DNA from: Pararhodobacter sp. SW119
Lineage (GTDB): Bacteria > Pseudomonadota > Alphaproteobacteria > Rhodobacterales > Rhodobacteraceae
Assembly: GCF_017811755.1 (NCBI RefSeq)
Contig: NZ_JADDJF010000001.1
Span: 1 to 64,000 of the forward strand
Reading direction: 5' to 3'
Length of the DNA stretch: 64,000 bases
Shown: piece after piece, positions 1 through 64,000 of the stretch
Position numbering within the stretch: position 1 is the stretch's first letter
Layout: each line of letters starts with the position of its first letter
Made by a program: the position numbers and the translations under genes
Notes under the pieces: generated by a model
What the model saw: only the letters and a program-made list of their open reading frames with translations
Told to the model about the DNA's origin: nothing
The model's database searches: none

Positions 1-651
1 ATCGGGCGCGCCGGCTCGGGGAAATCGACGCTGGCGCGCGCGCTGGTCGGCTACTGGCCCGCCGCCGCCGGAGAGATCCGCCTGGGTGGCGCGACGCTCG
101 ATCAGTACGATCCGGCGCGGCTGGGCAAGCATGTCGGCTACCTGCCGCAGACCGTCACGCTGTTTTCCGGCACGGTGGCCGAGAATATCGCCCGCATGAC
201 GCAGACCCCCGACCCCGAGGCGGTGGTGCGCGCGGCAAAGCAGGCCAACGCGCATGACATGATCCTTCGCCTGCCTGACGGCTACGACACCTATATCGAG
301 GGCAACGAGAACCAGCTTTCCGGCGGACAGCGGCAGCGGATCGCGCTCGCCCGCGCGCTTTATGGCGACCCGGTGGTGGTGGTGCTCGACGAACCCAATT
401 CGGCGCTCGATCATGAAGGGTCCGATGCGCTCAATGCCGCAGTGCGCAGCCTGAAAGCCCAGGGCCGCGCGGTCATCATCATGACCCATCAACCGCTGGC
501 CATCGCCGAATGCGACCGCCTGATGGTACTCGAATCCGGCGCGGTGGCGGCACTGGGGCCGCGCGATGTGGTGCTGAAGAAGACATTGCGCGATTCGGGG
601 GTGCGGATGCGCCCGACCGAAGCGCCCGAAGCAGTCGAGGTGAACGGATGA
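1..651 (+). CDS. Type I secretion ABC transporter, ATPase domain (5' truncated by window edge)
   Basis: The gene is already open at base 1, so only the last 216 residues are visible. They form the nucleotide-binding domain of an ABC exporter: Walker [10 protein letters not shown] at visible residues 2-10, signature LSGGQRQR near 105-112, Walker B VVVVLDEP with the D-loop SALD near 125-137, and the switch histidine in IIIMTHQ near 160. Type I secretion exporters of the PrtD/HlyB kind carry such a domain behind a six-helix membrane part, which would lie upstream. The stop overlaps the ATG of the downstream HlyD-type adaptor (ATGA), which is what supports a type I secretion role. The exported substrate is not visible. 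Confidence 0.9.
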
Positions 652-2000
652 ACCCCGAACAGAAGCGGCCGTCGGACCGCGTCGATCCCGCCATCGCGCA
701 ACCCGCCGTCGCGCCGTCCTGGAGCGCGCGCGTGCCGCTTGCGGCGGGGGTCCTCGCGCTGGGACTGCTGGTCGGCGGGCTCGGTGTCTGGGCGGTGCAG
801 GCCAATATCGCCGGCGCGGTGGTGGCCTCCGGCATCGTTCAGGTGCAGTCCAACCGGCAGGTGATCCAGCATCCGGACGGCGGCGTGGTCGGTGCGATTC
901 TTGCGCGCGAAGGCGATGTGGTGATGCAGGGCGATATCCTGCTCAGCCTCGACGGAAGCCGGCAGCGCGCCGAACTGGAGATCGTCGAACGCCAGATCCT
1001 TGAGATCCTGGTCCGACAGGCGCGCCTGCGCGCCGAACGCGACGATGCCGCCGAGATCGTCTTTCCCCCGCGCCTTGTCGAACAGGCGGCGAACGACGAC
1101 CGCCTGACCACCCACATCGTCGAGGAAAACGCGCTCTTCGCCGCCCGGCGCGAGTCGCTCGCTCAGGAGATCGAGCTTCTGGACGAAAAGAACCTCCAGA
1201 TCGACAACCGCGTCGCCGGGATCTCCGCCCAGCTTGCCGCCCTGCGCGAGCAGGCCGAACTGCTGGATGTCGAGGTCGGCTCGCAGCAGACGCTGCTGTC
1301 GCAGGGTCTTTCGCATTCCGGAAGGGTCAGCGAGATGCGGCGCGAACGGAGCGGGATCGGCGGCCAGATCGGCCGGCTGGAGGCCGAGATCGCGGAACTG
1401 CGCGGCGAAGCTGCCAGCAACCAGATCGCGCGCCTGCAACTGACGACCCGTCGCCGCGAAGAGGCGGTGACGACACTGCGCACCCTGCAATACCACGAGA
1501 TCGAACTGACCCAGCGCCAGTTGATGCTGGCCGAGACGCTGTCGCGGCTGGATATTCGCGCGGCGGTCAGCGGCATCGTCTACGACACGCAGGTCTTCGC
1601 GGTGCAATCCGTCATCCGCCCGGCCGAGCCGCTGATGTACATCGTCCCGCAGGATCAGCCGCTGGTCGTCCAGTCGCGGGTCGAGACGCACCTGATCGAG
1701 GACGTGCATCACGGGCAGGAAGCCTCGCTCCTGCTATCCGCGTTCGACCAGCGCCAGACGCCGCAGATCCTGGGCTATGTCTCGCGGGTGTCTGCCGATG
1801 CGGTGACCGACGATCGCTCGGGCGTCAGCTACTACACGATCGAGATCGAGGTGCCGCAGGAAGAGGTCGCGCGGCTGGACGGCAGGGCATTGCTGCCCGG
1901 CATGCCGATCGAGGTCTTTCTGCGCACCGGCGACCGCACGCCGCTGGTCTACCTGACCCAGCCGCTGATGAGCTACTTCAACCGCGCGTTCCGCGAGTAG
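648..2000 (+). CDS. HlyD/PrtE-type periplasmic adaptor of a type I secretion system
   Basis: This 450-residue membrane fusion protein would bridge the inner-membrane ABC exporter and a TolC-like outer membrane channel. It has a short cytoplasmic N-terminus, one hydrophobic segment at about residues 24-48, then a lipoyl-like half around [13 protein letters not shown] and REGDVV. A long alpha-helical hairpin rich in Glu, Arg, Leu and Gln follows (about 100-290), then a C-terminal beta domain with the typical [16 protein letters not shown] ending. The start is the ATG that overlaps the stop of the ATPase gene (ATGA), implying translational coupling. Length fits the family. No outer membrane factor gene is present downstream. 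Confidence 0.9.
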
Positions 2001-2042
2001 CGCGCGGGCAGGGACCCGGTCCTTGTCCAGGTCGGCTGGCGG

Positions 2043-2591
2043 TCAGGGGGTGCGGTTGACCGCGTCTGCCAGCGCCCGGCGCAAGCTGTCGACGGCTTCG
2101 ACATAGGCCGCCAGCGGTTCGGCCAGCGCCGGCACCGCCTCGGCCAGTTCCGCCGACCAGAGGTAAGCCGCGGCCGCCAGTGCCGCCAGCACAAGCGCGA
2201 TCACGAAGCCGATCAGGAAGCCGCTGCGCTCGGGCTCTTCCGGCGCGATGACGACGCGGGCATCGGGTTGCGGCTCCTCGATCTCGGGCAGAAGCGCGCG
2301 GCGGGGGGCGACCGGTTCGGTCCTGGACGCGGCCGCACCCGTTCGATCCTCCGCCTCGCGTTCGCGGGCCGCGATTTCGCGCTGGGCTTCCTCGCGCAGG
2401 ATCTTCAGCACGTTGGGGTCGGTGGGGCGCGGTCGCGGGGCGGTGTCCGGCGCGGTGGCGGTTACGGCCGGCGGGGCGGCGTGAATCCAGCGATGGTCGC
2501 AGGCGGAGCATTGCACCTCGCGCCCGGTATCGGGGATCTCGGCTGACGGCACTTCGTAGCGCGCGCCGCATTTCGGACAGCCAAGCCGCAT
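2043..2591 (-). CDS. Zinc-ribbon membrane protein (MJ0042-type finger)
   Basis: The product is 182 residues. The N-terminus holds a zinc-ribbon with two CxxC pairs, LGCPKCGARYEVP and VQCSACDHRW, within residues 1-36. A low-complexity, charged and proline-rich middle follows, then one predicted membrane helix (GFLIGFVIALVLAALAAAAY) near residue 120, and a short tail. Such finger plus transmembrane proteins are common and mostly uncharacterised in alphaproteobacteria. The chosen ATG has AAGGAGG five bases upstream; an in-frame start 22 codons earlier lacks a comparable site. It converges on the hlyD-type gene with a 42-bp gap and is back to back with the acyltransferase gene. Confidence 0.75.
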   Translation of the reverse strand: MRLGCPKCGARYEVPSAEIPDTGREVQCSACDHRWIHAAPPAVTATAPDTAPRPRPTDPNVLKILREEAQREIAAREREAEDRTGAAASRTEPVAPRRALLPEIEEPQPDARVVIAPEEPERSGFLIGFVIALVLAALAAAAYLWSAELAEAVPALAEPLAAYVEAVDSLRRALADAVNRTP

Positions 2592-2766
2592 CCCGCCTCC
2601 TTTCGCATCGCTTGTGTCCGCGGGACCATTGGCGCGGACGGTCTTGTGTTGTAGCAAGCCCCTGATCCGGTTCCAAGAGCCGGTCGCGGCGGAAGGTCAT
2701 GGCGGGGGCGCACTGGATGGCGGGGAAACGGTCGGATACCGGCGGCACGCACGGGGGGCGCGGCTG

Positions 2767-3534
2767 ATGGGCTACGCCTGGCAATGGCTGCGCTCGCTGG
2801 TCTTCGCCGGGCAGGCCTATGCGATGATGGGCCTGATGGCGATCTTCTTCACGCCCTGGGCGATGCTCGACCGGCGCGGCGCTTTCGCGGCGGTGCATAC
2901 CTGGTGCCGCTGGGTGCGCTGGACGGCACGCTGGATGATCGGCCTGCATTCCGAGGTCCGCGGCGCGGTGCCGACGGGCGAGGTGATGATCGCCGCCAAG
3001 CACCAGAGCTTCTTCGACATCATCATCCTGGTCAGCGAACTGCCGCGGCCGAAGTTCATCATGAAGCAGGAACTCAACCGCGCGCCGATCCTGGGCTGGT
3101 ACGCGCGCCGGATCGGCTGCGTGCCGGTCGACCGCGGGCGGCGCGGGCGCGCGATCAAGGACATGCTGGCGCGCGTCGCCTCGGGCCAGCAGGAGCCGGG
3201 GCAGCTGATCATCTATCCGCAGGGCACCCGCGTCGCCCCCGGCGCGGCGAAGGAGTACAAGGTCGGCACCGGCGTCCTCTATCAGGAGATGGGCGTGACC
3301 TGCGTGCCGGTCGCCTGCAATGTCGGCGTCTTCTGGCCCCGGCGGCAGATCTACCGCGCGCCGGGCACGGCGGTTCTGGAATTCATGGACCCGATCCCGC
3401 CGAACCTGCCGCTGCGCGACTTCATGACCCGGCTGGAGGAGGAGATCGAGGGCGGCTCGAACCGGCTGATGGCCGAGGCGGGATTCGCGGCGCCCTTGCC
3501 CGCGCCCGGCCCGGGAACGGGGCGAAACCGGTGA
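2767..3534 (+). CDS. plsC: 1-acyl-sn-glycerol-3-phosphate acyltransferase
   Basis: This 255-residue membrane-bound acyltransferase would acylate lysophosphatidic acid at sn-2 in phospholipid synthesis. The catalytic HX4D box is HQSFFD (about residues 79-84). The substrate-binding blocks include VPVDRGRRGRA and IYPQGTR, the latter taking the place of the usual FPEGTR. An N-terminal hydrophobic stretch (FAGQAYAMMGLMAIFFTPW) anchors it to the inner membrane. The start at MGYAWQW was chosen because the 51 upstream in-frame codons lack family similarity. An ornithine-lipid O-acyltransferase (OlsA) would look similar, so the exact lyso-lipid substrate is uncertain. Confidence 0.8.
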   Translation: MGYAWQWLRSLVFAGQAYAMMGLMAIFFTPWAMLDRRGAFAAVHTWCRWVRWTARWMIGLHSEVRGAVPTGEVMIAAKHQSFFDIIILVSELPRPKFIMKQELNRAPILGWYARRIGCVPVDRGRRGRAIKDMLARVASGQQEPGQLIIYPQGTRVAPGAAKEYKVGTGVLYQEMGVTCVPVACNVGVFWPRRQIYRAPGTAVLEFMDPIPPNLPLRDFMTRLEEEIEGGSNRLMAEAGFAAPLPAPGPGTGRNR

Positions 3535-3544
3535 AAAGGCCGGC

Positions 3545-3616
3545 GGTCCGCTGGCGGACCATCGTATAAGTACCAGATAAGAAACGACTTTACCGAAAAA
3601 TTTACCGCAATGAAAC
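3545..3616 (+). repeat. Convergent-gap composite element, copy a
   Basis: An inverted repeat GGTCCGCTGGCGGACC (3545-3560; arms GGTCCGC/GCGGACC around TG) is followed by TTTACCGCAATGAAAC (3601-3616). The gap from the 14-base core (3546-3559) to the motif is 41 bases. It lies between the 3' ends of plsC and dctM. Six other copies occur in the window. The copy-a motif differs from the others at one base (TTTACCG instead of TTAACCG). Confidence 0.75.
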
Positions 3617-3634
3617 CTTGCTTGCCAAATCGTT

Positions 3635-4918
3635 TCAGAACCCGCTGATCCGCGGCAGCCAGGTCGAGATCGCGGGCACGAAGGTCAGCACCAGCAGCAC
3701 CAGGATGTTCGACAGGAAGAACGGCGGCAGCTCGCGCACCAGCGCGGTCGGGCGCAGCTTCACCGCCGAGGCGACGACGAAGAGAAGGCTCCCCACCGGC
3801 GGCGTCGTCAGCCCCAGCGTCAGGTTGACGATCACCACGATGGCGAAATGGATGGGGTCGATCCCCAGCGCAAAGGCCACCGGCGCCAGGATCGGCACCA
3901 GGATCATCACCCCCGGCAGCGGGTCCATGAAGAGCCCGAAGATCAACAGCAGCACATTCACCGCCAGCAGGAACACGATCGGGCTGAGGTCCAGCGCGAC
4001 GATCCAGGCGGCGAAGGCCTGCGGCACGCTTTCGATGATCAGCATCCAGGCGAAGGCCCGCGCCGCGGCCAGAATCAGCAGCACCGCCGCCGAGGTCATC
4101 GCCGCGCGCAGAAAGATCCCCGGCAGGTCGCGCAGCCTGAGCGAGCGGTAGACGAACATCCCGCACAGAAGCGCATAGGCCACCGCCATGACCGAGGCCT
4201 CGGTGGGGGTGAAGATGCCACCGCGGATGCCGCCGATGATCAGCGCGATCAGCCCCAGCGCCGGCGCGGCGTAAAGCGTCGCGCGGCCGCGCTCGGCCCA
4301 ACTGGCGCGCGCCTCGGTCGCGGCAAAGGCGCGGCGGCGGCTCATCCACCAGTTGGTGAAGAGCAGCCCCGCCGAGATGCACAGCCCCGGCAGGATGCCG
4401 GCCATGAACAGTGCCACCACCGACACGCGCTCGTCCTGCATGGCGTAGATGATCATGATGATCGACGGCGGGATGATCGGCCCGACCACCGCCGCCGACA
4501 CCGTCAGCGCCCCGGCATAGGCGCGCGGATAGCCACCCTGTTCCATCATGCGGATCATCATCGCGCCGGGGCCCGCCGCATCGGCCAGCGCCGAGCCCGA
4601 GATGCCGGCAAACATCGTCGACGCGCCGACATTGGCATAGCCCAGCCCGCCGCGCAGATGCCCGGTAAAGCGCACGGTGAACAGCAGCAGCGCGCGGGTC
4701 ATCGCGCCGCCGGTCATCAACTCGGCCGCGAGGATGAAGAACGGCACCGCCAGCAGCGGAAAGCTGTCGATGCCCGAAAACATCTCCTTGACGATGACGA
4801 TGGCCGGATAGCGCGACCCGAAGGTCAGCGCCAGGAAGGCCGCAATGGCGATGGCAAAGGCCACCGGCACGCCGAGTGCGAGCAGCAGGAAAAGTGCGGC
4901 GAAGAGGATCTCAGCCAA
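3635..4918 (-). CDS. dctM: TRAP transporter large permease (DctM)
   Basis: This 427-residue integral membrane protein is the large subunit of a tripartite ATP-independent periplasmic transporter, taking up organic acids with Na+ or H+. About twelve hydrophobic helices are visible. The conserved family blocks include MFAGISGSALADAAGPG (near residue 105) and GPIIPPSIIMIIYA (near 150). The start is a TTG overlapping the dctQ stop by eight bases; it gives the usual N-terminus MAEILFAALFLLLALGVPVAFA, and GGGGGCC lies just upstream. It is the last gene of a dctP-dctQ-dctM operon and converges on plsC across a composite repeat element. Confidence 0.93.
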   Translation of the reverse strand: MAEILFAALFLLLALGVPVAFAIAIAAFLALTFGSRYPAIVIVKEMFSGIDSFPLLAVPFFILAAELMTGGAMTRALLLFTVRFTGHLRGGLGYANVGASTMFAGISGSALADAAGPGAMMIRMMEQGGYPRAYAGALTVSAAVVGPIIPPSIIMIIYAMQDERVSVVALFMAGILPGLCISAGLLFTNWWMSRRRAFAATEARASWAERGRATLYAAPALGLIALIIGGIRGGIFTPTEASVMAVAYALLCGMFVYRSLRLRDLPGIFLRAAMTSAAVLLILAAARAFAWMLIIESVPQAFAAWIVALDLSPIVFLLAVNVLLLIFGLFMDPLPGVMILVPILAPVAFALGIDPIHFAIVVIVNLTLGLTTPPVGSLLFVVASAVKLRPTALVRELPPFFLSNILVLLVLTFVPAISTWLPRISGF

Positions 4919-5441
4919 GCTGGCCCCCGGTCATGCCGGCCTCCCCGTCGTCGTCGTCGCCCGCATGGCGCCCGGACAGGATCAGCCGCGGCGCGATCAG
5001 CGCCAGATGCACGATCAGCAGGGCAAAGCCCACCGGCATCGCCAGGTAGATGTACCAGTAGGAGATGCGCGTGGCCGGCGTCAGCTGCCGGCCCATCCGC
5101 GTCATGTATTCCTGCCCGACCCAGACCATATAGGCAAAGAACCCCGCCAGCAGCAGCACGAGGGCTGCGCGCAGCGCGATCTGCACCCGGGTCGGCAGCG
5201 CCTCCTGCAGGTTGGTGATGGCGACATGGCCGCCCTGGCGCAGGACCAGCCCGGCGCCGAGGAAGGTCATCCAGATCATCAGGTAGCGCGCCACCTCGTC
5301 GGCCCAGGGGATGGAATTGTTGGTCAGGTAGCGCAGCGCGACATTGGTGAAGACAACCCCCGACATCGCCACCAGGCAGGCGATCACCACCCAGCCGTTG
5401 AGGGCGACGAAGGCGCGTTCGGCCTTTCGGAATAGCGACAT
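4911..5441 (-). CDS. dctQ: TRAP transporter small permease (DctQ)
   Basis: This 176-residue protein with four hydrophobic helices is the small membrane subunit of the TRAP transporter. Family features are the N-terminal helix VVIACLVAMSGVVFTNVALRY, the motif NNSIPWADEVARYLMIWMTFLGA and the block LRQGGHVAI. It partners with the large permease, whose TTG start lies inside the end of this gene. The ATG start sits 60 bases after the dctP stop, beyond an intercistronic hairpin. The long Asp/Gly-rich C-terminal tail (HAGDDDDGEAG) is cytoplasmic and not obviously conserved. The substrate cannot be told from this subunit. Confidence 0.9.
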   Translation of the reverse strand: MSLFRKAERAFVALNGWVVIACLVAMSGVVFTNVALRYLTNNSIPWADEVARYLMIWMTFLGAGLVLRQGGHVAITNLQEALPTRVQIALRAALVLLLAGFFAYMVWVGQEYMTRMGRQLTPATRISYWYIYLAMPVGFALLIVHLALIAPRLILSGRHAGDDDDGEAGMTGGQLG

Positions 5442-5468
5442 CGGGTTTCGTCCGTCGGCGGGACTCGG

Positions 5469-5495
5469 CGGCCCCGACCCTGCGGGCCGGGGCCG
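5469..5495 (-). promoter_or_regulatory. Intercistronic hairpin between dctP and dctQ
   Basis: An 8-bp perfect stem (CGGCCCCG / CGGGGCCG) with an 11-base loop begins six bases after the dctP stop codon. There is no U-tract. In such operons a hairpin here often protects the 3' end of the binding-protein message or partly terminates, giving more binding protein than permease. That role is an inference from its position. Confidence 0.5.
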
Positions 5496-5501
5496 GGCGC
5501 G

Positions 5502-6500
5502 TCACTCGGTGGCGATGATCGCCTCGATCAGCGACTGGTCGTAGGTCTCGTAGTATTGCTCGTAGGCCGGGGCAAGCGCCTCCTGGAAGGCGGCGCGATC
5601 CTCGGCCGAGAGCACGGCCACGTCCATGCCGCGCTCGCGCAGCGTCTCCAGCCCGCTTTCCTCGACATCGTCGACGAAGCCGCGCATCGCGGCCACGGCC
5701 TCGACCGCGGCTTCGCGGAAGATCTGCTGGTCTTCTTCGGACATCGCGTCCCAGACCATGGGAGAGATCAGGATCATCGCCGGCGAATAGACATGACCGG
5801 AGATGGTCAGGTATTCCTGCACGTCATTCAGGTTGACCGAAACGATCACCGACAGCGGGTTTTCCTGCCCGTCGATTGTGCCCTGCTGCAGCGCGCCGAT
5901 CACCTCGGGCCAGGCCATCGGGGTCGGCGCGGCGCCCAGGGTCTGGAAGGCGGTCAGGTGGATCGGGTTTTCCATCGTGCGCAGCCGCATCCCCGAGATG
6001 TCCTCGGGGCCGCCGATCTGGTTGCGGTTATTGGTGATATGACGAAAGCCCTGCTCGCCCCAGGCCAGCGCGACCAGCCCCTCGTCGTCGAACTTTTCCA
6101 GGATATCCTGGCCGATGGGACCGTCGAGGACGCGGCGCGCATGGCCGAGATCGCGGAAGAGGAACGGGATGTCGAAGACCCCGGTCTCGGGGACGAAATT
6201 GGCCAGCGTGCCTGACGACACGATTGTCGCCTCGACCGTGCCCAGTTGCACGCCCTCGATCACCTCGCGCTCACCGCCGAGGCCCGAGGATGGGAAGTGG
6301 CGGAAGACATAGCGGCCGTCGGTACGCTCCTCGACCAGCTCCTGCCAGCGCGCGGCGGCGACGCCGTAATGCGAGTCGGGCGCGGCGGCCAGCGCGTAGC
6401 CGATCTTGATCTCGGTCTGTGCCAGAAGCGGCGTGGCCAGAAGCGCGCCGGACAGGGCGCCAGACAGGGCGCCGAAAAGGATGGATCGCTGCAGGGTCAT
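5502..6500 (-). CDS. dctP: TRAP transporter substrate-binding protein (DctP family)
   Basis: This 332-residue periplasmic protein binds the substrate and delivers it to DctQM. A signal peptide is clear (RSILFGALSGALSGALLATPLLA, cleavage near residue 26). It is followed by the family's TEIKIGYALAAAPDSHYGVAA start. Other DctP blocks are GVQLGTVEATI, FDIPFLFRD, KPL-like region GMRLRTMENPIHLTAFQTLGA and WPEVIGALQQGTIDGQENPLS. The ATG was chosen for its GGGAGGA ribosome site; an open extension upstream has no signal-peptide logic. Together with an Arg in RLRTMEN, the region fits carboxylate ligands such as C4-dicarboxylates, but the exact ligand is unknown. Confidence 0.92.
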   Translation of the reverse strand: MTLQRSILFGALSGALSGALLATPLLAQTEIKIGYALAAAPDSHYGVAAARWQELVEERTDGRYVFRHFPSSGLGGEREVIEGVQLGTVEATIVSSGTLANFVPETGVFDIPFLFRDLGHARRVLDGPIGQDILEKFDDEGLVALAWGEQGFRHITNNRNQIGGPEDISGMRLRTMENPIHLTAFQTLGAAPTPMAWPEVIGALQQGTIDGQENPLSVIVSVNLNDVQEYLTISGHVYSPAMILISPMVWDAMSEEDQQIFREAAVEAVAAMRGFVDDVEESGLETLRERGMDVAVLSAEDRAAFQEALAPAYEQYYETYDQSLIEAIIATE

Positions 6501-6533
6501 GTGGGTCCTCCCGGGGTTCACGATGATGGGGAC

Positions 6534-6578
6534 CGTCCGGGGCGCGCTTGCGCCGGCAAGGCGCAGGGCGTCCGGACG
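6534..6578 (-). promoter_or_regulatory. Imperfect long hairpin in the dctP leader
   Basis: Read toward dctP, the outer arms CGTCCGG/CCGGACG (6534-6540 and 6572-6578) pair perfectly. An inner stem TGCGCC/GGCGCA (6549-6554, 6560-6565) closes on a GGCAA loop. The region between the stems is mismatched. It ends 33 bases before the dctP ATG, so it may be in the leader of the dctPQM message. No known riboswitch class was recognised. Confidence 0.4.
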
Positions 6579-6781
6579 ATGCCCGCCGAATAGGCGCGAT
6601 GCGGCGCGCCGAGTCAACGCCCCCCGGGTCCGTTGGACGGGGGCGGCGGGCAGGATACCGGTTGCGGGGGGCGGCGCTCGGCCCCCGTCGAGGGGGCCTC
6701 GCGCCGGGGGGCTGACGCCCCCGGTCCCGGCCGCGGGCGGGGGGCGAAGCCTTGCCGGCGGATGAACGCAGCGTTCGGAAC

Positions 6782-6843
6782 TGCCATACGCTTGCCATAC
6801 GCTTGCCAGCCGCTTGCCATACGCCTGCCAGCCGGCCTGCCGG
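6782..6843 (+). repeat. 11-bp-unit tandem repeat, site 1
   Basis: Successive units read GCCATACGCTT, GCCATACGCTT, GCCAGCCGCTT, GCCATACGCCT and GCCAGCCGGCCT, so the unit is 11 bp with two alternating versions. The same array, with one unit fewer and opposite orientation, lies at 17765-17818. Both are preceded by GCGTTCG. The function is unknown. Confidence 0.75.
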
Positions 6844-6890
6844 CGGGGATTCCCGTGGGGCGGGGCGGTGCTTTTCCTGACCCTTTTGGC

Positions 6891-6918
6891 TTGACGCGCC
6901 TTCCGGCATCGCTTATCT
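6891..6918 (+). promoter_or_regulatory. Candidate sigma-70-type promoter of tRNA-Asp
   Basis: TTGACG (6891-6896) and TTATCT (6913-6918) are separated by 16 bases. Transcription would start about seven bases later, just before the mature tRNA 5' end at 6932. Confidence 0.55.
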
Positions 6919-6931
6919 GCACCCTCGTCGC

Positions 6932-7008
6932 GCGGTTGTAGCTCAGTCGGTTAGAGTACCGGCCTGTCACGCCGGGGGTCGCGGGTTCGAGCCCCGTCAA
7001 CCGCGCCA
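6932..7008 (+). tRNA. tRNA-Asp (anticodon GTC)
   Basis: This 77-base cloverleaf has acceptor arms GCGGTTG and CAACCGC, discriminator G, and an encoded CCA end (7006-7008). The D arm contains AGCTCAGTCGGTTAGAGT. The anticodon stem CCGGC/GCCGG closes the loop CTGTCAC with anticodon GTC at 6966-6968. The T arm contains the GGTTCGA block. It stands alone between the TRAP operon and murD, with its own likely promoter. No integrase or attachment-site duplication was seen beside it. Confidence 0.97.
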
Positions 7009-7068
7009 TTTCCTGCCTTTTGCTTGCCCGGTGACTCGGCTAGTTCGAGCCGTGGTGCAGGGGGAATC

Positions 7069-8472
7069 ATGATTGTAGTTCAAGGCTTTGCGGGGCGTCG
7101 CGTCGGGGTTCTGGGGCTTGGCCGATCGGGGATGGCAGCGGCGGCATCGCTGCAGGCCGGCGGGGCCGAGGTCTGCGCCTGGGACGACAGCGCCGAAGCC
7201 CGCGAACGCGCCATGGCGGCGGGTCTGACCCCGGTCGACCTGACCCGGCAGGGGGCGTTGGACGACCTCGCGGTCCTTGTCGTTTCGCCCGGAATTCCAA
7301 GCCTTTACCCCGCCCCCCACCCGGTCATCGCCGCCGCCTGCGCCGCCGGCGTCCCGGTCGACAACGACGTGGGCCTTTTCTTCCGTGCGCTCGGTCGCGG
7401 CGACTGGGCCGAGATGGATGCACCGCCGCGGGTGATCGCCGTGACCGGATCGAACGGCAAGTCGACGACCACGGCGCTGATCGCCCATATCCTGGAAGGC
7501 GCCGGCCGGCCGGTGCAGATGGCGGGCAACATCGGCACCGGCGTCCTGTCGATCGATCCGCCCGGCGAGGGTGCGGTGATCGTGCTGGAACTGTCCAGCT
7601 ACCAGACCGAACTGGCCCGCGCGTTGACCCCGGATGTTGCTGTATTCACAAACCTTTCGCCCGATCACCTGGACCGCCACGGCGGCATGGGCGGCTATTT
7701 CGCCGCCAAACGCCGGCTTTTCGCCGAGGGCGGGCCGGACCGCGCCGTGATCGGTGTGGACGAGGCCGAGGGGCGGTATCTGGCGATGCAGCTGTCCGAA
7801 GCCCCGGAAGATATGCGCGTCATTCGCGTCTCCTCCGGTCAGAAACTGGCGGGGCGGGGGTGGTCGGTCTTTGCCCGCAAGGGGTTTCTGGCCGAGTGGC
7901 GGGGCGGGCGCCAGGTGGCCTCGGTCGATCTGCGCGCGATGCCCGGGCTGCCCGGTGCGCACAACCACCAGAACGCCTGCGCTGCCTATGCCGCGCTGCG
8001 CGCGCTCGGCCTTGGCCCGCGGCAGATCGAACCGGGCCTGGCGAGTTTCACCGGCCTGCCGCACCGCAGCCAGTTGGTGGCCGAGATCGACGGCGTGCGA
8101 TTCATCAACGATTCCAAGGCGACCAATGCCGACAGCGCCGCGCGCGCGCTGCAGGCCTTTCCGCGAATCCGCTGGATCGCCGGCGGTTTGGGCAAGGAGG
8201 GCGGGATCGCCGCGCTGGTCCCGCATCTGGGGCCTGTCGCAAAGGCCTATCTGATCGGCCATTCGGCGCGCGACTTTGCCCTTCAGATGGGTGAAACGCC
8301 GCACGAGCAGTGCCAGACCATGGCGCAGGCCGTCGCCCGCGCGGCGGCGGAAGCCGAACCCGGCGAGGTCGTGCTGCTTGCCCCCGCCGCGGCCAGCTTC
8401 GACCAGTACCCGGATTTCGAGAAACGCGGAGAGGACTTCATGGCCTGCGTTCGCGCGCTCGAAGCGTCATGA
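7069..8472 (+). CDS. murD: UDP-N-acetylmuramoyl-L-alanine--D-glutamate ligase
   Basis: This 467-residue cytoplasmic Mur ligase adds D-glutamate to UDP-MurNAc-L-Ala in peptidoglycan synthesis. The N-terminal Rossmann-like domain begins [16 protein letters not shown]. The ATP loop is [15 protein letters not shown] near residue 125. The Mur family blocks [24 protein letters not shown] and [12 protein letters not shown] follow in order, the last ones being the start of the C-terminal domain. The ATG with AGGGGGAA upstream was preferred over an earlier in-frame codon. The stop overlaps the ATG of the next gene, a RarD-type permease. The gene stands apart from the main division/cell-wall cluster. 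Confidence 0.96.
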
Positions 8473-9383
8473 CACCCCCCGCCACGCTGCTGGGCGGCGA
8501 CACGCCCAGGGGCTTCGTCTTTGCGCTGACGGCCTACCTGCTTTGGGGTTTCCTGCCCCTCTACTTCAGGCTGATCGATCACATAGGCATGCTGGAGGTC
8601 CTCGCCCATCGTGTCGTCTGGTCGTTGCCGATAGCATTGGCCGTGCTGCTGGCGCTGGGGCGGACCGATACGCTGCGCGTGGCGCTGCGCACGCCGCGGA
8701 TGCTGGCGATGGGATGCGTGACCGCGACGCTGATCTCGATCAACTGGGGTGTCTATATCTGGGCGATCCACAGCGGGCAGGCGCTGGAGGCCGCCCTTGG
8801 CTACTACATCAACCCGCTGTTCAGTATCTTCCTGGGCGCGGTGCTGCTGGGCGAGCGGTTGAGCGCGCGGCAATGGGTGGCGGTGGGCCTTGCGGCACTC
8901 GCCGTCGCAGTCCTGACATTCGAGGCGGGGCGGCTGCCGCTGGCGGCGCTGACGCTGACCGTGAGCTGGGGGTTTTACGCCTATTTCAAGCGCTCGCTTC
9001 CGATCGGGCCGAACCAGGGCTTCGCGCTGGAGGTGATCATACTGATGCCGGTTGCGCTGGTCTACCTGATCTGGCTGCAGAGCCAGGGGACGCTGCATTT
9101 CGTGCAGGCGGGTCCACGCGATCTGGCGCTGCTGGTGGGCTGTGGTGTGATCACCGCCGTGCCGCTGATGATCTATGCGAACGGGGCCAAGCTACTGACG
9201 CTGTCGACCATCGCCATCATGCAGTATATCGCGCCCACGATGATCTTCCTGATCGCCGTTTTCCTGTTTGCAGAACCGTTCGGCACCGCCCGCGCGATCG
9301 CGTTTCCGATGATCTGGGCGGCACTGGTGCTCTACACTTCCGAGATAGTGGGACGTCGCCTGCGTCGCCCGCCCATCGGTTAG
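8469..9383 (+). CDS. rarD: RarD-type EamA-family permease
   Basis: This 304-residue inner membrane protein belongs to the drug/metabolite transporter superfamily. About ten hydrophobic helices form two EamA halves. The N-terminal pattern [38 protein letters not shown] and the central [26 protein letters not shown] are the RarD subfamily signature (quoted here only as position markers, about residues 14-52 and 90-118). The ATG overlaps the murD stop (ATGA), so the two are probably co-translated. RarD was named for chloramphenicol sensitivity in Pseudomonas, but the true substrate is not known. Confidence 0.85.
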
Positions 9384-9426
9384 GCGCCCCCAAGGGCAAC
9401 CTCTTGCGCGAGCGGGGGTGGGCGCC
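9383..9426. terminator. Imperfect GC hairpin between rarD and pdhC
   Basis: GGCGCC at 9383-9388 can pair with GGCGCC at 9421-9426, and the adjoining CCC with GGGGG around a two-base bulge. It fills the 64-bp gap between two convergent genes. No U-tract is present, so a factor-dependent or bidirectional stop is possible. Confidence 0.35.
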
Positions 9427-9447
9427 CCGTGAGGGACGCCGCACGGT

Positions 9448-10794
9448 TCAGGCGAGCATCACCAGCGGGTTCTCAAGGTTCTCGATCACCGCCGCCAGGA
9501 ATTCCGCCCCGAGCGCGCCGTCGATGACCCGGTGATCGACCGAAAGCGTCATCGACATGACTGTCGCGGTCGTCAGTTCCCCGTCGGCGCCCACCACGGG
9601 TTGCTTGATGCCCGCCCCGACCGCCAGGATCGACCCGTGGGGCGGATTGATGACCGCGTCGAAATTCTCGATCCCGAACATGCCGAGATTTGAGATCGCG
9701 AAACTGCCGCCGACGTATTCGTGCGGGGCAAGCTTGCGGTTGCGGGCGCGGGCGGCGAGGTCCTTCATCTCGGCCGACAGCGCCGAGAGTGTTTTCATGT
9801 GCGCGTCCTTGATCACCGGCGTGAAGAGCCCGCCGTCGACCGCGACCGCGACCGCCACGTCCGAGGGCTTCAGCCGCAGGATCCGGTCGCCGGCCCAGAC
9901 GGCATTGGCATCGGGCACCTTCTGCAGGCCGAGGGCGCAGGCCTTGATGATGAAGTCGTTGACCGAGAGCTTCACGCCCCGCGGTTCCAGTTGCTTGTTC
10001 AGCCGGGCGCGGAACTTCATCAACGCGTCGAGTTGCACCGAGCGGCGCAGGTAGAAATGCGGGATGGTCTGCTTGGCCTCGGTCAGCCGGGCGGCGACGG
10101 TCTTGCGCATCCCGTCGAGTTTGACCTCCTCGTAGTCGCGACCTTCGAACATCCTCGCGACCTGATCGGCGGTGGGGCCGGAGGCCATGGCAGCGGCTTT
10201 GGCGGGGGCGGTTTCGGCCGGCTTTGCCGCGGTGGGCTGCGCGGACCTTGGCGCGGCGCTCGCCCCCTCGACATCGGCCTTGACGATGCGGCCGTGCGGG
10301 CCGGATCCCTTGATCTGCTTGAGATCCAGCCCCTTGTCGGCGGCGATCCGGCGGGCGAGCGGGGAGGCGAAGAGGCGCTTGCCGTCGGCCGACGGCGCGG
10401 GTGGGGCCTTCGTCTGGGATCCGGCGCTCTCGGACTCCGCCGGGGCGGGCTTCTCGGAGGCCCCCTTCGCCTTTGGCGCGGGGGCCGCCTCGGCGCCCGC
10501 GTCGGCCTTGTCGGCCTCCGGTTGCGCCTTGCCGATGTCGTCGGCGCTTTCGCCTTCTTCCAGAAGGACCGCAATGGGGGTGTTGACCTTGACCCCCTCG
10601 GTGCCTTCCGAGATCAGGATCTTGCCGAGCGTGCCTTCGTCGACGGCCTCGAACTCCATGGTCGCCTTGTCGGTCTCGATCTCGGCGATGATCTGGCCGG
10701 CGGTGATTTCGTCCCCCTCCTTGACCAGCCATTTGGCGAGAGTCCCTTCCTCCATCGTCGGGGACAGCGCGGGCATCAGGATTTCAACGGGCAT
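9448..10794 (-). CDS. pdhC: Pyruvate dehydrogenase E2, dihydrolipoamide acetyltransferase
   Basis: This 448-residue core subunit of pyruvate dehydrogenase transfers the acetyl group from lipoamide to CoA. It has one N-terminal lipoyl domain (residues 1-85, lipoyl-lysine K43 in ETDKATMEF), an Ala/Pro linker, a peripheral subunit-binding domain ([20 protein letters not shown], about 141-160), a second linker, and the catalytic domain with VDHRVIDG near the end. It is the last gene of pdhA-pdhB-pdhC, 10 bases after pdhB. Its lipoyl domain is almost identical at DNA level to that of pdhB. No lpd (E3) gene lies in the window. Confidence 0.96.
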
Positions 10795-10804
10795 CGCGCG
10801 CTCC

Positions 10805-12196
10805 TTACCTGTAGGTGACCTTGTGGGCAGCCTCGATCACGTCGTTGGTTGTGACCAGCGCGAGCTTTTCCAGATTTGCGGCGTAGGGCATTGGCACGTC
10901 CTTGCCGGCAAGGTTGATCACCGGTGCATCCAGATGGTCGAAGGCCTGTTCCATCACCACCGACGTGATGTAGTTGCCGACCGAGCCCTGTGGAAAGCCT
11001 TCCTCGACGGTGATCAGGCGGTTCGTCTTCCGCACCGAGGCGAGGATAGTATCGGTATCCATGGGGCGGATCGTGCGCAGGTTGATGACCTCGGCTTCGA
11101 TCCCGTCCTCGGCCAGTTTTTCCGCCGCTTCGAGCGCGTAGGTCATGCCGATGCCGAAGCTGACGATCGTCACGTCCGCGCCCTTGCGGGCGATATGCGC
11201 CTTGCCGAACGGTATGGTGAAATCCTCGAGTTCCGGAACCTCGAAGCTGCGGCCATAGAGGATTTCGTTTTCGAGGAAGATCACCGGATTCGGATCGCGG
11301 ATCGCGGATTTAAGGAGACCCTTGGCGTCGGCGGCGGTGAAGGGCATCACCACCTTGAGGCCGGGGATCTGGGCGTACCAGGCGGCATAACACTGGCTGT
11401 GCTGCGCACCAACGCGCGCTGCGGCGCCGTTCGGGCCGCGAAACACGATCGGACATCCCATCTGGCCGCCCGACATGTAGAGGGTCTTGGCGGCGGAGTT
11501 GATGATGTGATCGATTGCCTGCATGGCGAAATTGAAAGTCATGAATTCGACGATGGGACGCACGCCGCCAAAGGCTGCACCCACGCCGATGCCGGCAAAG
11601 CCGTGTTCCGTGATCGGCGTGTCGATGACCCGGCGCGCCCCGAATTCATCGAGCAGGCCCTGGGTGATCTTGTAGGCGCCCTGGTATTCGGCCACCTCCT
11701 CGCCCATGACGAAGACAGTGTCGGTGCGCCGCATCTCTTCGGCCATGGCGTCGCGCAGGGCTTCGCGCACGGTCTGGCTGCGCGTCGGCGTGCCTTCGGG
11801 CCAGTCAGGCGTGCGGTCGGGCTCGGGCGGGCGAAACTTCTCGCGGGCAGCGGCTGGCGCCGCGTCGGCTCCCTTCGCCGTTTCGGCCTTCGTGTCGCCG
11901 GCGTCGGCCTTGGCGGCCTCGGGCTTCGCGGTGTCGATGTCGTCGGCGCTTTCGCCCTCCTCGATCAGAACTGCGATGGGGGTGTTGACCTTCACCCCCT
12001 CCGAGCCTTCCTCAATGAGGATCTTGCCGAGCGTGCCTTCGTCGACGGCCTCGAACTCCATCGTCGCCTTGTCGGTCTCGATCTCGGCGATGATCTGGCC
12101 GGCGGTGATTTCGTCCCCCTCCTTGACCAGCCACTTGGCGAGGGTGCCTTCTTCCATCGTGGGCGAGAGGGCGGGCATCAGGATCTCGGTTGCCAT
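10805..12196 (-). CDS. pdhB: Pyruvate dehydrogenase E1 beta subunit with N-terminal lipoyl domain
   Basis: At 463 residues this is about 130 longer than a plain E1-beta. The extra part is a lipoyl domain (residues 1-85, K43 in ETDKATMEF) and an Ala/Asp/Lys linker. The E1-beta proper starts near 135 ([35 protein letters not shown] region), with [23 protein letters not shown] and the C-terminal domain ending in [13 protein letters not shown]. It pairs with E1-alpha to decarboxylate pyruvate with thiamine diphosphate. Lipoylated E1-beta subunits are known in alphaproteobacteria. It lies between pdhA (12-base gap) and pdhC. Confidence 0.95.
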
Positions 12197-12208
12197 TCGC
12201 TTGCTCCC

Positions 12209-13219
12209 TCAGGCTTCTTGCGGCACATCGGCGGCGTAGATGTCGGTCCAGAGCTCCTCCAGCGCCGGCTCGGGACTTTCGCGCGAGAAATCGGCGGCCT
12301 CGTTGACGATGGCCTTGATCTCCTTGTCGATGCCCTTCAGGTCGTCTTCGCTGGCGTGCTTGCCGGTCAGCAGAAGTTCGCGCACATGCTCGATCGCGTC
12401 GCGCTCCTCGCGCATCTTCTGCACTTCCTCGCGGGTCCGGTATTTGGCGGGATCGGACATCGAGTGGCCGCGGTAGCGATAGGTCATGACCTCGAGGATG
12501 TAGGGCCCCTTGCCGGCGCGGCAGTGCTTGACCGCCTTCTCGCCCGCGGCCTTGACGGCCAGGACATCCATGCCGTCGACCTCCTCGCCGGGGATGCCGA
12601 AGCTGGCGCCGCGCTCCCATAGGCTGGGCGACTTGGTGGCACGCTGGACGGAGGTGCCCATCGCGTACTTGTTGTTCTCGATCACGAAGATCACCGGCAG
12701 CGACCAGAGCATCGCCATGTTGTAGGTCTCGTAGACTTGGCCCTGGTTGGCCGCGCCGTCGCCGAAATAGGTGAAGGTGACGCGGTCGTTGCCCAGGTAC
12801 TTGTCGGCAAAGGCAAGCCCTGCGCCCAGGGGCACCTGCGCGCCGACGATGCCGTGGCCGCCGTAGAAATGCTTCTCGCGGCTGAACATGTGCATCGAGC
12901 CGCCCTTGCCCTTGGAATAGCCGCCCTCACGCCCCGTGAGTTCGGCCATCACGCCCTTGGGGTCCATGCCACAGGCCAGCATGTGTCCATGGTCGCGGTA
13001 GGAGGTGATGCGCTTGTCGCCCTCTTCGGCGGCTGCCTCGAGACCCACGACCACGGCCTCCTGGCCGATGTAGAGGTGGCAGAAACCGCCGATCAGGCCC
13101 ATCCCATAGAGTTGGCCCGCCTTTTCCTCGAATCGGCGGATCAGCAACATGTCACGGTAGTAGTTGAGCAGTTCCTCGCCCGAAATATTTGACTTGGCAG
13201 AAGTCTTGCGCGCAGCCAC
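12209..13219 (-). CDS. pdhA: Pyruvate dehydrogenase E1 alpha subunit
   Basis: This 336-residue subunit binds thiamine diphosphate with E1-beta. The TDP-binding stretch runs GDGAANQGQVYE...NN (about residues 167-197). The phosphorylation-loop region YRYRGHSMSDP is present, as in the heterotetrameric alpha subunits. GTG is used as start, with GGGGGGCG seven bases upstream. It is the first gene of pdhABC. The A/T-rich 90-bp region upstream (13220-13312) is the likely promoter, and includes a small inverted repeat GTTTAGCCTTAAAC at 13250-13263. The FtsB-like gene ends just upstream in the same direction. Confidence 0.95.
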   Translation of the reverse strand: MAARKTSAKSNISGEELLNYYRDMLLIRRFEEKAGQLYGMGLIGGFCHLYIGQEAVVVGLEAAAEEGDKRITSYRDHGHMLACGMDPKGVMAELTGREGGYSKGKGGSMHMFSREKHFYGGHGIVGAQVPLGAGLAFADKYLGNDRVTFTYFGDGAANQGQVYETYNMAMLWSLPVIFVIENNKYAMGTSVQRATKSPSLWERGASFGIPGEEVDGMDVLAVKAAGEKAVKHCRAGKGPYILEVMTYRYRGHSMSDPAKYRTREEVQKMREERDAIEHVRELLLTGKHASEDDLKGIDKEIKAIVNEAADFSRESPEPALEELWTDIYAADVPQEA

Positions 13220-13312
13220 GGATCGCCCCCCCTGTTCCCCACGGCAATAGTTTAGCCTTAAACAATTTCTTACACCAGCGTGCGAAAAATTGCGAGGGCG
13301 AATTGCGGGACT

Positions 13313-13609
13313 TCAGCGCAGCAGGATCTCGTCCGGGCGGACCAGGCCAAGCACGTCGCGCGCCTGCTGATCCAGAAGGTCTAGGTCCAGATAGTCGTCC
13401 GACATGCGGCGCGTGCGGTTCTCCATCTCGGCGAGTTCGGTGGCCAGGCGGTCCCGCTCGATCAGCAGTTGCGCGGTGTCGGCCTCGATCTGGATGCGGT
13501 TGAAAAGCCCGTACTCTCCCTGCACGGCGGCAAAGACGAGATAGGTGCCGAAGGTCCCGGCAAGGGTAAGGTACATCACCGGGCCGAAACGCGGACGTCT
13601 GTTCTGCAT
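13313..13609 (-). CDS. FtsB/DivIC-family septum formation initiator
   Basis: This 98-residue protein has a short basic N-terminus, one membrane helix (VMYLTLAGTFGTYLVFAAV) and a periplasmic coiled coil (EADTAQLLIERDRLATELAEMENRTRRM). The C-terminal SDDYLDLDLLDQQARDVLGL is typical of alphaproteobacterial FtsB-like proteins, which join FtsL and FtsQ in the divisome. The ATG giving MQNRRPRF was chosen since membrane proteins of this family start just before the helix; a TTG 17 codons upstream is possible. It lies upstream of pdhABC, a common neighbourhood in this family of bacteria. Confidence 0.8.
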   Translation of the reverse strand: MQNRRPRFGPVMYLTLAGTFGTYLVFAAVQGEYGLFNRIQIEADTAQLLIERDRLATELAEMENRTRRMSDDYLDLDLLDQQARDVLGLVRPDEILLR

Positions 13610-13755
13610 GGGTCTGCTTGAGCTGCCTCTTTTCAGGCGATTGTACGCATCTTGCCACAAGCGGCGAACAAAGGGAATCCCCCTTGCGACGCGCGGTCAT
13701 GCTTGCCTGGCGCGGGTCTAGCCCGCAACATGGCCGAGGAACCGGAGGAGCCGCC

Positions 13756-15366
13756 ATGACCGCCAAGGAAAACCAGGCCGTCCCGCGAACACGGCTTTCG
13801 ACGCACGAGGTTTTCAACCAGCCGATGCCGATGGCCCATGATCCCTGGGCCGGAGATGGCGCGCTGCGCGAGCTGGTCGGCGAAGATCCGGCTCTGGCGC
13901 GCTTCGGCGCGGAGCTGGCTAATCCCGCGACGCGCGAGGCTGCGCACGATGCGCAGACCTGCCTGCCACGGCTTCGCACCTTCGACCGGTCCGGGCGGCG
14001 CATCGACGAGGTGCATTTCCATCCCGGCTATCACCGCCTGATGGCGCTCGGTATGGAAGCCGGCTATGCCGCAAGCGCCTGGGAAGAAGGCGGTCGACAC
14101 GCGCGGCACGCCGCAATGGTCTACATGCTGAGCCAGGTCGAACCGGGCGTCTGCTGCCCGATGACGATGACCTATGCCGCCGTGCCGGCTCTCCGGGCGG
14201 ATGACGAACTGGCCGCGCTGTGGCGGCCCCGCCTGATTGCCCGCGCCTATGATCCGTCGCGCCGGCCGGTCGCGGACAAGCAGTCTGTGACGATGGGCAT
14301 GGCGATGACCGAAAAGCAGGGCGGGTCCGACGTGCGCGCCAACACCACCCGTGCCGCGCGCGACGGGCAGGGCTATCGCCTGACCGGGCACAAGTGGTTC
14401 TGTTCGGCGCCGATGTGCGACGGGTTCCTGACACTGGCACAGGCCGAGGGCGGACTGACCTGCTTTCTGGTGCCGCGCTGGCTGCCGGACGGCACGCGCA
14501 ACCCGTTCAACATCTTGCGGCTGAAAGACAAGCTGGGGAACCGGTCCAACGCTTCGTCCGAAATCGAGTACGACGGCACCTACGCGCAGCGCCTGGGCGA
14601 GGAGGGGCGCGGCATCCAGACGATCATCGAGATGGTGCATCATACCCGGCTGGATACCGCCATGGCGCCGGCCGGGCTGATGCGCGCCGCGCTGGTCGAG
14701 GCACTCAGCTGGGCCAGCGCGCGCACCGCCTTCCAGCGCCGCCTGTTCGATCAGCCCCTGATGCGCGCGGTGCTTGCCGATCTCGCGCTCGAATCCGAGG
14801 CCGCGCTGGTCTTCGGCATGGAGGTCGCAGGCGCCTTTGACGACCCGGATCGCCGGCCCTATGCCCGGCTGACCGTGGCGCTTGCCAAGTTCCTGTCGAA
14901 CAAGCGCGCCCCGGGGATGATCTACGAATGCATGGAAGTGCTGGGCGGCATGGGCTATGTGGAGGAAGCGCCTTTGGCGATGCTCTACCGCGAAGCCCCG
15001 CTCAATTCGATCTGGGAGGGGTCGGGCAACGTCATCTGCCTCGACATCCTGCGCACACTGTCGCGCGATGCGGCAGCGGGTGCCCAGGTCGATGCGCGGC
15101 TGGATGCGGCACGGGGGCAGGACGTGCTTTTCGACACCGCGCTCGACGCCCATCGCGACCGCTGGCCAACCCTGCCGCCCGAAGCCGAAGCGCGCTGGTT
15201 CGCAGAAAGTCTGGCACAACTTCTTTCCGCCGTCGCGCTGATGGAACGAAGCCCCCTGGCCGGTGCCTATCTGGCCAGTCGTCTGGGTGCGGCGCGCGGT
15301 CAGATTGCGGGATCGCTGGCCGGGATCGACGCGCAACCCGTGCTGGAACGCGCCCTGCCGCATTGA
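13756..15366 (+). CDS. AidB-like acyl-CoA dehydrogenase family protein
   Basis: This 536-residue flavoprotein belongs to the acyl-CoA dehydrogenase superfamily, on the AidB branch. Length and blocks fit AidB rather than the roughly 380-residue classical enzymes: MAMTEKQGGSDVRANTT, the glycine-rich LTGHKWFCSAPMCD, MVHHTRLDTAMAPAGLMR and GGMGYVEEAPLAMLYREAPLNSIWEGSGNV. AidB of E. coli binds DNA and is induced by alkylation, but its substrate is unsettled; several relatives act on branched acyl-CoAs. The ATG follows GGAGGAG. The gene lies upstream of an alpha/beta hydrolase and a dehydratase. No ada-type regulator is nearby. Confidence 0.8.
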   Translation: MTAKENQAVPRTRLSTHEVFNQPMPMAHDPWAGDGALRELVGEDPALARFGAELANPATREAAHDAQTCLPRLRTFDRSGRRIDEVHFHPGYHRLMALGMEAGYAASAWEEGGRHARHAAMVYMLSQVEPGVCCPMTMTYAAVPALRADDELAALWRPRLIARAYDPSRRPVADKQSVTMGMAMTEKQGGSDVRANTTRAARDGQGYRLTGHKWFCSAPMCDGFLTLAQAEGGLTCFLVPRWLPDGTRNPFNILRLKDKLGNRSNASSEIEYDGTYAQRLGEEGRGIQTIIEMVHHTRLDTAMAPAGLMRAALVEALSWASARTAFQRRLFDQPLMRAVLADLALESEAALVFGMEVAGAFDDPDRRPYARLTVALAKFLSNKRAPGMIYECMEVLGGMGYVEEAPLAMLYREAPLNSIWEGSGNVICLDILRTLSRDAAAGAQVDARLDAARGQDVLFDTALDAHRDRWPTLPPEAEARWFAESLAQLLSAVALMERSPLAGAYLASRLGAARGQIAGSLAGIDAQPVLERALPH

Positions 15367-15496
15367 CCTGCGCGCGGCTCTGTGCGACGCGATCCGGGTT
15401 GCCACCGGAGCCTCGCGTCACCATACCTGATGCGCTCAACCGCGAGTATGCCCGCCGCGGCCTGCCTCCAGCCGCCTCAGACCGAAAGGTTCGTTC

Positions 15497-16318
15497 ATGC
15501 CGTTCTTTGCCGCTGCCGACGGGGCCAGAATCCACTACACCGACCGCGGGCAGGGGACGCCGCTGTTGTGCCTTGCCGGCCTGACGCGGAACGCGAGCGA
15601 TTTCGACTACCTTGCCCCCCATCTCAGCGGGGTCCGAATGATCTGCATGGACTACCGCGGGCGCGGCAAGTCGGACTGGACGGGCGCAAGCACCTACACC
15701 GTTGCGCAGGAGGGCGATGACGCCCTGCGTCTTCTCGATCATCTGTCCCTCGGGGCCGCGCCAATCCTGGGCACGTCGCGCGGCGGCATTGTCGGGATGT
15801 TTCTTTGCGCCATCGCGCCCGAGCGCGTGCGCGGCCTCTGCCTCAACGATGTGGGTCCGGTGCTCGAGCCCGCGGGGATCGACCGGATCCGCGACTACAT
15901 CGGCCGGAACCCCGTTGCCCGCAGCATGGAGGAGGTGGCAGCCGCGCTGGAGGCCACGTCCCACGGCTTCGCCAACGTTCCGCCCGGCCGCTGGCTTGAA
16001 GAGGCGCAGCGGCATTTCGTCAGCACCGACAGCGGGCTGGAGATCAACTACGACCCCGCATTGCGTGACGCGTTTCTGGCGGCGCTGGATGCGCAGCAGG
16101 GCGATGCCTGGCCGCTGTTCGATGCTGCCTGCGGGCGTCCCCTGGCGGTGATCCGCGGGGCAAATTCCGATCTTCTCAGCCGCGCGACGGTCGAGGAGAT
16201 GCGTCGCCGCTGCCCGGACATCATCCTTGCCGAAGTGCCTGATCGCGGGCATATCCCCTTTCTGGATGAAGAACAGGCCTTGGGCGCGATCCGCGCCTTT
16301 CTGGAGCGTATTTCATGA
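15497..16318 (+). CDS. Alpha/beta hydrolase
   Basis: This 273-residue cytoplasmic hydrolase has a visible catalytic triad: Ser94 in GTSRGG, an Asp in IRGANSD (D225) and His252 in PDRGHIPF. The oxyanion and cap regions are of the ordinary fold (CLAGLTRNASDFDYLAPHL near the N-terminus). No signal peptide is present. The substrate cannot be told; an ester or lactone of a small molecule is plausible. Its stop overlaps the ATG of the downstream dehydratase, so both probably form one operon. Confidence 0.75.
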   Translation: MPFFAAADGARIHYTDRGQGTPLLCLAGLTRNASDFDYLAPHLSGVRMICMDYRGRGKSDWTGASTYTVAQEGDDALRLLDHLSLGAAPILGTSRGGIVGMFLCAIAPERVRGLCLNDVGPVLEPAGIDRIRDYIGRNPVARSMEEVAAALEATSHGFANVPPGRWLEEAQRHFVSTDSGLEINYDPALRDAFLAALDAQQGDAWPLFDAACGRPLAVIRGANSDLLSRATVEEMRRRCPDIILAEVPDRGHIPFLDEEQALGAIRAFLERIS

Positions 16319-17307
16319 CCGAACTCGCCACTGCCGGGATCGCCGCGGCGGACATCCACATGATTGAAGCGGCCGCGCGGCGGCTGCACGGTCATGCGCG
16401 GCGCACGCCGATGCTTTCGTCGCCCTTTCTGGACGAGATCGCCGGGCGACGGGTTCTGGTGAAGGCCGAGTGCCTGCAGCATACGGGTTCGTTCAAGTTC
16501 AGGGGCGCGTGGAACGCGGTTTCCGCGCTGCATCCGCCGGGTGTGATCGCCTTTTCCTCCGGCAATCACGCGCAGGGTGTGGCGCTGGCGGCGAAGTTGA
16601 AGGGCATTCCGGCGACGATCATCATGCCGTCCGACGCGCCGCGCATCAAGATCGAGAACACCCGTGCGCTGGGCGCCGAGGTGGTGCTGTATGACCGGGC
16701 GACGGAAAATCGCGACGCGATCGGGGCAAGCCTCAGCAAGGAGCGCGGGCTGACGCTCATCAAGCCATTCGACATGGCCGAAGTGATCGCCGGCCAGGGA
16801 ACCGCCGGGCTGGAGATCGCCGAGCAGGCGGCCGAAGCGGGGGTCGACGCTGCCGATGTCCTTGTCTGTTGCGGGGGGGGCGGGCTGACGTCGGGGATCG
16901 CGCTTGCGCTTGAGGCGCGGGCGCCGGGGATGCGGGTGCGTCCGGTCGAGCCGGAGGGGTTTGATGATGTGGCGCGTTCGCTTGTCGCGGGCGAGGTGCA
17001 GACGAACGCGCGGCTGACGGGGTCGATCTGCGACGCGATCGTCACGCCGCGTCCCGGGGCGCTGACCTGGCCCATTCTGCAGCAGCTGTGCGGACCCGGT
17101 CTTGTGGTCAGCGAGGCGCAGGCCTTGCGGGCGATGGCGCTGGCGCATGACCGCCTGAAGATCGTGCTGGAGCCGGGCGGCGCGGTGGCGCTGGCCGCGG
17201 CGCTGTTCCTGCCGGGGCCGGGCGACGCGGTGATCGCGGTCGCGACCGGCGGCAATGTCGACCGCGCGATGATGCGCCGCGCGCTCGATCTGCCGCTCGA
17301 GGGATAA
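16315..17307 (+). CDS. Threonine/serine dehydratase (PLP, fold type II)
   Basis: This 330-residue PLP enzyme deaminates L-threonine or L-serine, or racemises serine. The Schiff-base lysine is K61 in HTGSFKFRGA. The phosphate-binding glycine loop is CCGGGGLTSG (near residue 185), and SSGNHAQGVALAA is the substrate-carboxylate loop. It lacks the C-terminal ACT-like regulatory domain of biosynthetic IlvA, so a catabolic enzyme or serine racemase-like role is more likely. The ATG overlaps the stop of the alpha/beta hydrolase gene. It converges on a small hypothetical gene, with a composite repeat element between them. Confidence 0.85.
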   Translation: MTELATAGIAAADIHMIEAAARRLHGHARRTPMLSSPFLDEIAGRRVLVKAECLQHTGSFKFRGAWNAVSALHPPGVIAFSSGNHAQGVALAAKLKGIPATIIMPSDAPRIKIENTRALGAEVVLYDRATENRDAIGASLSKERGLTLIKPFDMAEVIAGQGTAGLEIAEQAAEAGVDAADVLVCCGGGGLTSGIALALEARAPGMRVRPVEPEGFDDVARSLVAGEVQTNARLTGSICDAIVTPRPGALTWPILQQLCGPGLVVSEAQALRAMALAHDRLKIVLEPGGAVALAAALFLPGPGDAVIAVATGGNVDRAMMRRALDLPLEG

Positions 17308-17322
17308 CGGATCGGGCAGGGT

Positions 17323-17393
17323 GTCCACGCGTGGACGCGTCGCCAAGCCGTTCAATCCGAAGGATAAAAATCCGGAATTAACCGCAATGAAAC
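17323..17393 (+). repeat. Convergent-gap composite element, copy b
   Basis: The perfect palindrome GTCCACGCGTGGAC (17323-17336) is followed after 41 bases by TTAACCGCAATGAAAC (17378-17393). The spacer begins GCGTCGCCAAGCC. It lies between the 3' ends of the dehydratase gene and the 84-residue hypothetical gene. Confidence 0.8.
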
Positions 17394-17413
17394 TTCTGGC
17401 CGGAAGGCCGTAG

Positions 17414-17430
17414 CGGCGCCCGAGGCGCCG
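17414..17430. terminator. GC hairpin beside composite element b
   Basis: CGGCGCC and GGCGCCG form a perfect 7-bp stem around CGA. It lies in the convergent gap, 32 bases after the stop of the small minus-strand gene, and could end transcription from either side. Confidence 0.45.
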
Positions 17431-17462
17431 TAAAGCCGTTGCCGCCCCGTCGCGTTCGGCGT

Positions 17463-17717
17463 TCAGGTCGACCCGTCGGGCTTGCCCGCCGGGCGCGCGC
17501 GGTAGACGCCTTCGGGCAGGTCGAGCGCGGCGGCGAGTTCCTGCAACTGCCGGGTCGAGAAGGTGATCTTCATCACCTTGTCGGTCTGCGGGTCGAGCTG
17601 TTCGAGGGTCACGCAGTCCTCGAAGGCGGTGATGGTGACGTCCTCGTGGAGGTGCGGGCTGCCCTCGTCAACCAGGGTGATGACGGTCGCGTCGAAGTCG
17701 TGCTCGATGGTGAACAT
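17463..17717 (-). CDS. Conserved hypothetical protein, 84 aa
   Basis: This small acidic protein (MFTIEHDFDATVITLVDEG start) has no membrane segment, signal or Cys. Its pattern of short beta strands (ATVITLVDE, VTITAFEDCVTLEQL) and one helix (STRQLQELAAALDLPEGV) suggests a small globular fold. I do not recognise a family with known function. It is read in the same direction as metG, 195 bases after it; the gap holds the second 11-bp-unit tandem repeat. Codon use looks like that of its neighbours. Confidence 0.6.
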   Translation of the reverse strand: MFTIEHDFDATVITLVDEGSPHLHEDVTITAFEDCVTLEQLDPQTDKVMKITFSTRQLQELAAALDLPEGVYRARPAGKPDGST

Positions 17718-17764
17718 GCCGGCAGTCTAAGCACATTCGCGCCGGGTTCAAGCGGCGCAATCGG

Positions 17765-17818
17765 GGCTGGCAAGCCTGCTGGCAGGCGTATGGCAAGGGG
17801 CTGGCAAGCGTATGGCAG
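17765..17818 (-). repeat. 11-bp-unit tandem repeat, site 2
   Basis: Read on the minus strand the units are GCCATACGCTT, GCCAGCCCCTT, GCCATACGCCT and GCCAGCAGGCTT. Leaving out one extra unit in site 1 (6782-6843), 47 of 50 bases agree between the two sites. It lies in the metG to hypothetical-gene gap. Confidence 0.75.
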
Positions 17819-17912
17819 TAACGAACGCTCCACCGGGGTTTCACGCAACGCCCGCGCGGCGGCGCGTCGGGGCGGCGGGCGGTCCTGCCGGCGCTCGGTG
17901 TCCTGCCGGGGC

Positions 17913-19631
17913 TCAGTCGCGCGCGCCGGCGAAGCGGGCGGCCCAGTCCTCGCGCGCGTCGTCGGTGATCTTGGCGAAGAGGACCTCGGGCACGGTGAAG
18001 GCGTGCCCGGCGGGCAGGGTGGTCAGCGCCGCGCGCACGTCCTCGGGCCAGGTCCAATCCTCGGACTCGAGGGCGGCCATCATCGACCAGGCGGCATCGG
18101 GGATGAAGGGGCGCGACAGGACCGCGTAGAGGCGGATCAGGTTCAGCGCCAGGCGCACCTGCATGGCGGCGGCCTCCGGGTCGGTCTTGAAGGTGGCCCA
18201 GGGCGCGGCTTCCTGCAGGTACTCGTTGCCCAGGACCCAGATCGCGCGCAGTTCGGCCGCGGACTTGCGGATTTCCATCGCCGCCATCTGCCGGTCATAG
18301 GCTGCGATGCGCGTGGCCAGCGCCTGCTCGAGCGCCTTTTCGCGGTCGCCCCAGGTGCCGCCCTCGGGCACCGCCTCGTCGAATTTCGACCGGCAGAACT
18401 TGGTCACCCGGCTGACGAAATTGCCCAGCACATCGGCGAGGTCCTTGTTGACCGAGGCCTGGAAATTCTCCCAGGTGAATTCGCTGTCATTGCTTTCGGG
18501 CGCGTGGGACAGGAGCCACCAGCGCCAGTAATCCGAGGGCAGCAGGTCCAGCGCCTGGTCCATGAAGACGCCGCGGCCCTGCGAGGTGCTGAACTGGCCG
18601 CCGTCGTAGTTGAGGTAGTTGAAGCTTTTGATGTAGTCCACGAGCTTCCACGGCTCGCCCGAGCCCATCAGGGTCGCCGGGAAGGACAGTGTGTGGAAGG
18701 GGACGTTGTCCTTGCCCATGAACTGGACATAGCGCACGTCGTCCGCGCCTTCGTCGGTGCGCCACCAGCGGCGCCAGGCGGCGTCGTCCTTGCCTTGCGC
18801 CTCGGCCCATTCGGCGGTGGCGGCGATGTATTCGATGGGCGCGTCGAACCAGACGTAGAAGACCTTGCCCTCCATCCCCGGCCAGTCGTTCTCGCCGTCC
18901 TTGACCGGGATGCCCCAGTCCAGATCACGGGTGATGCCGCGGTCGCGCAGGCCGTCGCCGTCGTGCAGCCATTTCTTGGCGATCGAGGTGGTCAGGATCG
19001 GCCAGCCCGTCTGGCTGTCGAGCCACCGGTCGAGTTGGTCGCGCATCAGCGACTGGCGCAGGTAGAGGTGCTTGGTTTCGCGCACCTCCAGATCGGTGGC
19101 GCCGGAGATTGCCGAGCGGGGGTTGATCAGGTCGGTCGGGTCGAGCTGCTTGGTGCAATTCTCGCACTGGTCGCCGCGCGCACGCTCGTAGCCGCAATTG
19201 GGGCAGGTCCCCTCGATATAGCGGTCGGGCAGGAAGCGGCCGTCGGCGGGGGAATAGACCTGCTTTTCGCTGACCTCGGCGATCAGGCCGGCGGCGCGCA
19301 GGCGGCCGGCGAAATGCTGGGTCAGGCGGTGGTTCTGCGGGCTGGAGGAGCGGCCGTAATGGTCGAACGACAGCCGGAATCCGTGCGCCAGATCGGTTTG
19401 CACCTGATGCATCCGGGCGCAGTAGTCGGCCACCGGCTCGCCGGTCTTGGCGGCGGCCAGTTCGGCGGGCGTGCCGTGTTCGTCGGTGGCGCAGATGAAC
19501 ATGACCTCGTGGCCCCGCGCGCGGCAGTAGCGGGCATAGAGGTCGGCGGGAAGCTGGCTGCCCACCAGATTGCCCAGGTGCTTGATCCCGTTGATATAGG
19601 GAAGTGCCGAGGTGATGAGTATGCGCGCCAT
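17913..19631 (-). CDS. metG: Methionyl-tRNA synthetase
   Basis: This 572-residue class I synthetase charges tRNA-Met. The HIGH-like site is [15 protein letters not shown] (near residue 13). A zinc knuckle lies in [17 protein letters not shown]. The KMSKS site is the variant form FSTSQGRG, as found in the S/T-type bacterial enzymes. The anticodon-binding helical domain occupies the last 200 residues. It ends without the C-terminal dimerisation domain of E. coli MetG, as in the shorter bacterial enzymes. It is divergent from the four-repeat secreted protein gene, 168 bases apart. Confidence 0.96.
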
Positions 19632-19799
19632 CTGCCGTACCGTTCCGATGCGCCCGGACCGGGCGTTCGGCCACCGTTTAGCGCAAGGTCGGCCCGCCTG
19701 CCAGCCCGGCGGGGACGGTCATTGCGATTGACCGGACGGTTGCGACACGGCAGACTTGCCGGGCGCGGCATTGCCGCGGCTGCCACACAGGACGCTCCC

Positions 19800-21581
19800 A
19801 TGCCAAATCCTCGGAAAATTGCCTTGCTGTCGTCGCTCGTCCTGGCGGGCATGGTTGTCATGCCGACGCTCGCCCCGGCGCAGGAGGCGGGGTTCGTGGT
19901 CGAGCTGGAGCCGCCCGCGGACGCCTTCAGTGAAATGCGCGTGGGGGTCCGGCAGTTCGGACAGGCGATGGAGCCCGCGTCGGACTATGTGCGCGGCTGC
20001 ATCGGACATGTCGCCGGCGAGGGGGCGGCGGCCCTCTTTGAGATGACCGAGCCGGGCAGCATGCTGGCCTTCTCGGCGCATGGTGACGGGCTGCTGAGCC
20101 TGGTGGTGGAGACGCCGGATGGCCTCTTTCGTTGCGCGCTGGCGGATCAGGCGGGAGCGGCGATCGCGCAGATCGCAAACCCGCAGGCGGGGCGTTACCG
20201 GGTCTGGGCGGGGGCGGATCAGGGCGCGGATATCGACGCGCGCATCCTGGCCGCCGACCGCGCCATCTCGACCATCGAACTGGCTGGCCTCGATGTGGCG
20301 CAGCTGGGCGAGCCGCGCGCCGGGCGGCATCTGTTCACCGCCACGCCCGAGACCGGACGCCAGATCCTGGTGGCCGGCGGTCGCCTGTTCCCCGAGGAGG
20401 AGTTGCGCCCGCTCGACCGCGACTATTGTCCGGGGTACAGCCGGCTGGATGCCGCGGATGCGGTGCTGGCGGTCGAAGCGCTCGAGCAGATGCTGAGCAT
20501 CTTTGCAATGTCCGAGCGCGACCTGACCCTTGCGGTGGTCGCACCCGACGGGCGCGTGATGTGCAACGACGACACCTCGGGGCTGGACCCGGCGGTCACC
20601 TTCGAGGACGCCCCGGCCGGGGATTACCAGATCTTCGTCGGCGCCTTCGGACAGGGGATGGGGGGCGACCTCTATGACCTCTATGCGCGGCCGGGTGCGC
20701 CGCAATTCGCCGAACCCGGCGCCGGGGTCGGCGGGCCGCCGCGGGCCGGGCAGGTGGCGCACGACCCGCGCGCCGCGCTGCGCGGTCAGACGCTGGCCAC
20801 CGCCGAGATCGTCGCCCGGCGTCCGGCGGACGACTTGGTGCCCGACCAGTATTGCAGCGGATACGTCGGCAGCGACGCGCCGGACGTGACCCTGCTGGTC
20901 GAGGACCCGGCCGCGGAACTGTCGCTCTACGCGGTTTCCTCGGTCGATCTGGTGATCGCGGTGCAGGACCCGAACGGGGTCTGGATGTGCAATGACGACG
21001 CCTCGGGCGTCAATCCGGCGGTCACCTTTCCGGCGCCGGTCGCCGGGGAATACCAGATCTACGTCGGCGCGTTCGCCCGCGACGCGGAGGGGGCCTTCAC
21101 CGCCTTCGCCGCGGATGGCGAGCCGAACTGGGACGAAGCGCAAAACCCCGCGACCGCCACCCTGAACGTCGAGGCGGAACCCGCCATCGCGCGCTTCGCC
21201 TTCGGGCCGCAGACGCGACCCGATCCGCGGACCGTGTTTGACGTTCGCGACAGCACGTTCGACGCCTTCGATCTGGGGAACGACTGCGCGGGCTACATCG
21301 ACCCGTCGCGCCCCGACATGGTGATCGAGGCGCAGGACGGCTTGCCGCAACTGATGATCTACATGGTCGCCGACGGGGACGGGACGCTGGTCGTCGTCGG
21401 ACCGGACGGCACGCTTTATTGCAACGACGATTTCGAGGGGTTGCACCCGGGGGTCCTGATCCCCGAACCCGCCGCCGGAAGCTACGCGGTCTTTGCCGGC
21501 ACGTTCGACGGGCGCGGCGGGCTTGCCACGCTGGGCGTGACCGTGGCCAACCCGAACTGGCTGATGGACCGCGAGGGCTGA
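19800..21581 (+). CDS. Secreted protein of four tandem Cys-paired beta domains
   Basis: This 593-residue protein has a signal peptide (KIALLSSLVLAGMVVMPTLAPA, cleavage near 28). Four repeats follow, each with a Cys near its start (CxGY in three of them), an acidic second Cys box and a closing AGxYxVxxGxF strand. The Cys pairs are C67/C112, C210/C255, C352/C397 and C496/C541, all exactly 45 residues apart. Repeats 2-4 carry CNDD; the first is degenerate (RCAL). The pattern resembles small secreted PPC-like beta-sandwich domains, with one disulfide each and a possible Ca2+ site at NDD. No catalytic domain is visible. A longer upstream open frame was discarded since it lacks a signal peptide and runs antisense through metG. 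Confidence 0.75.
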   Translation: MPNPRKIALLSSLVLAGMVVMPTLAPAQEAGFVVELEPPADAFSEMRVGVRQFGQAMEPASDYVRGCIGHVAGEGAAALFEMTEPGSMLAFSAHGDGLLSLVVETPDGLFRCALADQAGAAIAQIANPQAGRYRVWAGADQGADIDARILAADRAISTIELAGLDVAQLGEPRAGRHLFTATPETGRQILVAGGRLFPEEELRPLDRDYCPGYSRLDAADAVLAVEALEQMLSIFAMSERDLTLAVVAPDGRVMCNDDTSGLDPAVTFEDAPAGDYQIFVGAFGQGMGGDLYDLYARPGAPQFAEPGAGVGGPPRAGQVAHDPRAALRGQTLATAEIVARRPADDLVPDQYCSGYVGSDAPDVTLLVEDPAAELSLYAVSSVDLVIAVQDPNGVWMCNDDASGVNPAVTFPAPVAGEYQIYVGAFARDAEGAFTAFAADGEPNWDEAQNPATATLNVEAEPAIARFAFGPQTRPDPRTVFDVRDSTFDAFDLGNDCAGYIDPSRPDMVIEAQDGLPQLMIYMVADGDGTLVVVGPDGTLYCNDDFEGLHPGVLIPEPAAGSYAVFAGTFDGRGGLATLGVTVANPNWLMDREG

Positions 21582-21593
21582 CGCGAAGGCCGG

Positions 21594-21617
21594 GGGCGCG
21601 GGAACGGACCCGCGCCC
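21594..21617. terminator. GC hairpin between convergent genes
   Basis: GGGCGCGGG and CCCGCGCCC form a perfect 9-bp stem with a six-base loop, in the 50-bp gap between the four-repeat protein gene and the SYLF lipoprotein gene. It probably ends transcription from both sides. Confidence 0.6.
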
Positions 21618-21631
21618 GCCCGGCGTCGGGG

Positions 21632-22189
21632 TCAGGGGATGATGCGCGCGTAGCGTACGCCGGCAAGCGACGCCCCGGCGATCAGCCCGGACTGGCCGAA
21701 GACCACCGCGATCACCGGCGAGAAGAGCGCGGTCGTCTCGATCCCCGCCGAGCCGCCACGCTCGGGCACGGCGTAGCGGAGGTCGGCCGATGCGGCCCAG
21801 CCTTCGGAGGCGCGGAAATCGGCCAGCGCCTGCGGGGTCATGAAGAACAGCACATGCGCGTATTGCTGCGCCCCGATCTGCAGACCGAAACTGGCGCGCG
21901 TGGCCGAATAGTAGTCGACCGTGACATCGTTGATCCGCAACGCCCCCTGGCCGTAGGCGCCGCCGAAAAAGAGCCCGGCCTCGCTGACCAGCGGCATGTA
22001 GAGGATGCCGTGCGCGTTGGCGAAAAGCGGCTGAAGATCGGGGAAACCGGACCGGAGGTAGTCGCGCGTCGCGTCCACGCGCGCGTCGAGTCGATCGGCG
22101 TTGAAGCTGCCGACGGGGTTCCCGCACGCGGAGAGCGCGAGGGTTGCCGCACCGCTTGCAAGCAGCGCTCTGCGAGAGAAGTTGGACAT
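21632..22189 (-). CDS. YSC84/SYLF-domain lipoprotein
   Basis: This 185-residue protein has a lipoprotein signal: basic start SRRA, hydrophobic segment, and lipobox LSAC followed by G. The mature part is a SYLF (DUF500/YSC84) domain. Key blocks are AHGILYMPLVSEAGLFFGGAYGQG and SFGLQIGAQQYAHVLFFMT, and the closing FGQSGLIAGASLAGVRYARI. SYLF proteins bind phosphoinositides in eukaryotes; in bacteria the role is unknown and they are secreted or envelope-bound. The Ala after Asp positions is not clear, so lipid modification is inferred only from the lipobox. It converges on the four-repeat secreted protein. Confidence 0.8.
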   Translation of the reverse strand: MSNFSRRALLASGAATLALSACGNPVGSFNADRLDARVDATRDYLRSGFPDLQPLFANAHGILYMPLVSEAGLFFGGAYGQGALRINDVTVDYYSATRASFGLQIGAQQYAHVLFFMTPQALADFRASEGWAASADLRYAVPERGGSAGIETTALFSPVIAVVFGQSGLIAGASLAGVRYARIIP

Positions 22190-22310
22190 GCTCGGCCTCA
22201 AAGGTAATGGCGGGGTCTTCAGCGCCCCGCGCTGTGAGGCGCAAGTATAGGGGTTGCGCGCGCAGTTGTCACCATATCGCGTGGCCCATCGGCAAGAATG
22301 GGGCGTCGCC

Positions 22311-23312
22311 TTAGGCGCGCAGGACGCGCGCGGCCTCGGGGGCGAAGTAGGTCAGGATCGCGTCGCATCCCGCGCGCTTGAACGCCAGCAGGCTTTCCAG
22401 CATCACCTTCTCGCCGTCCAGCCAGCCGTTCTGCGCCGCGGCCTGCAGCATCGCGTATTCGCCCGACACCTGATAGGCGCAGACCGGCACGCCGAATTCG
22501 TCCTTTGCGGCGCGGCAGATATCCAGATACGGCATGCCCGGCTTGACCATGACCATGTCGGCGCCTTCATCGAGGTCGCGCGCGACGCAGCGCAGCGCCT
22601 CGTTGCGGTTGGCGGGGTCGATCTGGTAGGTCTTCTTGTCGCCGACCAGCCGGCCCGAGGCGCCGACCGCGTCGCGGAACGGGCCGTAGAAACCGCTGGC
22701 GAATTTCGCGGCGTAGGAGAGAATCGCCACCCGCTGGTGCCCCGACTGCTCCAGCCCCAGCCGGATCGCGCCGATGCGCCCGTCCATCATGTCCGACGGG
22801 CCGAGGATATCGGCGCCCGCATCGGCCTGTGCCAGCGCCATCTTGACCAGCGCCTCGACGGTTTCGTCGTTGAGGATCTGGCCACCCACCACGAACCCGT
22901 CATGGCCGTTGATGTTGTAGGGGTCGAGCGCGATGTCGGTCATCACGCTGAGGTCCGGCAGATCGGACTTGAGCATGCGGATCGCGCGGTTGGTCAGGTT
23001 GTCGGGGCTCCACGCCTCGGCGCAATCCTCGGTGCGCAGGGCGGGGTCGGTATAAGGGAACAGGCAGATGGTGCGGATGCCGGTCTCACGCGCGGCCTCG
23101 GCCTTGCGGCGCAGCCGGTCCAGCGAAAGGCGCGCCACACCGGGCATCGACGGGATCGGTTCCTCGACATTCTCGCCTTCCCGGATGAAGACGGGCCAGA
23201 TCAGGTCTGCGGCCGCCAGTCGGTTCTCGGCCACCAGATCGCGCAGCGCGGCGGTCTGGCGAAGCCGGCGCAGGCGGGCGGCGGGGTAGGGGGCGGGGGG
23301 ATGGACGGGCAT
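22311..23312 (-). CDS. hemB: Delta-aminolevulinic acid dehydratase (porphobilinogen synthase)
   Basis: This 333-residue enzyme condenses two 5-aminolevulinates to porphobilinogen in tetrapyrrole synthesis. The Schiff-base lysines are in SYAAKFASGFYGPF and MVMVKPGMPYLD. The metal-site region reads LFPYTDPALRTEDCAEAW, without the triple-Cys pattern of zinc enzymes, so this is the zinc-independent (Mg or K dependent) type typical of many alphaproteobacteria. A GAGAGGAAG ribosome site precedes the ATG. It stands alone, while hemC and hemE lie 6-8 kb away. It is divergent from the gene for a small membrane protein. Confidence 0.95.
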   Translation of the reverse strand: MPVHPPAPYPAARLRRLRQTAALRDLVAENRLAAADLIWPVFIREGENVEEPIPSMPGVARLSLDRLRRKAEAARETGIRTICLFPYTDPALRTEDCAEAWSPDNLTNRAIRMLKSDLPDLSVMTDIALDPYNINGHDGFVVGGQILNDETVEALVKMALAQADAGADILGPSDMMDGRIGAIRLGLEQSGHQRVAILSYAAKFASGFYGPFRDAVGASGRLVGDKKTYQIDPANRNEALRCVARDLDEGADMVMVKPGMPYLDICRAAKDEFGVPVCAYQVSGEYAMLQAAAQNGWLDGEKVMLESLLAFKRAGCDAILTYFAPEAARVLRA

Positions 23313-23446
23313 GGGACTTCCTCTCTCGGCCCGACGGTGGTGCCACGCAGGCGCGGCGATCTCAAGCCTGCCGATGCCGCGAGTCGGCCCTTGGCCCGCC
23401 CGTCCGCCGGCGCTAGGTAGGGACGTCTCATGCCGGAGTCGCAGTC

Positions 23447-23974
23447 GTGGGCCTGTACGACAGTGTTTTGACGCTGATTGACCTGAGGTCGTTCTCGAAC
23501 CTCTGGTACTGGATCGTGTTGGCCGTCACCTGGTCGATCGCCTCGCATTACGTGCTGGGCGTGCCCTTCGACATGGTGCTGCGCGCACGCCGGCAGGGCG
23601 GTGCCGCGATGGCCGATCTGGAGGCGATGGTCGACCTGCAGCTTCGCCGCCGGTCCGGCATCGTGCGATCGGGCGGCGCCTGGCTGGTCGGGCTCTGGGC
23701 GGCGGTGCTGACCATCGTGGCGCTGCTCGGCTTCTGGTACCGGGTCGAGATTGCGCAGGCGCTGGCCCTGCTGGCGGTGCCGCTGACCCTGGTCATGGCG
23801 CTGAGCTTTCGACTGAGCACGCGCCTGCGCACCGAACGTCCCCGCGACGAGGCGCTGGCGCGGCGACTGACCTGGCATCGGCTGCTCATCCAGATCATCG
23901 GCGTGCTGTCGATCCTTGTCACCGCGCTCTGGGGCATGTGGCACAATCTTTCGATGAACGTGCTTGGTGCGTGA
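23447..23974 (+). CDS. Small integral membrane protein (often annotated 'component of SufBCD complex')
   Basis: This 175-residue protein has about four hydrophobic helices (LWYWIVLAVTWSIASHYVLGV, WLVGLWAAVLTIVALLGFW, ALALLAVPLTLVMALSF and LLIQIIGVLSILVTALWGM). The opening DLRSFSNLWYWI is conserved in Rhodobacteraceae homologues, many of which carry the database name 'component of SufBCD complex'. Nothing in this sequence supports an iron-sulfur role, so I treat that name as unproven. The start is a GTG; the nearest ATG is out of frame. Its stop overlaps or abuts the start of mfd, so the two are probably transcribed together. Confidence 0.7.
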   Translation: MGLYDSVLTLIDLRSFSNLWYWIVLAVTWSIASHYVLGVPFDMVLRARRQGGAAMADLEAMVDLQLRRRSGIVRSGGAWLVGLWAAVLTIVALLGFWYRVEIAQALALLAVPLTLVMALSFRLSTRLRTERPRDEALARRLTWHRLLIQIIGVLSILVTALWGMWHNLSMNVLGA

Positions 23975-23985
23975 AGGGGCGGGTG

Positions 23986-26900
23986 ATGGCCGGTGAACGT
24001 ATACTGCTGGGCGGCGCGCCCGAGGGGTTCGACGCCGAACTGCTGCGCCGCGAGACGGTGCGCGCCAAGGGGCCGGTCATCCACGTCGCGCGCGACGACA
24101 AGCGGCTGGCGGCGATGCGCGCGGCGCTCGACTTCTTTGCGCCGGAGCTGCCGGTTCTGGTCTTTCCAGCGTGGGACTGCCTCCCCTTCGACCGGGTCTC
24201 GCCGAACCCCGAGATCGTGGCGCAGCGCATGGCGACGCTGGCGGCCCTGGCGCGGGGGCTTGACGGCGCGTTCGCGGTGCTGACCACGCTCAACGCGGTG
24301 ACGCAAAGGTTGCCCGCGCGCGAGACCGTCGCAGGGGCGTCGTTCCACGCCACGGTGGGCCGACGCATCGACGAGGCCGCGCTGCGCGCCTGGCTTGCGC
24401 GCATGGGCTATTCCCCCAGCCCCACGGTGACCGAGCCCGGCGATTTCGCCGTGCGCGGCGGGATCATCGACATCTTCGCCTCCGGCCACAAGGAGCCGGT
24501 CCGGCTGGACCTGTTCGGCGATGTGCTGGACGGGCTGCGCCTGTTCGACCCGGCGAGCCAGCGCACCACCGGCAAGCTGGATCGCCTGGAGCTTTCCCCG
24601 GCGTCCGAAGTGATCCTGGACGAGCCGTCGATCGCGCGGTTCCGGCAGGCCTATCGCGCCGAGTTCGGCGCGGCCGGTCTGGATGACCCGCTCTACGAGG
24701 CGGTCAGCGCCGGCCGCAAGCACCAGGGGATGGAACATTGGCTGGCGTTCTTTCACGACCGGCTGGAGACGCTTTTCGATTACCTGCCGAACGCGTCGGT
24801 GATGCTGGACGACCAGACAGAACCGGCGCGCGCCGTCCGCTGGGAAACCGTCGCCGAGCAGTACGACCACCGCCGCGAGGCGCTGGCTGCCCGCGGCCGG
24901 GTGGACACGATCTACAAGCCCGCCCCGCCGGGCCTGCTCTATCTCGACGACGCCGCCTGGGCGGCCGCGCTGGCGCCCCTTCGCGTGGTCCAGCTGTCGC
25001 CCCTGCCGCAGCCGCCGGGGCCGGGCGTGCTGGATGCGCAAGGGCGCGAGGGGCGCAATTTCGCGCCGGAACGACAGAACGAGAACGCGAATATTTTCAA
25101 TGCGCTCGCGTCGTATGTTGAGAGTTTGCGCGAAGCGCGTGCGGTGGTGATCGCCTCCTGGTCCGAAGGCGCGCGGGAGCGTCTTGCGGGTCTGCTGGAC
25201 GAACACGGACTGCCGGGCGCGCGCCCCGTCGCCGATGCCCGCGCGCTGGCGGGTGCGGGGGCTGTCCACCTGACCGTCTGGCCGCTTGAACGCGGGTTCG
25301 TCAGCGCGGATATCGCGGTCATTTCGGAACAGGACGTCCTGGGCGAAAGGCTGGTCCGCGCCCCCCGGCGGAAACGGCGCGCCGAGAACTTCCTGACCGA
25401 GGCGCAGGCGATCAGCCCCGGCGATCTGGTCGTGCATGTCGATCACGGCGTCGGCCGCTACACCGGGCTGGAGACCATCGCCGCGATGGGCGCGCCGCAT
25501 GAATGCCTGGCGCTGGAATACGCCGGCGGCGACCGGCTGTTCCTGCCGGTCGAGAATATCGAGCTGCTCAGCCGCTTCGGGCACGAGGATGGCCTGCTCG
25601 ACAAGCTCGGCGGCGGCTCCTGGCAGGCGAAGAAGGCCAAGCTGAAGCAGCGCATCCGCGAGATCGCCGACAAGCTGATCCGCGTCGCCGCCGAGCGCGA
25701 GTTGCGGAAAGCGCCCGCGCTGGAGCCGCCCGAGGGGATGTGGGACGCCTTCGCCGCGCGCTTTCCCTATGCCGAGACCGACGACCAGATGCGCGCCATC
25801 GAGGACGTGCTGGCCGATCTGGACCGCGGCCGCCCGATGGACCGGCTGATCGTCGGCGACGTCGGCTTCGGCAAGACCGAGGTGGCGATGCGCGCGGCCT
25901 TCGTCGCCGCCATGTCCGGGCTGCAGGTCGCGGTCATCGCGCCGACCACGCTGCTCGCCCGGCAGCACCACCACAGCTTTGCCGAACGCTTCCGCGGCTT
26001 CCCGTTGCAGGTCCGCCCGCTGTCGCGCTTCGTTTCGGCCAGGGAGGCCGCCGCCACCCGCGCCGGCATCGCCGACGGCACGGTGGACATCGTCATCGGC
26101 ACCCACGCGCTGCTGGCGAAATCGGTGAAGTTCCGCAACCTCGGCCTGCTGGTCATTGACGAGGAGCAGCATTTCGGCGTGACCCACAAGGAACGCCTGA
26201 AGGAAATGCGCTCGGACATCCATGTGCTGACCCTGACCGCGACGCCGATCCCGCGCACGCTGCAACTGTCGCTGTCCGGTGTGCGCGACCTCTCGCTCAT
26301 TGCCACGCCGCCGATCGACCGGTTGGCGATCCGGACCTATGTCAGCGAATTCGATACCGTGACGCTGCGCGAGGCGCTTTTGCGGGAACGCTTCCGCGGC
26401 GGCCAGTCCTTTTTCGTTGCGCCGCGCATCAAGGACCTGCCCGAGATCGAGGATTTCCTGCGCGATCACGTCCCCGAGGTGTCGGTCCTGGTCGCGCACG
26501 GGCAGATGGCGGCGGGCGAACTCGACAGCCGCATGAACGCCTTCTACGACGGCAAGTACGACGTGCTGCTCGCCACCAGCATCGTCGAATCCGGCCTCGA
26601 CATCCCGCGCGCGAACACGATGATCGTGCACCGCGCCGACATGTTCGGCCTTGCGCAACTCTACCAGATCCGGGGCCGGGTGGGGCGGTCCAAGACGCGG
26701 GCCTATTGCTACCTGACGACGAAGCCGCGCACCCCGCTGACCCCGCAGGCGCAACGGCGGTTGAAACTGCTGGGATCGATCGACAGCCTGGGCGCGGGCT
26801 TCACCATCGCCAGCCAGGACATGGACCTGCGCGGCGCCGGCAACATCCTGGGCGAGGAGCAGTCGGGCCATATCCGCGAGGTCGGCTACGAGCTTTACCA

Positions 26901-27417
26901 GCAGATGCTGGAAGAGGCGATCAGCCGGCTGCGCGCCGGCGATCTCGCCGATCTCTCCGACGGTCAATGGGCGCCGCAGATCAACCTGGGCGTGCCGGTC
27001 CTCATCCCCGAAAGCTACGTCCCCGACCTCGATGTGCGCCTTGGCCTCTACCGCCGGCTTGCCGCGCTGGAGAAGAAGGTCGAGTTCGAGGGATTTGCCG
27101 CCGAACTCATCGACCGCTTCGGCCCGCTGCCGAAAGAGGTCAACACGCTCCTGGTCGTCGTGCGCATCAAGGCGATGTGCAAGCGGGCGCAGATCGCGCG
27201 GCTGGATGCCGGGCCGAAGGGCGCGACGGTCCAGTTCCACCAAGATAAGTTCCCAAATCCCAAGGGGTTGGTGGAGTTTCTTCATGCGCAGGGCCAACAG
27301 GCCAGGATCCGCGACAACAAGATGATCGTGCGTCGCGACTGGTCCGACGAGAAGGAGAAGCTGCGCGGGGCTTTCGCTATCGCGCGTGATCTGGCAGAGA
27401 AGGCAAAAGCGGCGTGA
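23986..27417 (+). CDS. mfd: Transcription-repair coupling factor
   Basis: This 1143-residue DNA translocase removes RNA polymerase stalled at lesions and recruits UvrA. Domains in order are a UvrB-like N-terminal part (ERILLGGAPEGFDAELL start), a polymerase-interacting region near 480-540 (AISPGDLVVHVDHGVGRYTG), the helicase motor, and the C-terminal UvrA-masking domain. Walker A is GDVGFGKTEVA (near residue 624), with DEEQHFG as motif II (near 724). The ATG was chosen for AAGGGG eight bases upstream; a GTG five codons earlier overlaps the previous stop and is possible. Length matches the E. coli protein. Confidence 0.96.
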   Translation: MAGERILLGGAPEGFDAELLRRETVRAKGPVIHVARDDKRLAAMRAALDFFAPELPVLVFPAWDCLPFDRVSPNPEIVAQRMATLAALARGLDGAFAVLTTLNAVTQRLPARETVAGASFHATVGRRIDEAALRAWLARMGYSPSPTVTEPGDFAVRGGIIDIFASGHKEPVRLDLFGDVLDGLRLFDPASQRTTGKLDRLELSPASEVILDEPSIARFRQAYRAEFGAAGLDDPLYEAVSAGRKHQGMEHWLAFFHDRLETLFDYLPNASVMLDDQTEPARAVRWETVAEQYDHRREALAARGRVDTIYKPAPPGLLYLDDAAWAAALAPLRVVQLSPLPQPPGPGVLDAQGREGRNFAPERQNENANIFNALASYVESLREARAVVIASWSEGARERLAGLLDEHGLPGARPVADARALAGAGAVHLTVWPLERGFVSADIAVISEQDVLGERLVRAPRRKRRAENFLTEAQAISPGDLVVHVDHGVGRYTGLETIAAMGAPHECLALEYAGGDRLFLPVENIELLSRFGHEDGLLDKLGGGSWQAKKAKLKQRIREIADKLIRVAAERELRKAPALEPPEGMWDAFAARFPYAETDDQMRAIEDVLADLDRGRPMDRLIVGDVGFGKTEVAMRAAFVAAMSGLQVAVIAPTTLLARQHHHSFAERFRGFPLQVRPLSRFVSAREAAATRAGIADGTVDIVIGTHALLAKSVKFRNLGLLVIDEEQHFGVTHKERLKEMRSDIHVLTLTATPIPRTLQLSLSGVRDLSLIATPPIDRLAIRTYVSEFDTVTLREALLRERFRGGQSFFVAPRIKDLPEIEDFLRDHVPEVSVLVAHGQMAAGELDSRMNAFYDGKYDVLLATSIVESGLDIPRANTMIVHRADMFGLAQLYQIRGRVGRSKTRAYCYLTTKPRTPLTPQAQRRLKLLGSIDSLGAGFTIASQDMDLRGAGNILGEEQSGHIREVGYELYQQMLEEAISRLRAGDLADLSDGQWAPQINLGVPVLIPESYVPDLDVRLGLYRRLAALEKKVEFEGFAAELIDRFGPLPKEVNTLLVVVRIKAMCKRAQIARLDAGPKGATVQFHQDKFPNPKGLVEFLHAQGQQARIRDNKMIVRRDWSDEKEKLRGAFAIARDLAEKAKAA

Positions 27418-27465
27418 CCGCCCCGCCGCCGCATTTTCTGTCGTCAAATATCCTCGGGGGGTGAA

Positions 27466-27501
27466 CGGGCCGCAGGCCCGGAGGGGGGCAGACAGCCCCC
27501 C
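27466..27501. terminator. Double GC hairpin downstream of mfd
   Basis: Two stems lie in tandem: CGGGCC/GGCCCG around GCA (27466-27480) and GGGGGGC/GCCCCCC around AGACA (27483-27501). They follow TCAAATATCCTCGGGGGG (about 27443-27460), a sequence type often seen downstream of genes in Rhodobacteraceae. It would separate mfd from the NYN-domain gene. Confidence 0.6.
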
Positions 27502-27526
27502 TTGCCCCGCCTTCGAAAGGAACCCC

Positions 27527-28243
27527 ATGGCCCGCGCCGGCATCCCCCTCCTCGCCGTCCTGATCGACGCCGACAACTCCTCCCCGAAATGGGCCGAGGC
27601 GATCTTCGAGGAGATCGCGAGCCTGGGCGAAGCCTCGGTGCGACGCATCTATGGCGATTTCTCGCGCCCCGGCATGAAGGGCTGGGCCGACCAGATGCCG
27701 ACGCTGGCGCTGGTTCCGCACCACCAGCCGGCGAACACCGTCGGCAAGAACGCCTCGGACATCGCGCTGGTGATCGATGCGATGGACCTGCTGCATTCGG
27801 GCCGTTTCGACGGATTCGTGCTGATCTCCTCGGACAGCGACTTCACCCGGCTGGCCAGCCGCATCCGCGAACACGGGCTCGATGTCTACGGCATCGGCCA
27901 GCAGAAGACGCCAGAGGCCTTCCGCAAGGCCTGCAAGCGCTTCATCTTCGTCGAGAACCTGGGCGCCGAGCCGGAGCCCGACCAGCGCGACGCGCCCAGG
28001 CGCGAATCGCCCGCCGATGCCGTGCCGTTGATCAAGGCCGCGATGCAGGCGATCGACAAGGATCAGGAGTGGTTCCCCCTGGGCCCGCTCGGGCAGAAGA
28101 TCACCACCAACCACCCCGATTTCGACGCCCGCACCTATGGTTGCGCCAAGCTTTCCGACCTGATCCGCAAGGCCGGCGGGTTCGAGACGCGGGTGAGCGG
28201 CAACCAGTTGGAGGTGCGGTGGAGCCCGCGCAAGAAGGACTGA
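27527..28243 (+). CDS. NYN-domain nuclease-like protein with C-terminal OST-HTH/LOTUS domain
   Basis: This 238-residue protein begins with a NYN domain of the PIN-like RNase fold (residues 5-145). The acidic residues expected for metal binding appear in VLIDADNSS, DIALVIDAMDLL and LISSDSDFTRLA. A Pro-rich linker leads to a C-terminal OST-HTH/LOTUS domain (about 160-236; PLIKAAMQAI, FDARTYGCAKLSDLIRKAGGF), a putative RNA-binding module. The LabA/DUF88 family shares this design. It probably acts on RNA in the cytoplasm; no target is visible. A strong double hairpin separates it from mfd upstream. Confidence 0.85.
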   Translation: MARAGIPLLAVLIDADNSSPKWAEAIFEEIASLGEASVRRIYGDFSRPGMKGWADQMPTLALVPHHQPANTVGKNASDIALVIDAMDLLHSGRFDGFVLISSDSDFTRLASRIREHGLDVYGIGQQKTPEAFRKACKRFIFVENLGAEPEPDQRDAPRRESPADAVPLIKAAMQAIDKDQEWFPLGPLGQKITTNHPDFDARTYGCAKLSDLIRKAGGFETRVSGNQLEVRWSPRKKD

Positions 28244-28328
28244 GCCGGACATGTGCCGCCGCCCGGTGCCGGCCGATCCGGCACCGCCCGCTGGCGCCCC
28301 GGCCGCGTGCCGGGCTCTGCGGCCGAAA

Positions 28329-28406
28329 GTTTCACTACGGTTAATTTTCCGAATTTACCAATGTTTTTCAGCGCCTTGCCGAAGCGTCCAAATTTGGACG
28401 CTTCGG
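28329..28406 (-). repeat. Convergent-gap composite element, copy g
   Basis: On the minus strand, a 28-bp perfect palindrome (28379-28406, centre GCGTCCAAATTTGGACGC) is followed by TTAACCGTAGTGAAAC (28344-28329). From the aligned 14-base core (28386-28399) the spacer is 41 bases, and it holds GGCAAGGC. It lies between the 3' ends of the NYN gene and the thioesterase gene. This is the longest palindrome among the copies. Confidence 0.8.
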
Positions 28407-28416
28407 GGCGTGGGAC

Positions 28417-28836
28417 TCAACGCGGCGGGATCGAATAGGTCAGGCTGGCGCGCGCGGCGGGCTGGTCCTCGCCCTCGGAGAAGAGCAGCGCATCGCCCAC
28501 CGCCAGCACCCGGCCCAGTTTCAGCAGCCGCGCCCTGGCGATCATGTCCCGCCCGGCGGCGGGTTTACGCATGAAATCGATCGAGCAACTCGTCGTCACC
28601 GACAGGCCTTTCGGTCCGATCATCGCCAGAAGGACGGCGTACATCGCCAGATCCGCCAGCGCGAACATCGCCGGACCGGACACCGTGCCCCCCGGCCTGA
28701 GGTGCTTTTCATGCGCCAGCAGGCGCACGTCTGCCTCCATCGACGCCACGCGCTCGACCTGGAAATCACTGGCGACCTGCGGAAACTCGGCCATCATGAA
28801 GGCGTTGAGCGCGTTGCAGTCCATTTGCGGCGTCAT
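28417..28836 (-). CDS. PaaI-family hotdog thioesterase
   Basis: This 139-residue protein has the hotdog-fold pattern of acyl-CoA thioesterases: LRPGGTVSGPAMFALADLAMYAVLLA forms the central helix with its Asp, followed by strands SVTTSCSIDFMRKP and VLAVGDALLF. It would release acids from acyl-CoA or acyl phenyl-CoA thioesters. The ATG has GGGAGGAAAGC upstream. It is divergent from an enoyl-CoA hydratase gene 56 bases away, which suggests shared control of acyl-CoA metabolism. The open frame continues far upstream antisense to that gene, and this extension was discarded. Confidence 0.8.
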   Translation of the reverse strand: MTPQMDCNALNAFMMAEFPQVASDFQVERVASMEADVRLLAHEKHLRPGGTVSGPAMFALADLAMYAVLLAMIGPKGLSVTTSCSIDFMRKPAAGRDMIARARLLKLGRVLAVGDALLFSEGEDQPAARASLTYSIPPR

Positions 28837-28892
28837 GCTTTCCTCCCGGCGATTGCGCCGATAGAGTTTCCGCAAATGCTTTGGAGGGCAAG

Positions 28893-29681
28893 ATGAGCGA
28901 CGGCTTGGTCGGGTATGACGTGACGGAACGGGTGGCGGTTCTGACCCTGCGGCGGCCGGAAGCGTTGAATGCGCTGTCGGATGCGATGCTGGCGGCGTTG
29001 AAGGACGCGTTCGATCGGCTCGGCGCGGACCAGGCGGTGCGCGTGGCGATCCTGAAGGGCGCGGGCAAGGCGTTCTGCGCGGGGCACGACCTGAAGGAAA
29101 TGCAGGCCGGGCGGGCCGCCGCCGATGGCGGGGCGCAGTACTTCGCGGATCTTTTCGGGCGGTGTTCGGAGGTGATGCAGACGATCCCGACACTGCCCCA
29201 GCCGGTGATCGCCGAGGTGCACGGCATCGCCACCGCGGCGGGCTGCCAGCTGGTGGCGAGTTGCGACATGGCCGTCGCGGCAAGCGATGCCCGTTTCGGC
29301 GTGAATGGCGTGAACATCGGTCTTTTCTGCTCGACGCCCATGGTCGCGCTGAGCCGGAACGTGACGCGCAAGGCCGCGTTCGAGATGCTGGTGACCGGCG
29401 GGTTCATCGGGGCCGAGCGGGCGCAGGAACTGGGACTGGTCAACCGCATCGCGGCGCCCGAGGAGTTGGAGCGGGAAACCATGGATCTGGCGCGGATCGT
29501 GGCAGGCAAGTTGACCGCGGCGGTGAAGGTCGGCAAGCGGGCGTTCTACGACCAGGTCGATCTGCCGCTGGCGCAGGCCTATGAACTGACCGGGCAGGTG
29601 ATGGCCGAAAACATGATGTTTCGCGACACCGACGAGGGGATCCAGGCCTTCATCGAGAAGCGCAAGCCTGACTGGCGCTGA
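28893..29681 (+). CDS. Enoyl-CoA hydratase/isomerase family protein
   Basis: This 262-residue crotonase-fold protein has the family's oxyanion segments GKAFCAGHDLKEM and HGIATAAGCQLVASCDMAVAA. Usual catalytic Glu positions differ: the region CDMAVAASDARFGVNGVNIGLF lacks the second Glu of true hydratases, so hydration activity is not certain. Homologues without it often act as isomerases or on other acyl-CoA reactions. GGAGGG lies five bases before the ATG. It is divergent from the thioesterase gene and converges on hemC. Confidence 0.8.
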   Translation: MSDGLVGYDVTERVAVLTLRRPEALNALSDAMLAALKDAFDRLGADQAVRVAILKGAGKAFCAGHDLKEMQAGRAAADGGAQYFADLFGRCSEVMQTIPTLPQPVIAEVHGIATAAGCQLVASCDMAVAASDARFGVNGVNIGLFCSTPMVALSRNVTRKAAFEMLVTGGFIGAERAQELGLVNRIAAPEELERETMDLARIVAGKLTAAVKVGKRAFYDQVDLPLAQAYELTGQVMAENMMFRDTDEGIQAFIEKRKPDWR

Positions 29682-29691
29682 CGCGCCCTCG

Positions 29692-29727
29692 GGCCGGAAC
29701 CTTGCTGAGGGTTACGCCGGTCCGGCC
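29692..29727. terminator. Hairpin between the enoyl-CoA hydratase gene and hemC
   Basis: GGCCGGA (29692-29698) pairs with TCCGGCC (29721-29727). A smaller pairing AACC/GGTT lies inside the loop. It fills the 55-bp convergent gap. Confidence 0.4.
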
Positions 29728-29736
29728 GTGTCGCGC

Positions 29737-30687
29737 TCAATCGGTGCGCCAGTCGAAGAAACCGGCGGGCGCGCGGCCCAGCAGCCGGCTGGCCAGGTCG
29801 TGGCCCAACGCGGCGCCGTCTTCTATCGGGGCGGATTCATCCTCGGCCATCGATTCCGATCCGTCCGGGCGCAGGATCTCGCCGCGCAGGCGCAGGGTGC
29901 CGCCGTCGAGTTCGGCAAGCCCCGCGATGGGCGTCTCGCACGAGCCGTCGAGCCGGGCGAGGAAGGCGCGTTCGGCGGCAAGGCGCTGGCCGGTCGGCGC
30001 ATCGTGCAGCGGCTCCAGCAGCGCCGCCACGCGGGTGTCACCGTCGCGCCGCTCGATCCCGATGGCGCCCTGGGCGATGGCGGGCAGCATCTCGTCCACG
30101 TCGATGGCCGATTGCGCGACCCGCGCCATGCCGAGCCGGTTCAGCCCGGCCATGGCGAGGAAAGTGCAATCGGCGACTCCGTCGGCAAGCTTGCGCAGCC
30201 GGGTCTGCACGTTGCCGCGAAACTCGACCACGCGCAGGTCGGGGCGGCGGTGCAGCAGCTGCGCGCGCCGGCGCAGGCTGGAGGTGCCGACGACCTGCCC
30301 CGCGGCCAGATCGGCGATGCGCACGACCTTGTCCGACACGAAGGCGTCGCGCACATCCTCGCGCGCAAGGTAGCAGTCCAGCACCAGCCCCGCGGGTTGC
30401 AGCGTCGGCATGTCCTTCATCGAATGCACGGCGATGTCGATCTCGCCCGAGAGCATCGCGTCTTCGATCTCGCGCGTGAACAGCCCCTTGCCGCCGATCT
30501 CCTTCAGTGGGCGGTCGAGGACGCGGTCGCCGGTGGTCTTGATCACCACCACCTCGAACGCGTCCTCGGGCAACTCGTGCGCGGCCATCAGCCGGGCGCG
30601 GGTTTCATGCGCCTGGGCGAGCGCGAGCGGGGAGCCGCGGGTTCCGATGCGCAGGGGCGAGGCGGGCGAGGGAAGATCGTGCGTCAT
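29737..30687 (-). CDS. hemC: Hydroxymethylbilane synthase (porphobilinogen deaminase)
   Basis: This 316-residue enzyme polymerises four porphobilinogens into hydroxymethylbilane. The N-terminal [16 protein letters not shown] and the block VHSMKDMPT are diagnostic, as is [13 protein letters not shown]. The dipyrromethane cofactor cysteine is in [15 protein letters not shown]. It is divergent from hemE, 110 bases apart, so both genes of the pathway probably share a control region. Confidence 0.96.
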
Positions 30688-30744
30688 GGCTTCTGCTTAG
30701 TCGCGGCCCGGCGGGGTGGCAACCGCGATTGCACGCGCCGCGGC

Positions 30745-30773
30745 TTGACTTTCCCGCCCGGCGCCGTGACCAA
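30745..30773 (+). promoter_or_regulatory. Weak candidate promoter of hemE
   Basis: TTGACT (30745-30750) is a good -35 box. The matching -10 position (near 30768-30773) reads TGACCA and is poor. It lies in the hemC-hemE divergent gap. No FNR or other operator was recognised with certainty. Confidence 0.3.
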
Positions 30774-30797
30774 GGCGCGAAACGAGGGAGAGACGCC

Positions 30798-31841
30798 ATG
30801 ACCGCAACCGCCGCGCCCACCAAGACCATCCTGCGCGCGCTGGCGGGCGAGGTGCAGGCCGTCCCGCCGGTCTGGATGATGCGCCAGGCCGGGCGCTACC
30901 TGCCGGAATACCGCGCGACGCGGGCGCAGGCGGGCGATTTCCTGTCGCTGTGCTACAACCCGGAACTGGCCGCCGAGGTGACGCTGCAGCCGATCCGGCG
31001 CTACGGTTTTGATGCGTCGATCCTGTTTGCCGACATCCTGCTGCTGCCGCAGGCGCTGGGGGCGGATCTTTGGTTCGTCACCGGCGAGGGGCCGCGGCTG
31101 TCGACCCTTTCCGATGCAGAGGGCGTGGCGGCGCTGAAGCCGACCGAGGCGATCCACGAGACGCTGTCGCCGGTCTACGAGACGGTGAAGATTCTGGCGC
31201 GCGAACTGCCGCGCGAGGTCACGCTGATCGGCTTTGCCGGCGCGCCCTGGACGGTGGCGACCTACATGATCGCCGGCCGCGGCACGCCCGACCAGGGCCC
31301 GGCACACGCGATGAAGGCGGCCGAGCCCGAAGCGTTCGACGCGCTGATGGCGCGGCTGACGGAGGCGACGACCGAGTACCTCTCGGCGCAGGTGGAGGCC
31401 GGGGCAGAGGTGGTGAAGATCTTCGACAGCTGGGCAGGGTCGCTGAAAGGCGCGGATTTCACCCGCTACGCGCTGGAGCCCGCGCAGCAGATCATCGCGG
31501 CGCTGAAGGCGCGCCTCCCGGACCTGCCGATCATCGCCTTTCCGCGTCAGGCGGGCGATCAGTACATCGGGTTTGCGCGCGCGACCGGGGCCGATTGCGT
31601 GGCCATCGACAACTCGGTCGATGCTGACTGGGCGGCGAAGCACGTGCAGGTCGATGGCTGCGTGCAGGGAAACCTTGCACCGCATCACCTGGTCGAGGGC
31701 GGCCCGGCACTGGTTGCCGAGACGAAGCGGATCGTCAAGGCGTTCTCGAAGGGGCCGCATATCTTCAACCTGGGCCACGGAATCACCCCCGAAGCCGACC
31801 CCGAGAACGTTCACCGGATGCTGGAGGCGATCCGCGGCTGA
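30798..31841 (+). CDS. hemE: Uroporphyrinogen decarboxylase
   Basis: This 347-residue enzyme decarboxylates uroporphyrinogen III to coproporphyrinogen III. The N-terminal active-site motif [17 protein letters not shown] and the second block [18 protein letters not shown] are unmistakable, and [16 protein letters not shown] closes the family pattern. GAGGGAGAGA precedes the ATG. It is divergent from hemC and convergent with mcd across 262 bases that hold composite element f and a strong hairpin. Confidence 0.96.
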
Positions 31842-31868
31842 GGCCCCGCATCGGACCCCAGGTGCCGG

Positions 31869-31942
31869 CTGCGCAAATTGCGCAGAGTGGTCAAGCTACT
31901 GAAATCATTATATACCCGAAAAAAAATTAACCGGATTGCAAG
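31869..31942 (+). repeat. Convergent-gap composite element, copy f
   Basis: CTGCGCAAATTGCGCAG (31869-31885, odd-length palindrome) is followed by TTAACCGGATTGCAAG (31927-31942). The spacer from the 15-base core is 42 bases and contains GGTCAAGC. It lies between the 3' ends of hemE and mcd. With copy e, it carries the GGATT form of the motif. Confidence 0.75.
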
Positions 31943-32055
31943 CATTGGATCCGGCCCCCTCCGTTGCGATGGCGTGCGACGCCGGGGGGTCCGGGGGGCA
32001 GCGCCCCCCGGCCCGGCCCAACGCGAGGAAGGTTCGTGCGCAGCACAACCTGACG

Positions 32056-32093
32056 AGGGGCGGGAGCGCGTGGAGTCCCGCGCTCCCGCCCCT
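32056..32093. terminator. Strong bidirectional hairpin between hemE and mcd
   Basis: A perfect 15-bp stem (arm AGGGGCGGGAGCGCG) closes on an eight-base loop. It ends 11 bases after the mcd stop. G-rich runs at about 31981-32010, including GGGGGGCAGCGCCCCCC, form a further hairpin upstream in the same gap. Confidence 0.7.
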
Positions 32094-32103
32094 CAGGGCC
32101 CGA

Positions 32104-33783
32104 TCAGTCCAGCAGCCGTCGGGCGATGACCTGGGCCTGGATCTCTCCCGCGCCCTCGAAGATGTTGAGGATGCGCGCGTCGCAGAGGACGCGGCTGATC
32201 GGGTATTCCAGCGCGAACCCATTACCACCGTGGATCTGCAGGGCGTTGTCGGCGGCCGACCAGGCGACGCGGGCCGCCAGAAGCTTGGCCATGCCGGCCT
32301 CCAGGTCGCAGCGGCGGTCGTGGTCCTTCTGCCAGGCGGAGAAATAGGTGAGCTGGCGCGCGACCATGATCTCGACCGCCATCATAGCCAGCTTGTCGGC
32401 GACGCGCGGGAACTCGATCAGCGCCTTGCCGAACTGCTTGCGGTCCTCGGCGTAGTGCAGGCCCAGTTCCAGCGCGTTCTGGGCGACGCCGATGGCGCGG
32501 GCGGCGGTCTGGATCCGCGCGCTCTCGAAGGTCTGCATGAGCTGCTTGAAGCCCTGTCCCGGGGCGCCGCCGAGGAGGTTCTCGCCCTTCACCGGAAAGG
32601 CGTCGAAGGCAAGCTCGTATTCCTTCATGCCGCGGTAGCCCAGCACCTCGATCTCGCCGCCGGTGATCCCGTCGTCGGGGAAGGGGGCGGCGTCGGTGCC
32701 GGGGGTCTTCTCGGCCAGGAACATCGACAGGCCCCGGTAGTCGGTGGTGTCAGGGTCGGTGCGCGCCAGAAGCGTCATCACATGCGTGCGCGCGGCGTGG
32801 GTGATCCAGGTCTTGTTGCCGGTGATGCGCCAGTCGTCGCCGTCACGGGTGGCGCGGGTGCGCAGGGCGCCGAGGTCCGAGCCGGTGTTGGGCTCGGTGA
32901 AGACGGCGGTGGGCAGGATCTCGCCCGAGGCGAGGCCAGGGAGCCAATGGGATTTCTGCGCGTCGGTGCCGCCGCAGAGGATCAGTTCGGCGGCGATCTC
33001 GGACCGGGTGCCGAGCGAGCCCACGCCGATGTAGCCGCGGCTGAGCTCTTCGGAGACGACGACCATCGAGGCTTTCGACAGGCCAAGGCCGCCAAATTCC
33101 TCGGGGATGGTCAGGCCGAAGACACCCATTTCGGCCAGCTGGGCGATGATCTCCATCGGGATCAGTTCATCCTTCAGGTGCCATCCGTGGGCGTGCGGCA
33201 CCACCTTCTCGTCGGCGAAGCGGCGGAACTGCTCGCGGATCATCTCCAGCTCGTCATCGAGGCCGGTGGCGCCGAAGCTGGCGCGCCCGGCGTTCTGGCG
33301 CATGAGCGCAACGAGCGCGGCACGGGCCTGGGGCGTGTTGCCGGTCATCAGGCGGGTGACGGCGGGGGTGTGGAAAGCGGCGAGATCGTCGGGCGAGAGG
33401 TCGAGGTCCGACGGGCGGAGGATCTCGGTCTGGCTCATCGGCAGGCCGCCGGCGATCTGGGCGAGGTATTCGGCGAAACCGACCTGCAGGATCAGCGCCT
33501 CCATCTCGCCGAACTCACCGGCCTCGGTCAGGCGGGCGGACCAGGCCTGCATCTGGCGCAGGCTTTCGACATAGGTGGCCAGCCAGGCAAGGCCGTGCGC
33601 GGCGCGCTGGTGCGTCTCCAACGCCGCAGCGTTCACCCGTCCGCCGGAGATGACGCGGGCCTGCACCGCGGCGCGCGCGCGCTCTAGCAGCGCGTCGAGC
33701 GCGGGTTGCGCCTGGGCGGTGAGCGCGGACAGATCGTCGAGGACCGGCGGGCGGGCGGGAATGTCCTGGCCATCATGCGGCAT
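32104..33783 (-). CDS. mcd: (2S)-methylsuccinyl-CoA dehydrogenase
   Basis: This 559-residue acyl-CoA dehydrogenase has about 170 extra N-terminal residues before the usual three-domain fold. That extension is the mark of Mcd, which oxidises methylsuccinyl-CoA to mesaconyl-CoA in the ethylmalonyl-CoA pathway. The flavin and substrate blocks include FTEPNTGSDLGALRT, WRITGNKTWITHAA and ESARIQTAARAIGVAQNALEL. QIHGGNGFALEYPISRVLCDARI closes the C-terminal domain. AAGGAGA lies before the chosen ATG. The other pathway genes (ccr, ecm, mch) are not in the window. A long-chain or other branched acyl-CoA enzyme is less likely given the extension. Confidence 0.75.
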   Translation of the reverse strand: MPHDGQDIPARPPVLDDLSALTAQAQPALDALLERARAAVQARVISGGRVNAAALETHQRAAHGLAWLATYVESLRQMQAWSARLTEAGEFGEMEALILQVGFAEYLAQIAGGLPMSQTEILRPSDLDLSPDDLAAFHTPAVTRLMTGNTPQARAALVALMRQNAGRASFGATGLDDELEMIREQFRRFADEKVVPHAHGWHLKDELIPMEIIAQLAEMGVFGLTIPEEFGGLGLSKASMVVVSEELSRGYIGVGSLGTRSEIAAELILCGGTDAQKSHWLPGLASGEILPTAVFTEPNTGSDLGALRTRATRDGDDWRITGNKTWITHAARTHVMTLLARTDPDTTDYRGLSMFLAEKTPGTDAAPFPDDGITGGEIEVLGYRGMKEYELAFDAFPVKGENLLGGAPGQGFKQLMQTFESARIQTAARAIGVAQNALELGLHYAEDRKQFGKALIEFPRVADKLAMMAVEIMVARQLTYFSAWQKDHDRRCDLEAGMAKLLAARVAWSAADNALQIHGGNGFALEYPISRVLCDARILNIFEGAGEIQAQVIARRLLD

Positions 33784-33941
33784 CGGCGTCTCCTTGCATG
33801 GCTTGGCGCTGGCTATTTTGCAGCTGCAGCGCAACTTTAAGTCTTCGGCGCTTCACTTCAAGCAGGAAAATGTCGCATCCGTTTTGTCCGTGCAGCCGGC
33901 CCGCCCCCACGCTATCACGCAGGCGCAACGGAGGATACCGA

Positions 33942-34712
33942 ATGGACATGATTTTCGGTGGCTTGCCGGCCTGGGCGTTCGGGCTGGCCTGCGTGGTGAC
34001 GATCTTTGCCGGCTTCGTCAAGGGCGCGGTCGGCTTTGCCATGCCGCTGATCATGATCGCGGCGTTTTCAAGCTTCATGCCGCCCGACACCGCGCTGGCG
34101 GCGATGATCCTGTCCCTGCTGACGACCAACGTGCACCAGTCGCTGCGCTTTGGTCGGCGCGCGGCCTGGGAGTCGGCAGTGAAGTACCGGCGGATCATCG
34201 CCACGACCTGTGCGGGCATCGTCATCTCGGCGCCGTTTGTCGTCGTGCTGCCGCAGCAGCTTCTCTTCGCGTTGCTCGGCGTTCCGGTCATGGGGTTTGC
34301 GCTGATGCAGTTGCGCGGCTGGGCCCCGGTGATCCCGCTGCGCCACCGGGCGTCGGCCGAGTACGGGTTGGGTCTGCTGGGCGGGCTTTATGGTGGGATC
34401 TCCGGCATCTGGGGGCCGCCGGTGATCGTCTATCTGCTGGCGATCCGCGCCGAGAAGGCCGAGATGGTGCGGGTTCTGGGCGTGGTCTTCATGGTCGGGG
34501 CGGTGGTGCTGACCGCGGCGCATCTGGGATCGGGCGTGCTGGATGCGGTGACGCTGCCGTTGTCGGCGGCGCTGGTCGCGCCGGCGGCGCTGGGCATGTG
34601 GCTGGGCTTTCGCATGCAGGACCGGCTGGATCCCGTGCGCTTCCGGCGCTGGACGCTGCTCGTGCTGATCCTGGTCGCCCTGAACCTGCTGCGCCGGGCG
34701 ATCACCGGCTGA
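33942..34712 (+). CDS. TSUP (TauE/SafE) family permease
   Basis: This 256-residue inner membrane protein has about eight hydrophobic helices. The two family half-motifs are visible: VTIFAGFVKGAVGFAMPLI in the first half and GLLGGLYGGISGIWGPPVIVYLLA in the second. TSUP proteins export or import sulfite, sulfoacetate, taurine-related or other organosulfur anions; the substrate here is unknown. GGAGGATA precedes the ATG. Its stop lies inside the end of the convergent DUF3859 gene (11-base overlap). Confidence 0.85.
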   Translation: MDMIFGGLPAWAFGLACVVTIFAGFVKGAVGFAMPLIMIAAFSSFMPPDTALAAMILSLLTTNVHQSLRFGRRAAWESAVKYRRIIATTCAGIVISAPFVVVLPQQLLFALLGVPVMGFALMQLRGWAPVIPLRHRASAEYGLGLLGGLYGGISGIWGPPVIVYLLAIRAEKAEMVRVLGVVFMVGAVVLTAAHLGSGVLDAVTLPLSAALVAPAALGMWLGFRMQDRLDPVRFRRWTLLVLILVALNLLRRAITG

Positions 34713-35266
34713 GGGCAAGCAGGTCGCCGCCGCTGCAGAGCCCGGCAAGATGCGGCGCGGCGTCGGGCGGGACCACGTCGAATCCGGCGCGAAAGACCTC
34801 GGCCTCGCCGGCGAGCGCGATGAAGGTCCAGCGGCCCGGCAGCAGTTCTTCCTCGAGGTCGAACTGGAAGAAGATGATCTCGGGCACGCCGCCCAGGGCC
34901 CAGCTTTCCCAGCTTTGGCGTGTCCGCCCCGAGGCCGGCATGGGCGGATGCTCGACCACATGCCGGATCAGGATCGGCGCGTCGCCGGTCAGCGTGTATT
35001 CCAGGCCGAAGCCGATGCCCAGGACCGCTGGCGCCACGCTGCCGCGCTGGCGCATGGCGATCGGTTCCTCGGGGATGTGGATCCAGCCGAATTCGGTGTC
35101 CGGGGCCTCCATGCGCCCGGTTTCGGAGGTCGCGCAGAAAAGCCCCTGCGCCAGGGTTTCGACCAGATCCGAGCGCTGCAGGACCGGTTCGGCCCGGGCG
35201 GGCACGGCGGCCAGAAGCACCAGCGCGGCAAGGGCAGGGCCCGCTGCGCTGCGCGGCAAGGGGCGC

Positions 35267-35292
<26 letters not shown>
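34702..35292 (-). CDS. DUF3859-type secreted protein
   Basis: This product is 196 residues with a signal peptide ([15 protein letters not shown], cleavage near residue 29). It shows the DUF3859-like order of features: an N-terminal GLFCA, a central [13 protein letters not shown] strand pair, [20 protein letters not shown], then [17 protein letters not shown] and a closing [20 protein letters not shown]. Function is unknown. The start codon used lies inside the 3' end of pckA (26-base overlap, same strand) without a clear ribosome site, so it may be translated by coupling to pckA. A start two codons upstream is equally possible. Confidence 0.6.
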
Positions 35293-36865
<1,573 letters not shown>

Positions 36866-37192
36866 GCACTCGCTCCTGATGCCCGGCCTTGGGTGGCCTG
36901 CGAAATCCCGCCGACGCCCAGAAAGAGGCCTCGCCAGCCACGTCCATCCCTGTCCGCTTGAGTGGGCTATATCATGGCATTTCCATGATGGAACAGGCAC
37001 GAGGCCCTGAGTTAGCGCAACCAGCCCCCTGTTATCGCAAACTCGGCCGGAAGACGCGCAAGATGGCGAAAATAAGGAATTAGTGACAGAATCGCGGCAT
37101 GCTGCGCTGATGGACCAGTATTCGGTTGATTGACGGAAATAAAATCGGCCAAAACGGCAGATAATCAACCTGAGCGAAACAAGGACGAACCG
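36866..37192. promoter_or_regulatory. pckA-chvI divergent control region
   Basis: The 327 bases hold no gene. Three repeats stand out. ATCATGG/CCATGAT with a five-base centre lies at 36971-36989. Two direct copies of GTTA(G/T)CGCAA lie at 37011-37020 and 37031-37040, exactly 20 bp apart, or two helical turns. GGTTGATT and AATCAACC (37124-37131 and 37163-37170) form a long-loop inverted repeat ending 22 bases before the chvI ATG. The first two lie on the pckA side and are candidate operators. No protein is assigned to them. Confidence 0.45.
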
Positions 37193-37894
37193 ATGTCGCG
37201 CATAGCACTCGTCGACGACGACCGGAACATCCTCACCTCGGTGTCGATCTCGCTCGAGGCGGAGGGGTTTGAGGTGGATACCTACAACGACGGCCAGTCG
37301 GCCCTCGATGCCTTCAACCGCCGGCTTCCGGACATGGCGGTCCTGGATATCAAGATGCCCCGCATGGACGGGATGGAGCTGCTACAGCGGCTGCGCATGA
37401 AGACGCACATGCCAGTGATCTTTCTGACCTCGAAGGATGACGAGATCGACGAGGTGCTGGGCCTCAGGATGGGGGCGGACGACTACGTCAAGAAGCCCTT
37501 TTCGCAGCGGCTGCTGCTGGAACGCATCCGCACCATCCTGCGTCGGCAGCAGGCGGTGGAAACCGGCGAGGTGGGCACGACCGAGGAAACACGGATCATG
37601 GTGCGTGGCAGCCTGACGATGGACCCGCTGCGCCATGCCGTCGCCTGGAAGGGCGAGGACGTGACGCTGACGGTGACGGAGTTCCTGCTTCTGCAGGCGC
37701 TTGCCGTTCGTCCCGGCTTCGTGAAAAGCCGCGACCAGCTGATGGACGTGGCCTATGATGATCAGGTCTATGTCGACGACCGCACCATCGATAGCCACGT
37801 CAAGCGACTGCGCAAGAAACTGCGCGCGGTCGATCCCGATTTCGCCTCGATCGAGACGCTATACGGCATCGGCTACCGCTACAACGAGGCCTGA
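37193..37894 (+). CDS. chvI: Response regulator ChvI
   Basis: This 233-residue OmpR-type regulator has a receiver domain (phospho-acceptor D52 in [13 protein letters not shown]101 in YVKKPF) and a C-terminal winged helix ([42 protein letters not shown]). The [13 protein letters not shown] stretch is typical of ChvI. In rhizobia and Agrobacterium the ChvG-ChvI pair responds to acid and envelope stress and controls central metabolism. The ATG has AAGGACGA before it. It is followed after 65 bases by chvG, and is divergent from pckA. Confidence 0.93.
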
Positions 37895-37959
37895 CGGCCG
37901 CGCGCGGCAAGCGCGCTCCCACGACGGATGGCCCACGACAGAAGGTCGGCGAGGCGAAG

Positions 37960-39600
37960 GTGAGCAGAAAGACGGCGACGCCGGAAACCGAGATCGTCCT
38001 GAGCGACGACTGGATGCGCCCGCCAGGCAACCTGGAGGCGGAGCTGCGCAACCGGGGGGCCCGGCGCGGGGTGCTGACGCTCCTGCGCTCGCCGCTGGCG
38101 CGGCGGATCATCCTGTTCAACATGCTGGCGCTGGTGCTGCTGGCCGCGGGGGTGCTGTTCACCAACCCCTTCCGCGATACCCTGCTGCGCCAGCACGAAA
38201 CGGCGCTGCGCGCGCAGGCCGAGGCGCTGTCGGATATCCTGGCGGCCTCCGACGGCCCGGCGCGGGTGCGCGCGCTTGCGGCGCTGCGCCTGCCCATGGA
38301 AACCGAGGTGATGCTGATCGACCCGGCCGGCGAGGTGGTCTTTCGCCATGCCGGGGGTGACCAGGTCAGCAGGGCCGACCCGCCGCGCCGGACGGTGATC
38401 AGCGACGCGCTTGAGGCGCTCTGGTCGGGGTTCGCGGCGATTGCACCCCCGCCCAGCCCGCCGCCCGAGGATGCCACGGTGATCGCCGATCTGTTGCCCG
38501 CCGCGCGCGGTGGCGCCACCGCCAGCCGCGTTGTCCAGCAGGGCGCGCAGTTACGGATGCTGGTTGCCGTCCCGATCGGCGCCGGCGGCGAGGCGACCTC
38601 GGTGTTGGTCCTGCGGCAGGTTCCGCGCGCGCTGTCGCTGACCCTGCGCGCCGAGCGCGAGCAGGTCCTGCAGATGTTCGTCGTCGCCTTTCTGGTCTCC
38701 GTCGGTCTGAGCCTGGTGCTGGCCTCCACCATCGCGAATCCGCTGTCGGATCTGGCCACCGCCGCCGAACTGGGGCGCGATCGGCAGGTGCGCCGGATCA
38801 GCCCCGAGCGCGTGCGCATTCCCGACCTGGCCGGCCGCCCCGACGAGATCGGGCGGCTTTCGGTCGCCATGCGCGGCATGGTTTCGGCGCTCTACGACCG
38901 AATCGACGCGAACGAGCAATTCGCGGCCGACGTCGCGCACGAGATCAAGAACCCCCTCGCAAGCCTGCGCTCGGCCGTCGGCGCGCTGCGGATGACCAAG
39001 CGCGAGGACCAGATCGTGCGCCTGCTGGACGTGATCGAGCATGACGTGCGCCGCATCGACCGGCTGATCTCGGATACGTCGAACGCGTCGCGCCTCGACA
39101 GCGAACTGGTCAAGGAGACCGAGGAAACCTTCGATCTGTGCGGGACGCTGGAGGCGCTGAGCCGCCACCTGGCCCAAGAAGCCGAGGCGCAGGGCATCGA
39201 GTTTGTCATCGAGATGCCCGCGGAGCCGGTGATGATCCAGGGCCTGGAGGCGCGTCTGGCGCAGGTCTTCGTCAACCTGATCTCGAACGCGATCTCGTTC
39301 AGCCAGTCGGGGGACGTGGTGCGCGTCTGGGCGCGCAAGCGGGCGAACCGCGCGCTGGTGGTGGTCGAGGATACCGGTCCGGGCATCCCCGAAGCCGCGC
39401 TCGACAAGATCTTCAAGCGCTTCTATTCGGAACGCCCCGAAAGCCAGTTCGGCAACCACTCGGGGCTGGGTCTGGCGATTTCCAAGCAGATCGTCGAGGC
39501 CCATGGCGGCGTCATCTGGGCCGAGAACATCCGCGCCGCCGACGCCGCGGCGGACTCGCCGCCGCTGGGCGCGCGCTTCGTCGTCGGACTGCCGCTATGA
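37960..39600 (+). CDS. chvG: Sensor histidine kinase ChvG
   Basis: This 546-residue membrane kinase has two membrane helices (about residues 49-66 and 238-258) that flank a 170-residue periplasmic sensor. A HAMP linker follows, then the histidine H327 in DVAHEIKNPLASLRSA. The ATPase boxes are NLISNAISFS (N), DTGPGIP (G1) and GLGLAISKQIVEAHGG (G2). GTG is the start codon. ExoR, its periplasmic inhibitor in rhizobia, is not encoded nearby. It heads the run chvG-hprK-rapZ-EIIA-HPr, a conserved alphaproteobacterial order. Confidence 0.93.
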   Translation: MSRKTATPETEIVLSDDWMRPPGNLEAELRNRGARRGVLTLLRSPLARRIILFNMLALVLLAAGVLFTNPFRDTLLRQHETALRAQAEALSDILAASDGPARVRALAALRLPMETEVMLIDPAGEVVFRHAGGDQVSRADPPRRTVISDALEALWSGFAAIAPPPSPPPEDATVIADLLPAARGGATASRVVQQGAQLRMLVAVPIGAGGEATSVLVLRQVPRALSLTLRAEREQVLQMFVVAFLVSVGLSLVLASTIANPLSDLATAAELGRDRQVRRISPERVRIPDLAGRPDEIGRLSVAMRGMVSALYDRIDANEQFAADVAHEIKNPLASLRSAVGALRMTKREDQIVRLLDVIEHDVRRIDRLISDTSNASRLDSELVKETEETFDLCGTLEALSRHLAQEAEAQGIEFVIEMPAEPVMIQGLEARLAQVFVNLISNAISFSQSGDVVRVWARKRANRALVVVEDTGPGIPEAALDKIFKRFYSERPESQFGNHSGLGLAISKQIVEAHGGVIWAENIRAADAAADSPPLGARFVVGLPL

Positions 39601-39624
39601 GGGGGCCGCGCGCATGAGACCGCG

Positions 39625-40041
39625 ATGACGATCCTGCATGCTTCTGCCGTGGCCTTCGGGCGGGGGGGCGGCATCCTGATCCTAGGGTCGTCGGGCACGG
39701 GGAAATCGACGCTGGCGCTGCGGCTGATCGCGACCGGCGCGCAGCTTGTCGCCGATGACCGGACCATCGTGATCGCGCGGGGCGGGCAGCTCTTTGCGCG
39801 CGCACCGCGCCCCATCGCCGGGCTGATTGAGGCGCGCGGCACGGGCCTCGTGCGGCTTCTGCCGTTGCGGCTGGCCCGGCTGCGGCTGATCGTTGATCTG
39901 AACGCCCCGCCCGCCCGTATGCCTGAGGGAGCGACGCGCGATCTCGAAGGTGTGACACTTCCGCTACTGCCCGCGGGGGCTGGGGATGCTTTCCCTGCTG
40001 CGTTGCGGCATTATGTTGTGGAACTGAGTCGCAGGGCGTGA
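39625..40041 (+). CDS. hprK: Short-form HPr kinase/phosphorylase
   Basis: This 138-residue protein is the alphaproteobacterial short form of HprK: the catalytic half alone, without the N-terminal domain of Bacillus HprK. The P-loop is [13 protein letters not shown] (near residue 20), and [10 protein letters not shown] gives the Asp pair for metal. [17 protein letters not shown] follows. It would phosphorylate and dephosphorylate HPr on its regulatory serine, which is conserved in the HPr encoded 1.8 kb downstream. It stands 24 bases after chvG and 16 before rapZ. Confidence 0.9.
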
Positions 40042-40057
40042 ACGGAGGCGCCTTTAC

Positions 40058-40969
40058 ATGTCCCAGATTGCCGAACGCGCCGCCGGCGTGGTGCTGGTCA
40101 CCGGACCTTCCGGCGCCGGGCGGTCTTCGGCGATCAACGTGCTGGAGGATCTGGGCTTCGAGGCGATCGACAACCTGCCGCTGTCGCTGATCCCGCGCCT
40201 TCTGGATGGCCCGCCGCTGCCGCGCCCACTGGCGCTGGGGGTCGATGTGCGCAACCGGGACTTCTCGTCCAGCGCGATGATCGAGCTTGTGGACCGGCTC
40301 CACCGCGCGGAAACCGTCGGCTGCGAGCTTCTCTATCTCGACTGCGACATCGACACGCTCTTGCGCCGTTTCTCGGAAACCCGAAGGCGGCATCCGCTAA
40401 GCCCCGACGACGCGCCGATTGTCGGGCTGCGGCGCGAGATGGAGTTTCTGGCCCCGGTCCGCGAACGCGCCGATGTGCTGATCGACACCTCGGCGCTGAC
40501 GCCGCATCAGTTGCGGGCCGAACTGGCGCGCTGGTTCTCGCCGCCCTCAGGTCAGCCGATGGCGCTGCAGGTGCAGTCGTTTTCCTACAAGCGCGGGTTG
40601 CCGCGCGGTGTCGACATGGTCTTCGATTGCCGCTTCCTGGCCAATCCGCACTGGCAGCCTGCCCTGCGCGCGCGCGACGGCCGCGACGCCGAGGTCGTTG
40701 CCCATATCGAGGCCGACCCGCGTTTTTCGCCGTTTTTCGACCGTGTGCACGAACTGTTGGCATCTTTGCTCGATGCTTTCGTGGAAGAGGGCAAGACGAG
40801 TCTGACGGTCGCTTTCGGCTGTACCGGGGGAAAGCACAGATCCGTGGCAATGGCTGAAAAGATGGCGCAGACGCTTGCCGAGCAGGGCTGGCGGGTGTCA
40901 AAGAGGCACAGGGAACTGGAGCGGCAGTCGCTTGCCTCTCCGGTCGCGAAAACGGGATCAGGGACGTGA
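40058..40969 (+). CDS. rapZ: RapZ/YvcJ-family nucleotide-binding adapter
   Basis: This 303-residue protein has an N-terminal P-loop GPSGAGRSS (residues 16-24), in which the usual Lys is Arg, followed by [17 protein letters not shown]. The C-terminal domain carries [17 protein letters not shown], the signature that in E. coli binds sRNA and recruits RNase E. In alphaproteobacteria it sits with hprK and the PTS genes, and its role may differ from E. coli RNA decay. The Lys to Arg change may weaken nucleotide binding. Its stop overlaps the GTG of the EIIA gene. Confidence 0.92.
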
Positions 40970-41367
40970 TCGGCATTGTCATTGTCGCGCATGGCGGACT
41001 GGCGCGCGAGTATCTCGCCGCGGTCGAGCATGTCGTCGGCAAGCAGGAAGGTATCCGGGCCATCGCGATCGAGTACGATCACGACCGCGGCGAGAAGCAG
41101 GACGAGATCTGCCGCGCCGCCGACGAGGTCGACACGGGGCAGGGCGTGCTGGTGGTCACCGACATGTTCGGGGGATCGCCGTCGAACCTGTCGCTACCGG
41201 CCTGCATGCCGCCCAATCGCCGCATCCTTTATGGCGCCAACCTGCCGATGCTGATCAAGCTTGCCAAGTCGCGCAATTTCACGGTAGCCGAGGCCACCGC
41301 GCTGGCGCTGGAGGCTGGGCGCAAGTACATCAACTGCATCGAGGTGTCGGGCGGGCGCGGCGTCTGA
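40966..41367 (+). CDS. Mannose-type PTS EIIA component
   Basis: This 133-residue cytoplasmic protein has the EIIA(Man) fold, with the phosphorylated histidine H9 in [10 protein letters not shown] and [13 protein letters not shown] as the second active-site strand. No EIIB, EIIC or EIID gene accompanies it, so it is likely regulatory rather than transporting. GTG start, overlapping the rapZ stop; the HPr gene follows after 24 bases. In related bacteria it is thought to serve as the end acceptor of a nitrogen- or carbon-related PTS chain. Confidence 0.92.
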
Positions 41368-41391
41368 GGCGGCGCCGGTGGGGGAAGTCGA

Positions 41392-41664
41392 TTGAGCGCC
41401 GAACGCATCCTGAAGATCGTCAACGAGAAGGGGCTGCATGCCCGGGCCTCGGCCAGGTTCGTCGAGGTGGTCGAGAAGTTCGACGCCGAGGCCGAGGTCG
41501 AGAAGGACGGGATGAGCGTTTCGGGCGATTCGATCATGGGTCTTCTGATGCTCGCCGCCTCGCGCGGGACCGAGATCGTGGTGCGCACCGAAGGCGCGCA
41601 GGCCGAGGCGCTGATGGACGCGCTGGCCGCGCTGGTCGAGGACCGCTTCGGCGAGGGGTTCTGA
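41392..41664 (+). CDS. ptsH: Phosphocarrier protein HPr
   Basis: This 90-residue HPr carries the active-site histidine H16 in NEKGLHARASARF and a regulatory serine S47 in VSGDSIMGLLML, the target of HprK. It uses a TTG start with GGGGGAAG upstream. It would take phosphate from EI(Ntr) (PtsP, not in the window) and pass it to the EIIA encoded just upstream. It ends the chvI-to-ptsH run; a pair of composite repeat elements separates it from the convergent hbd gene. Confidence 0.93.
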   Translation: MSAERILKIVNEKGLHARASARFVEVVEKFDAEAEVEKDGMSVSGDSIMGLLMLAASRGTEIVVRTEGAQAEALMDALAALVEDRFGEGF

Positions 41665-41716
41665 GAGCGCCATGGGCCCTTTCGGACGACCTTCGGGCCG
41701 GTCGCGGCCCGTGCAG

Positions 41717-41789
41717 GCGTCCGCATGCGGACGCTTTGGCAAGGCCATGATTTCATTGGCGTAATCGACGCCGTTAACCGCAATGAAAT
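41717..41789 (+). repeat. Convergent-gap composite element, copy c
   Basis: The palindrome GCGTCCGCATGCGGACGC (41717-41734) is followed by TTAACCGCAATGAAAT (41774-41789). Measured from the 14-base core (41719-41732) the spacer is 41 bases; it contains GGCAAGGC. It points toward copy d, forming an inverted pair in the ptsH-hbd gap. Confidence 0.8.
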
Positions 41790-41825
41790 GTTTGGCATGG
41801 CTCCACGGTCGAGGTCCGCGCGAAC

Positions 41826-41897
41826 CTTTCATTGCGGTTAACGGCCCGAAATTTCAGTACATAATCAATGCCTTGCCGGTCTGCTCACGCGTGAGCA
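41826..41897 (-). repeat. Convergent-gap composite element, copy d
   Basis: On the minus strand TGCTCACGCGTGAGCA (41897-41882) precedes TTAACCGCAATGAAAG (41841-41826). From the 14-base core the spacer is 41 bases, with GGCAAGGC near its start. Copies c and d face each other, their motifs 36 bases apart, although their palindromes have different sequences. Confidence 0.8.
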
Positions 41898-41952
41898 CCC
41901 CTCGCGCGTCCGGCGTCCGATCCGGGCGGGGATCGCCCCCCGGGCCGGCCTT

Positions 41953-42828
41953 TCAGCGCGTCGGCACCGGGGTCTCGCCGCGGTAGTCGTAGAAGCCGCG
42001 CTTGGTCTTGCGGCCCAGCCAGCCGGCCTCGACATACTTGGTCAGCAGCGGGCAGGGGCGGTATTTCGTGTCCGCCAGACCGTCGTGCAGGACGTTCATG
42101 ATCGCAAGGCAGGTGTCGAGCCCGATGAAATCGGCCAGCTCCAGCGGCCCCATCGGATGGTTCGCACCCAGCTTCAGCGACTCGTCGATGGACCGGACAT
42201 TCCCGACGCCTTCGTAAAGCGTATAGACCGCCTCGTTGATCATCGGCATCAGGATGCGGTTGACGATGAAGGCGGGGAAATCCTCGGCGCTGGCCGCGGT
42301 CTTTTCCAGCTTCTCGACCACCTTGATCATGGTCTGATAGGTGGCGTCGTCGGTGGCGATGCCGCGGATCAGTTCCACCAGCTGCATCACCGGCACCGGG
42401 TTCATGAAGTGGAACCCCATGAACTTTTCCGGCCGGTCGGTCCGGCTGGCCAGCCGCGTGATCGAGATCGACGAGGTGTTCGAGGTCAGGATCGTGGTCG
42501 GCTTCAGATGCGGCAGCAGATCCTCGAAGATCGCCTGCTTGACCGTCTCGCGCTCGGTCGCGGCCTCGATGATCAGGTCGGACGGGCCGAGGTCGGTCAG
42601 CGTGGTCGTGGTCTTGATGCGGGCCAACGCGGCGTCGCGGTCCTTGGCGCTGAGCTTCTCGCGGCTGACCTGCCGATCGAGGTTTCGCTCGATCAACGCC
42701 ATCGCCTTTTCCAGTGCCTCCTGGCTGATATCGGTCATCAGCACGTCGAACCCGGCCACTGCGAAGACATGCGCGATGCCGTTGCCCATCTGGCCCGCGC
42801 CCACGACGCCCACGGTCTTGATGTCCAT
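41953..42828 (-). CDS. hbd: 3-hydroxybutyryl-CoA dehydrogenase
   Basis: This 291-residue NAD(P)-dependent enzyme interconverts acetoacetyl-CoA and 3-hydroxybutyryl-CoA. The Rossmann motif is VGVVGAGQMGNGIAHVFA. The catalytic histidine is in GFHFMNPVPVMQLVELI, and NHPMGPLELADFIGLDTCL lies in the C-terminal helical domain. The ATG at MDIKTVG has GGGGACAG upstream; other in-frame starts lie 4-6 codons earlier. With etfBA nearby it fits butyrate or polyhydroxybutyrate metabolism. It is divergent from the small membrane protein gene. Confidence 0.93.
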   Translation of the reverse strand: MDIKTVGVVGAGQMGNGIAHVFAVAGFDVLMTDISQEALEKAMALIERNLDRQVSREKLSAKDRDAALARIKTTTTLTDLGPSDLIIEAATERETVKQAIFEDLLPHLKPTTILTSNTSSISITRLASRTDRPEKFMGFHFMNPVPVMQLVELIRGIATDDATYQTMIKVVEKLEKTAASAEDFPAFIVNRILMPMINEAVYTLYEGVGNVRSIDESLKLGANHPMGPLELADFIGLDTCLAIMNVLHDGLADTKYRPCPLLTKYVEAGWLGRKTKRGFYDYRGETPVPTR

Positions 42829-42972
42829 TACTGTCCCCATCTTCAACTGCGCCAGACCTTATGCGCCCACGCGCGGCAGGCGCAAGCCCAAGCGGGCCGT
42901 CGTTCCGCGGTTCCGCTTTGTCGGCGCGGGAAGTTGCGGTAGACTGTTGGGGATCAACCGAAAGGCGGCGCC

Positions 42973-43674
42973 ATGCAGATCGTCGCGCTCGACGGGGCGA
43001 AACTTCTCGCGCTCATGCTCGCCGGCGGCATCTTCGCGCTGGCGGGCCTGTGGCTCATGTTCCGCCCACAGCCGGCCGGGGAAGCGGCGCGGATCGAGCT
43101 TTTCGGCTTGAAGTTTCAGGCGAGTTCGGCAGGCCTGTTAGTCTTCCTGATTGGCGCGTTATTCTTGGCGGTGCCAATCTTTGTGCCCGAGAAGCCGGCG
43201 TCGACGGGTGCCCAGGCGCGCGCCGGGGTGGGGGGCACCGGCTTACAGACGGACGAGTCGGGGACTGGCGAAGGCCAGAGGGCGATCATCCTGCCCGGCG
43301 GCGCCGAGGCCGCTGAGAGCGAGCCGAACGACACGATCCATGAAGCAAATCAGATCATGCTAGGCGTGTATTATTCCGGCAATCTCACACCTTCTCGAAA
43401 CGATAGCCGCGATTGGTTCGTATTCGACACCGCCGAACTTCACGGTCAGGAAGTGGATATAAAGATAAGGAGCCTCGCGCAGAACAACATATGCAAAGCT
43501 TCCGCCCATGATGATCGCGAGCAGCTCATTGCGACCTGGGATTTTCCAAGGGAAGGAAGTTCGAACTACCGACGAGTCTTTGTTGGCAACGCCGCACACA
43601 TGTTTGTCCGGATCTTCAACGACTACAACTATTCCTGCCGCTACGAACTTCGAATTGATCGGACCCCCGAGTAA
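42973..43674 (+). CDS. Two-helix membrane protein with PPC-like extracytoplasmic domain
   Basis: This 233-residue protein starts with two membrane helices (about residues 9-30 and 52-70) around a short cytoplasmic loop. After a Gly/Thr linker comes an extracytoplasmic part opening with AESEPNDTIHEANQI and SRDWFVFDTAEL, the pattern of PPC-type beta-sandwich domains. No enzyme domain is present. The second half (about 43330-43670) is visibly richer in A and T, with codons such as ATA, TTA and AGG, than any other gene here, so it may be of foreign origin or fast-evolving. Function is unknown. Confidence 0.65.
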   Translation: MQIVALDGAKLLALMLAGGIFALAGLWLMFRPQPAGEAARIELFGLKFQASSAGLLVFLIGALFLAVPIFVPEKPASTGAQARAGVGGTGLQTDESGTGEGQRAIILPGGAEAAESEPNDTIHEANQIMLGVYYSGNLTPSRNDSRDWFVFDTAELHGQEVDIKIRSLAQNNICKASAHDDREQLIATWDFPREGSSNYRRVFVGNAAHMFVRIFNDYNYSCRYELRIDRTPE

Positions 43675-43688
43675 ACCGGGGGTCCGAT
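43658..43688. terminator. Perfect hairpin overlapping a stop codon
   Basis: ATCGGACCCCCG and CGGGGGTCCGAT form a perfect 12-bp stem; the seven-base loop AGTAAAC contains the TAA stop of the membrane protein gene. It lies in the 24-bp gap to the convergent etfA gene and probably stops transcription from both sides. Confidence 0.65.
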
Positions 43689-43698
43689 GGAGCGTGGT

Positions 43699-44628
43699 TC
43701 AGCCGAGCTTTTCCGTCAGTTCCGGCACGATCTGGAACAGGTCGCCCACCAGGCCGTAGTCGGCGACCTGGAAGATCGGGGCTTCCTCGTCCTTGTTGAT
43801 CGCGACGATGACCTTGCTGTCCTTCATCCCCGCCAGGTGCTGGATCGCGCCCGAGATGCCGACGGCGATGTAGAGGCTCGGCGCCACGACCTTGCCGGTC
43901 TGGCCGACCTGCCAGTCGTTCGGCGCGTAGCCCGAATCGACCGCCGCGCGAGAGGCGCCGACGGCGGCGCCCAGCTTGTCGGCCAGCTTCTCGATCATCT
44001 CGAAATTCTCTTCCGAGCCGACGCCGCGGCCGCCCGAGACGACGATGCCCGCGGAGGTGAGTTCCGGCCGGTCCGAGGCCGCGACCTTGTCCTCGACCCA
44101 TTCGGTAAGGCCGGGATTGTCGGCGGCGCCGATCTCCTCGACCTCGGCCGAGCCGCCGTCGCCGGCGGCGTCGAAGGTCGAGGTGCGGATGGTCACGACC
44201 TTGACCTTGTCGGACGTCTTCACCGTCTGGAGCGCGTTGCCGGCGTAGATCGGGCGCTCGAACGTGTCGGCGTCGACGATGCCCGAGACATCCGAGATCA
44301 CCATGACGTCGAGAAGGGCCGCGACGCGGGGCATGACGTTCTTGGCGTCCGTCGTCGCCGGGGCCATGATGTGGCTGTAGTCGCCGGCGAGGCTGACGAT
44401 CAGCGCCGCGGTCGGTTCGGCGAGGCGGTGGCCGAGGCTCGCATCCTCGGCGCAGAGCACCTTGGCGACGCCCTCGATCTTCGCCGCCTCGGCCGCCGCC
44501 TCCTTGGCGCGCGCGCCGGCGCAGAGGACGGTGACATCGCCGAGTTGTTTCGCGGCGGTGACCGACTTGGCGGTGGCGTCGCGGTTCAGATGCCCGTCGG
44601 TGACTTCGCCCAGAAGAAGAACAGCCAT
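43699..44628 (-). CDS. etfA: Electron transfer flavoprotein alpha subunit
   Basis: This 309-residue FAD-carrying subunit takes electrons from acyl-CoA dehydrogenases and passes them to ETF-ubiquinone oxidoreductase. The C-terminal FAD domain holds [28 protein letters not shown] and [21 protein letters not shown], then [21 protein letters not shown]. The ATG overlaps the etfB stop by one base. It pairs with EtfB, and would serve the Mcd and AidB-like dehydrogenases in this window as well as others. Confidence 0.96.
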
Positions 44629-45389
44629 CAGATCACCCCCGCTTCGTCTTTCAGTTTCGCGATCAGTTCGTCGACCGAGCCTACCTTGACCCCGGCCTTG
44701 CGCGTCGGCGGCTCGGCGGTCTTGACGATGCTCAGGCGCGGCGCGACGTCGACGCCGTAGTCATCGGGCGTCTTTTCGTCGAGCGGCTTCTTCTTGGCCT
44801 TCATGATGTTGGGAAGGCTTGCGTAGCGCGGCTCGTTCAGGCGCAGGTCGACGCTGACGATGCAGGGCATCTTGGCCTTGATGGTCTGCAGACCGCCATC
44901 GACCTCGCGCGTGACCAGGGCGTGGTCGCCCTCAATCGTCACTTCGGAGGCGAAGGTGGCCTGGCTCCAGCCCAGAAGGGCGGAGAGCATCTGGCCGGTG
45001 GCGTTCATGTCGTTATCGATCGCCTGCTTGCCGCAGATGACGAGGCCGGGCTCCTCCTCCTTCACCACCGCGGCGAGGAGCTTGGCGACGGCCAGGGGTT
45101 CGATGTCGGTGTGCACATCATCGGCGGCGACGATCAGGATGGCGCGGTCGGCGCCCATGGCGAGCGCGGTGCGCAGGGTTTCCTGCGCCTGCTTGACGCC
45201 GATGGAAACCGCGACGACCTCGGTGACCACGCCCTTTTCCTTCAGCCGGATCGCCTCTTCGACGGCGATCTCGTCAAAGGGGTTCATCGACATCTTGACG
45301 TTCGCCAGATCGACACCGCTGCCATCGCCCTTCACCCGGACCTTGACGTTGTAGTCGATCACCCGCTTCACAGGTACGAGTACCTTCAT
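44628..45389 (-). CDS. etfB: Electron transfer flavoprotein beta subunit
   Basis: This 253-residue subunit binds AMP. The N-terminus [19 protein letters not shown] and the blocks [19 protein letters not shown] and [17 protein letters not shown] are diagnostic, as is [36 protein letters not shown] precedes the ATG. It is the first gene of etfB-etfA; the 146 bases upstream (45390-45535) contain no gene and probably the promoter. Confidence 0.96.
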
Positions 45390-45535
45390 GGATGTCCTTC
45401 TCCTCTCTTCAGCCCCGCCGCCGACGGAAGGGCGCAAAAAATTCGCCCCCGCTTCCTAGCGCCTTCGGTGACTGGAAAACAGAGGGAATGCGACCGATTT
45501 CCGCGTCTCGACGCCGCGTTGGCGGGCAAGCGCGC

Positions 45536-46108
45536 TCATCGGTTCGCGCCGGGAACCCAGAGAATGTCTTCGGCGCCGTTGTCGTTGGCGACGCGACCGG
45601 CGACGAAGAGCCAGTCGGAAAGCCGGTTCAGATAGCGCAGCGCGGGCGGATTGACGTCCTCGGCGCGCGACAACTCCACCGTGAGGCGTTCGGCCCGGCG
45701 GCATATGGTGCGCGCAAGGTGCAGGTGCGCCGCCAGCGCCGATCCGCCCGGAAGGATGAAGCTGCGCAGCGGTTGCAGGTTCGCGTTCATCGCGTCGATT
45801 TCGGCCTCCAGCCGGTCGACCTGCGCGTCGATCATGCGCAGGGGGGTGTAGCCGGCCTCGGAATCCTTGGCGATGTCGGGGCGGCAGAGGTCGGCGCCCA
45901 GATCGAAGAGGTCGTTCTGGATACGGGCGATCATCCCGGACAAGTCGCCCTCGGCGTGGAGCCGCGCGAGGCCGAGGGTCGAATTCAGCTCGTCCACGGT
46001 GCCGTAGGCGTCGACCCGCGGCGCGAATTTCGGTACCCGCGCGCCGTTTCCGAGCGCCGTCTCGCCCTTGTCGCCGGTGCGGGTGTAGATGCGATTGAGT
46101 ACGACCAT
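45536..46108 (-). CDS. pduO: Cob(I)alamin adenosyltransferase, PduO type
   Basis: This 190-residue trimeric enzyme makes adenosylcobalamin from cob(I)alamin and ATP. The N-terminal ATP loop is YTRTGDKGETALGNG. The two helical signatures RTICRRAERLTVEL and LNRLSDWLFVAGR are both present. Adenosylcobalamin is needed by methylmalonyl-CoA and ethylmalonyl-CoA mutases, in line with mcd and prpE here. No cobalamin riboswitch was recognised. It follows the HIG1-like gene by four bases, so the two are likely co-transcribed. Confidence 0.93.
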   Translation of the reverse strand: MVVLNRIYTRTGDKGETALGNGARVPKFAPRVDAYGTVDELNSTLGLARLHAEGDLSGMIARIQNDLFDLGADLCRPDIAKDSEAGYTPLRMIDAQVDRLEAEIDAMNANLQPLRSFILPGGSALAAHLHLARTICRRAERLTVELSRAEDVNPPALRYLNRLSDWLFVAGRVANDNGAEDILWVPGANR

Positions 46109-46112
46109 GTGT

Positions 46113-46319
46113 TCAGCCCCTTGTCTTGAACCAGGCGAAAGCCACGATCAGGATCACCGCCACGAACTGCGCGCCCAGCCGCCAGCGCATCAGCCGGTTG
46201 GCGTTGCGCCGGTTGAACTCGCCGCCCCGGGCAAAGCTGCCGATGCCGAAGACGAGGATCCCCAGCACCGCGATCGAGGCGATCTCGGCGACGATGAACA
46301 GTGGGTCTGACAGAAGCAT
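46113..46319 (-). CDS. Twin-transmembrane small protein (HIG1-like)
   Basis: This 68-residue protein has two hydrophobic helices (FIVAEIASIAVLGILVFGIGSFA and GAQFVAVILIVAFAWF) joined by FNRRNANRLMRWRL. The loop with its Arg-rich RRxxANRLMRWR pattern matches the HIG1 domain; eukaryotic HIG1 proteins associate with respiratory complexes, and bacterial ones are largely unstudied. AAAGGGGGG lies before the ATG. It is first in a likely two-gene unit with pduO. Confidence 0.75.
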   Translation of the reverse strand: MLLSDPLFIVAEIASIAVLGILVFGIGSFARGGEFNRRNANRLMRWRLGAQFVAVILIVAFAWFKTRG

Positions 46320-46376
46320 GCGCCCCCCTTTCCGTGGCGTCGATATAGCCGGCGCCGCGGTCATTGCCAGCCCCGC

Positions 46377-47222
46377 CTAGACCCGGGCGAGCAGCCTGTC
46401 CAGTACCGACAGGGGAAGTAGCCGCATTAGCGCGGCCATCGCCCAGGTCGGTACGGTGACGAAATAGCGCCGGCGCGGGCGCGGACTTTCCAGCGCATGG
46501 ATCAGCTTGCGCGTGACCGCGGCCGGCGGCAGTTCGAACCGGTCCGGGCCGGTGTCCGCATAGAGCCGCTGGAGCAGCCTGTCGCGGTATTGCCCGGCGC
46601 GGGGACTGGCCTGCCAGTCGATCCAGCGTTCGAACTGCGCACGGGCGTTGATACGGAAGCGGGTGCTGATCGGACCGGGTTCGATCAGGATGATCTTCAG
46701 CGGTGTGTCGCGCATCTCCATCCGCAGGACATGCGTCAGCCCCTCGAGCGCGAATTTTGTCGCGACGTAGGCGCCGCGCCAGGGCATCGGCGTGAAGCCC
46801 AGAACAGAGGAGCAATGAACGATCCGGCCTTGCCCCTGCGCCCGCATCACCGGGATCACGCGGCGGGTGAGGTCGTGCCAACCGAAAAGATTGGCCTCGA
46901 ATATCGCGCGGAGCGCGTCGGTGGGCAGATCCTCGACCGCGCCGGGTGTGGCGAAAGCCCCGTTGTTGAAGAGCGCATCGAGACGCCCGCCGGTCGCCGC
47001 CAGCACTTCGGCGAGGCCGGTGTCGATGCTTTCGGGGTCGGCATGGTCGATGCGCGGGCTTTCCAGCCCTTCGGCGCGCAGGCGGTCGCAATCCTCGGCC
47101 TTGCGGCAGGCGGCGAAGACACGCCAGCCGCGCGCGGCCATCGTCCGTGCGGCATCGAGCCCGATGCCCGAGGAACAGCCGGTGATCAGCAGGACGCGTG
47201 CGCCCGGCCGCTCAGCCGGCAT
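46377..47222 (-). CDS. Short-chain dehydrogenase/reductase
   Basis: This 281-residue NAD(P)-dependent oxidoreductase has the classical SDR pattern: TGCSSGIG cofactor loop (near residue 14), NNGAF (the usual NNAG in variant form), the catalytic Ser in HCSSVLG, and YVATK as YxxxK. EPGPISTRF follows. The C-terminal part ends in a hydrophobic stretch (TWAMAALMRLLPLSVLDRLL). The substrate is unknown. Its start overlaps the end of the LuxO-like regulator gene by 11 bases, so they are probably co-transcribed. Confidence 0.85.
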   Translation of the reverse strand: MPAERPGARVLLITGCSSGIGLDAARTMAARGWRVFAACRKAEDCDRLRAEGLESPRIDHADPESIDTGLAEVLAATGGRLDALFNNGAFATPGAVEDLPTDALRAIFEANLFGWHDLTRRVIPVMRAQGQGRIVHCSSVLGFTPMPWRGAYVATKFALEGLTHVLRMEMRDTPLKIILIEPGPISTRFRINARAQFERWIDWQASPRAGQYRDRLLQRLYADTGPDRFELPPAAVTRKLIHALESPRPRRRYFVTVPTWAMAALMRLLPLSVLDRLLARV

Positions 47223-48621
47223 TCCGCTTTGCCCAGGTCTCGAGCTTGCGGTAGATCGTCGAGGCCGCGACATCGAGTTCGCGCGCGGCCTTCGGCACCG
47301 AGCCGTCGTGGCGTTGAAGCGTATCCTCGATCACCATCCGCTCGATCTCGGCCAGCGTGCGGCCGGCGAAGGGGCTCTGGCCCGGGCGCGCGGCCGATGC
47401 CGGGTCGGTTTCGGTGCCGGGGGGCGCCTCCCGGCGATCCTCGGCCAGAAGCTCGGGTGGCAGCATGTCCACGGTGACGACCGGACCGTCGTTGAGCACG
47501 ACGACATTGCGCAGCACGTTGATCAACTGGCGCACGTTTCCGGGCCAGGGCAGCCGACGGAAAAGCGACTTCACCTCGTTGTCGAGGCCGGTGAAGGCGT
47601 GCCCCTCTTCCTGTCCCATGTCGGCGAGCAGGCGTTCGGCGATCTCGTTCACGTCCTCGCCACGGGCGCGCAACGGGGGCATGTGGATCGGCACGACATG
47701 CAGGCGGTAGTAGAGATCCTCGCGGAAGTTGCCGGCGCGCACCTCGTCCAGGGGATGGCGGTTCGTGGCGCAGACGATGCGCACGTCGATCTTGCGCGGT
47801 TTCGTGGCACCCACCGGCGTGATCGTCGAGGTCTGCAGGAAGCGCAGCAGCTTCGTCTGCAGGTTGAGGTCCATCTCGCAGATCTCGTCCAGAAAGAGCG
47901 TGCCGCCGTCCGCGGCCGCCGCCGCGCCGATCTTGTCCGAGATCGCGCCGGTGAACGAGCCGCGCAGATGGCCGAAAACCTCGGATTCCAGCAGATCCAC
48001 GGGGATCGCGCCGCAATTGAGCGCGATGAAGGGGCCATGACCGCGCGCCGAGAGACGGTGCACGGCATCGGCGGCCAGCTCCTTGCCGGTGCCGCTTTCG
48101 CCGGTGATGAAGACCGTGGCCATCGACCGCGCGACCGAGCGGATCTTGTCATAGATCGCCTTCATGGAGGTCGACCGGCCGATGAAGGGGTCCAGCGCGG
48201 TGGCGTCGGCCGCGGGTGTCCGGGCCTGCGGCGCATGGCTCAGCGAGCGGCGCGCATTCTCGATCGCCGCCAGAAGGCGCTGGTCGTCGAAGGGTTTGAC
48301 AAGAAACTCGTGCGCGCCGGCGCGCATCATCTCGACCGCCTTGTTGATCGAGCCATGGGCCGTGATCACGATGACGCAGGTCTGCGGGGCCTTGCCCAGC
48401 ATGTAGCGCATCACGTCAAGGCCGGTCCCGTCGGGCAGCATCAGGTCGAGCAGAACGACCGAGGGACGCAGCCGGTCGAAGGCATCGCGGCCCTCCGCGG
48501 CGGTGCCGCAGACCTCGGCCTTGAAGCCGGCGCGGTCAAGCGCCGCGGCATAGATCATCTGCAGCGACGGGGTATCCTCGACCAGCAGGATCGTGTCGGA
48601 GTGATCAGGTGCGTCGCTCAT
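47212..48621 (-). CDS. LuxO-like sigma-54-dependent response regulator
   Basis: This 469-residue regulator has a receiver domain (D59 in [14 protein letters not shown]109 in FLVKPF), a sigma-54-type AAA+ domain and a C-terminal Fis-type HTH ([20 protein letters not shown]). The Walker A is GESGTGKE (near 174-181). The sigma-54 contact loop is GSFTGA instead of GAFTGA (221-226). The segment from [24 protein letters not shown] through VCATNR follows Vibrio LuxO closely, as does the end. An Hpt gene lies just upstream, as LuxU pairs with LuxO. No sigma-54 promoter was seen nearby. Confidence 0.85.
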
Positions 48622-48632
48622 GGATTTCCGGG

Positions 48633-49013
48633 TCAGGAGCGGGCTCCGTCGGCAAAACTCGCCAGGCTGTTCAGCACGACGCGGATCTCGCCCCGCACAG
48701 GTGCGCTGAAATCACCGAGTTCCGCCGAGACCACCGTATCGGCGGCGACGTTGAGGCGCAGCGCAAGGTTTGCCAGCCGGTGGGCGCCGATTGTCGCCGC
48801 AAGCCCCTTCAGTTCATGCGCCGCAGCGCCCACGCCGCGGGTGCTTTCCCCGTCCAGCGCGTCCGAGATGCGGCGAAAGTCATCCAGCAGTTGCGACAGG
48901 AGCGCCTGCTTGAGCGTCGCATCGCCGATGTCCAGGATCTGGTTCAGAACGGCCGGATCGATGGCGGTTCCAGACGTCCGGTCAGCGTGGGTCATGGCAA
49001 GAAGATCATCCAT
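48633..49013 (-). CDS. Hpt-domain phosphotransfer protein
   Basis: This 126-residue protein is a single histidine-phosphotransfer domain. The phosphorylated His is in AAHELKGLAATIGAHRLANLAL (the HxLKG motif), within four-helix spacing. It would pass phosphate to the adjacent LuxO-like receiver, whose ATG is 11 bases downstream of its stop. The start is uncertain: two adjacent ATGs and another 6 codons on all lack a clear ribosome site. The hybrid kinase that would feed it is not in the window. LuxU is the closest functional comparison. Confidence 0.8.
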   Translation of the reverse strand: MDDLLAMTHADRTSGTAIDPAVLNQILDIGDATLKQALLSQLLDDFRRISDALDGESTRGVGAAAHELKGLAATIGAHRLANLALRLNVAADTVVSAELGDFSAPVRGEIRVVLNSLASFADGARS

Positions 49014-49134
49014 CATGAAACCGGAACAGGCTTGGGGTCTGGAACAAAGACAGCTTGAGCGGAATCCGCAGCACAATCAAGGGATGAATCGCACAACCTA
49101 CGGAAATGTTCCGACCTGTGTTGGGAGTGGCTCC

Positions 49135-51033
49135 TCATGCGGGTGTTCGGGCATAGCCGATCGTCGCCAGGGCGGCGGCGATCTCGTCCAGGATCGCCGG
49201 ATCGTCGATGGTGGCGGGAACCTTGGGGTCCTTGCCGTCGGCGACCTGGGCCATGGTTGCCCGGAGGATCTTGCCGGATCGGGTCTTTGGCAGGCGGTCG
49301 ACCACGACGGCCAGCTTGAACGCCGCCACCGGGCCGATCCGGTCGCGGACGAGGGCCACGCAGTCCTTCACCACGGCCGCGGGATCCTTGGTCGCGCCCT
49401 TGTTGAGGCAGAGAAACCCGAGCGGCAACTGCCCCTTGAGATCATCCGCGACCCCGATCACGGCGCATTCGCCGACATCCGGGTGACTGGCCAGCACCTC
49501 TTCGATGGCGCCGGTCGAGAGACGGTGGCCCGCGACGTTGATGACATCGTCGGTGCGCGCCATGATGTAGAGGTAGCCGTCCTCATCGATATGGCCGGCG
49601 TCGCCGGTCTCGTAATATCCGGGGAAGGTCGCGAGGTAGGATTTCACGAAGCGCGCCTCGGCCTGCCAGAGGTTCGGAAGCGTACCCGGTGGCAAGGGCA
49701 GCTTGATCGCGATCGCCCCCAGTTCGTTGGGTTTCACCGGGTTGCCGGCCTCGTTCAGCACCTGAACGTCGTAGCCGGGCATCGGGACCGACGGCGAGCC
49801 CACCTTGATCGGCAACGGCTCGAACCCCTGTGGGTTGCCGCAGATCGGCCAGCCTGTCTCGGTCTGCCACCAGTGATCGACGACCGGAACCTGCAGCTTT
49901 TCCTGCGCCCAGTGAACGGTATCGGGGTCGGCGCGCTCGCCCGCAAGGTAGAGCGAGCGGAGGCACGACAGGTCGTAGTCCTTGACCAGCGCGCCTGCGG
50001 GATCCTCGCGCTTGATGGCGCGGAAGGCGGTGGGTGCGGTGAAGAAGCTGACAACGCCGTATTCCTCGATGATCCGCCAGAAGGTCCCGGCGTCGGGCGT
50101 GCCGACAGGCTTGCCCTCGAACACGATGGTGGTGGCGCCGTGGAGCAGTGGGGCGTAGACGATATAGCTGTGGCCGACGACCCAGCCCACGTCCGAGGCG
50201 GTCCAGAACACCTCGCCTGGATTGACGTTGTAGTGGTTCTTCATCGTCCAGGCGAGCGCGACGAGGTAGCCGGCGGTGGCCCGGATCACGCCCTTCGGTT
50301 GTCCGGTCGTGCCCGAGGTATAGAGGATATAGAGCGGGTGATCGCCCTCGACCGGGACGCAGTCGGCCGGTTCCACGCCGTGTTGGCAGGCGTGCCAGTC
50401 AAGATCGCGGCCCTCGGTCAGTTGCGCCACTTCCTGCTCGCGCTGGTAGATCACGCAGAAATCGGGCTTGTGCGCGGCCATGTCGATCGCGCCGTCCAGA
50501 AGCGGCTTGTAGTGCACCACGCGGCCGGGCTCGATCCCGCAGGAGGCGGCGATGATCGCGCGGGGCTTCGCGTCGTCGATCCGGGTGGCGAGTTCGCGCG
50601 CGGCAAATCCTCCGAAAACCACCGAATGGATCGCGCCAAGCCGCGCGCAGGCGAGCATCGCCTCAAGCGCCTGCGGGATCATCGGCATGTAGATGACCAC
50701 GCGGTCGCCCTTGGTGACGCCGCGCGCCTTCAAGGCCCCGGCGAGCGACGCGACACGGTCGCGGAGTTCGCGATAGGTGTAGGTCTGCTTGGTGTGCGTC
50801 ACCGGGCTGTCGTAGATCAGCGCCGTCTGTTCGGCTCGCCCGCCTTCGACGTGGCGATCAAGCGCGTTCCAGCAAGCGTTCAGCTTTGAGTTCTTGAACC
50901 ACTCGTAGATTGGCGCACGATTTGTGAAGAGCGCCTGTTTCGGCGCTTCGATCCAGTCGATGGCGCGCGCCTGTTCCAGCCAGAAACCCTCGGGGTCCTC
51001 GATCGAACGGCGGTGCAGATCGGCATAGCGCAT
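49135..51033 (-). CDS. prpE: Propionyl-CoA synthetase (acyl-AMP forming)
   Basis: This 632-residue enzyme activates propionate with ATP and CoA. The adenylation motif is LYILYTSGTTGQPKGV, then YLVALAWTMKNHYNVNPGEVFW, which is closer to PrpE than to acetyl-CoA synthetase. The C-terminal catalytic lysine is in KTRSGKIL, a site often acetylated in this family. GAGGAGGG lies upstream of the ATG. The region upstream has five TGCAAA-type half-sites, the type bound by the PccR/ScfR propionyl-CoA regulators. Acetate or 3-hydroxypropionate as substrate is not excluded. Confidence 0.88.
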   Translation of the reverse strand: MRYADLHRRSIEDPEGFWLEQARAIDWIEAPKQALFTNRAPIYEWFKNSKLNACWNALDRHVEGGRAEQTALIYDSPVTHTKQTYTYRELRDRVASLAGALKARGVTKGDRVVIYMPMIPQALEAMLACARLGAIHSVVFGGFAARELATRIDDAKPRAIIAASCGIEPGRVVHYKPLLDGAIDMAAHKPDFCVIYQREQEVAQLTEGRDLDWHACQHGVEPADCVPVEGDHPLYILYTSGTTGQPKGVIRATAGYLVALAWTMKNHYNVNPGEVFWTASDVGWVVGHSYIVYAPLLHGATTIVFEGKPVGTPDAGTFWRIIEEYGVVSFFTAPTAFRAIKREDPAGALVKDYDLSCLRSLYLAGERADPDTVHWAQEKLQVPVVDHWWQTETGWPICGNPQGFEPLPIKVGSPSVPMPGYDVQVLNEAGNPVKPNELGAIAIKLPLPPGTLPNLWQAEARFVKSYLATFPGYYETGDAGHIDEDGYLYIMARTDDVINVAGHRLSTGAIEEVLASHPDVGECAVIGVADDLKGQLPLGFLCLNKGATKDPAAVVKDCVALVRDRIGPVAAFKLAVVVDRLPKTRSGKILRATMAQVADGKDPKVPATIDDPAILDEIAAALATIGYARTPA

Positions 51034-51121
51034 GGGCGTCCCTCCTCCTCGGCGTCGCCATCGTGTTACGCTACGTCGCGGTCATCCTGCAACGCTGTTA
51101 CCGGATGACAGTCGCGCCGCA

Positions 51122-51223
51122 CCTGCAAAAGAGTTGCAGAATCTTCGGTACGGAGGCGCATATTCTGCAAAGCCGCCGCCGTGCAAAGGTCCTGCGCCGC
51201 GACGGCGCGCAGTTTGCAAATCA
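51122..51223 (-). promoter_or_regulatory. Cluster of TGCAAA half-sites upstream of prpE
   Basis: Half-sites are TGCAAA 51124-51129, TTGCAG 51134-51139, TGCAAA 51166-51171, TGCAAA 51183-51188 and the full palindrome TTTGCAAA 51213-51220. They lie 91-187 bases before the prpE ATG. TTTGCAAA pairs are the known site of ScfR-family regulators such as PccR of Rhodobacter sphaeroides. Here the arrangement is looser than the published pair. Confidence 0.5.
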
Positions 51224-51241
51224 AGCTTGCGGCGAGAGGCG

Positions 51242-53545
51242 TCAGCCGTAGTGTGCGACCGGCGTGCCGGCTATCGCGGCCATGTTCAGAAGCCCGCGCG
51301 CAGTGATCGACGGCGTCACGACATGCGCACGGTTGCCCATCCCCATCAGGATCGGCCCGACCTCCAGCCCGCCTGCGCGCATCTTGAGCGTGTTGCGCAC
51401 CGCCGAGGCGGCATCGGTCGAGGCGAAGATGAGCACATTCGCCGGGTCGGTGAAGCGGGCATTGGGAAACATGCGCGCGCGCAGTTCGGGGTCGAGAGCG
51501 GCATCGACCGTCATCTCCCCCTCGTAGGCGAAATCGGGGGCGTTGGCGTCGAGGATTTCGAGCGCGCGACGCATCCGACGACCGGACGAGGTGTCGAGAT
51601 TGCCGAATTGCGAATTCGAGCAGAGCGCGATGTTCGGCTCGATCCCGAAGCGCCGCACATGCCGCGCCGCGCCGACGACCGCTTCGGCGATCTCCTCCGG
51701 CGTCGGTTCGGGGTGCACCTGCGTGTCCGCGATGAAAAGGTTGCCCTCCGGCTGCAGCATCAGGCTCAGCGCGCCGACCGGGTGCATCCCGTCGCGTCCA
51801 AGGATCTGGGTCACGTAGTTCAGATGCCACAGGAACTGACCGAAGGTGCCGCAGACCAGGCTGTCGGCTTCACCGCGATGAACCATGACGGCACCGATGG
51901 CGGTGGTGTTGGTGCGCATCACCGCGCGGGCGATGTCGGGGGTGACGCCGCGCCGTTCCATGAGGGCGTGATAGGTTTCCCAGTATTCGCGGTAGCGCGG
52001 ATCGTTTTCAGGGTTCACGATGTCGAAATCGACCCCCGGGCGGATACTCAGTCCAGCGCGTTCGCAGCGCTGTGCGACGACTTCGGGGCGGCCGATCAGG
52101 ATTGGCACTTCGGTCGTCTCCTCGAGGATCGCATGCGCGGCGCGTAGCACACGCTCTTCCTCGCCCTCAGCGAAGACGATGCGGCGAGATGCCTGGCGCG
52201 CGGCCTCGAAGACGGGGCGCATGATCATGGCCGAACGGAAGACCGATGCGTCAAGCGACTGCTTGTAGGCCTCCAGATCGGGCAGGGGACGCGCTGCGAC
52301 CCCGGATTCCATTGCGGCGGAGGCGACCGCGCTGGCGACCACGCCCATAAGCCGCGGATCGAACGGCTTGGGGATCAGGTAGTCGGCGCCGAAGCTGAGT
52401 TGTTCGCCCTTGTAGGCCGCGGCGGCCTCGGCCGAGGTGGTGGCTCTGGCGAGTGCGGCAATCCCCTCGATACAGGCGATCTGCATGTCGTCGTTGATTT
52501 CGGTCGCGCCGACGTCAAGCGCGCCGCGGAAGATGAACGGAAAGCAAAGGACGTTGTTCACCTGGTTCGGGAAATCCGACCGACCGGTGGCGATGATCGC
52601 ATCCGGCACGGCCGCGCGGGCGGCATCGGGCATGATCTCGGGCGTCGGGTTTGCCAGCGCGAACACGATGGGCCGGGAGGCCATGCGCTTGACGAGTTCG
52701 ACCGACAGCACACCGGGCCCTGAAAGCCCGAGGAAGAGGTCGGCACCGTCGATCACATCCTCAAGGTTTCGCTTGTCCGTGGGTTGTGCAAAGGCCGCCT
52801 TCTGCGGGTTCATGTCGATCTCGCGGCCCTCATAGACCAGGCCATGCAGATCGCAGAGCCAGACATTCTCGCGTTTGACACCGAGCTTGAGCAGCATGTT
52901 CAGGCAGGCGATGCCGGCGGCGCCGCCGCCGGTCGAGACAATTCGAATATCCGCGAAATTTTTCCCGGCGATGTGCAATGCATTGGTCGCCGCCGCGCCC
53001 ACTACGATCGCTGTGCCGTGCTGGTCGTCATGGAAGACCGGAATGCCCATACGCTCGCGGCAGATCTTCTCGACGATGAAGCAGTCGGGCGCCTTGATGT
53101 CTTCCAGATTGATCGCGCCGAAGGTGGGCTCCAGCGCGCAGACGATCTGGGCCAGGCGCTCGGGGTCGCTTTCGTTCAATTCGATGTCGAAGCAGTCTAT
53201 GTTGGCGAACTTCTTGAACAGAACCGCCTTGCCCTCCATCACCGGCTTCGACGCCAGCGCCCCGATATTGCCGAGGCCCAGCACCGCCGTCCCGTTCGTG
53301 ACAACCGCCACGAGATTGGCGCGAGAGGTGTAGCGCGCGGCCGTTGCAGGGTCCGCCTTTATTTCCAGACAGGCTTCGGCGACGCCGGGTGAATAGGCGC
53401 GGGCAAGATCGCGACCGGTCGCCAGCGGCTTGGTCGCCCGGATCTCTAGCTTACCGGGGCGTGGGAACTCGTGATAATCCAGCGCGGTCTGACGAAAGAC
53501 GTCGGCGCGTGGATCGGGACGGTTCTGCGGGCGATCCTCGGACAT
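51242..53545 (-). CDS. maeB: NADP-dependent malic enzyme with C-terminal phosphotransacetylase-like domain
   Basis: This 767-residue hybrid has a malic enzyme half (residues 1-430) with YSPGVAEACLEI, the catalytic VMEGKAVLFKKFANIDCFDIELNE and HDDQHGTAIVV. The NAD(P) fold is VSTGGGAAGIACLNML. A phosphotransacetylase-like half follows (about 440-767; IVFAEGEEERVLRAA, MGNRAHVVTPSITARGLLNMAAIAG). The second half is thought to be regulatory, binding acetyl-CoA-like effectors. It makes pyruvate from malate for acetyl-CoA and NADPH supply. AGGAGGAGA precedes the ATG. Confidence 0.95.
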   Translation of the reverse strand: MSEDRPQNRPDPRADVFRQTALDYHEFPRPGKLEIRATKPLATGRDLARAYSPGVAEACLEIKADPATAARYTSRANLVAVVTNGTAVLGLGNIGALASKPVMEGKAVLFKKFANIDCFDIELNESDPERLAQIVCALEPTFGAINLEDIKAPDCFIVEKICRERMGIPVFHDDQHGTAIVVGAAATNALHIAGKNFADIRIVSTGGGAAGIACLNMLLKLGVKRENVWLCDLHGLVYEGREIDMNPQKAAFAQPTDKRNLEDVIDGADLFLGLSGPGVLSVELVKRMASRPIVFALANPTPEIMPDAARAAVPDAIIATGRSDFPNQVNNVLCFPFIFRGALDVGATEINDDMQIACIEGIAALARATTSAEAAAAYKGEQLSFGADYLIPKPFDPRLMGVVASAVASAAMESGVAARPLPDLEAYKQSLDASVFRSAMIMRPVFEAARQASRRIVFAEGEEERVLRAAHAILEETTEVPILIGRPEVVAQRCERAGLSIRPGVDFDIVNPENDPRYREYWETYHALMERRGVTPDIARAVMRTNTTAIGAVMVHRGEADSLVCGTFGQFLWHLNYVTQILGRDGMHPVGALSLMLQPEGNLFIADTQVHPEPTPEEIAEAVVGAARHVRRFGIEPNIALCSNSQFGNLDTSSGRRMRRALEILDANAPDFAYEGEMTVDAALDPELRARMFPNARFTDPANVLIFASTDAASAVRNTLKMRAGGLEVGPILMGMGNRAHVVTPSITARGLLNMAAIAGTPVAHYG

Positions 53546-53712
53546 TGGCGGTCTCCTCCTGCCGGCCGGTCAAGAAGATCAAGGTTAAGTGACCGCCGGC
53601 CTCCGGCATAGCCCCAATCCGGCGGGTGGTGCAACCGTCGCCAACTCAGGGGGTTGCAACGGACGCGACAGAGTTTCAGACTTCTTCCTGCCCCGTTTCG
53701 CCGGAGATCCGC

Positions 53713-54105
53713 ATGACGCTTTCCGATGCCGCCCGCGCCGTTCGCGAAAACGCCTATGCGCCCTATTCCGGTTTCAAGGTCGGTGCCGCGGTCCGGTCCG
53801 CTTCGGGCCGCATCCACACCGGCTGCAATGTCGAAAACGCGGCCTATCCGCAGGGCACCTGCGCCGAGGCCGGAGCGATCGCGGCGATGGTGGCAGCGGG
53901 TGATACGCGGATTTCCGAGGTCTTCGTGATCGCCGATGCGGCCGAACCGGTACCGCCCTGCGGAGGGTGCCGGCAGAAACTGAGCGAATTTGCCGGTGCG
54001 GAGGTGCCGGTCACGATGGCGACGACGGGCGGTCGGACGCTGACCGTGCCGCTGGGAGACTTGCTGCCCTATGCTTTCGACTCCGGTCGAATGGCCGGCG
54101 AATGA
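53713..54105 (+). CDS. cdd: Cytidine deaminase
   Basis: This 130-residue zinc hydrolase turns cytidine and deoxycytidine into uridine. The zinc and proton-shuttle site is TCAEAGAI (Cys50, Glu52), with PCGGCRQ (Cys83, Cys86) as the second site; the three-Cys form is that of the small homotetrameric enzymes. Substrate contacts are in FKVGAAV and NVENAAYP. The ATG was chosen by family length and the site CCGGAGA; a longer open frame continues upstream. Its stop overlaps the deoA ATG, so it is the first gene of the pyrimidine-salvage operon cdd-deoA-deoB-upp. Confidence 0.94.
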   Translation: MTLSDAARAVRENAYAPYSGFKVGAAVRSASGRIHTGCNVENAAYPQGTCAEAGAIAAMVAAGDTRISEVFVIADAAEPVPPCGGCRQKLSEFAGAEVPVTMATTGGRTLTVPLGDLLPYAFDSGRMAGE

Positions 54106-55409
54106 CCGCGCCGGCGCGTCTGATCGCGGCGTTGCGCGACGGACGGGTGCCAGAGGGCGAGGCGTTGTCCGGCTTCGTGCGGGGACTGGTCGATGGCTCG
54201 GTCACCGATGCGCAGGCGGGCGCGTTTGCCATGGCGGTCTGCCTGAAGGGGTTGGGCCGGGCGGGCCGCGTCGCGCTGACCGAGGCGATGCGCGACAGCG
54301 GGCGCGTCATGGACTGGGCGCTGCCGGGTCCGGTCGTCGACAAGCACTCGACTGGCGGGATCGGGGATGCCGTGTCGCTGTTGCTGGCCCCAGCGCTTGC
54401 GGCCTGTGGCGCGTATGTGCCGATGATTTCGGGCCGCGGGCTGGGGCATGCCGGCGGCACGCTCGACAAGCTCGAGGCGATCCCCGGTTTTCGGACGCAG
54501 TTTGACCCCGCCGAGTTCAGGCAGTTGGTCAGCGCCCAGGGTGCGGCGATCGTCGCAGCCAGCGTCGATGTCGCGCCCGCCGACCGGCGACTCTATGCGA
54601 TACGGGATGTGACCGGGACGGTGGAAAGCATCGACCTGATCACCGCGTCGATCCTGTCGAAGAAGCTCGCCGCGGGGCTGGATGCGCTGGTGCTTGATGT
54701 GAAGGTTGGCTCTGGCGCTTTCTTCGCGGGCATGGAGGACGCGCGCGCGCTGGCGCGGGCGCTTTGCGACACGGCGAACGGGGCGGGCTGCAAGACCGCC
54801 GCGCTGATTACCGAAATGAGCCAGCCTTTGATCCCGGCGGCGGGGAACGCGCTGGAGGTCGCCGCAGTGATGGAGAATTTCGCCGATCCCAAGGCACATC
54901 CGGCGCTGACCGAGGTGACCGTGGCCCTTGGCGGCGAGGCGCTGGCGCTTGCCGGACTGGCGGTGGACGCGAATGCTGGCGGCGCAATGATCCAGGGGGT
55001 CCTTGCGGACGGGCGCGCGGGCGAGCGATGGGGCGAAATGGTCGCGGCCCAGGGCGGGCCGTCCGATTTCCTGTCAAACTGGCGCGACCAGCTTCCCGTC
55101 GCGCGATTGGTGCGTCCTTTCGTGGCGCGCGAGGCGGGGATCGTGGCCGCCATCGATGGGCGCGCACTGGGGTATGCGGTCATCGGCCTGGGCGGTGGGC
55201 GCAGGATCGAAACCGACAGGATCGATCCTGCCGTGGGTCTTTCCGCCATTGCCCGGATCGGCGATAGCGTCGCGGTGGGCGATCCGATCTGCCTGATCCA
55301 TGCCGCAGATGAGGCGGGCTTGGCGGCGGCAGAGGCCGAGCTTGCAGGCGCCTTCACGCTGGCAGAGACAGCCGTCGCGCCGCCGCTGGTTCACGAGCGC
55401 ATCGCATGA
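54102..55409 (+). CDS. deoA: Thymidine phosphorylase
   Basis: This 435-residue enzyme splits thymidine and deoxyuridine into base and deoxyribose 1-phosphate. The phosphate-binding glycine loop is [18 protein letters not shown] and the family signature is [29 protein letters not shown] lies in the second half. The ATG overlaps the cdd stop (ATGA), and its own stop overlaps the deoB start in the same way. Deoxyribose 1-phosphate made here is the substrate of DeoB. Confidence 0.95.
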
Positions 55410-56620
55410 GCCGCGCATTCCTCATTGTCCTCGATTCCGTCGGTTGCGGCGGGGCACCTGACGCGGCCGATTTCGGTGATGCGGGCGCCAACACCCTGGG
55501 GCACATCGCCGAGGCCTGCGCGGCCGGACGGGCCGACGCGGGGCGATCGGGCCCCTTGCGGATGCCGTTCCTCGACCGTTTGGGGCTGGGGCGGGCGATC
55601 GAGTTGGCTTCGGGGATCAACCCGCCGGGGCTGGGCATCGAACCCGCGGGTCTTTGGGGCGCGGCGACCGAGGTATCGCGCGGCAAGGACACGCCCTCAG
55701 GGCACTGGGAACTGGCGGGCGTTCCGGTGCCCTGGAACTGGACTTACTTCCCGCAGGCCTTACCGGCGTTCAACGCTGACCTGGTGGCACAGGTCTGCGG
55801 GCTGGCAGGGACCGAAGGCATACTGGGCAATCGCCACGCCGCAGGTATCGCGATCATGAACGAACTCGGTGCCGAGCATCTGCGTACCGGTTGGCCGATC
55901 TGCTACACCTCGGCGGACAGCGTCTTCCAGATCGCCGCGCATGAAGAGGCATTTGGGCTTGACCGGCTATACGCGCTTTGCGCGGGGCTTGCGCCGGGGT
56001 TGCATGGGCGTCGGGTCGGCAGGGTGATTGCGCGCCCGTTCGTCGGCAGCGCCGAAGCCGGGTTCATCCGCACCGGCAACCGGCGGGACTACGCGATTGC
56101 GCCGCCGGAACCGACGCTTCTGGACTGGGCGCGCAACGAGAAGAGAGCGGTCCACACCATCGGCAAGATCGCCGACATCTTCGCGCATCGGGCGGTCGGG
56201 CAGGTCCACAAGGGACAGTCGGACAGCGACCTGATCGGGCATCTGCAGCGGCTGGCGCTTGAAGCCGAACCCGGCTCGCTGACCTTCTGCAACCTTGTCG
56301 AGTTCGACAGCAACTACGGTCATCCGCGGGACGTGGCCGGCTACGCCCGCGCGCTGGAGGCATTCGACGTCGAGGCAGGCGCGTTCCTGTCGCGGCTGGG
56401 TCCGGGGGATCTGGCGATCTTCACCGCAGATCACGGCAACGATCCGACCTGGCACGGGACCGACCATACGCGCGAACGCGTGCCGGTGCTGGCCTGGGGC
56501 TACGGGGCGGGGCGGATCGGGCAATGCGCCTTTGTCGATGTCGCGGCGTCGGTCGCGGCGCATCTGGGCCTGGCTGCGCGCGGACCCGGTCGCAGCTTCC
56601 TGCCGGAGAGAGACCCGTGA
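55406..56620 (+). CDS. deoB: Phosphopentomutase
   Basis: This 404-residue Mn-dependent enzyme of the alkaline-phosphatase superfamily converts (deoxy)ribose 1-phosphate into the 5-phosphate. Metal sites appear in [27 protein letters not shown] and [24 protein letters not shown] contains the phosphorylated Thr. It follows deoA by an ATGA overlap. An adenosine deaminase often follows deoB in related genomes; here only a 124-base gap leads to upp. Confidence 0.95.
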
Positions 56621-56744
56621 AGTCGTGGCGCGGGCGGGCGCCTTTGGCTGGACAGGGGCGGATTTCCAAGCCATCAACCGCTGCGGCGACGGCCCACGAC
56701 GCCGTGACCCGATAGTGACCGATCGAACGCCTGGAGGCCCCCGC

Positions 56745-57377
56745 ATGAGCGACCATCTGACCGTTGTCGACCACCCGCTGGTCCAGCACAAGCTGACCAT
56801 CATGCGCGACAAGACCACCTCGACCGCGAAGTTCCGCCAGCTTCTGCGCGAGGTCAGCATGCTGCTGGCCTATGAGGTGACGCGCCGGATGGAGATGACG
56901 ACGCAGCGGATCGAGACGCCGATCCAGCCGATGGACGCGCCGATCATCGCCGGCCGGAAGCTGGCGCTGGTGTCGATCCTGCGGGCGGGCAACGGGTTGC
57001 TGGACGGGATACTGGAACTGGTGCCGTCGGCGCGCGTGGGGTTCATCGGGCTCTACCGCGACCCCGAGACGCTGCAGCCGGTGCAGTATTACTGCAAGCT
57101 GCCGTCGGAGTTGGACGAGCGGCTGGTCATCGTGGTCGATCCGATGCTGGCCACCGGCAATTCCTCGGCCGCGGCGGTCGATCTGCTGAAGCAGGCGGGG
57201 GCGCAGAACATCCGGTTCCTGTGCCTGCTGGCGGCGCCCGAGGGGGTGAAGCGGATGAAAGAGGCGCATCCCGACGTGCCGATCGTGACCGCCGCGCTGG
57301 ACGAGCGGCTGAACGATCATGGCTATATCGTGCCGGGGCTGGGCGATGCCGGTGACCGGATGTTCGGCACGAAATAG
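56745..57377 (+). CDS. upp: Uracil phosphoribosyltransferase
   Basis: This 210-residue enzyme makes UMP from uracil and PRPP. The PRPP-binding loop is [17 protein letters not shown] and the uracil site is [13 protein letters not shown] near the end. [14 protein letters not shown] is the second family block. CTGGAGGCC precedes the ATG. It closes the cdd-deoA-deoB-upp run and converges on the M48-like membrane protein gene across composite element e. Confidence 0.95.
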
Positions 57378-57399
57378 AGGCGATCCGGGGCCCGACCGA

Positions 57400-57417
57400 C
57401 GGGCACGCGGGTGCCCG
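57400..57417 (+). terminator. Hairpin downstream of upp
   Basis: CGGGCAC and GTGCCCG form a perfect 7-bp stem around GCGG, 23 bases after the upp stop. Composite element e starts 20 bases further on. Confidence 0.5.
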
Positions 57418-57437
57418 GAAGGTGCCAGATGCGGCGA

Positions 57438-57510
57438 TGCTCAAGCTTGAGCAATCGCGTAACTATCTGACAAAAAAAGAAAAGCGAAAAAATCTTAACC
57501 GGATTTCAAC
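57438..57510 (+). repeat. Convergent-gap composite element, copy e
   Basis: The palindrome TGCTCAAGCTTGAGCA (57438-57453) is followed by TTAACCGGATTTCAAC (57495-57510). The spacer from the 14-base core is 42 bases and very A-rich in its second half. It lies between the 3' ends of upp and the M48-like gene. Confidence 0.75.
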
Positions 57511-57539
57511 CCTTTGCGACGGCTTGAAAGCCGGCCTTG

Positions 57540-58571
57540 TCAGCGCGCGGTGGTCTGGCAGATCTGCGTCAGTGTCAGCCATTCCCCGTCGCTGAGAAGC
57601 GGCGCCTGATCGGTGGGTGCGGGGGTGTCGGCCAGCGCGCGGGTCAGGGCCTCGAACCCCGGGGGCAGCGAGACCGCGAACGCCGCGGGCGAGACGCCGA
57701 TTGCGGCGAAGCGTTCGGCCAGGTACGGCGCATCGGCGGGCGGGCGGCTGGCGGCAAAGCGCTGCGCGGCATAGCCCGCCAGCGCCGGGTCGGGCAGATT
57801 GCCGGTGATCAGCAGCCGGAAGGTGGCCAGCGTCCCGGCATGGGAGAGCACGTCGCGCATCGGGTCACGGGTCAGAAGCGCGTGTTCCTCGGCCAGAAGG
57901 TAGCCGGCCAGCGCCTCGGCGCTGTCCAGCCGGTCGAGCAGGCGGGCGTCGATGACGACCAGGCGTCCGGGCAGATGCGCCGATCCGAAGGCCGCGCCGC
58001 CGGAAAGGACCGCGACGGTGAAGCCGGGACCCAGCACCCGCAGCCGCAGCGTGGTCAGCGCCTGCCGCCCGGCCGGATCGGTGCAGAGGCGCGGCCCGCC
58101 GTCGGCCAGCGTCAGATCGGCCAGCGCGGCGCGGCCGACCTCGGCGCGCTTGGCGGGGGGTACGATGGCGGCTGTGTGATCGACCAGCGCCGGCGGCATC
58201 CACAACCAGGCGGCCAGCGCGACCGCCAGGATCGACAGGCCGACGAGCAGCTTGCGCAGGTGGCGCAGCCGGACGCGGGGCCGCAGCGCGGCGCGGATCG
58301 TCTCGAACGCCTCGATCAGGGTCAGGTCGTCGATCTCGATGATCTCAGAGGCTTCGTCAGGACCCGCGGCGTAGACCGCGGGTTCGCGACCCGGATTGAG
58401 CCGCACCAGCGCCGGCAGCGACCAATGGCTGACGATCGCGCCCGAGCGGCTGTCGGTGATCACCAGGCTGGACTTGCCGAGCGAGATCACGACGTCGCGT
58501 CGTTGCGCGTCCGGGTCGGCGCGCCAGACCGCGGGGCCTTCCAGCCGCTTGTATTTCTTCAGCGCCGTCAT
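57540..58571 (-). CDS. Membrane protein with a degenerate M48-like domain
   Basis: This 343-residue protein has a cytoplasmic N-terminal domain of about 100 residues, one membrane helix (RKLLVGLSILAVALAAWLWM), and a C-terminal part. The stretch LPGRLVVIDARLLDRL and SAEALAGYLLAEEHALLTRDP lines up with the core of M48 metallopeptidases, but the HExxH zinc helix reads AEEHA, so the zinc ligands are lost. A pseudo-peptidase scaffold is the best guess; the comparison is by eye only. It converges on upp and is read in the same direction as the downstream acyl-CoA synthetase gene. Confidence 0.6.
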   Translation of the reverse strand: MTALKKYKRLEGPAVWRADPDAQRRDVVISLGKSSLVITDSRSGAIVSHWSLPALVRLNPGREPAVYAAGPDEASEIIEIDDLTLIEAFETIRAALRPRVRLRHLRKLLVGLSILAVALAAWLWMPPALVDHTAAIVPPAKRAEVGRAALADLTLADGGPRLCTDPAGRQALTTLRLRVLGPGFTVAVLSGGAAFGSAHLPGRLVVIDARLLDRLDSAEALAGYLLAEEHALLTRDPMRDVLSHAGTLATFRLLITGNLPDPALAGYAAQRFAASRPPADAPYLAERFAAIGVSPAAFAVSLPPGFEALTRALADTPAPTDQAPLLSDGEWLTLTQICQTTAR

Positions 58572-58814
58572 TGCCTGCGTCCGCGCCTTTTCCTGTGCGC
58601 TTGCTGCCCGTCTGTCCGCCTCACATTAGCCCAGCGTCGCGCCCGCCGCTACTGCCCGCACGCCAAGGTGGTGCTGAAAACCCGCGATTGACGCGGACGA
58701 CCCGCCCCGTTCCGGCCTGCTTGCCGACATGCCTAACACGTAGGGGCCGCGTGGATACCGGGTGCCTGCGTTGCGCGCGCGGGTGCGGCCGCTTGCGCAA
58801 CGGCGCGGCGGCGA

Positions 58815-60452
58815 TCAGCCCGGCGTGCCGACCAGCGCGCGCGCCTTCTCGCGCAGTTCGAATTTCTGGATCTTGCCGGTCGAGGTCTTGGGCAATTCGC
58901 AGAAGACCACCGCCTTGGGTGTCTTGAACCCGGCGAGGCTGTTGCGGCAGAAGGCGATCAGTGCGTCGGCGTCGACGGTGGCGCCGTCCTTCAGTTCGAC
59001 GAAGGCGCAAGGTACCTCGCCCCATTTTTCGTCGGGCTTGGCGACGACGGCGGCCAACATGACGGCGGGGTGTTTCATCAGGATGCCCTCGACCTCGACC
59101 GAACTGACATTCTCGCCGCCCGAGATGATGATGTCCTTGGCGCGATCCGCGATCTTGATGTAGCCGTCGGGATGGCGGTAGGCGATGTCGCCCGAGTGGA
59201 AGTAGCCGCCGTCGAAGGCCGCGCGCGTGGCCTCGGGGTTCTTGTAGTAGCCCTTCATCACGCCGTTGCCGCGGTGCATGATCTCGCCCAGGCTCGCGCC
59301 GTCGCGCGGGGTGGGGGTCAGGTCGGGGGCGGTGACGGTGACGTCGTCCATGAAGGGCATGGCGACGCCGGTGCGCGCCTTGACGGCGGCGCGGTCGTCG
59401 GGGGGCAGGGTGTCGAAGCCGTCATGCCAAGTGCATTCGGTGGCCGGCCCGTAGGTCTCGGTCAGGCCGTAGACCTGCGTCACGTTGAAGCCCAGGGGTT
59501 CGATCGCGGCGAGCGTCGCGGCGGCGGGGGGCGCGCCGGCGGTGAAGACCTCGACCACGTGGTCGAAGGGCAGGCGGTCCGCGGGTTTCGCGTTGATGAT
59601 CGTGTTGAGCACGATGGGCGCGCCGCCGAAATGCGTGGCCTTTTCGCCCGCAATGGCCTGGTAGATGCCGGCCGCGGTGATGTCGCGCAGGCAGATCATG
59701 GTGCCGCCCAGCAGGGGCAGCATCCAGGGGTGGCACCAGGCGTTGCAGTGAAACATCGGCACGATGGTCAGGTAGCGGGGGTAAAGCACCATGCGCCAGC
59801 TGACCACCTGTCCCATCGCCGCCAGATAGGCGCCGCGGTGGTGGTAGACCACGCCCTTCGGCCGCCCGGTCGTGCCGGATGTGTAGTTGAGCGCGAGGCT
59901 TTCCCATTCGTCCTGCGGCATCTGCCAGGCAAAACCGGGATCGCTGGCGGCCAGCAAATCCTCATACGTCCGGTGGCGGCCGGAGGGGGCGAAGCCCGCC
60001 TCCGCATCCGGCCATTCGATCAGCGTCGGCGGGTCGGCGCGGTCGGCGAGCGCGGCCTCGGCCAGGTCCAGGAAGGCGGTATCGACGATCACCACTTTCG
60101 CCCCGCCGTGGTCGAAAATGTAGCGTACGGTGTCCACGTCCAGCCGCGTGTTGATCGCGTTCAGCACCGCGCCGCAGGCGGGGACGCCGAAATGCGCCTC
60201 GGCGTGCGGCGGTACGTTGGGCAGGATGGTTGCCACGACATCGCCGGGGCGCACGCCGAGACCGGCCAGGCCCGAGGCCAGCCGGCTGACGCGGGCGCGG
60301 TAATCGGCGTAGGTTCGCCGCGTGGCGCCGTAGACCATCGCCTCGCGGTCCGCGAAGATGTCGGCGGCGCGCGCCAGGAACGACAGCGGCGTCAGCGGCG
60401 TGTAGTTGGCCGCGCATTTCTCCAGCCCCGTCTCGTCCGCCAGCCAGCCCAT
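58815..60452 (-). CDS. Acyl-CoA synthetase, DmdB-like
   Basis: This 545-residue AMP-forming ligase joins a fatty or methylthio acid to CoA. The adenylate motif is LNYTSGTTGRPKGVVYHH. GGAPIVLNTIIN and TAGAPPAAATLAAIEPLGFNVTQVYGLTETYGP form the substrate pocket, and KTSTGKIQKF carries the C-terminal catalytic lysine. By whole-length pattern it falls with the roseobacter enzymes that include DmdB, which activates methylmercaptopropionate from DMSP. A medium-chain fatty acid substrate is equally possible. No dmdA, dmdC or dmdD gene lies in the window. GGGGGCGA lies before the ATG. Confidence 0.8.
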   Translation of the reverse strand: MGWLADETGLEKCAANYTPLTPLSFLARAADIFADREAMVYGATRRTYADYRARVSRLASGLAGLGVRPGDVVATILPNVPPHAEAHFGVPACGAVLNAINTRLDVDTVRYIFDHGGAKVVIVDTAFLDLAEAALADRADPPTLIEWPDAEAGFAPSGRHRTYEDLLAASDPGFAWQMPQDEWESLALNYTSGTTGRPKGVVYHHRGAYLAAMGQVVSWRMVLYPRYLTIVPMFHCNAWCHPWMLPLLGGTMICLRDITAAGIYQAIAGEKATHFGGAPIVLNTIINAKPADRLPFDHVVEVFTAGAPPAAATLAAIEPLGFNVTQVYGLTETYGPATECTWHDGFDTLPPDDRAAVKARTGVAMPFMDDVTVTAPDLTPTPRDGASLGEIMHRGNGVMKGYYKNPEATRAAFDGGYFHSGDIAYRHPDGYIKIADRAKDIIISGGENVSSVEVEGILMKHPAVMLAAVVAKPDEKWGEVPCAFVELKDGATVDADALIAFCRNSLAGFKTPKAVVFCELPKTSTGKIQKFELREKARALVGTPG

Positions 60453-60537
60453 GTCGCCCCCTTGCCAATCGCCCGCGCTTCTGTTCAGCCATAATGTCCG
60501 CAGGCGCAGAATGATGAAAGAGCAAAGGCAGGAGAAG

Positions 60538-61494
60538 ATGTCCGGTACCGCAGCAGATCAGCCGACGATGGGGGCGCGCACGGGCCTGCCCAACCGGACG
60601 CTGGCGGCGGCCTTCGCGGTGCTGGGCTACGCCACGCTGATCGGCTACACCGACAATTACGTGCGCGTCGTCGCGGTCGAGGCGGGGCTCTGGCAGTTCC
60701 ACCTGATCCGGACGCTGATGGCGGCGGCGGTGTTCTTCGCGGTGGCGCCCGTGCTGGGGCTGGACCTGCGGCCAAAGAGCTGGCGCGCGGTGGCGGGGCG
60801 TTCGGCGCTGCATGGCGGCGCGATGCTGATCTATTTCGGCTGCCTGGCGTTCCTGCCGGTGGCGCAGGTCGCGGCGGGCCTGTTCACCGCGCCGATCTTC
60901 GTGCTGCTGATCGCGCGCTTCGTCTACGGGCACGCGCTGGGGCCGGCGCGGATCCTTGCGGCGGCTGTGGGCTTTCTGGGCGTGATCCTGGCGCTGATGC
61001 CGGGGACCGAGGCGCCGCTGGGCTGGGCCAGCGTCTTGCCGATCGCGGCGGGGGCGCTCTATGCGCTGGGCAACATCGCCACGCGGGAATGGTGCGTGGG
61101 CGAGAGTGCGGCGACGCTGACGCTGGGCTTCTTCGTCGCCCTCGGCGCGGCGGGGCTGCTAGGGGTGCTCGCGCTGGCGGTCGTGCCGTTGCCGGTGGCG
61201 GCGGGGGCTGACGGGTTCATCGCGCGCGGCTGGGTCTGGCCGACGGGGACGTTTCTTTACTGGACAGCGGTGCAGGCGGTGGGGTCGATGGTTGCGGTCG
61301 GGCTTGTGGTGCGCGCCTACCAACTGGCCGAGGCAAGTCGCGTCGCGATCTTCGAATACGTCATCCTGCCGATTGCCGCGCTCTGGGGCTGGTTTCTGTG
61401 GGGCGAGACGCTGGGCTGGGTGGCCCTCGTCGGCATGGCGCTGATCGTGGCGGCAGGCAGCGCGATCGTCTGGCGCGGTCAGCCGGACGCGTGA
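60538..61494 (+). CDS. EamA-family permease
   Basis: This 318-residue inner membrane protein of the drug/metabolite transporter superfamily has ten hydrophobic helices in two EamA halves. The first half has FHLIRTLMAAAVFFAVAPVLGL and ends ALMPG; the second contains RAYQLAEASRVAIFEYVILPIAALWGWFLWGE, the usual proline-tryptophan end. A GCAGGAGAAG site precedes the chosen ATG, with two other ATGs 8-9 codons upstream. The substrate is unknown. It is divergent from the acyl-CoA synthetase and converges on metA. Confidence 0.8.
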   Translation: MSGTAADQPTMGARTGLPNRTLAAAFAVLGYATLIGYTDNYVRVVAVEAGLWQFHLIRTLMAAAVFFAVAPVLGLDLRPKSWRAVAGRSALHGGAMLIYFGCLAFLPVAQVAAGLFTAPIFVLLIARFVYGHALGPARILAAAVGFLGVILALMPGTEAPLGWASVLPIAAGALYALGNIATREWCVGESAATLTLGFFVALGAAGLLGVLALAVVPLPVAAGADGFIARGWVWPTGTFLYWTAVQAVGSMVAVGLVVRAYQLAEASRVAIFEYVILPIAALWGWFLWGETLGWVALVGMALIVAAGSAIVWRGQPDA

Positions 61495-61626
61495 CCGCAT
61501 TGTGCGGTCGGCCGGTATGGACCGACCGTCCAGTGTGATGGCACCGCGCCGACGGGAAGCGTCTACCGCGAGGTGAAGGTCCAGGCGTGCGGGCATGTCC
61601 GGATGCTGCGCAGGCCCACGTCCCGT

Positions 61627-62556
61627 TCAGTCGCGCACCTCGGTGCCTATGCGGTCGAGGTCGTAGGGCGTGCTCTGGTAGATCTCGTTGATCCAGTTGC
61701 CGTAGAGCAGATGCGCGTGGCTGCGCCAGCGGTTCGTCGGCATCTGCGACGGGTCGTCGTCGGGATAGTAGTTGACCGGCACGTCGATCGGGCTGCCGGC
61801 GGCGGTGTCGCGGTCGAACTCGTCCTTCAGGGTGGTCGAGTCGTATTCCAGATGGTTGAAGATATAGAGCGCGCGATGCGTGGCGTCCTCGACCAGGCAG
61901 GGGCCGACTTCGTCGGAACCAAGCAGCGTGACCAGCCCCGGCGCGGCGTCGATCTCATCCTGCTTCATCTCGGTCCAGCGCGACACCGGGATCAGCACGT
62001 CGTCCGAAAAACCGCGCAGGAAGGGCGAGGCGGGCGCGAGGTTCTGGTGGCGGAAGCAGCCGAACGCCTTCTTTTCCAGCAGATGCTTCTGCACCCCGTG
62101 GAAATGATGGATCATCGCCATACCGCCCCAACAGACGCCGAAGGTCGAATGGACATGGGTTTGCGTCCACTCGAAGACCTCGCACAACTCGTCCCAGTAG
62201 GTCACGTCCTTGAACGGCAGATGTTCGATCGGGGCGCCGGTGATGATCAGGCCGTCGAACTTTTCCTTCCGCGCCTGCCGGAAGGGCCGGTAGAAGGCGG
62301 CCATGTGTTCGGCCGCGGTGTTCTTCGTGCGGTGCGCGCTCATCCGGATGAGGCGCAGATCGATCTGCAGCGGCGTTGCGCCGATCAGCCGGGCGAATTG
62401 GTTCTCCGTCTGGATCTTCTTCGGCATCAGGTTCAGCAGCGCGATCTTCAGCGGCCGGATGTCCTGCCGTGCGGCGCGGGAATGCGACATGACCGACACG
62501 CCCTCGCGGGCGAGCACGTCAAAGGCGGGCAGGGACGAGGGCAGGGTGATCGGCAT
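61627..62556 (-). CDS. metA: Homoserine O-acyltransferase (MetA family, predicted acetyltransferase)
   Basis: This 309-residue MetA-type enzyme acylates homoserine in methionine synthesis. The catalytic Cys142 is in [10 protein letters not shown], with the His and Glu of the glutamine-amidotransferase-like triad in [13 protein letters not shown]. Residue 111 is Glu ([10 protein letters not shown]). In this family Glu here goes with acetyl-CoA use, Gly with succinyl-CoA, so O-acetylhomoserine is predicted despite the usual 'succinyltransferase' name. No SAM riboswitch was recognised in the leader. Confidence 0.92.
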
Positions 62557-62611
62557 GGCGGTGTCCTTGGTGCCGGGCAGATGTACGCGGCGCTTGCGGG
62601 GCGTTCAAGCG

Positions 62612-62637
62612 TCGCCGGCGGGACATGTGGCCGGCGA
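62612..62637 (-). terminator. Hairpin downstream of the P-loop gene
   Basis: TCGCCGGC and GCCGGCGA form a perfect 8-bp stem with a ten-base loop. On the minus strand it lies 14 bases after the stop of the 290-residue gene and before the metA start. Confidence 0.45.
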
Positions 62638-62650
62638 GTTGGTTTCGGGT

Positions 62651-63523
62651 TCAAGGCTGGACCGAAGCCCGCTTGTCGAGGGTGCGCGCGACGAGGTCGT
62701 TGAAATCCTGCGCCGATTCCACGCGCGCGATGTCGGCCGCGGCGACCGTCAGGCCCCAGTTTTCCGCCATCGCCTGGTAGAGCGGCTGGCGATGGGCCAG
62801 CGCGCGGGCATAGGTCCAGCGGATGAAGGCATCGGGATCGACGGCGTCGGGCGCGAGGCCGGTTTCGGCAAGGTAGGCCCGCCAGGCGTCATTGAGAAAA
62901 TCGGGATGATAATACATCGGCTTCGGCGCCCGGTCGAAGCGGCGCACCAGGTCGGCGGTATGCGCCTCGGTCCCTGCGATCCAGATCATCAGCAGGTGTT
63001 TCGAGAGCGTGTTCAGCACCGGGTCGGCCGGATCGCTGGGGTCCACAACCTCGCATATCGACCCCGAGGTGTCGCAGACGAAGTTCGCGTAGCCGTAGAT
63101 CTCCTGCGCGCGGGCGATGAAGCGCGGGGTGTCCAGCATGGCCGCAATCTCGGCGTCGCGGTGCATGTCCTGGCGCTCGCGGTAGTCGTCGAAGGGCAGC
63201 CCGCCCTTGCGCGGGTCGCCCGGCTTGCCCAGCCAGGTCGCCAACGGCGCCAGGTTGTCGAAGGTGATGTTGGACCGGATATGTACCGAGTCCGACAGCA
63301 GAAGCTCGCGCAGCAGCGGCACCTTCATCGCCTCGCGCTTGAAGTTGTCGGCGATGTCCTCGCCCAGGTAGCGGGTGCCGATGCGGTAGTCGACCGAGTA
63401 GTGGAACCACCCGCTCGCCCGCAAGAGGGCCGAGATCCGGGTCTTGCCCAGCCCGGACATGCCGAACAGCAGCACGCGCTTCTCGGTCGCTTTCAGCCAG
63501 TCCTCGGCGGTCGAGTAGATCAT
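62651..63523 (-). CDS. P-loop ATPase-like protein of unknown role
   Basis: This 290-residue cytoplasmic protein has an N-terminal P-loop GMSGLGKTRIS (near residue 21) and a region HYSVDYRIGTRYL that may be the base- or sugar-binding strand of a nucleotide kinase. Further blocks are SNITFDNLAPLATWLG, FVCDTSGSICEVVDPSDP and WIAGTEAHTADLV. A P-loop kinase-like fold is likely but the Walker B Asp is not certain. I do not recognise a named family. It lies between metA and a penicillin acylase family gene, all on the same strand. Its ribosome site is GAAAGG. Confidence 0.65.
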   Translation of the reverse strand: MIYSTAEDWLKATEKRVLLFGMSGLGKTRISALLRASGWFHYSVDYRIGTRYLGEDIADNFKREAMKVPLLRELLLSDSVHIRSNITFDNLAPLATWLGKPGDPRKGGLPFDDYRERQDMHRDAEIAAMLDTPRFIARAQEIYGYANFVCDTSGSICEVVDPSDPADPVLNTLSKHLLMIWIAGTEAHTADLVRRFDRAPKPMYYHPDFLNDAWRAYLAETGLAPDAVDPDAFIRWTYARALAHRQPLYQAMAENWGLTVAAADIARVESAQDFNDLVARTLDKRASVQP

Positions 63524-63562
63524 CGCGGGCCTTTCGGGAAAACGCGGCGGATCATGGCGCGC

Positions 63563-64000
63563 TCAGGGCGCGGGTTCAAGGCGGGTGACCCCGATGCCGC
63601 CGGCGCGCGCCAGATCCGGGTCGAGGGTCATGGGAATGTATTCACCCCGCCGCCAGAGCACGCCCAGATCGTCGAAATGCCGGCTGAGCGGATGGCCCGA
63701 CTGCCCGGTCGAGATGATGAAGACCGAGGCGTCGGGATCGGCCAGGTCGTAGACCCCGCGGTAGCCCGCGCCGTGGACGTTGAGGAACGGCTCCGGCTCG
63801 GTCGACGGGCCGCCCCGGATGCGGCCGCGCAACAGCGTGTTGTCGCCGCCGCTGGTCGACTGCCGGATGTTGACGAAGTGGCGCAGGATCGGCACGTCGC
63901 CCAGAACCGCATGATCGTGGGTGGCTTGGTGCGCGTCGCCCCAGCGCCAGCTTTCGATATTCGGCCCGTACCTCTCCGCCAGCCACAGAAGGGCGTTGTC
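63563..64000 (-). CDS. Penicillin acylase family protein, C-terminal part (5' truncated by window edge)
   Basis: Only the last 145 residues are visible; the frame is open to base 64000. The visible start DNALLWLAERYGPNIES and the WRWGDAHQATHDHAV motif match the C-terminal part of the beta subunit of penicillin amidase-type Ntn hydrolases, followed by NVHGAGYRGVYDL and FIISTGQSGHPLSRHFDDLGVLWRRGEYIPM. The catalytic N-terminal Ser lies outside. These periplasmic enzymes cut amide bonds, often of acyl-homoserine lactones or peptides. The substrate here is unknown. Confidence 0.85.
   Translation of the reverse strand, partial: DNALLWLAERYGPNIESWRWGDAHQATHDHAVLGDVPILRHFVNIRQSTSGGDNTLLRGRIRGGPSTEPEPFLNVHGAGYRGVYDLADPDASVFIISTGQSGHPLSRHFDDLGVLWRRGEYIPMTLDPDLARAGGIGVTRLEPAP

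Follow-up and report, generated by a model that had tools for sequence, protein, structure and literature searches.

Repeats of the RIB or RIP type (BIME-1 with an IHF site) were reportedly described in E. coli by Boccard and Prentki in 1993. We know of no clear function that such IHF-bearing repeats at gene 3' ends have been given in the decades since. As outlined in PMC2817692, a RIB is an IHF site flanked by two inverted REPs, and in a REP a GT(A/G)G head adjoins the palindrome. The element analysed here resembles a RIB, at the level of sequence, in carrying an IHF site within an extragenic palindromic repeat at gene 3' ends. It differs in having one variable palindrome, with a box resembling an 11-bp direct repeat on the opposite side, instead of two inverted REPs, and in having a fixed geometry while the palindrome sequence is not conserved. 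In place of the GT(A/G)G head, (A/G)(G/A)G(T/C) precedes the stem in a profile of 32 copies. Moreover, eight of nine element-bearing genomes have no match to the Y1/RAYT family PF01797 (completeness is as low as 76% and 82% in two of the eight); SW119, the genome in which the element was first noted, has three.

In the P' arm of lambda attP, an inverted-repeat core, an IHF site and direct-repeat protein sites follow one another in one direction. The same one-directional order is found here, but in more than 100 chromosomal copies that are kept in place and have no integrase tied to them. Correia-type elements are MITE-like and have terminal inverted repeats. They are described as small mobile repeats with possible IHF sites (PMC2229807); our element differs in that no common spacer and no terminal inverted repeats were seen. 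Spaced motif pairs of unknown function, found in other bacteria and partly between convergent genes (PMC5217627), are similar in being paired motifs with some copies at convergent gene ends. However, their sequences and spacings are different, and the text of that source contains neither IHF nor TTAAC. Finally, the full CtrA site, given as TTAA-N7-TTAA (PMC6180460), is like the box in some copies from a genome of another genus and in a few of our own, whereas our element lies at gene 3' ends and its commonest own-genus box deviates in the second half. The element has apparently not been described before.

Copies and three-part layout

The stretch of DNA analysed (the window) covers 64,000 nt of Pararhodobacter sp. 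SW119. The initial annotation listed seven copies (a to g), and all seven were located where it had placed them. When up to two mismatches are allowed, the pattern TTAACCGNANTGNAA matches seven times in the window against 0.65 expected, and none of 100 shuffles reaches seven. It has 74 exact matches in the whole genome (4.51 Mb), against none for the reversed pattern. A composite scan of 400 kb, using a stem of at least 6, an IHF core and a correctly spaced TT[AC]A[CG], returned 18 intergenic matches and one genic match, and none in the reversed sequence. The composite element is thereby confirmed as real and far above chance. The genome contains at least 142 copies, a lower bound given that 150 of 1102 candidates were scored.

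In copy a, the palindrome GGTCCGCTGGCGGACC (3545..3560, plus strand), whose middle pair is non-complementary, is followed by a degenerate IHF-like site (3567..3579, minus), a weak match judged by eye at the position given by the profile, and by a box beginning TTTACCGCAATGAAAC (3601..3622, plus, with one mismatch). Copy b has the palindrome GTCCACGCGTGGAC (17323..17336, plus), an IHF-like site positioned from the profile (17344..17356, minus) and, as a pattern match, the box TTAACCGCAATGAAAC (17378..17399, plus). Copy g lies on the minus strand: its palindrome, around GTCCAAATTTGGAC, is perfect over 28 bp (28379..28406, minus), its IHF-like site is on the plus strand (28366..28378) and its box, TTAACCGTAGTGAAAC, is again a pattern match (28323..28344, minus). 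The palindrome of copy f, CTGCGCAAATTGCGCAG (31869..31885, plus), has an odd centre and is accompanied by an IHF-like site (31892..31904, minus) and a variant box, TTAACCGGATTGCAAG (31927..31948, plus). Copies c and d stand opposite each other, so that each gene end has one. Copy c comprises the palindrome GCGTCCGCATGCGGACGC (41717..41734, plus), an IHF-like site positioned from the profile (41740..41752, minus) and the box TTAACCGCAATGAAAT (41774..41795, plus; pattern match). Copy d, itself on the minus strand, comprises TGCTCACGCGTGAGCA (41882..41897, minus), an IHF-like site on the plus strand (41863..41875) and the box TTAACCGCAATGAAAG (41820..41841, minus; pattern match). In copy e the palindrome TGCTCAAGCTTGAGCA (57438..57453, plus) and the IHF-like site (57460..57472, minus) are followed by a variant (type II) box, TTAACCGGATTTCAAC (57495..57516, plus), at a centre-to-box distance of 49.

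The IHF consensus is WATCARNNNNTTR, with an A/T tract on the W side. Its reverse complement, together with an A/T tract, lies between the palindrome and the TTAACC box in the 32-copy profile (C 30, A 31, A 29, then Y 31, T 30, G 31, A 28, with positions -12 to -9 rich in A). Copies agree at these contact positions and not over the rest of the spacer. Two conserved T follow the palindrome, with no T run or conserved U tract. Sites picked by the box alone, and so carrying no bias towards palindromes, were used for the counts of geometry and pairing (n = 41 and n = 66). Exactly positioned YAANNNNYTG occurs at 49 of the 66. At least five of the six pairs 2 to 7 are complementary in 40 of the 41 exact-box sites, taking the best of four offsets, and the best offset is 48 in 38 of the 41; at control offsets this level of pairing was reached in 4.4% of 615 trials.

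The TTAAC box has no dyad symmetry and resembles a direct repeat of 11 bp in degenerate form, TTAAC-N6-TTAAC. The form TTAAC-N6-TTAA is present at 16 of 30 loci of a genome from another genus (G034), while the commonest own-genus box has GAAAC as its second half and a conserved CGCAAT ahead of it. Since the exact repeat is rare in its own genus (2 of 155 copies of the own-genus type), we only infer a direct repeat for the box there.

Some other Rhodobacteraceae keep the three-part layout with other palindromes and with the IHF site inverted about a common centre: in both G034 and the GTCCCACGATGGGAC group it is reversed around -22/-23. A regular-expression filter for IHF core plus box retained 28 of 32 distinct palindromes in G034 and 21 of 32 in the GTCCCACGATGGGAC group. 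The suggestion made earlier, that two DNA sites are recognised together, gains support and is sharpened by this layout, in which an IHF consensus lies between the two and holds its position even where its orientation is flipped.

Placement at gene ends and distribution

In the window, by our own gene calls, copies lie in six of the seven convergent gaps that measure at least 100 bp, as had been reported, and nowhere else. The further statement that the element lies only between convergent genes stands for the window and fails for the genome. We found 49 copies in 797 kb of SW119, two of which could be placed in neither a gap nor a gene. The other 47, selected at five or more of six paired positions (a filter that favours palindromes) and placed using a custom three-base Markov gene caller rather than a standard tool, comprise 38 in convergent gaps, nine in tandem gaps and none in divergent gaps or within genes. 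Measured against placeable bases, the convergent excess has P ~2e-13 and the divergent deficit P ~1.5e-7. Under half of the convergent gaps of at least 76 bp in the 797 kb are occupied (35 of 78). The initial annotation had not mentioned orientation: of 54 own copies, 52 have the palindrome side pointing towards the 3' end of a gene. On contig C1, two gaps contain facing pairs of elements, one for each gene end. Outside the own genus, copies pointing to the 3' end of a gene lie 1-58 bp after the stop codon. The convergent bias is weaker in G034 (18 tandem, 8 convergent and 2 divergent among 28), and the orientation rule is not universal, since 12 of these 28 palindromes face a gene 5' end. In a single-contig genome (G192), the 20 oriented copies listed, of 34, fall on both strands, and no KOPS-like pattern of replication polarity was seen by inspection.

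Occurrence is patchy, with copies in 6 of 198 genera. We dropped the idea of family-wide presence: of 60 other genera, none gives model R1 more than three weak matches, and the pattern is clearly in excess in few. Even among own-genus relatives only 3 of 18 genomes match this model; one (G077) carries another form, and another (G061) has no copy in 200 kb. A draw of 190 genomes from the class, three of them from the family, was searched for the odd-centre form only and gave one match in each of six genomes. The 16-base box was also seen in 12 viral-contig stretches, with a single match per stretch. Because most genera of the family have no copy and fewer than half of the convergent gaps (76 bp or more) are occupied, the function of the element must be dispensable or met in another way. 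Between species the palindromes differ in sequence yet stay self-complementary.

Symmetric change in the palindromes

We compared copies at orthologous gaps between SW119 and a MAG over about one-fifth of the SW119 genome, a coverage at which unmatched MAG copies do not signify absence. Thirteen orthologous pairs were found and three, with a single flank and less than 71% identity, were dropped. The ten retained (five with both flanks and five with one) have the element in both genomes, and the compared flanks are 73-90% identical. Leaving the central pair aside, we count 18 changes, every one of them symmetric; these copies had been preselected at five or more of six paired positions, a choice that favours palindromes. 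The element is present in the MAG and not in SW119 in at least one orthologous gap (L078).

The central hexamer is drawn from a small set of alleles, and loops occur in both orientations. In G192, CGA is found 6 times, TCG 5, CGG 6 and CCG 3 among 20 places listed of 23, and one orthologous pair has AAACTT against AAGTTT. Three of five covariation measures exceed all of 500 shuffles; two (pairs with two-sided change, and further pair types) do not. Within the stem, two of seven pairs are almost invariant: pair 7 is G-C and pair 4 C-G, each in 65 of the 66 sites. It had been proposed that selection acts on palindromy and not on one sequence. This is half right, in that palindromes vary and stay self-complementary, but at pairs 4 and 7 the sequence itself matters. 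Moreover, such selection explains the symmetry only in part: loops found in inverted form point to template switching as a further means of keeping the arms equal, and the symmetric changes fit this process, which would need no selection on palindromy.

A candidate nucleoprotein site and its alternatives

The reading we favour, with about an even chance of being right, is a three-part nucleoprotein site at gene 3' ends, bent by IHF and analogous to a RIB but not of REP/RAYT origin. The sequence itself shows the architecture of the element, the number of its copies and its self-complementarity at the DNA level, as well as how it is placed and oriented at gene 3' ends and that it recurs at orthologous gaps. 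The palindrome, usually closest to the stop codon of the gene pointing at the element, would be a dyad-symmetric protein site, and the mostly degenerate 11-bp repeat would be of the type read by a tandem winged-helix protein such as OmpR or CtrA. We infer that IHF occupies the spacer; its U-turn within the intervening 41-42 bp would loop the DNA and bring palindrome and box side by side, and this may affect transcription. Palindromy is probably kept up in two ways, through function at the fixed positions and through template switching, a mutation in which one arm is rewritten from the other.

Could symmetry be purely mutational, template switching perfecting any palindrome and the palindrome having no function? 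The 18 symmetric changes and the two loop orientations are what this predicts, arm homogenisation and spacer inversion being named among the outcomes of template switching (PMC8604942). We nevertheless judge it unlikely, as it leaves unexplained the fixed-distance palindrome in 40 of 41 box-chosen sites and the constancy of pairs 4 and 7. An RNA hairpin, acting as terminator or 3'-end stabiliser and followed by an unrelated motif, would suit a stem of seven or more pairs that is mostly sense-oriented and directly follows stop codons; G-T combinations do occur at outer pairs 8, 9 and 10 (7, 7 and 34 of 66 sites). However, pair 2 would fall within the loop of an RNA hairpin, yet it covaries and is complementary at 63 of the 66 sites, and G-T fills 1 of 396 cells at pairs 2-7. 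This near absence of G·T pairs leaves Watson-Crick pairing alone and favours a DNA site. The set distance to a DNA box across a flippable IHF consensus and the lack of a U tract also count against the hairpin, and at gathering score Rfam reports only tRNA-Asp in the window, with no known RNA family at the element. An intrinsic terminator was rejected, there being no T run and terminator-like sites at 2 of the 25 ends that have a sense element, against 8 of 43 convergent ends without any; gene ends of every kind seldom have such sites, which made a test of mutual exclusion uninformative, and no link to intrinsic terminators could be demonstrated. The hairpin explanation, which the initial annotation had also raised as an RNA whose hairpin and motif keep a fixed distance, is thus disfavoured and quite improbable.

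A selfish or REP-like repeat spread by a transposase would account for an extragenic, palindromic unit with over 100 copies, an IHF site as in BIME-1/RIB and a patchy presence between genomes. We rejected a REP/RAYT origin on the missing transposase in eight of nine genomes; in addition, the head is lacking, copies agree at contact positions and not across the spacer, and they are held at orthologous gaps of diverged species, so that this origin has only a small chance of being correct. It is smaller still for a half-site of site-specific recombination with the lambda-type layout and a variable central overlap, notwithstanding the order and spacing of the parts, the few hexamer alleles and the closeness to stop codons. 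More than 100 active sites would be expected to scramble the genome, yet orthologous gaps keep theirs, and SW119 has only seven PF00589 matches, none of them tied to the element; by our own reading, five of these loci comprise two XerC/XerD-like genes and three of mobile-element types. CtrA is widespread in Rhodobacteraceae, against the patchy distribution seen here. A cell-cycle role for CtrA-binding sites with IHF could draw on the commonest G034 box, TTAACTTGGACTTAAC, which fits the full site (PMC6180460), but the own-genus box differs and divergent promoter gaps hold 0 of 47 copies; we give this the slightest chance.

Returning to the IHF-bent site, a more specific version is tentative and, in our estimate, somewhat likelier to be wrong than right. 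In some Rhodobacteraceae the element may form a chromosome-boundary machine, in which a dimer on the freely diverging palindrome and a winged-helix protein on the 11-bp repeat would be clamped by the IHF U-turn and would insulate convergent genes from each other. The recognition sequences would turn over fast between congeneric species while the geometry stayed fixed.

A second, apparently unrelated lineage of IHF-bearing palindromes at gene 3' ends would make the role of such repeats testable by comparison, and the near-exact geometry and strong convergent bias in its own genome would aid this. The palindromes also offer a natural record of symmetric mutation: their arms changed together at ten orthologous sites, which bears on how inverted repeats in DNA are kept perfect by template switching and selection.

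Copies and parts of the element

The initial annotation proposed a composite of a palindrome, 41 or 42 bases and TTAACCG, with seven copies between convergent genes (3545..57510), and all seven are present where it placed them. The box (the TTAACC-type motif) in the form TTAACCGNANTGNAA has seven matches in the window at no more than two mismatches, compared with 0.65 expected. The family also extends to the whole genome: TTAACCGNANTGNAA has 74 exact matches in 4.51 Mb and the reversed pattern none, while a covariance model built from 32 copies identifies at least 142 copies at E <= 0.001 (150 of 1102 candidates scored). A composite scan of 400 kb, which required no more than a stem and an IHF core with TT[AC]A[CG] correctly spaced from them, gave 18 intergenic matches and one genic match; the reversed sequence gave none. 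At sites picked by the exact box alone, a palindrome is present in 40 of 41, and the best offset from palindrome centre to box is 48 nt in 38. Its reality as a family is, on these sequence counts, strongly supported, and the putative IHF core had been missed in the initial reading. In the literature consulted (mostly openly accessible papers and a few subscription ones) we found no publication recognisable as describing the element, and the family is apparently undescribed.

The profile of the 32 copies has three parts: the palindrome, with the consensus RRGYG-Y-N-C-R-M-R|Y-K-Y-G-N-R-C-R-C-TT, an IHF-consensus stretch and the box, TTAACCGCAATGAAACTTTCGG. The middle part, CAAGNCNYTGATW, covers positions -34 to -22 relative to the box; its other strand reads WATCARNNNNTTR, the IHF consensus. 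Positions -12 to -9 are rich in A and lie about ten bases from ATCAA, the same arrangement as in the lambda H' site. The box may be read as an 11-bp direct repeat in degenerate form, TTAAC-N6-TTAAC, most often seen as TTAAC-N6-GAAAC. Few copies in the genus, 2 of 155 distinct ones, carry the repeat exactly, and TTAAC-N6-TTAA occurs in 16 of 30 loci of G034, a genome of another genus.

Copies with a distance of 49 mostly have, among those listed, an extra base between the IHF site and the box, and their box often differs from the common one. In these type II copies (for example, window 57438-57516) a run of A or T often directly precedes the box, and the second half of the box is different; a second binding protein is possibly involved.

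Gene context

Using our own gene calls, we found 49 copies in 797 kb of the genome. Of the 47 that could be assigned, 38 are convergent and nine tandem, with none in divergent gaps or within genes. By placeable bases, the share expected at convergent junctions is 29%. A copy is present in 35 of the 78 convergent gaps of at least 76 bp. Of 54 copies read in contig C1 and in individual loci, 52 have their palindrome side toward a gene 3' end, at 4 to 172 bp from it except for one at 852 bp. In the two gaps of C1 that carry two copies, these face each other with a palindrome adjoining each gene. Because paired copies face each other and the palindrome faces the gene 3' end, the element appears to be a unit of the gene end and not of the gap.

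One convergent gap (locus L078, 1020-1300) carries the element in the MAG Rhodobacteraceae CSSed165cm_288 and none in SW119, where the counterpart (C1, 87.7-87.8 kb) has collapsed to almost nothing. Some contigs of SW119 end inside or beside an element (both ends of C24 and the start of C170), as if palindromes hindered assembly there.

Another family of repeats, in which GCTCCCGCCCCTCGTCAGGCTG..hairpin..CCTTCCTCGCGTTGGGCCGGGC is accompanied by a GC-rich hairpin, occurs at window 31990-32080 and in C1 at 92.4, 169.4, 220.4, 222.3, 222.5 and 247.3 kb. Six of the seven copies read lie in convergent gaps, and both MAGs (CSSed165cm_288 and CSSed165cm_500) have matches. At the gathering score, Rfam matches nothing in the window except a tRNA-Asp(gtc) gene (6932-7008).

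Distribution among relatives

In the genome collection, 29 stretches contain an exact match to the 19-base box that includes TTT, 27 of them in the two MAGs; the others, in one Omnitrophica and one Ruminococcus MAG, are taken as chance. We surveyed 198 genera with GTCCN{5,7}GGACN{36,44}TTAAC, using reversed controls in the same genomes (in brackets): SW119 has 60 (5), G034 143 (0), G192 23 (1), G085 22 (3), G047 10 (0) and G165 4 (2), and all other genera 0 to 3. The G165 excess depends on its GTCCCACGATGGGAC count (10 versus 0) and not on this pattern. Within the genus, four of 18 genomes carry the pattern (SW119 60, G068 67, G069 30, G077 12), and the remaining 14 have 0 to 2 matches. The distribution is thus patchy, the element being clear in few of the genera and in these four genomes.

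In G034 the palindrome is GCGTCCGAGCTCGGACGC, whose 12-base core has 163 copies (reversed control 0), and 28 of the 32 distinct palindromes read have both IHF core and box. The centre-to-box distance is 49 bp, the commonest box is TTAACTTGGACTTAAC, and the putative IHF site has the opposite orientation with the same centre (-22/-23). Many of the 30 copies read (L115-L144; not counted) repeat half of the palindrome just past the box, as GTCCGAGG or something close to it. Convergent bias is weak: of 28 copies, eight are convergent, 18 tandem and two divergent, with 16 palindromes 3-12 bp past a stop and 12 facing a gene 5' end.

Four further genera carry the odd-centred palindrome GTCCCACGATGGGAC with the same spacing (G047 17, G085 40, G165 10, G192 34; reversed control 0), as does G077 of the SW119 genus, and a fifth genus, G082, has two copies. 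Judged by a filter, both IHF core and box accompany 21 of the 32 distinct palindromes of this type read in the five genera. A gene 3' end is faced in 16 of 19, 12 of those convergent, two of the 21 at contig edges being omitted. In G085 the IHF-like site seemingly occurs in both orientations (for example, C4 and C185 versus C32).

Palindrome evolution and possible role

Pairing holds in 95.6% of the palindrome cells of the 32 copies (74.5% in shuffles) and the covariation score is 0.69 (0.28 in shuffles); neither the number of changed pairs nor that of changed pair types is above shuffles. At 66 sites picked by their box, the 396 cells of pairs 2 to 7, numbered outward from the central pair, comprise 381 Watson-Crick, one G-T and 14 other combinations. 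Complementarity of the central pair is seen at 53 sites; pair 5 is C-G at 30, G-C at 17, T-A at 13, A-T at two and unpaired at four. Ten orthologous sites were compared between SW119 and the MAGs, the copies having been picked by a filter biased toward paired ones: 55 of 80 pair cells are unchanged, 24 have two-sided changes (21 paired in both genomes) and one a one-sided change. Outside the central pair, all 18 changes are two-sided and still paired. For example, window copy g is CGTCCAAATTTGGACG and its orthologue GGTCCACGCGTGGACC.

The symmetry looks like a DNA-level property, since in a paired RNA G-U intermediates would be tolerated and pair 2 would be loop. Centres occur in both orientations (CGA/TCG and CGG/CCG in G192; AAACTT/AAGTTT at one orthologous pair). 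Such inverted centres and arm homogenisation are reported to result from template switching (PMC8604942, PMC8794818). In our reading, mutation contributes to keeping the two arms equal. The site itself is nevertheless used, as shown by the near-invariant pairs 4 and 7 and by a palindrome at 40 of 41 exact boxes.

The layout makes a lambda-att-like site the most striking resemblance among the rival explanations, but we could link no recombinase to the element, and the sites stay in place at ten orthologous gaps. The closest known kind is the RIB class of E. coli (BIME-1, PMC2817692), which the element resembles in position and in its putative IHF content. It differs in the REP features tested, having neither the REP pair nor the GT(A/G)G head, and eight of the nine genomes searched lack a RAYT match.

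The centre of the putative IHF site lies about 26 bp from the palindrome centre and about 30 bp from the box middle, so that a U-turn there would bring palindrome and box together. What is shown here are features of the sequence; IHF binding, looping and any effect are inferred. The best-supported reading is that of an IHF-bent nucleoprotein site that would mark gene 3' ends, chiefly convergent ones in SW119, where it may serve as a barrier or anchor.
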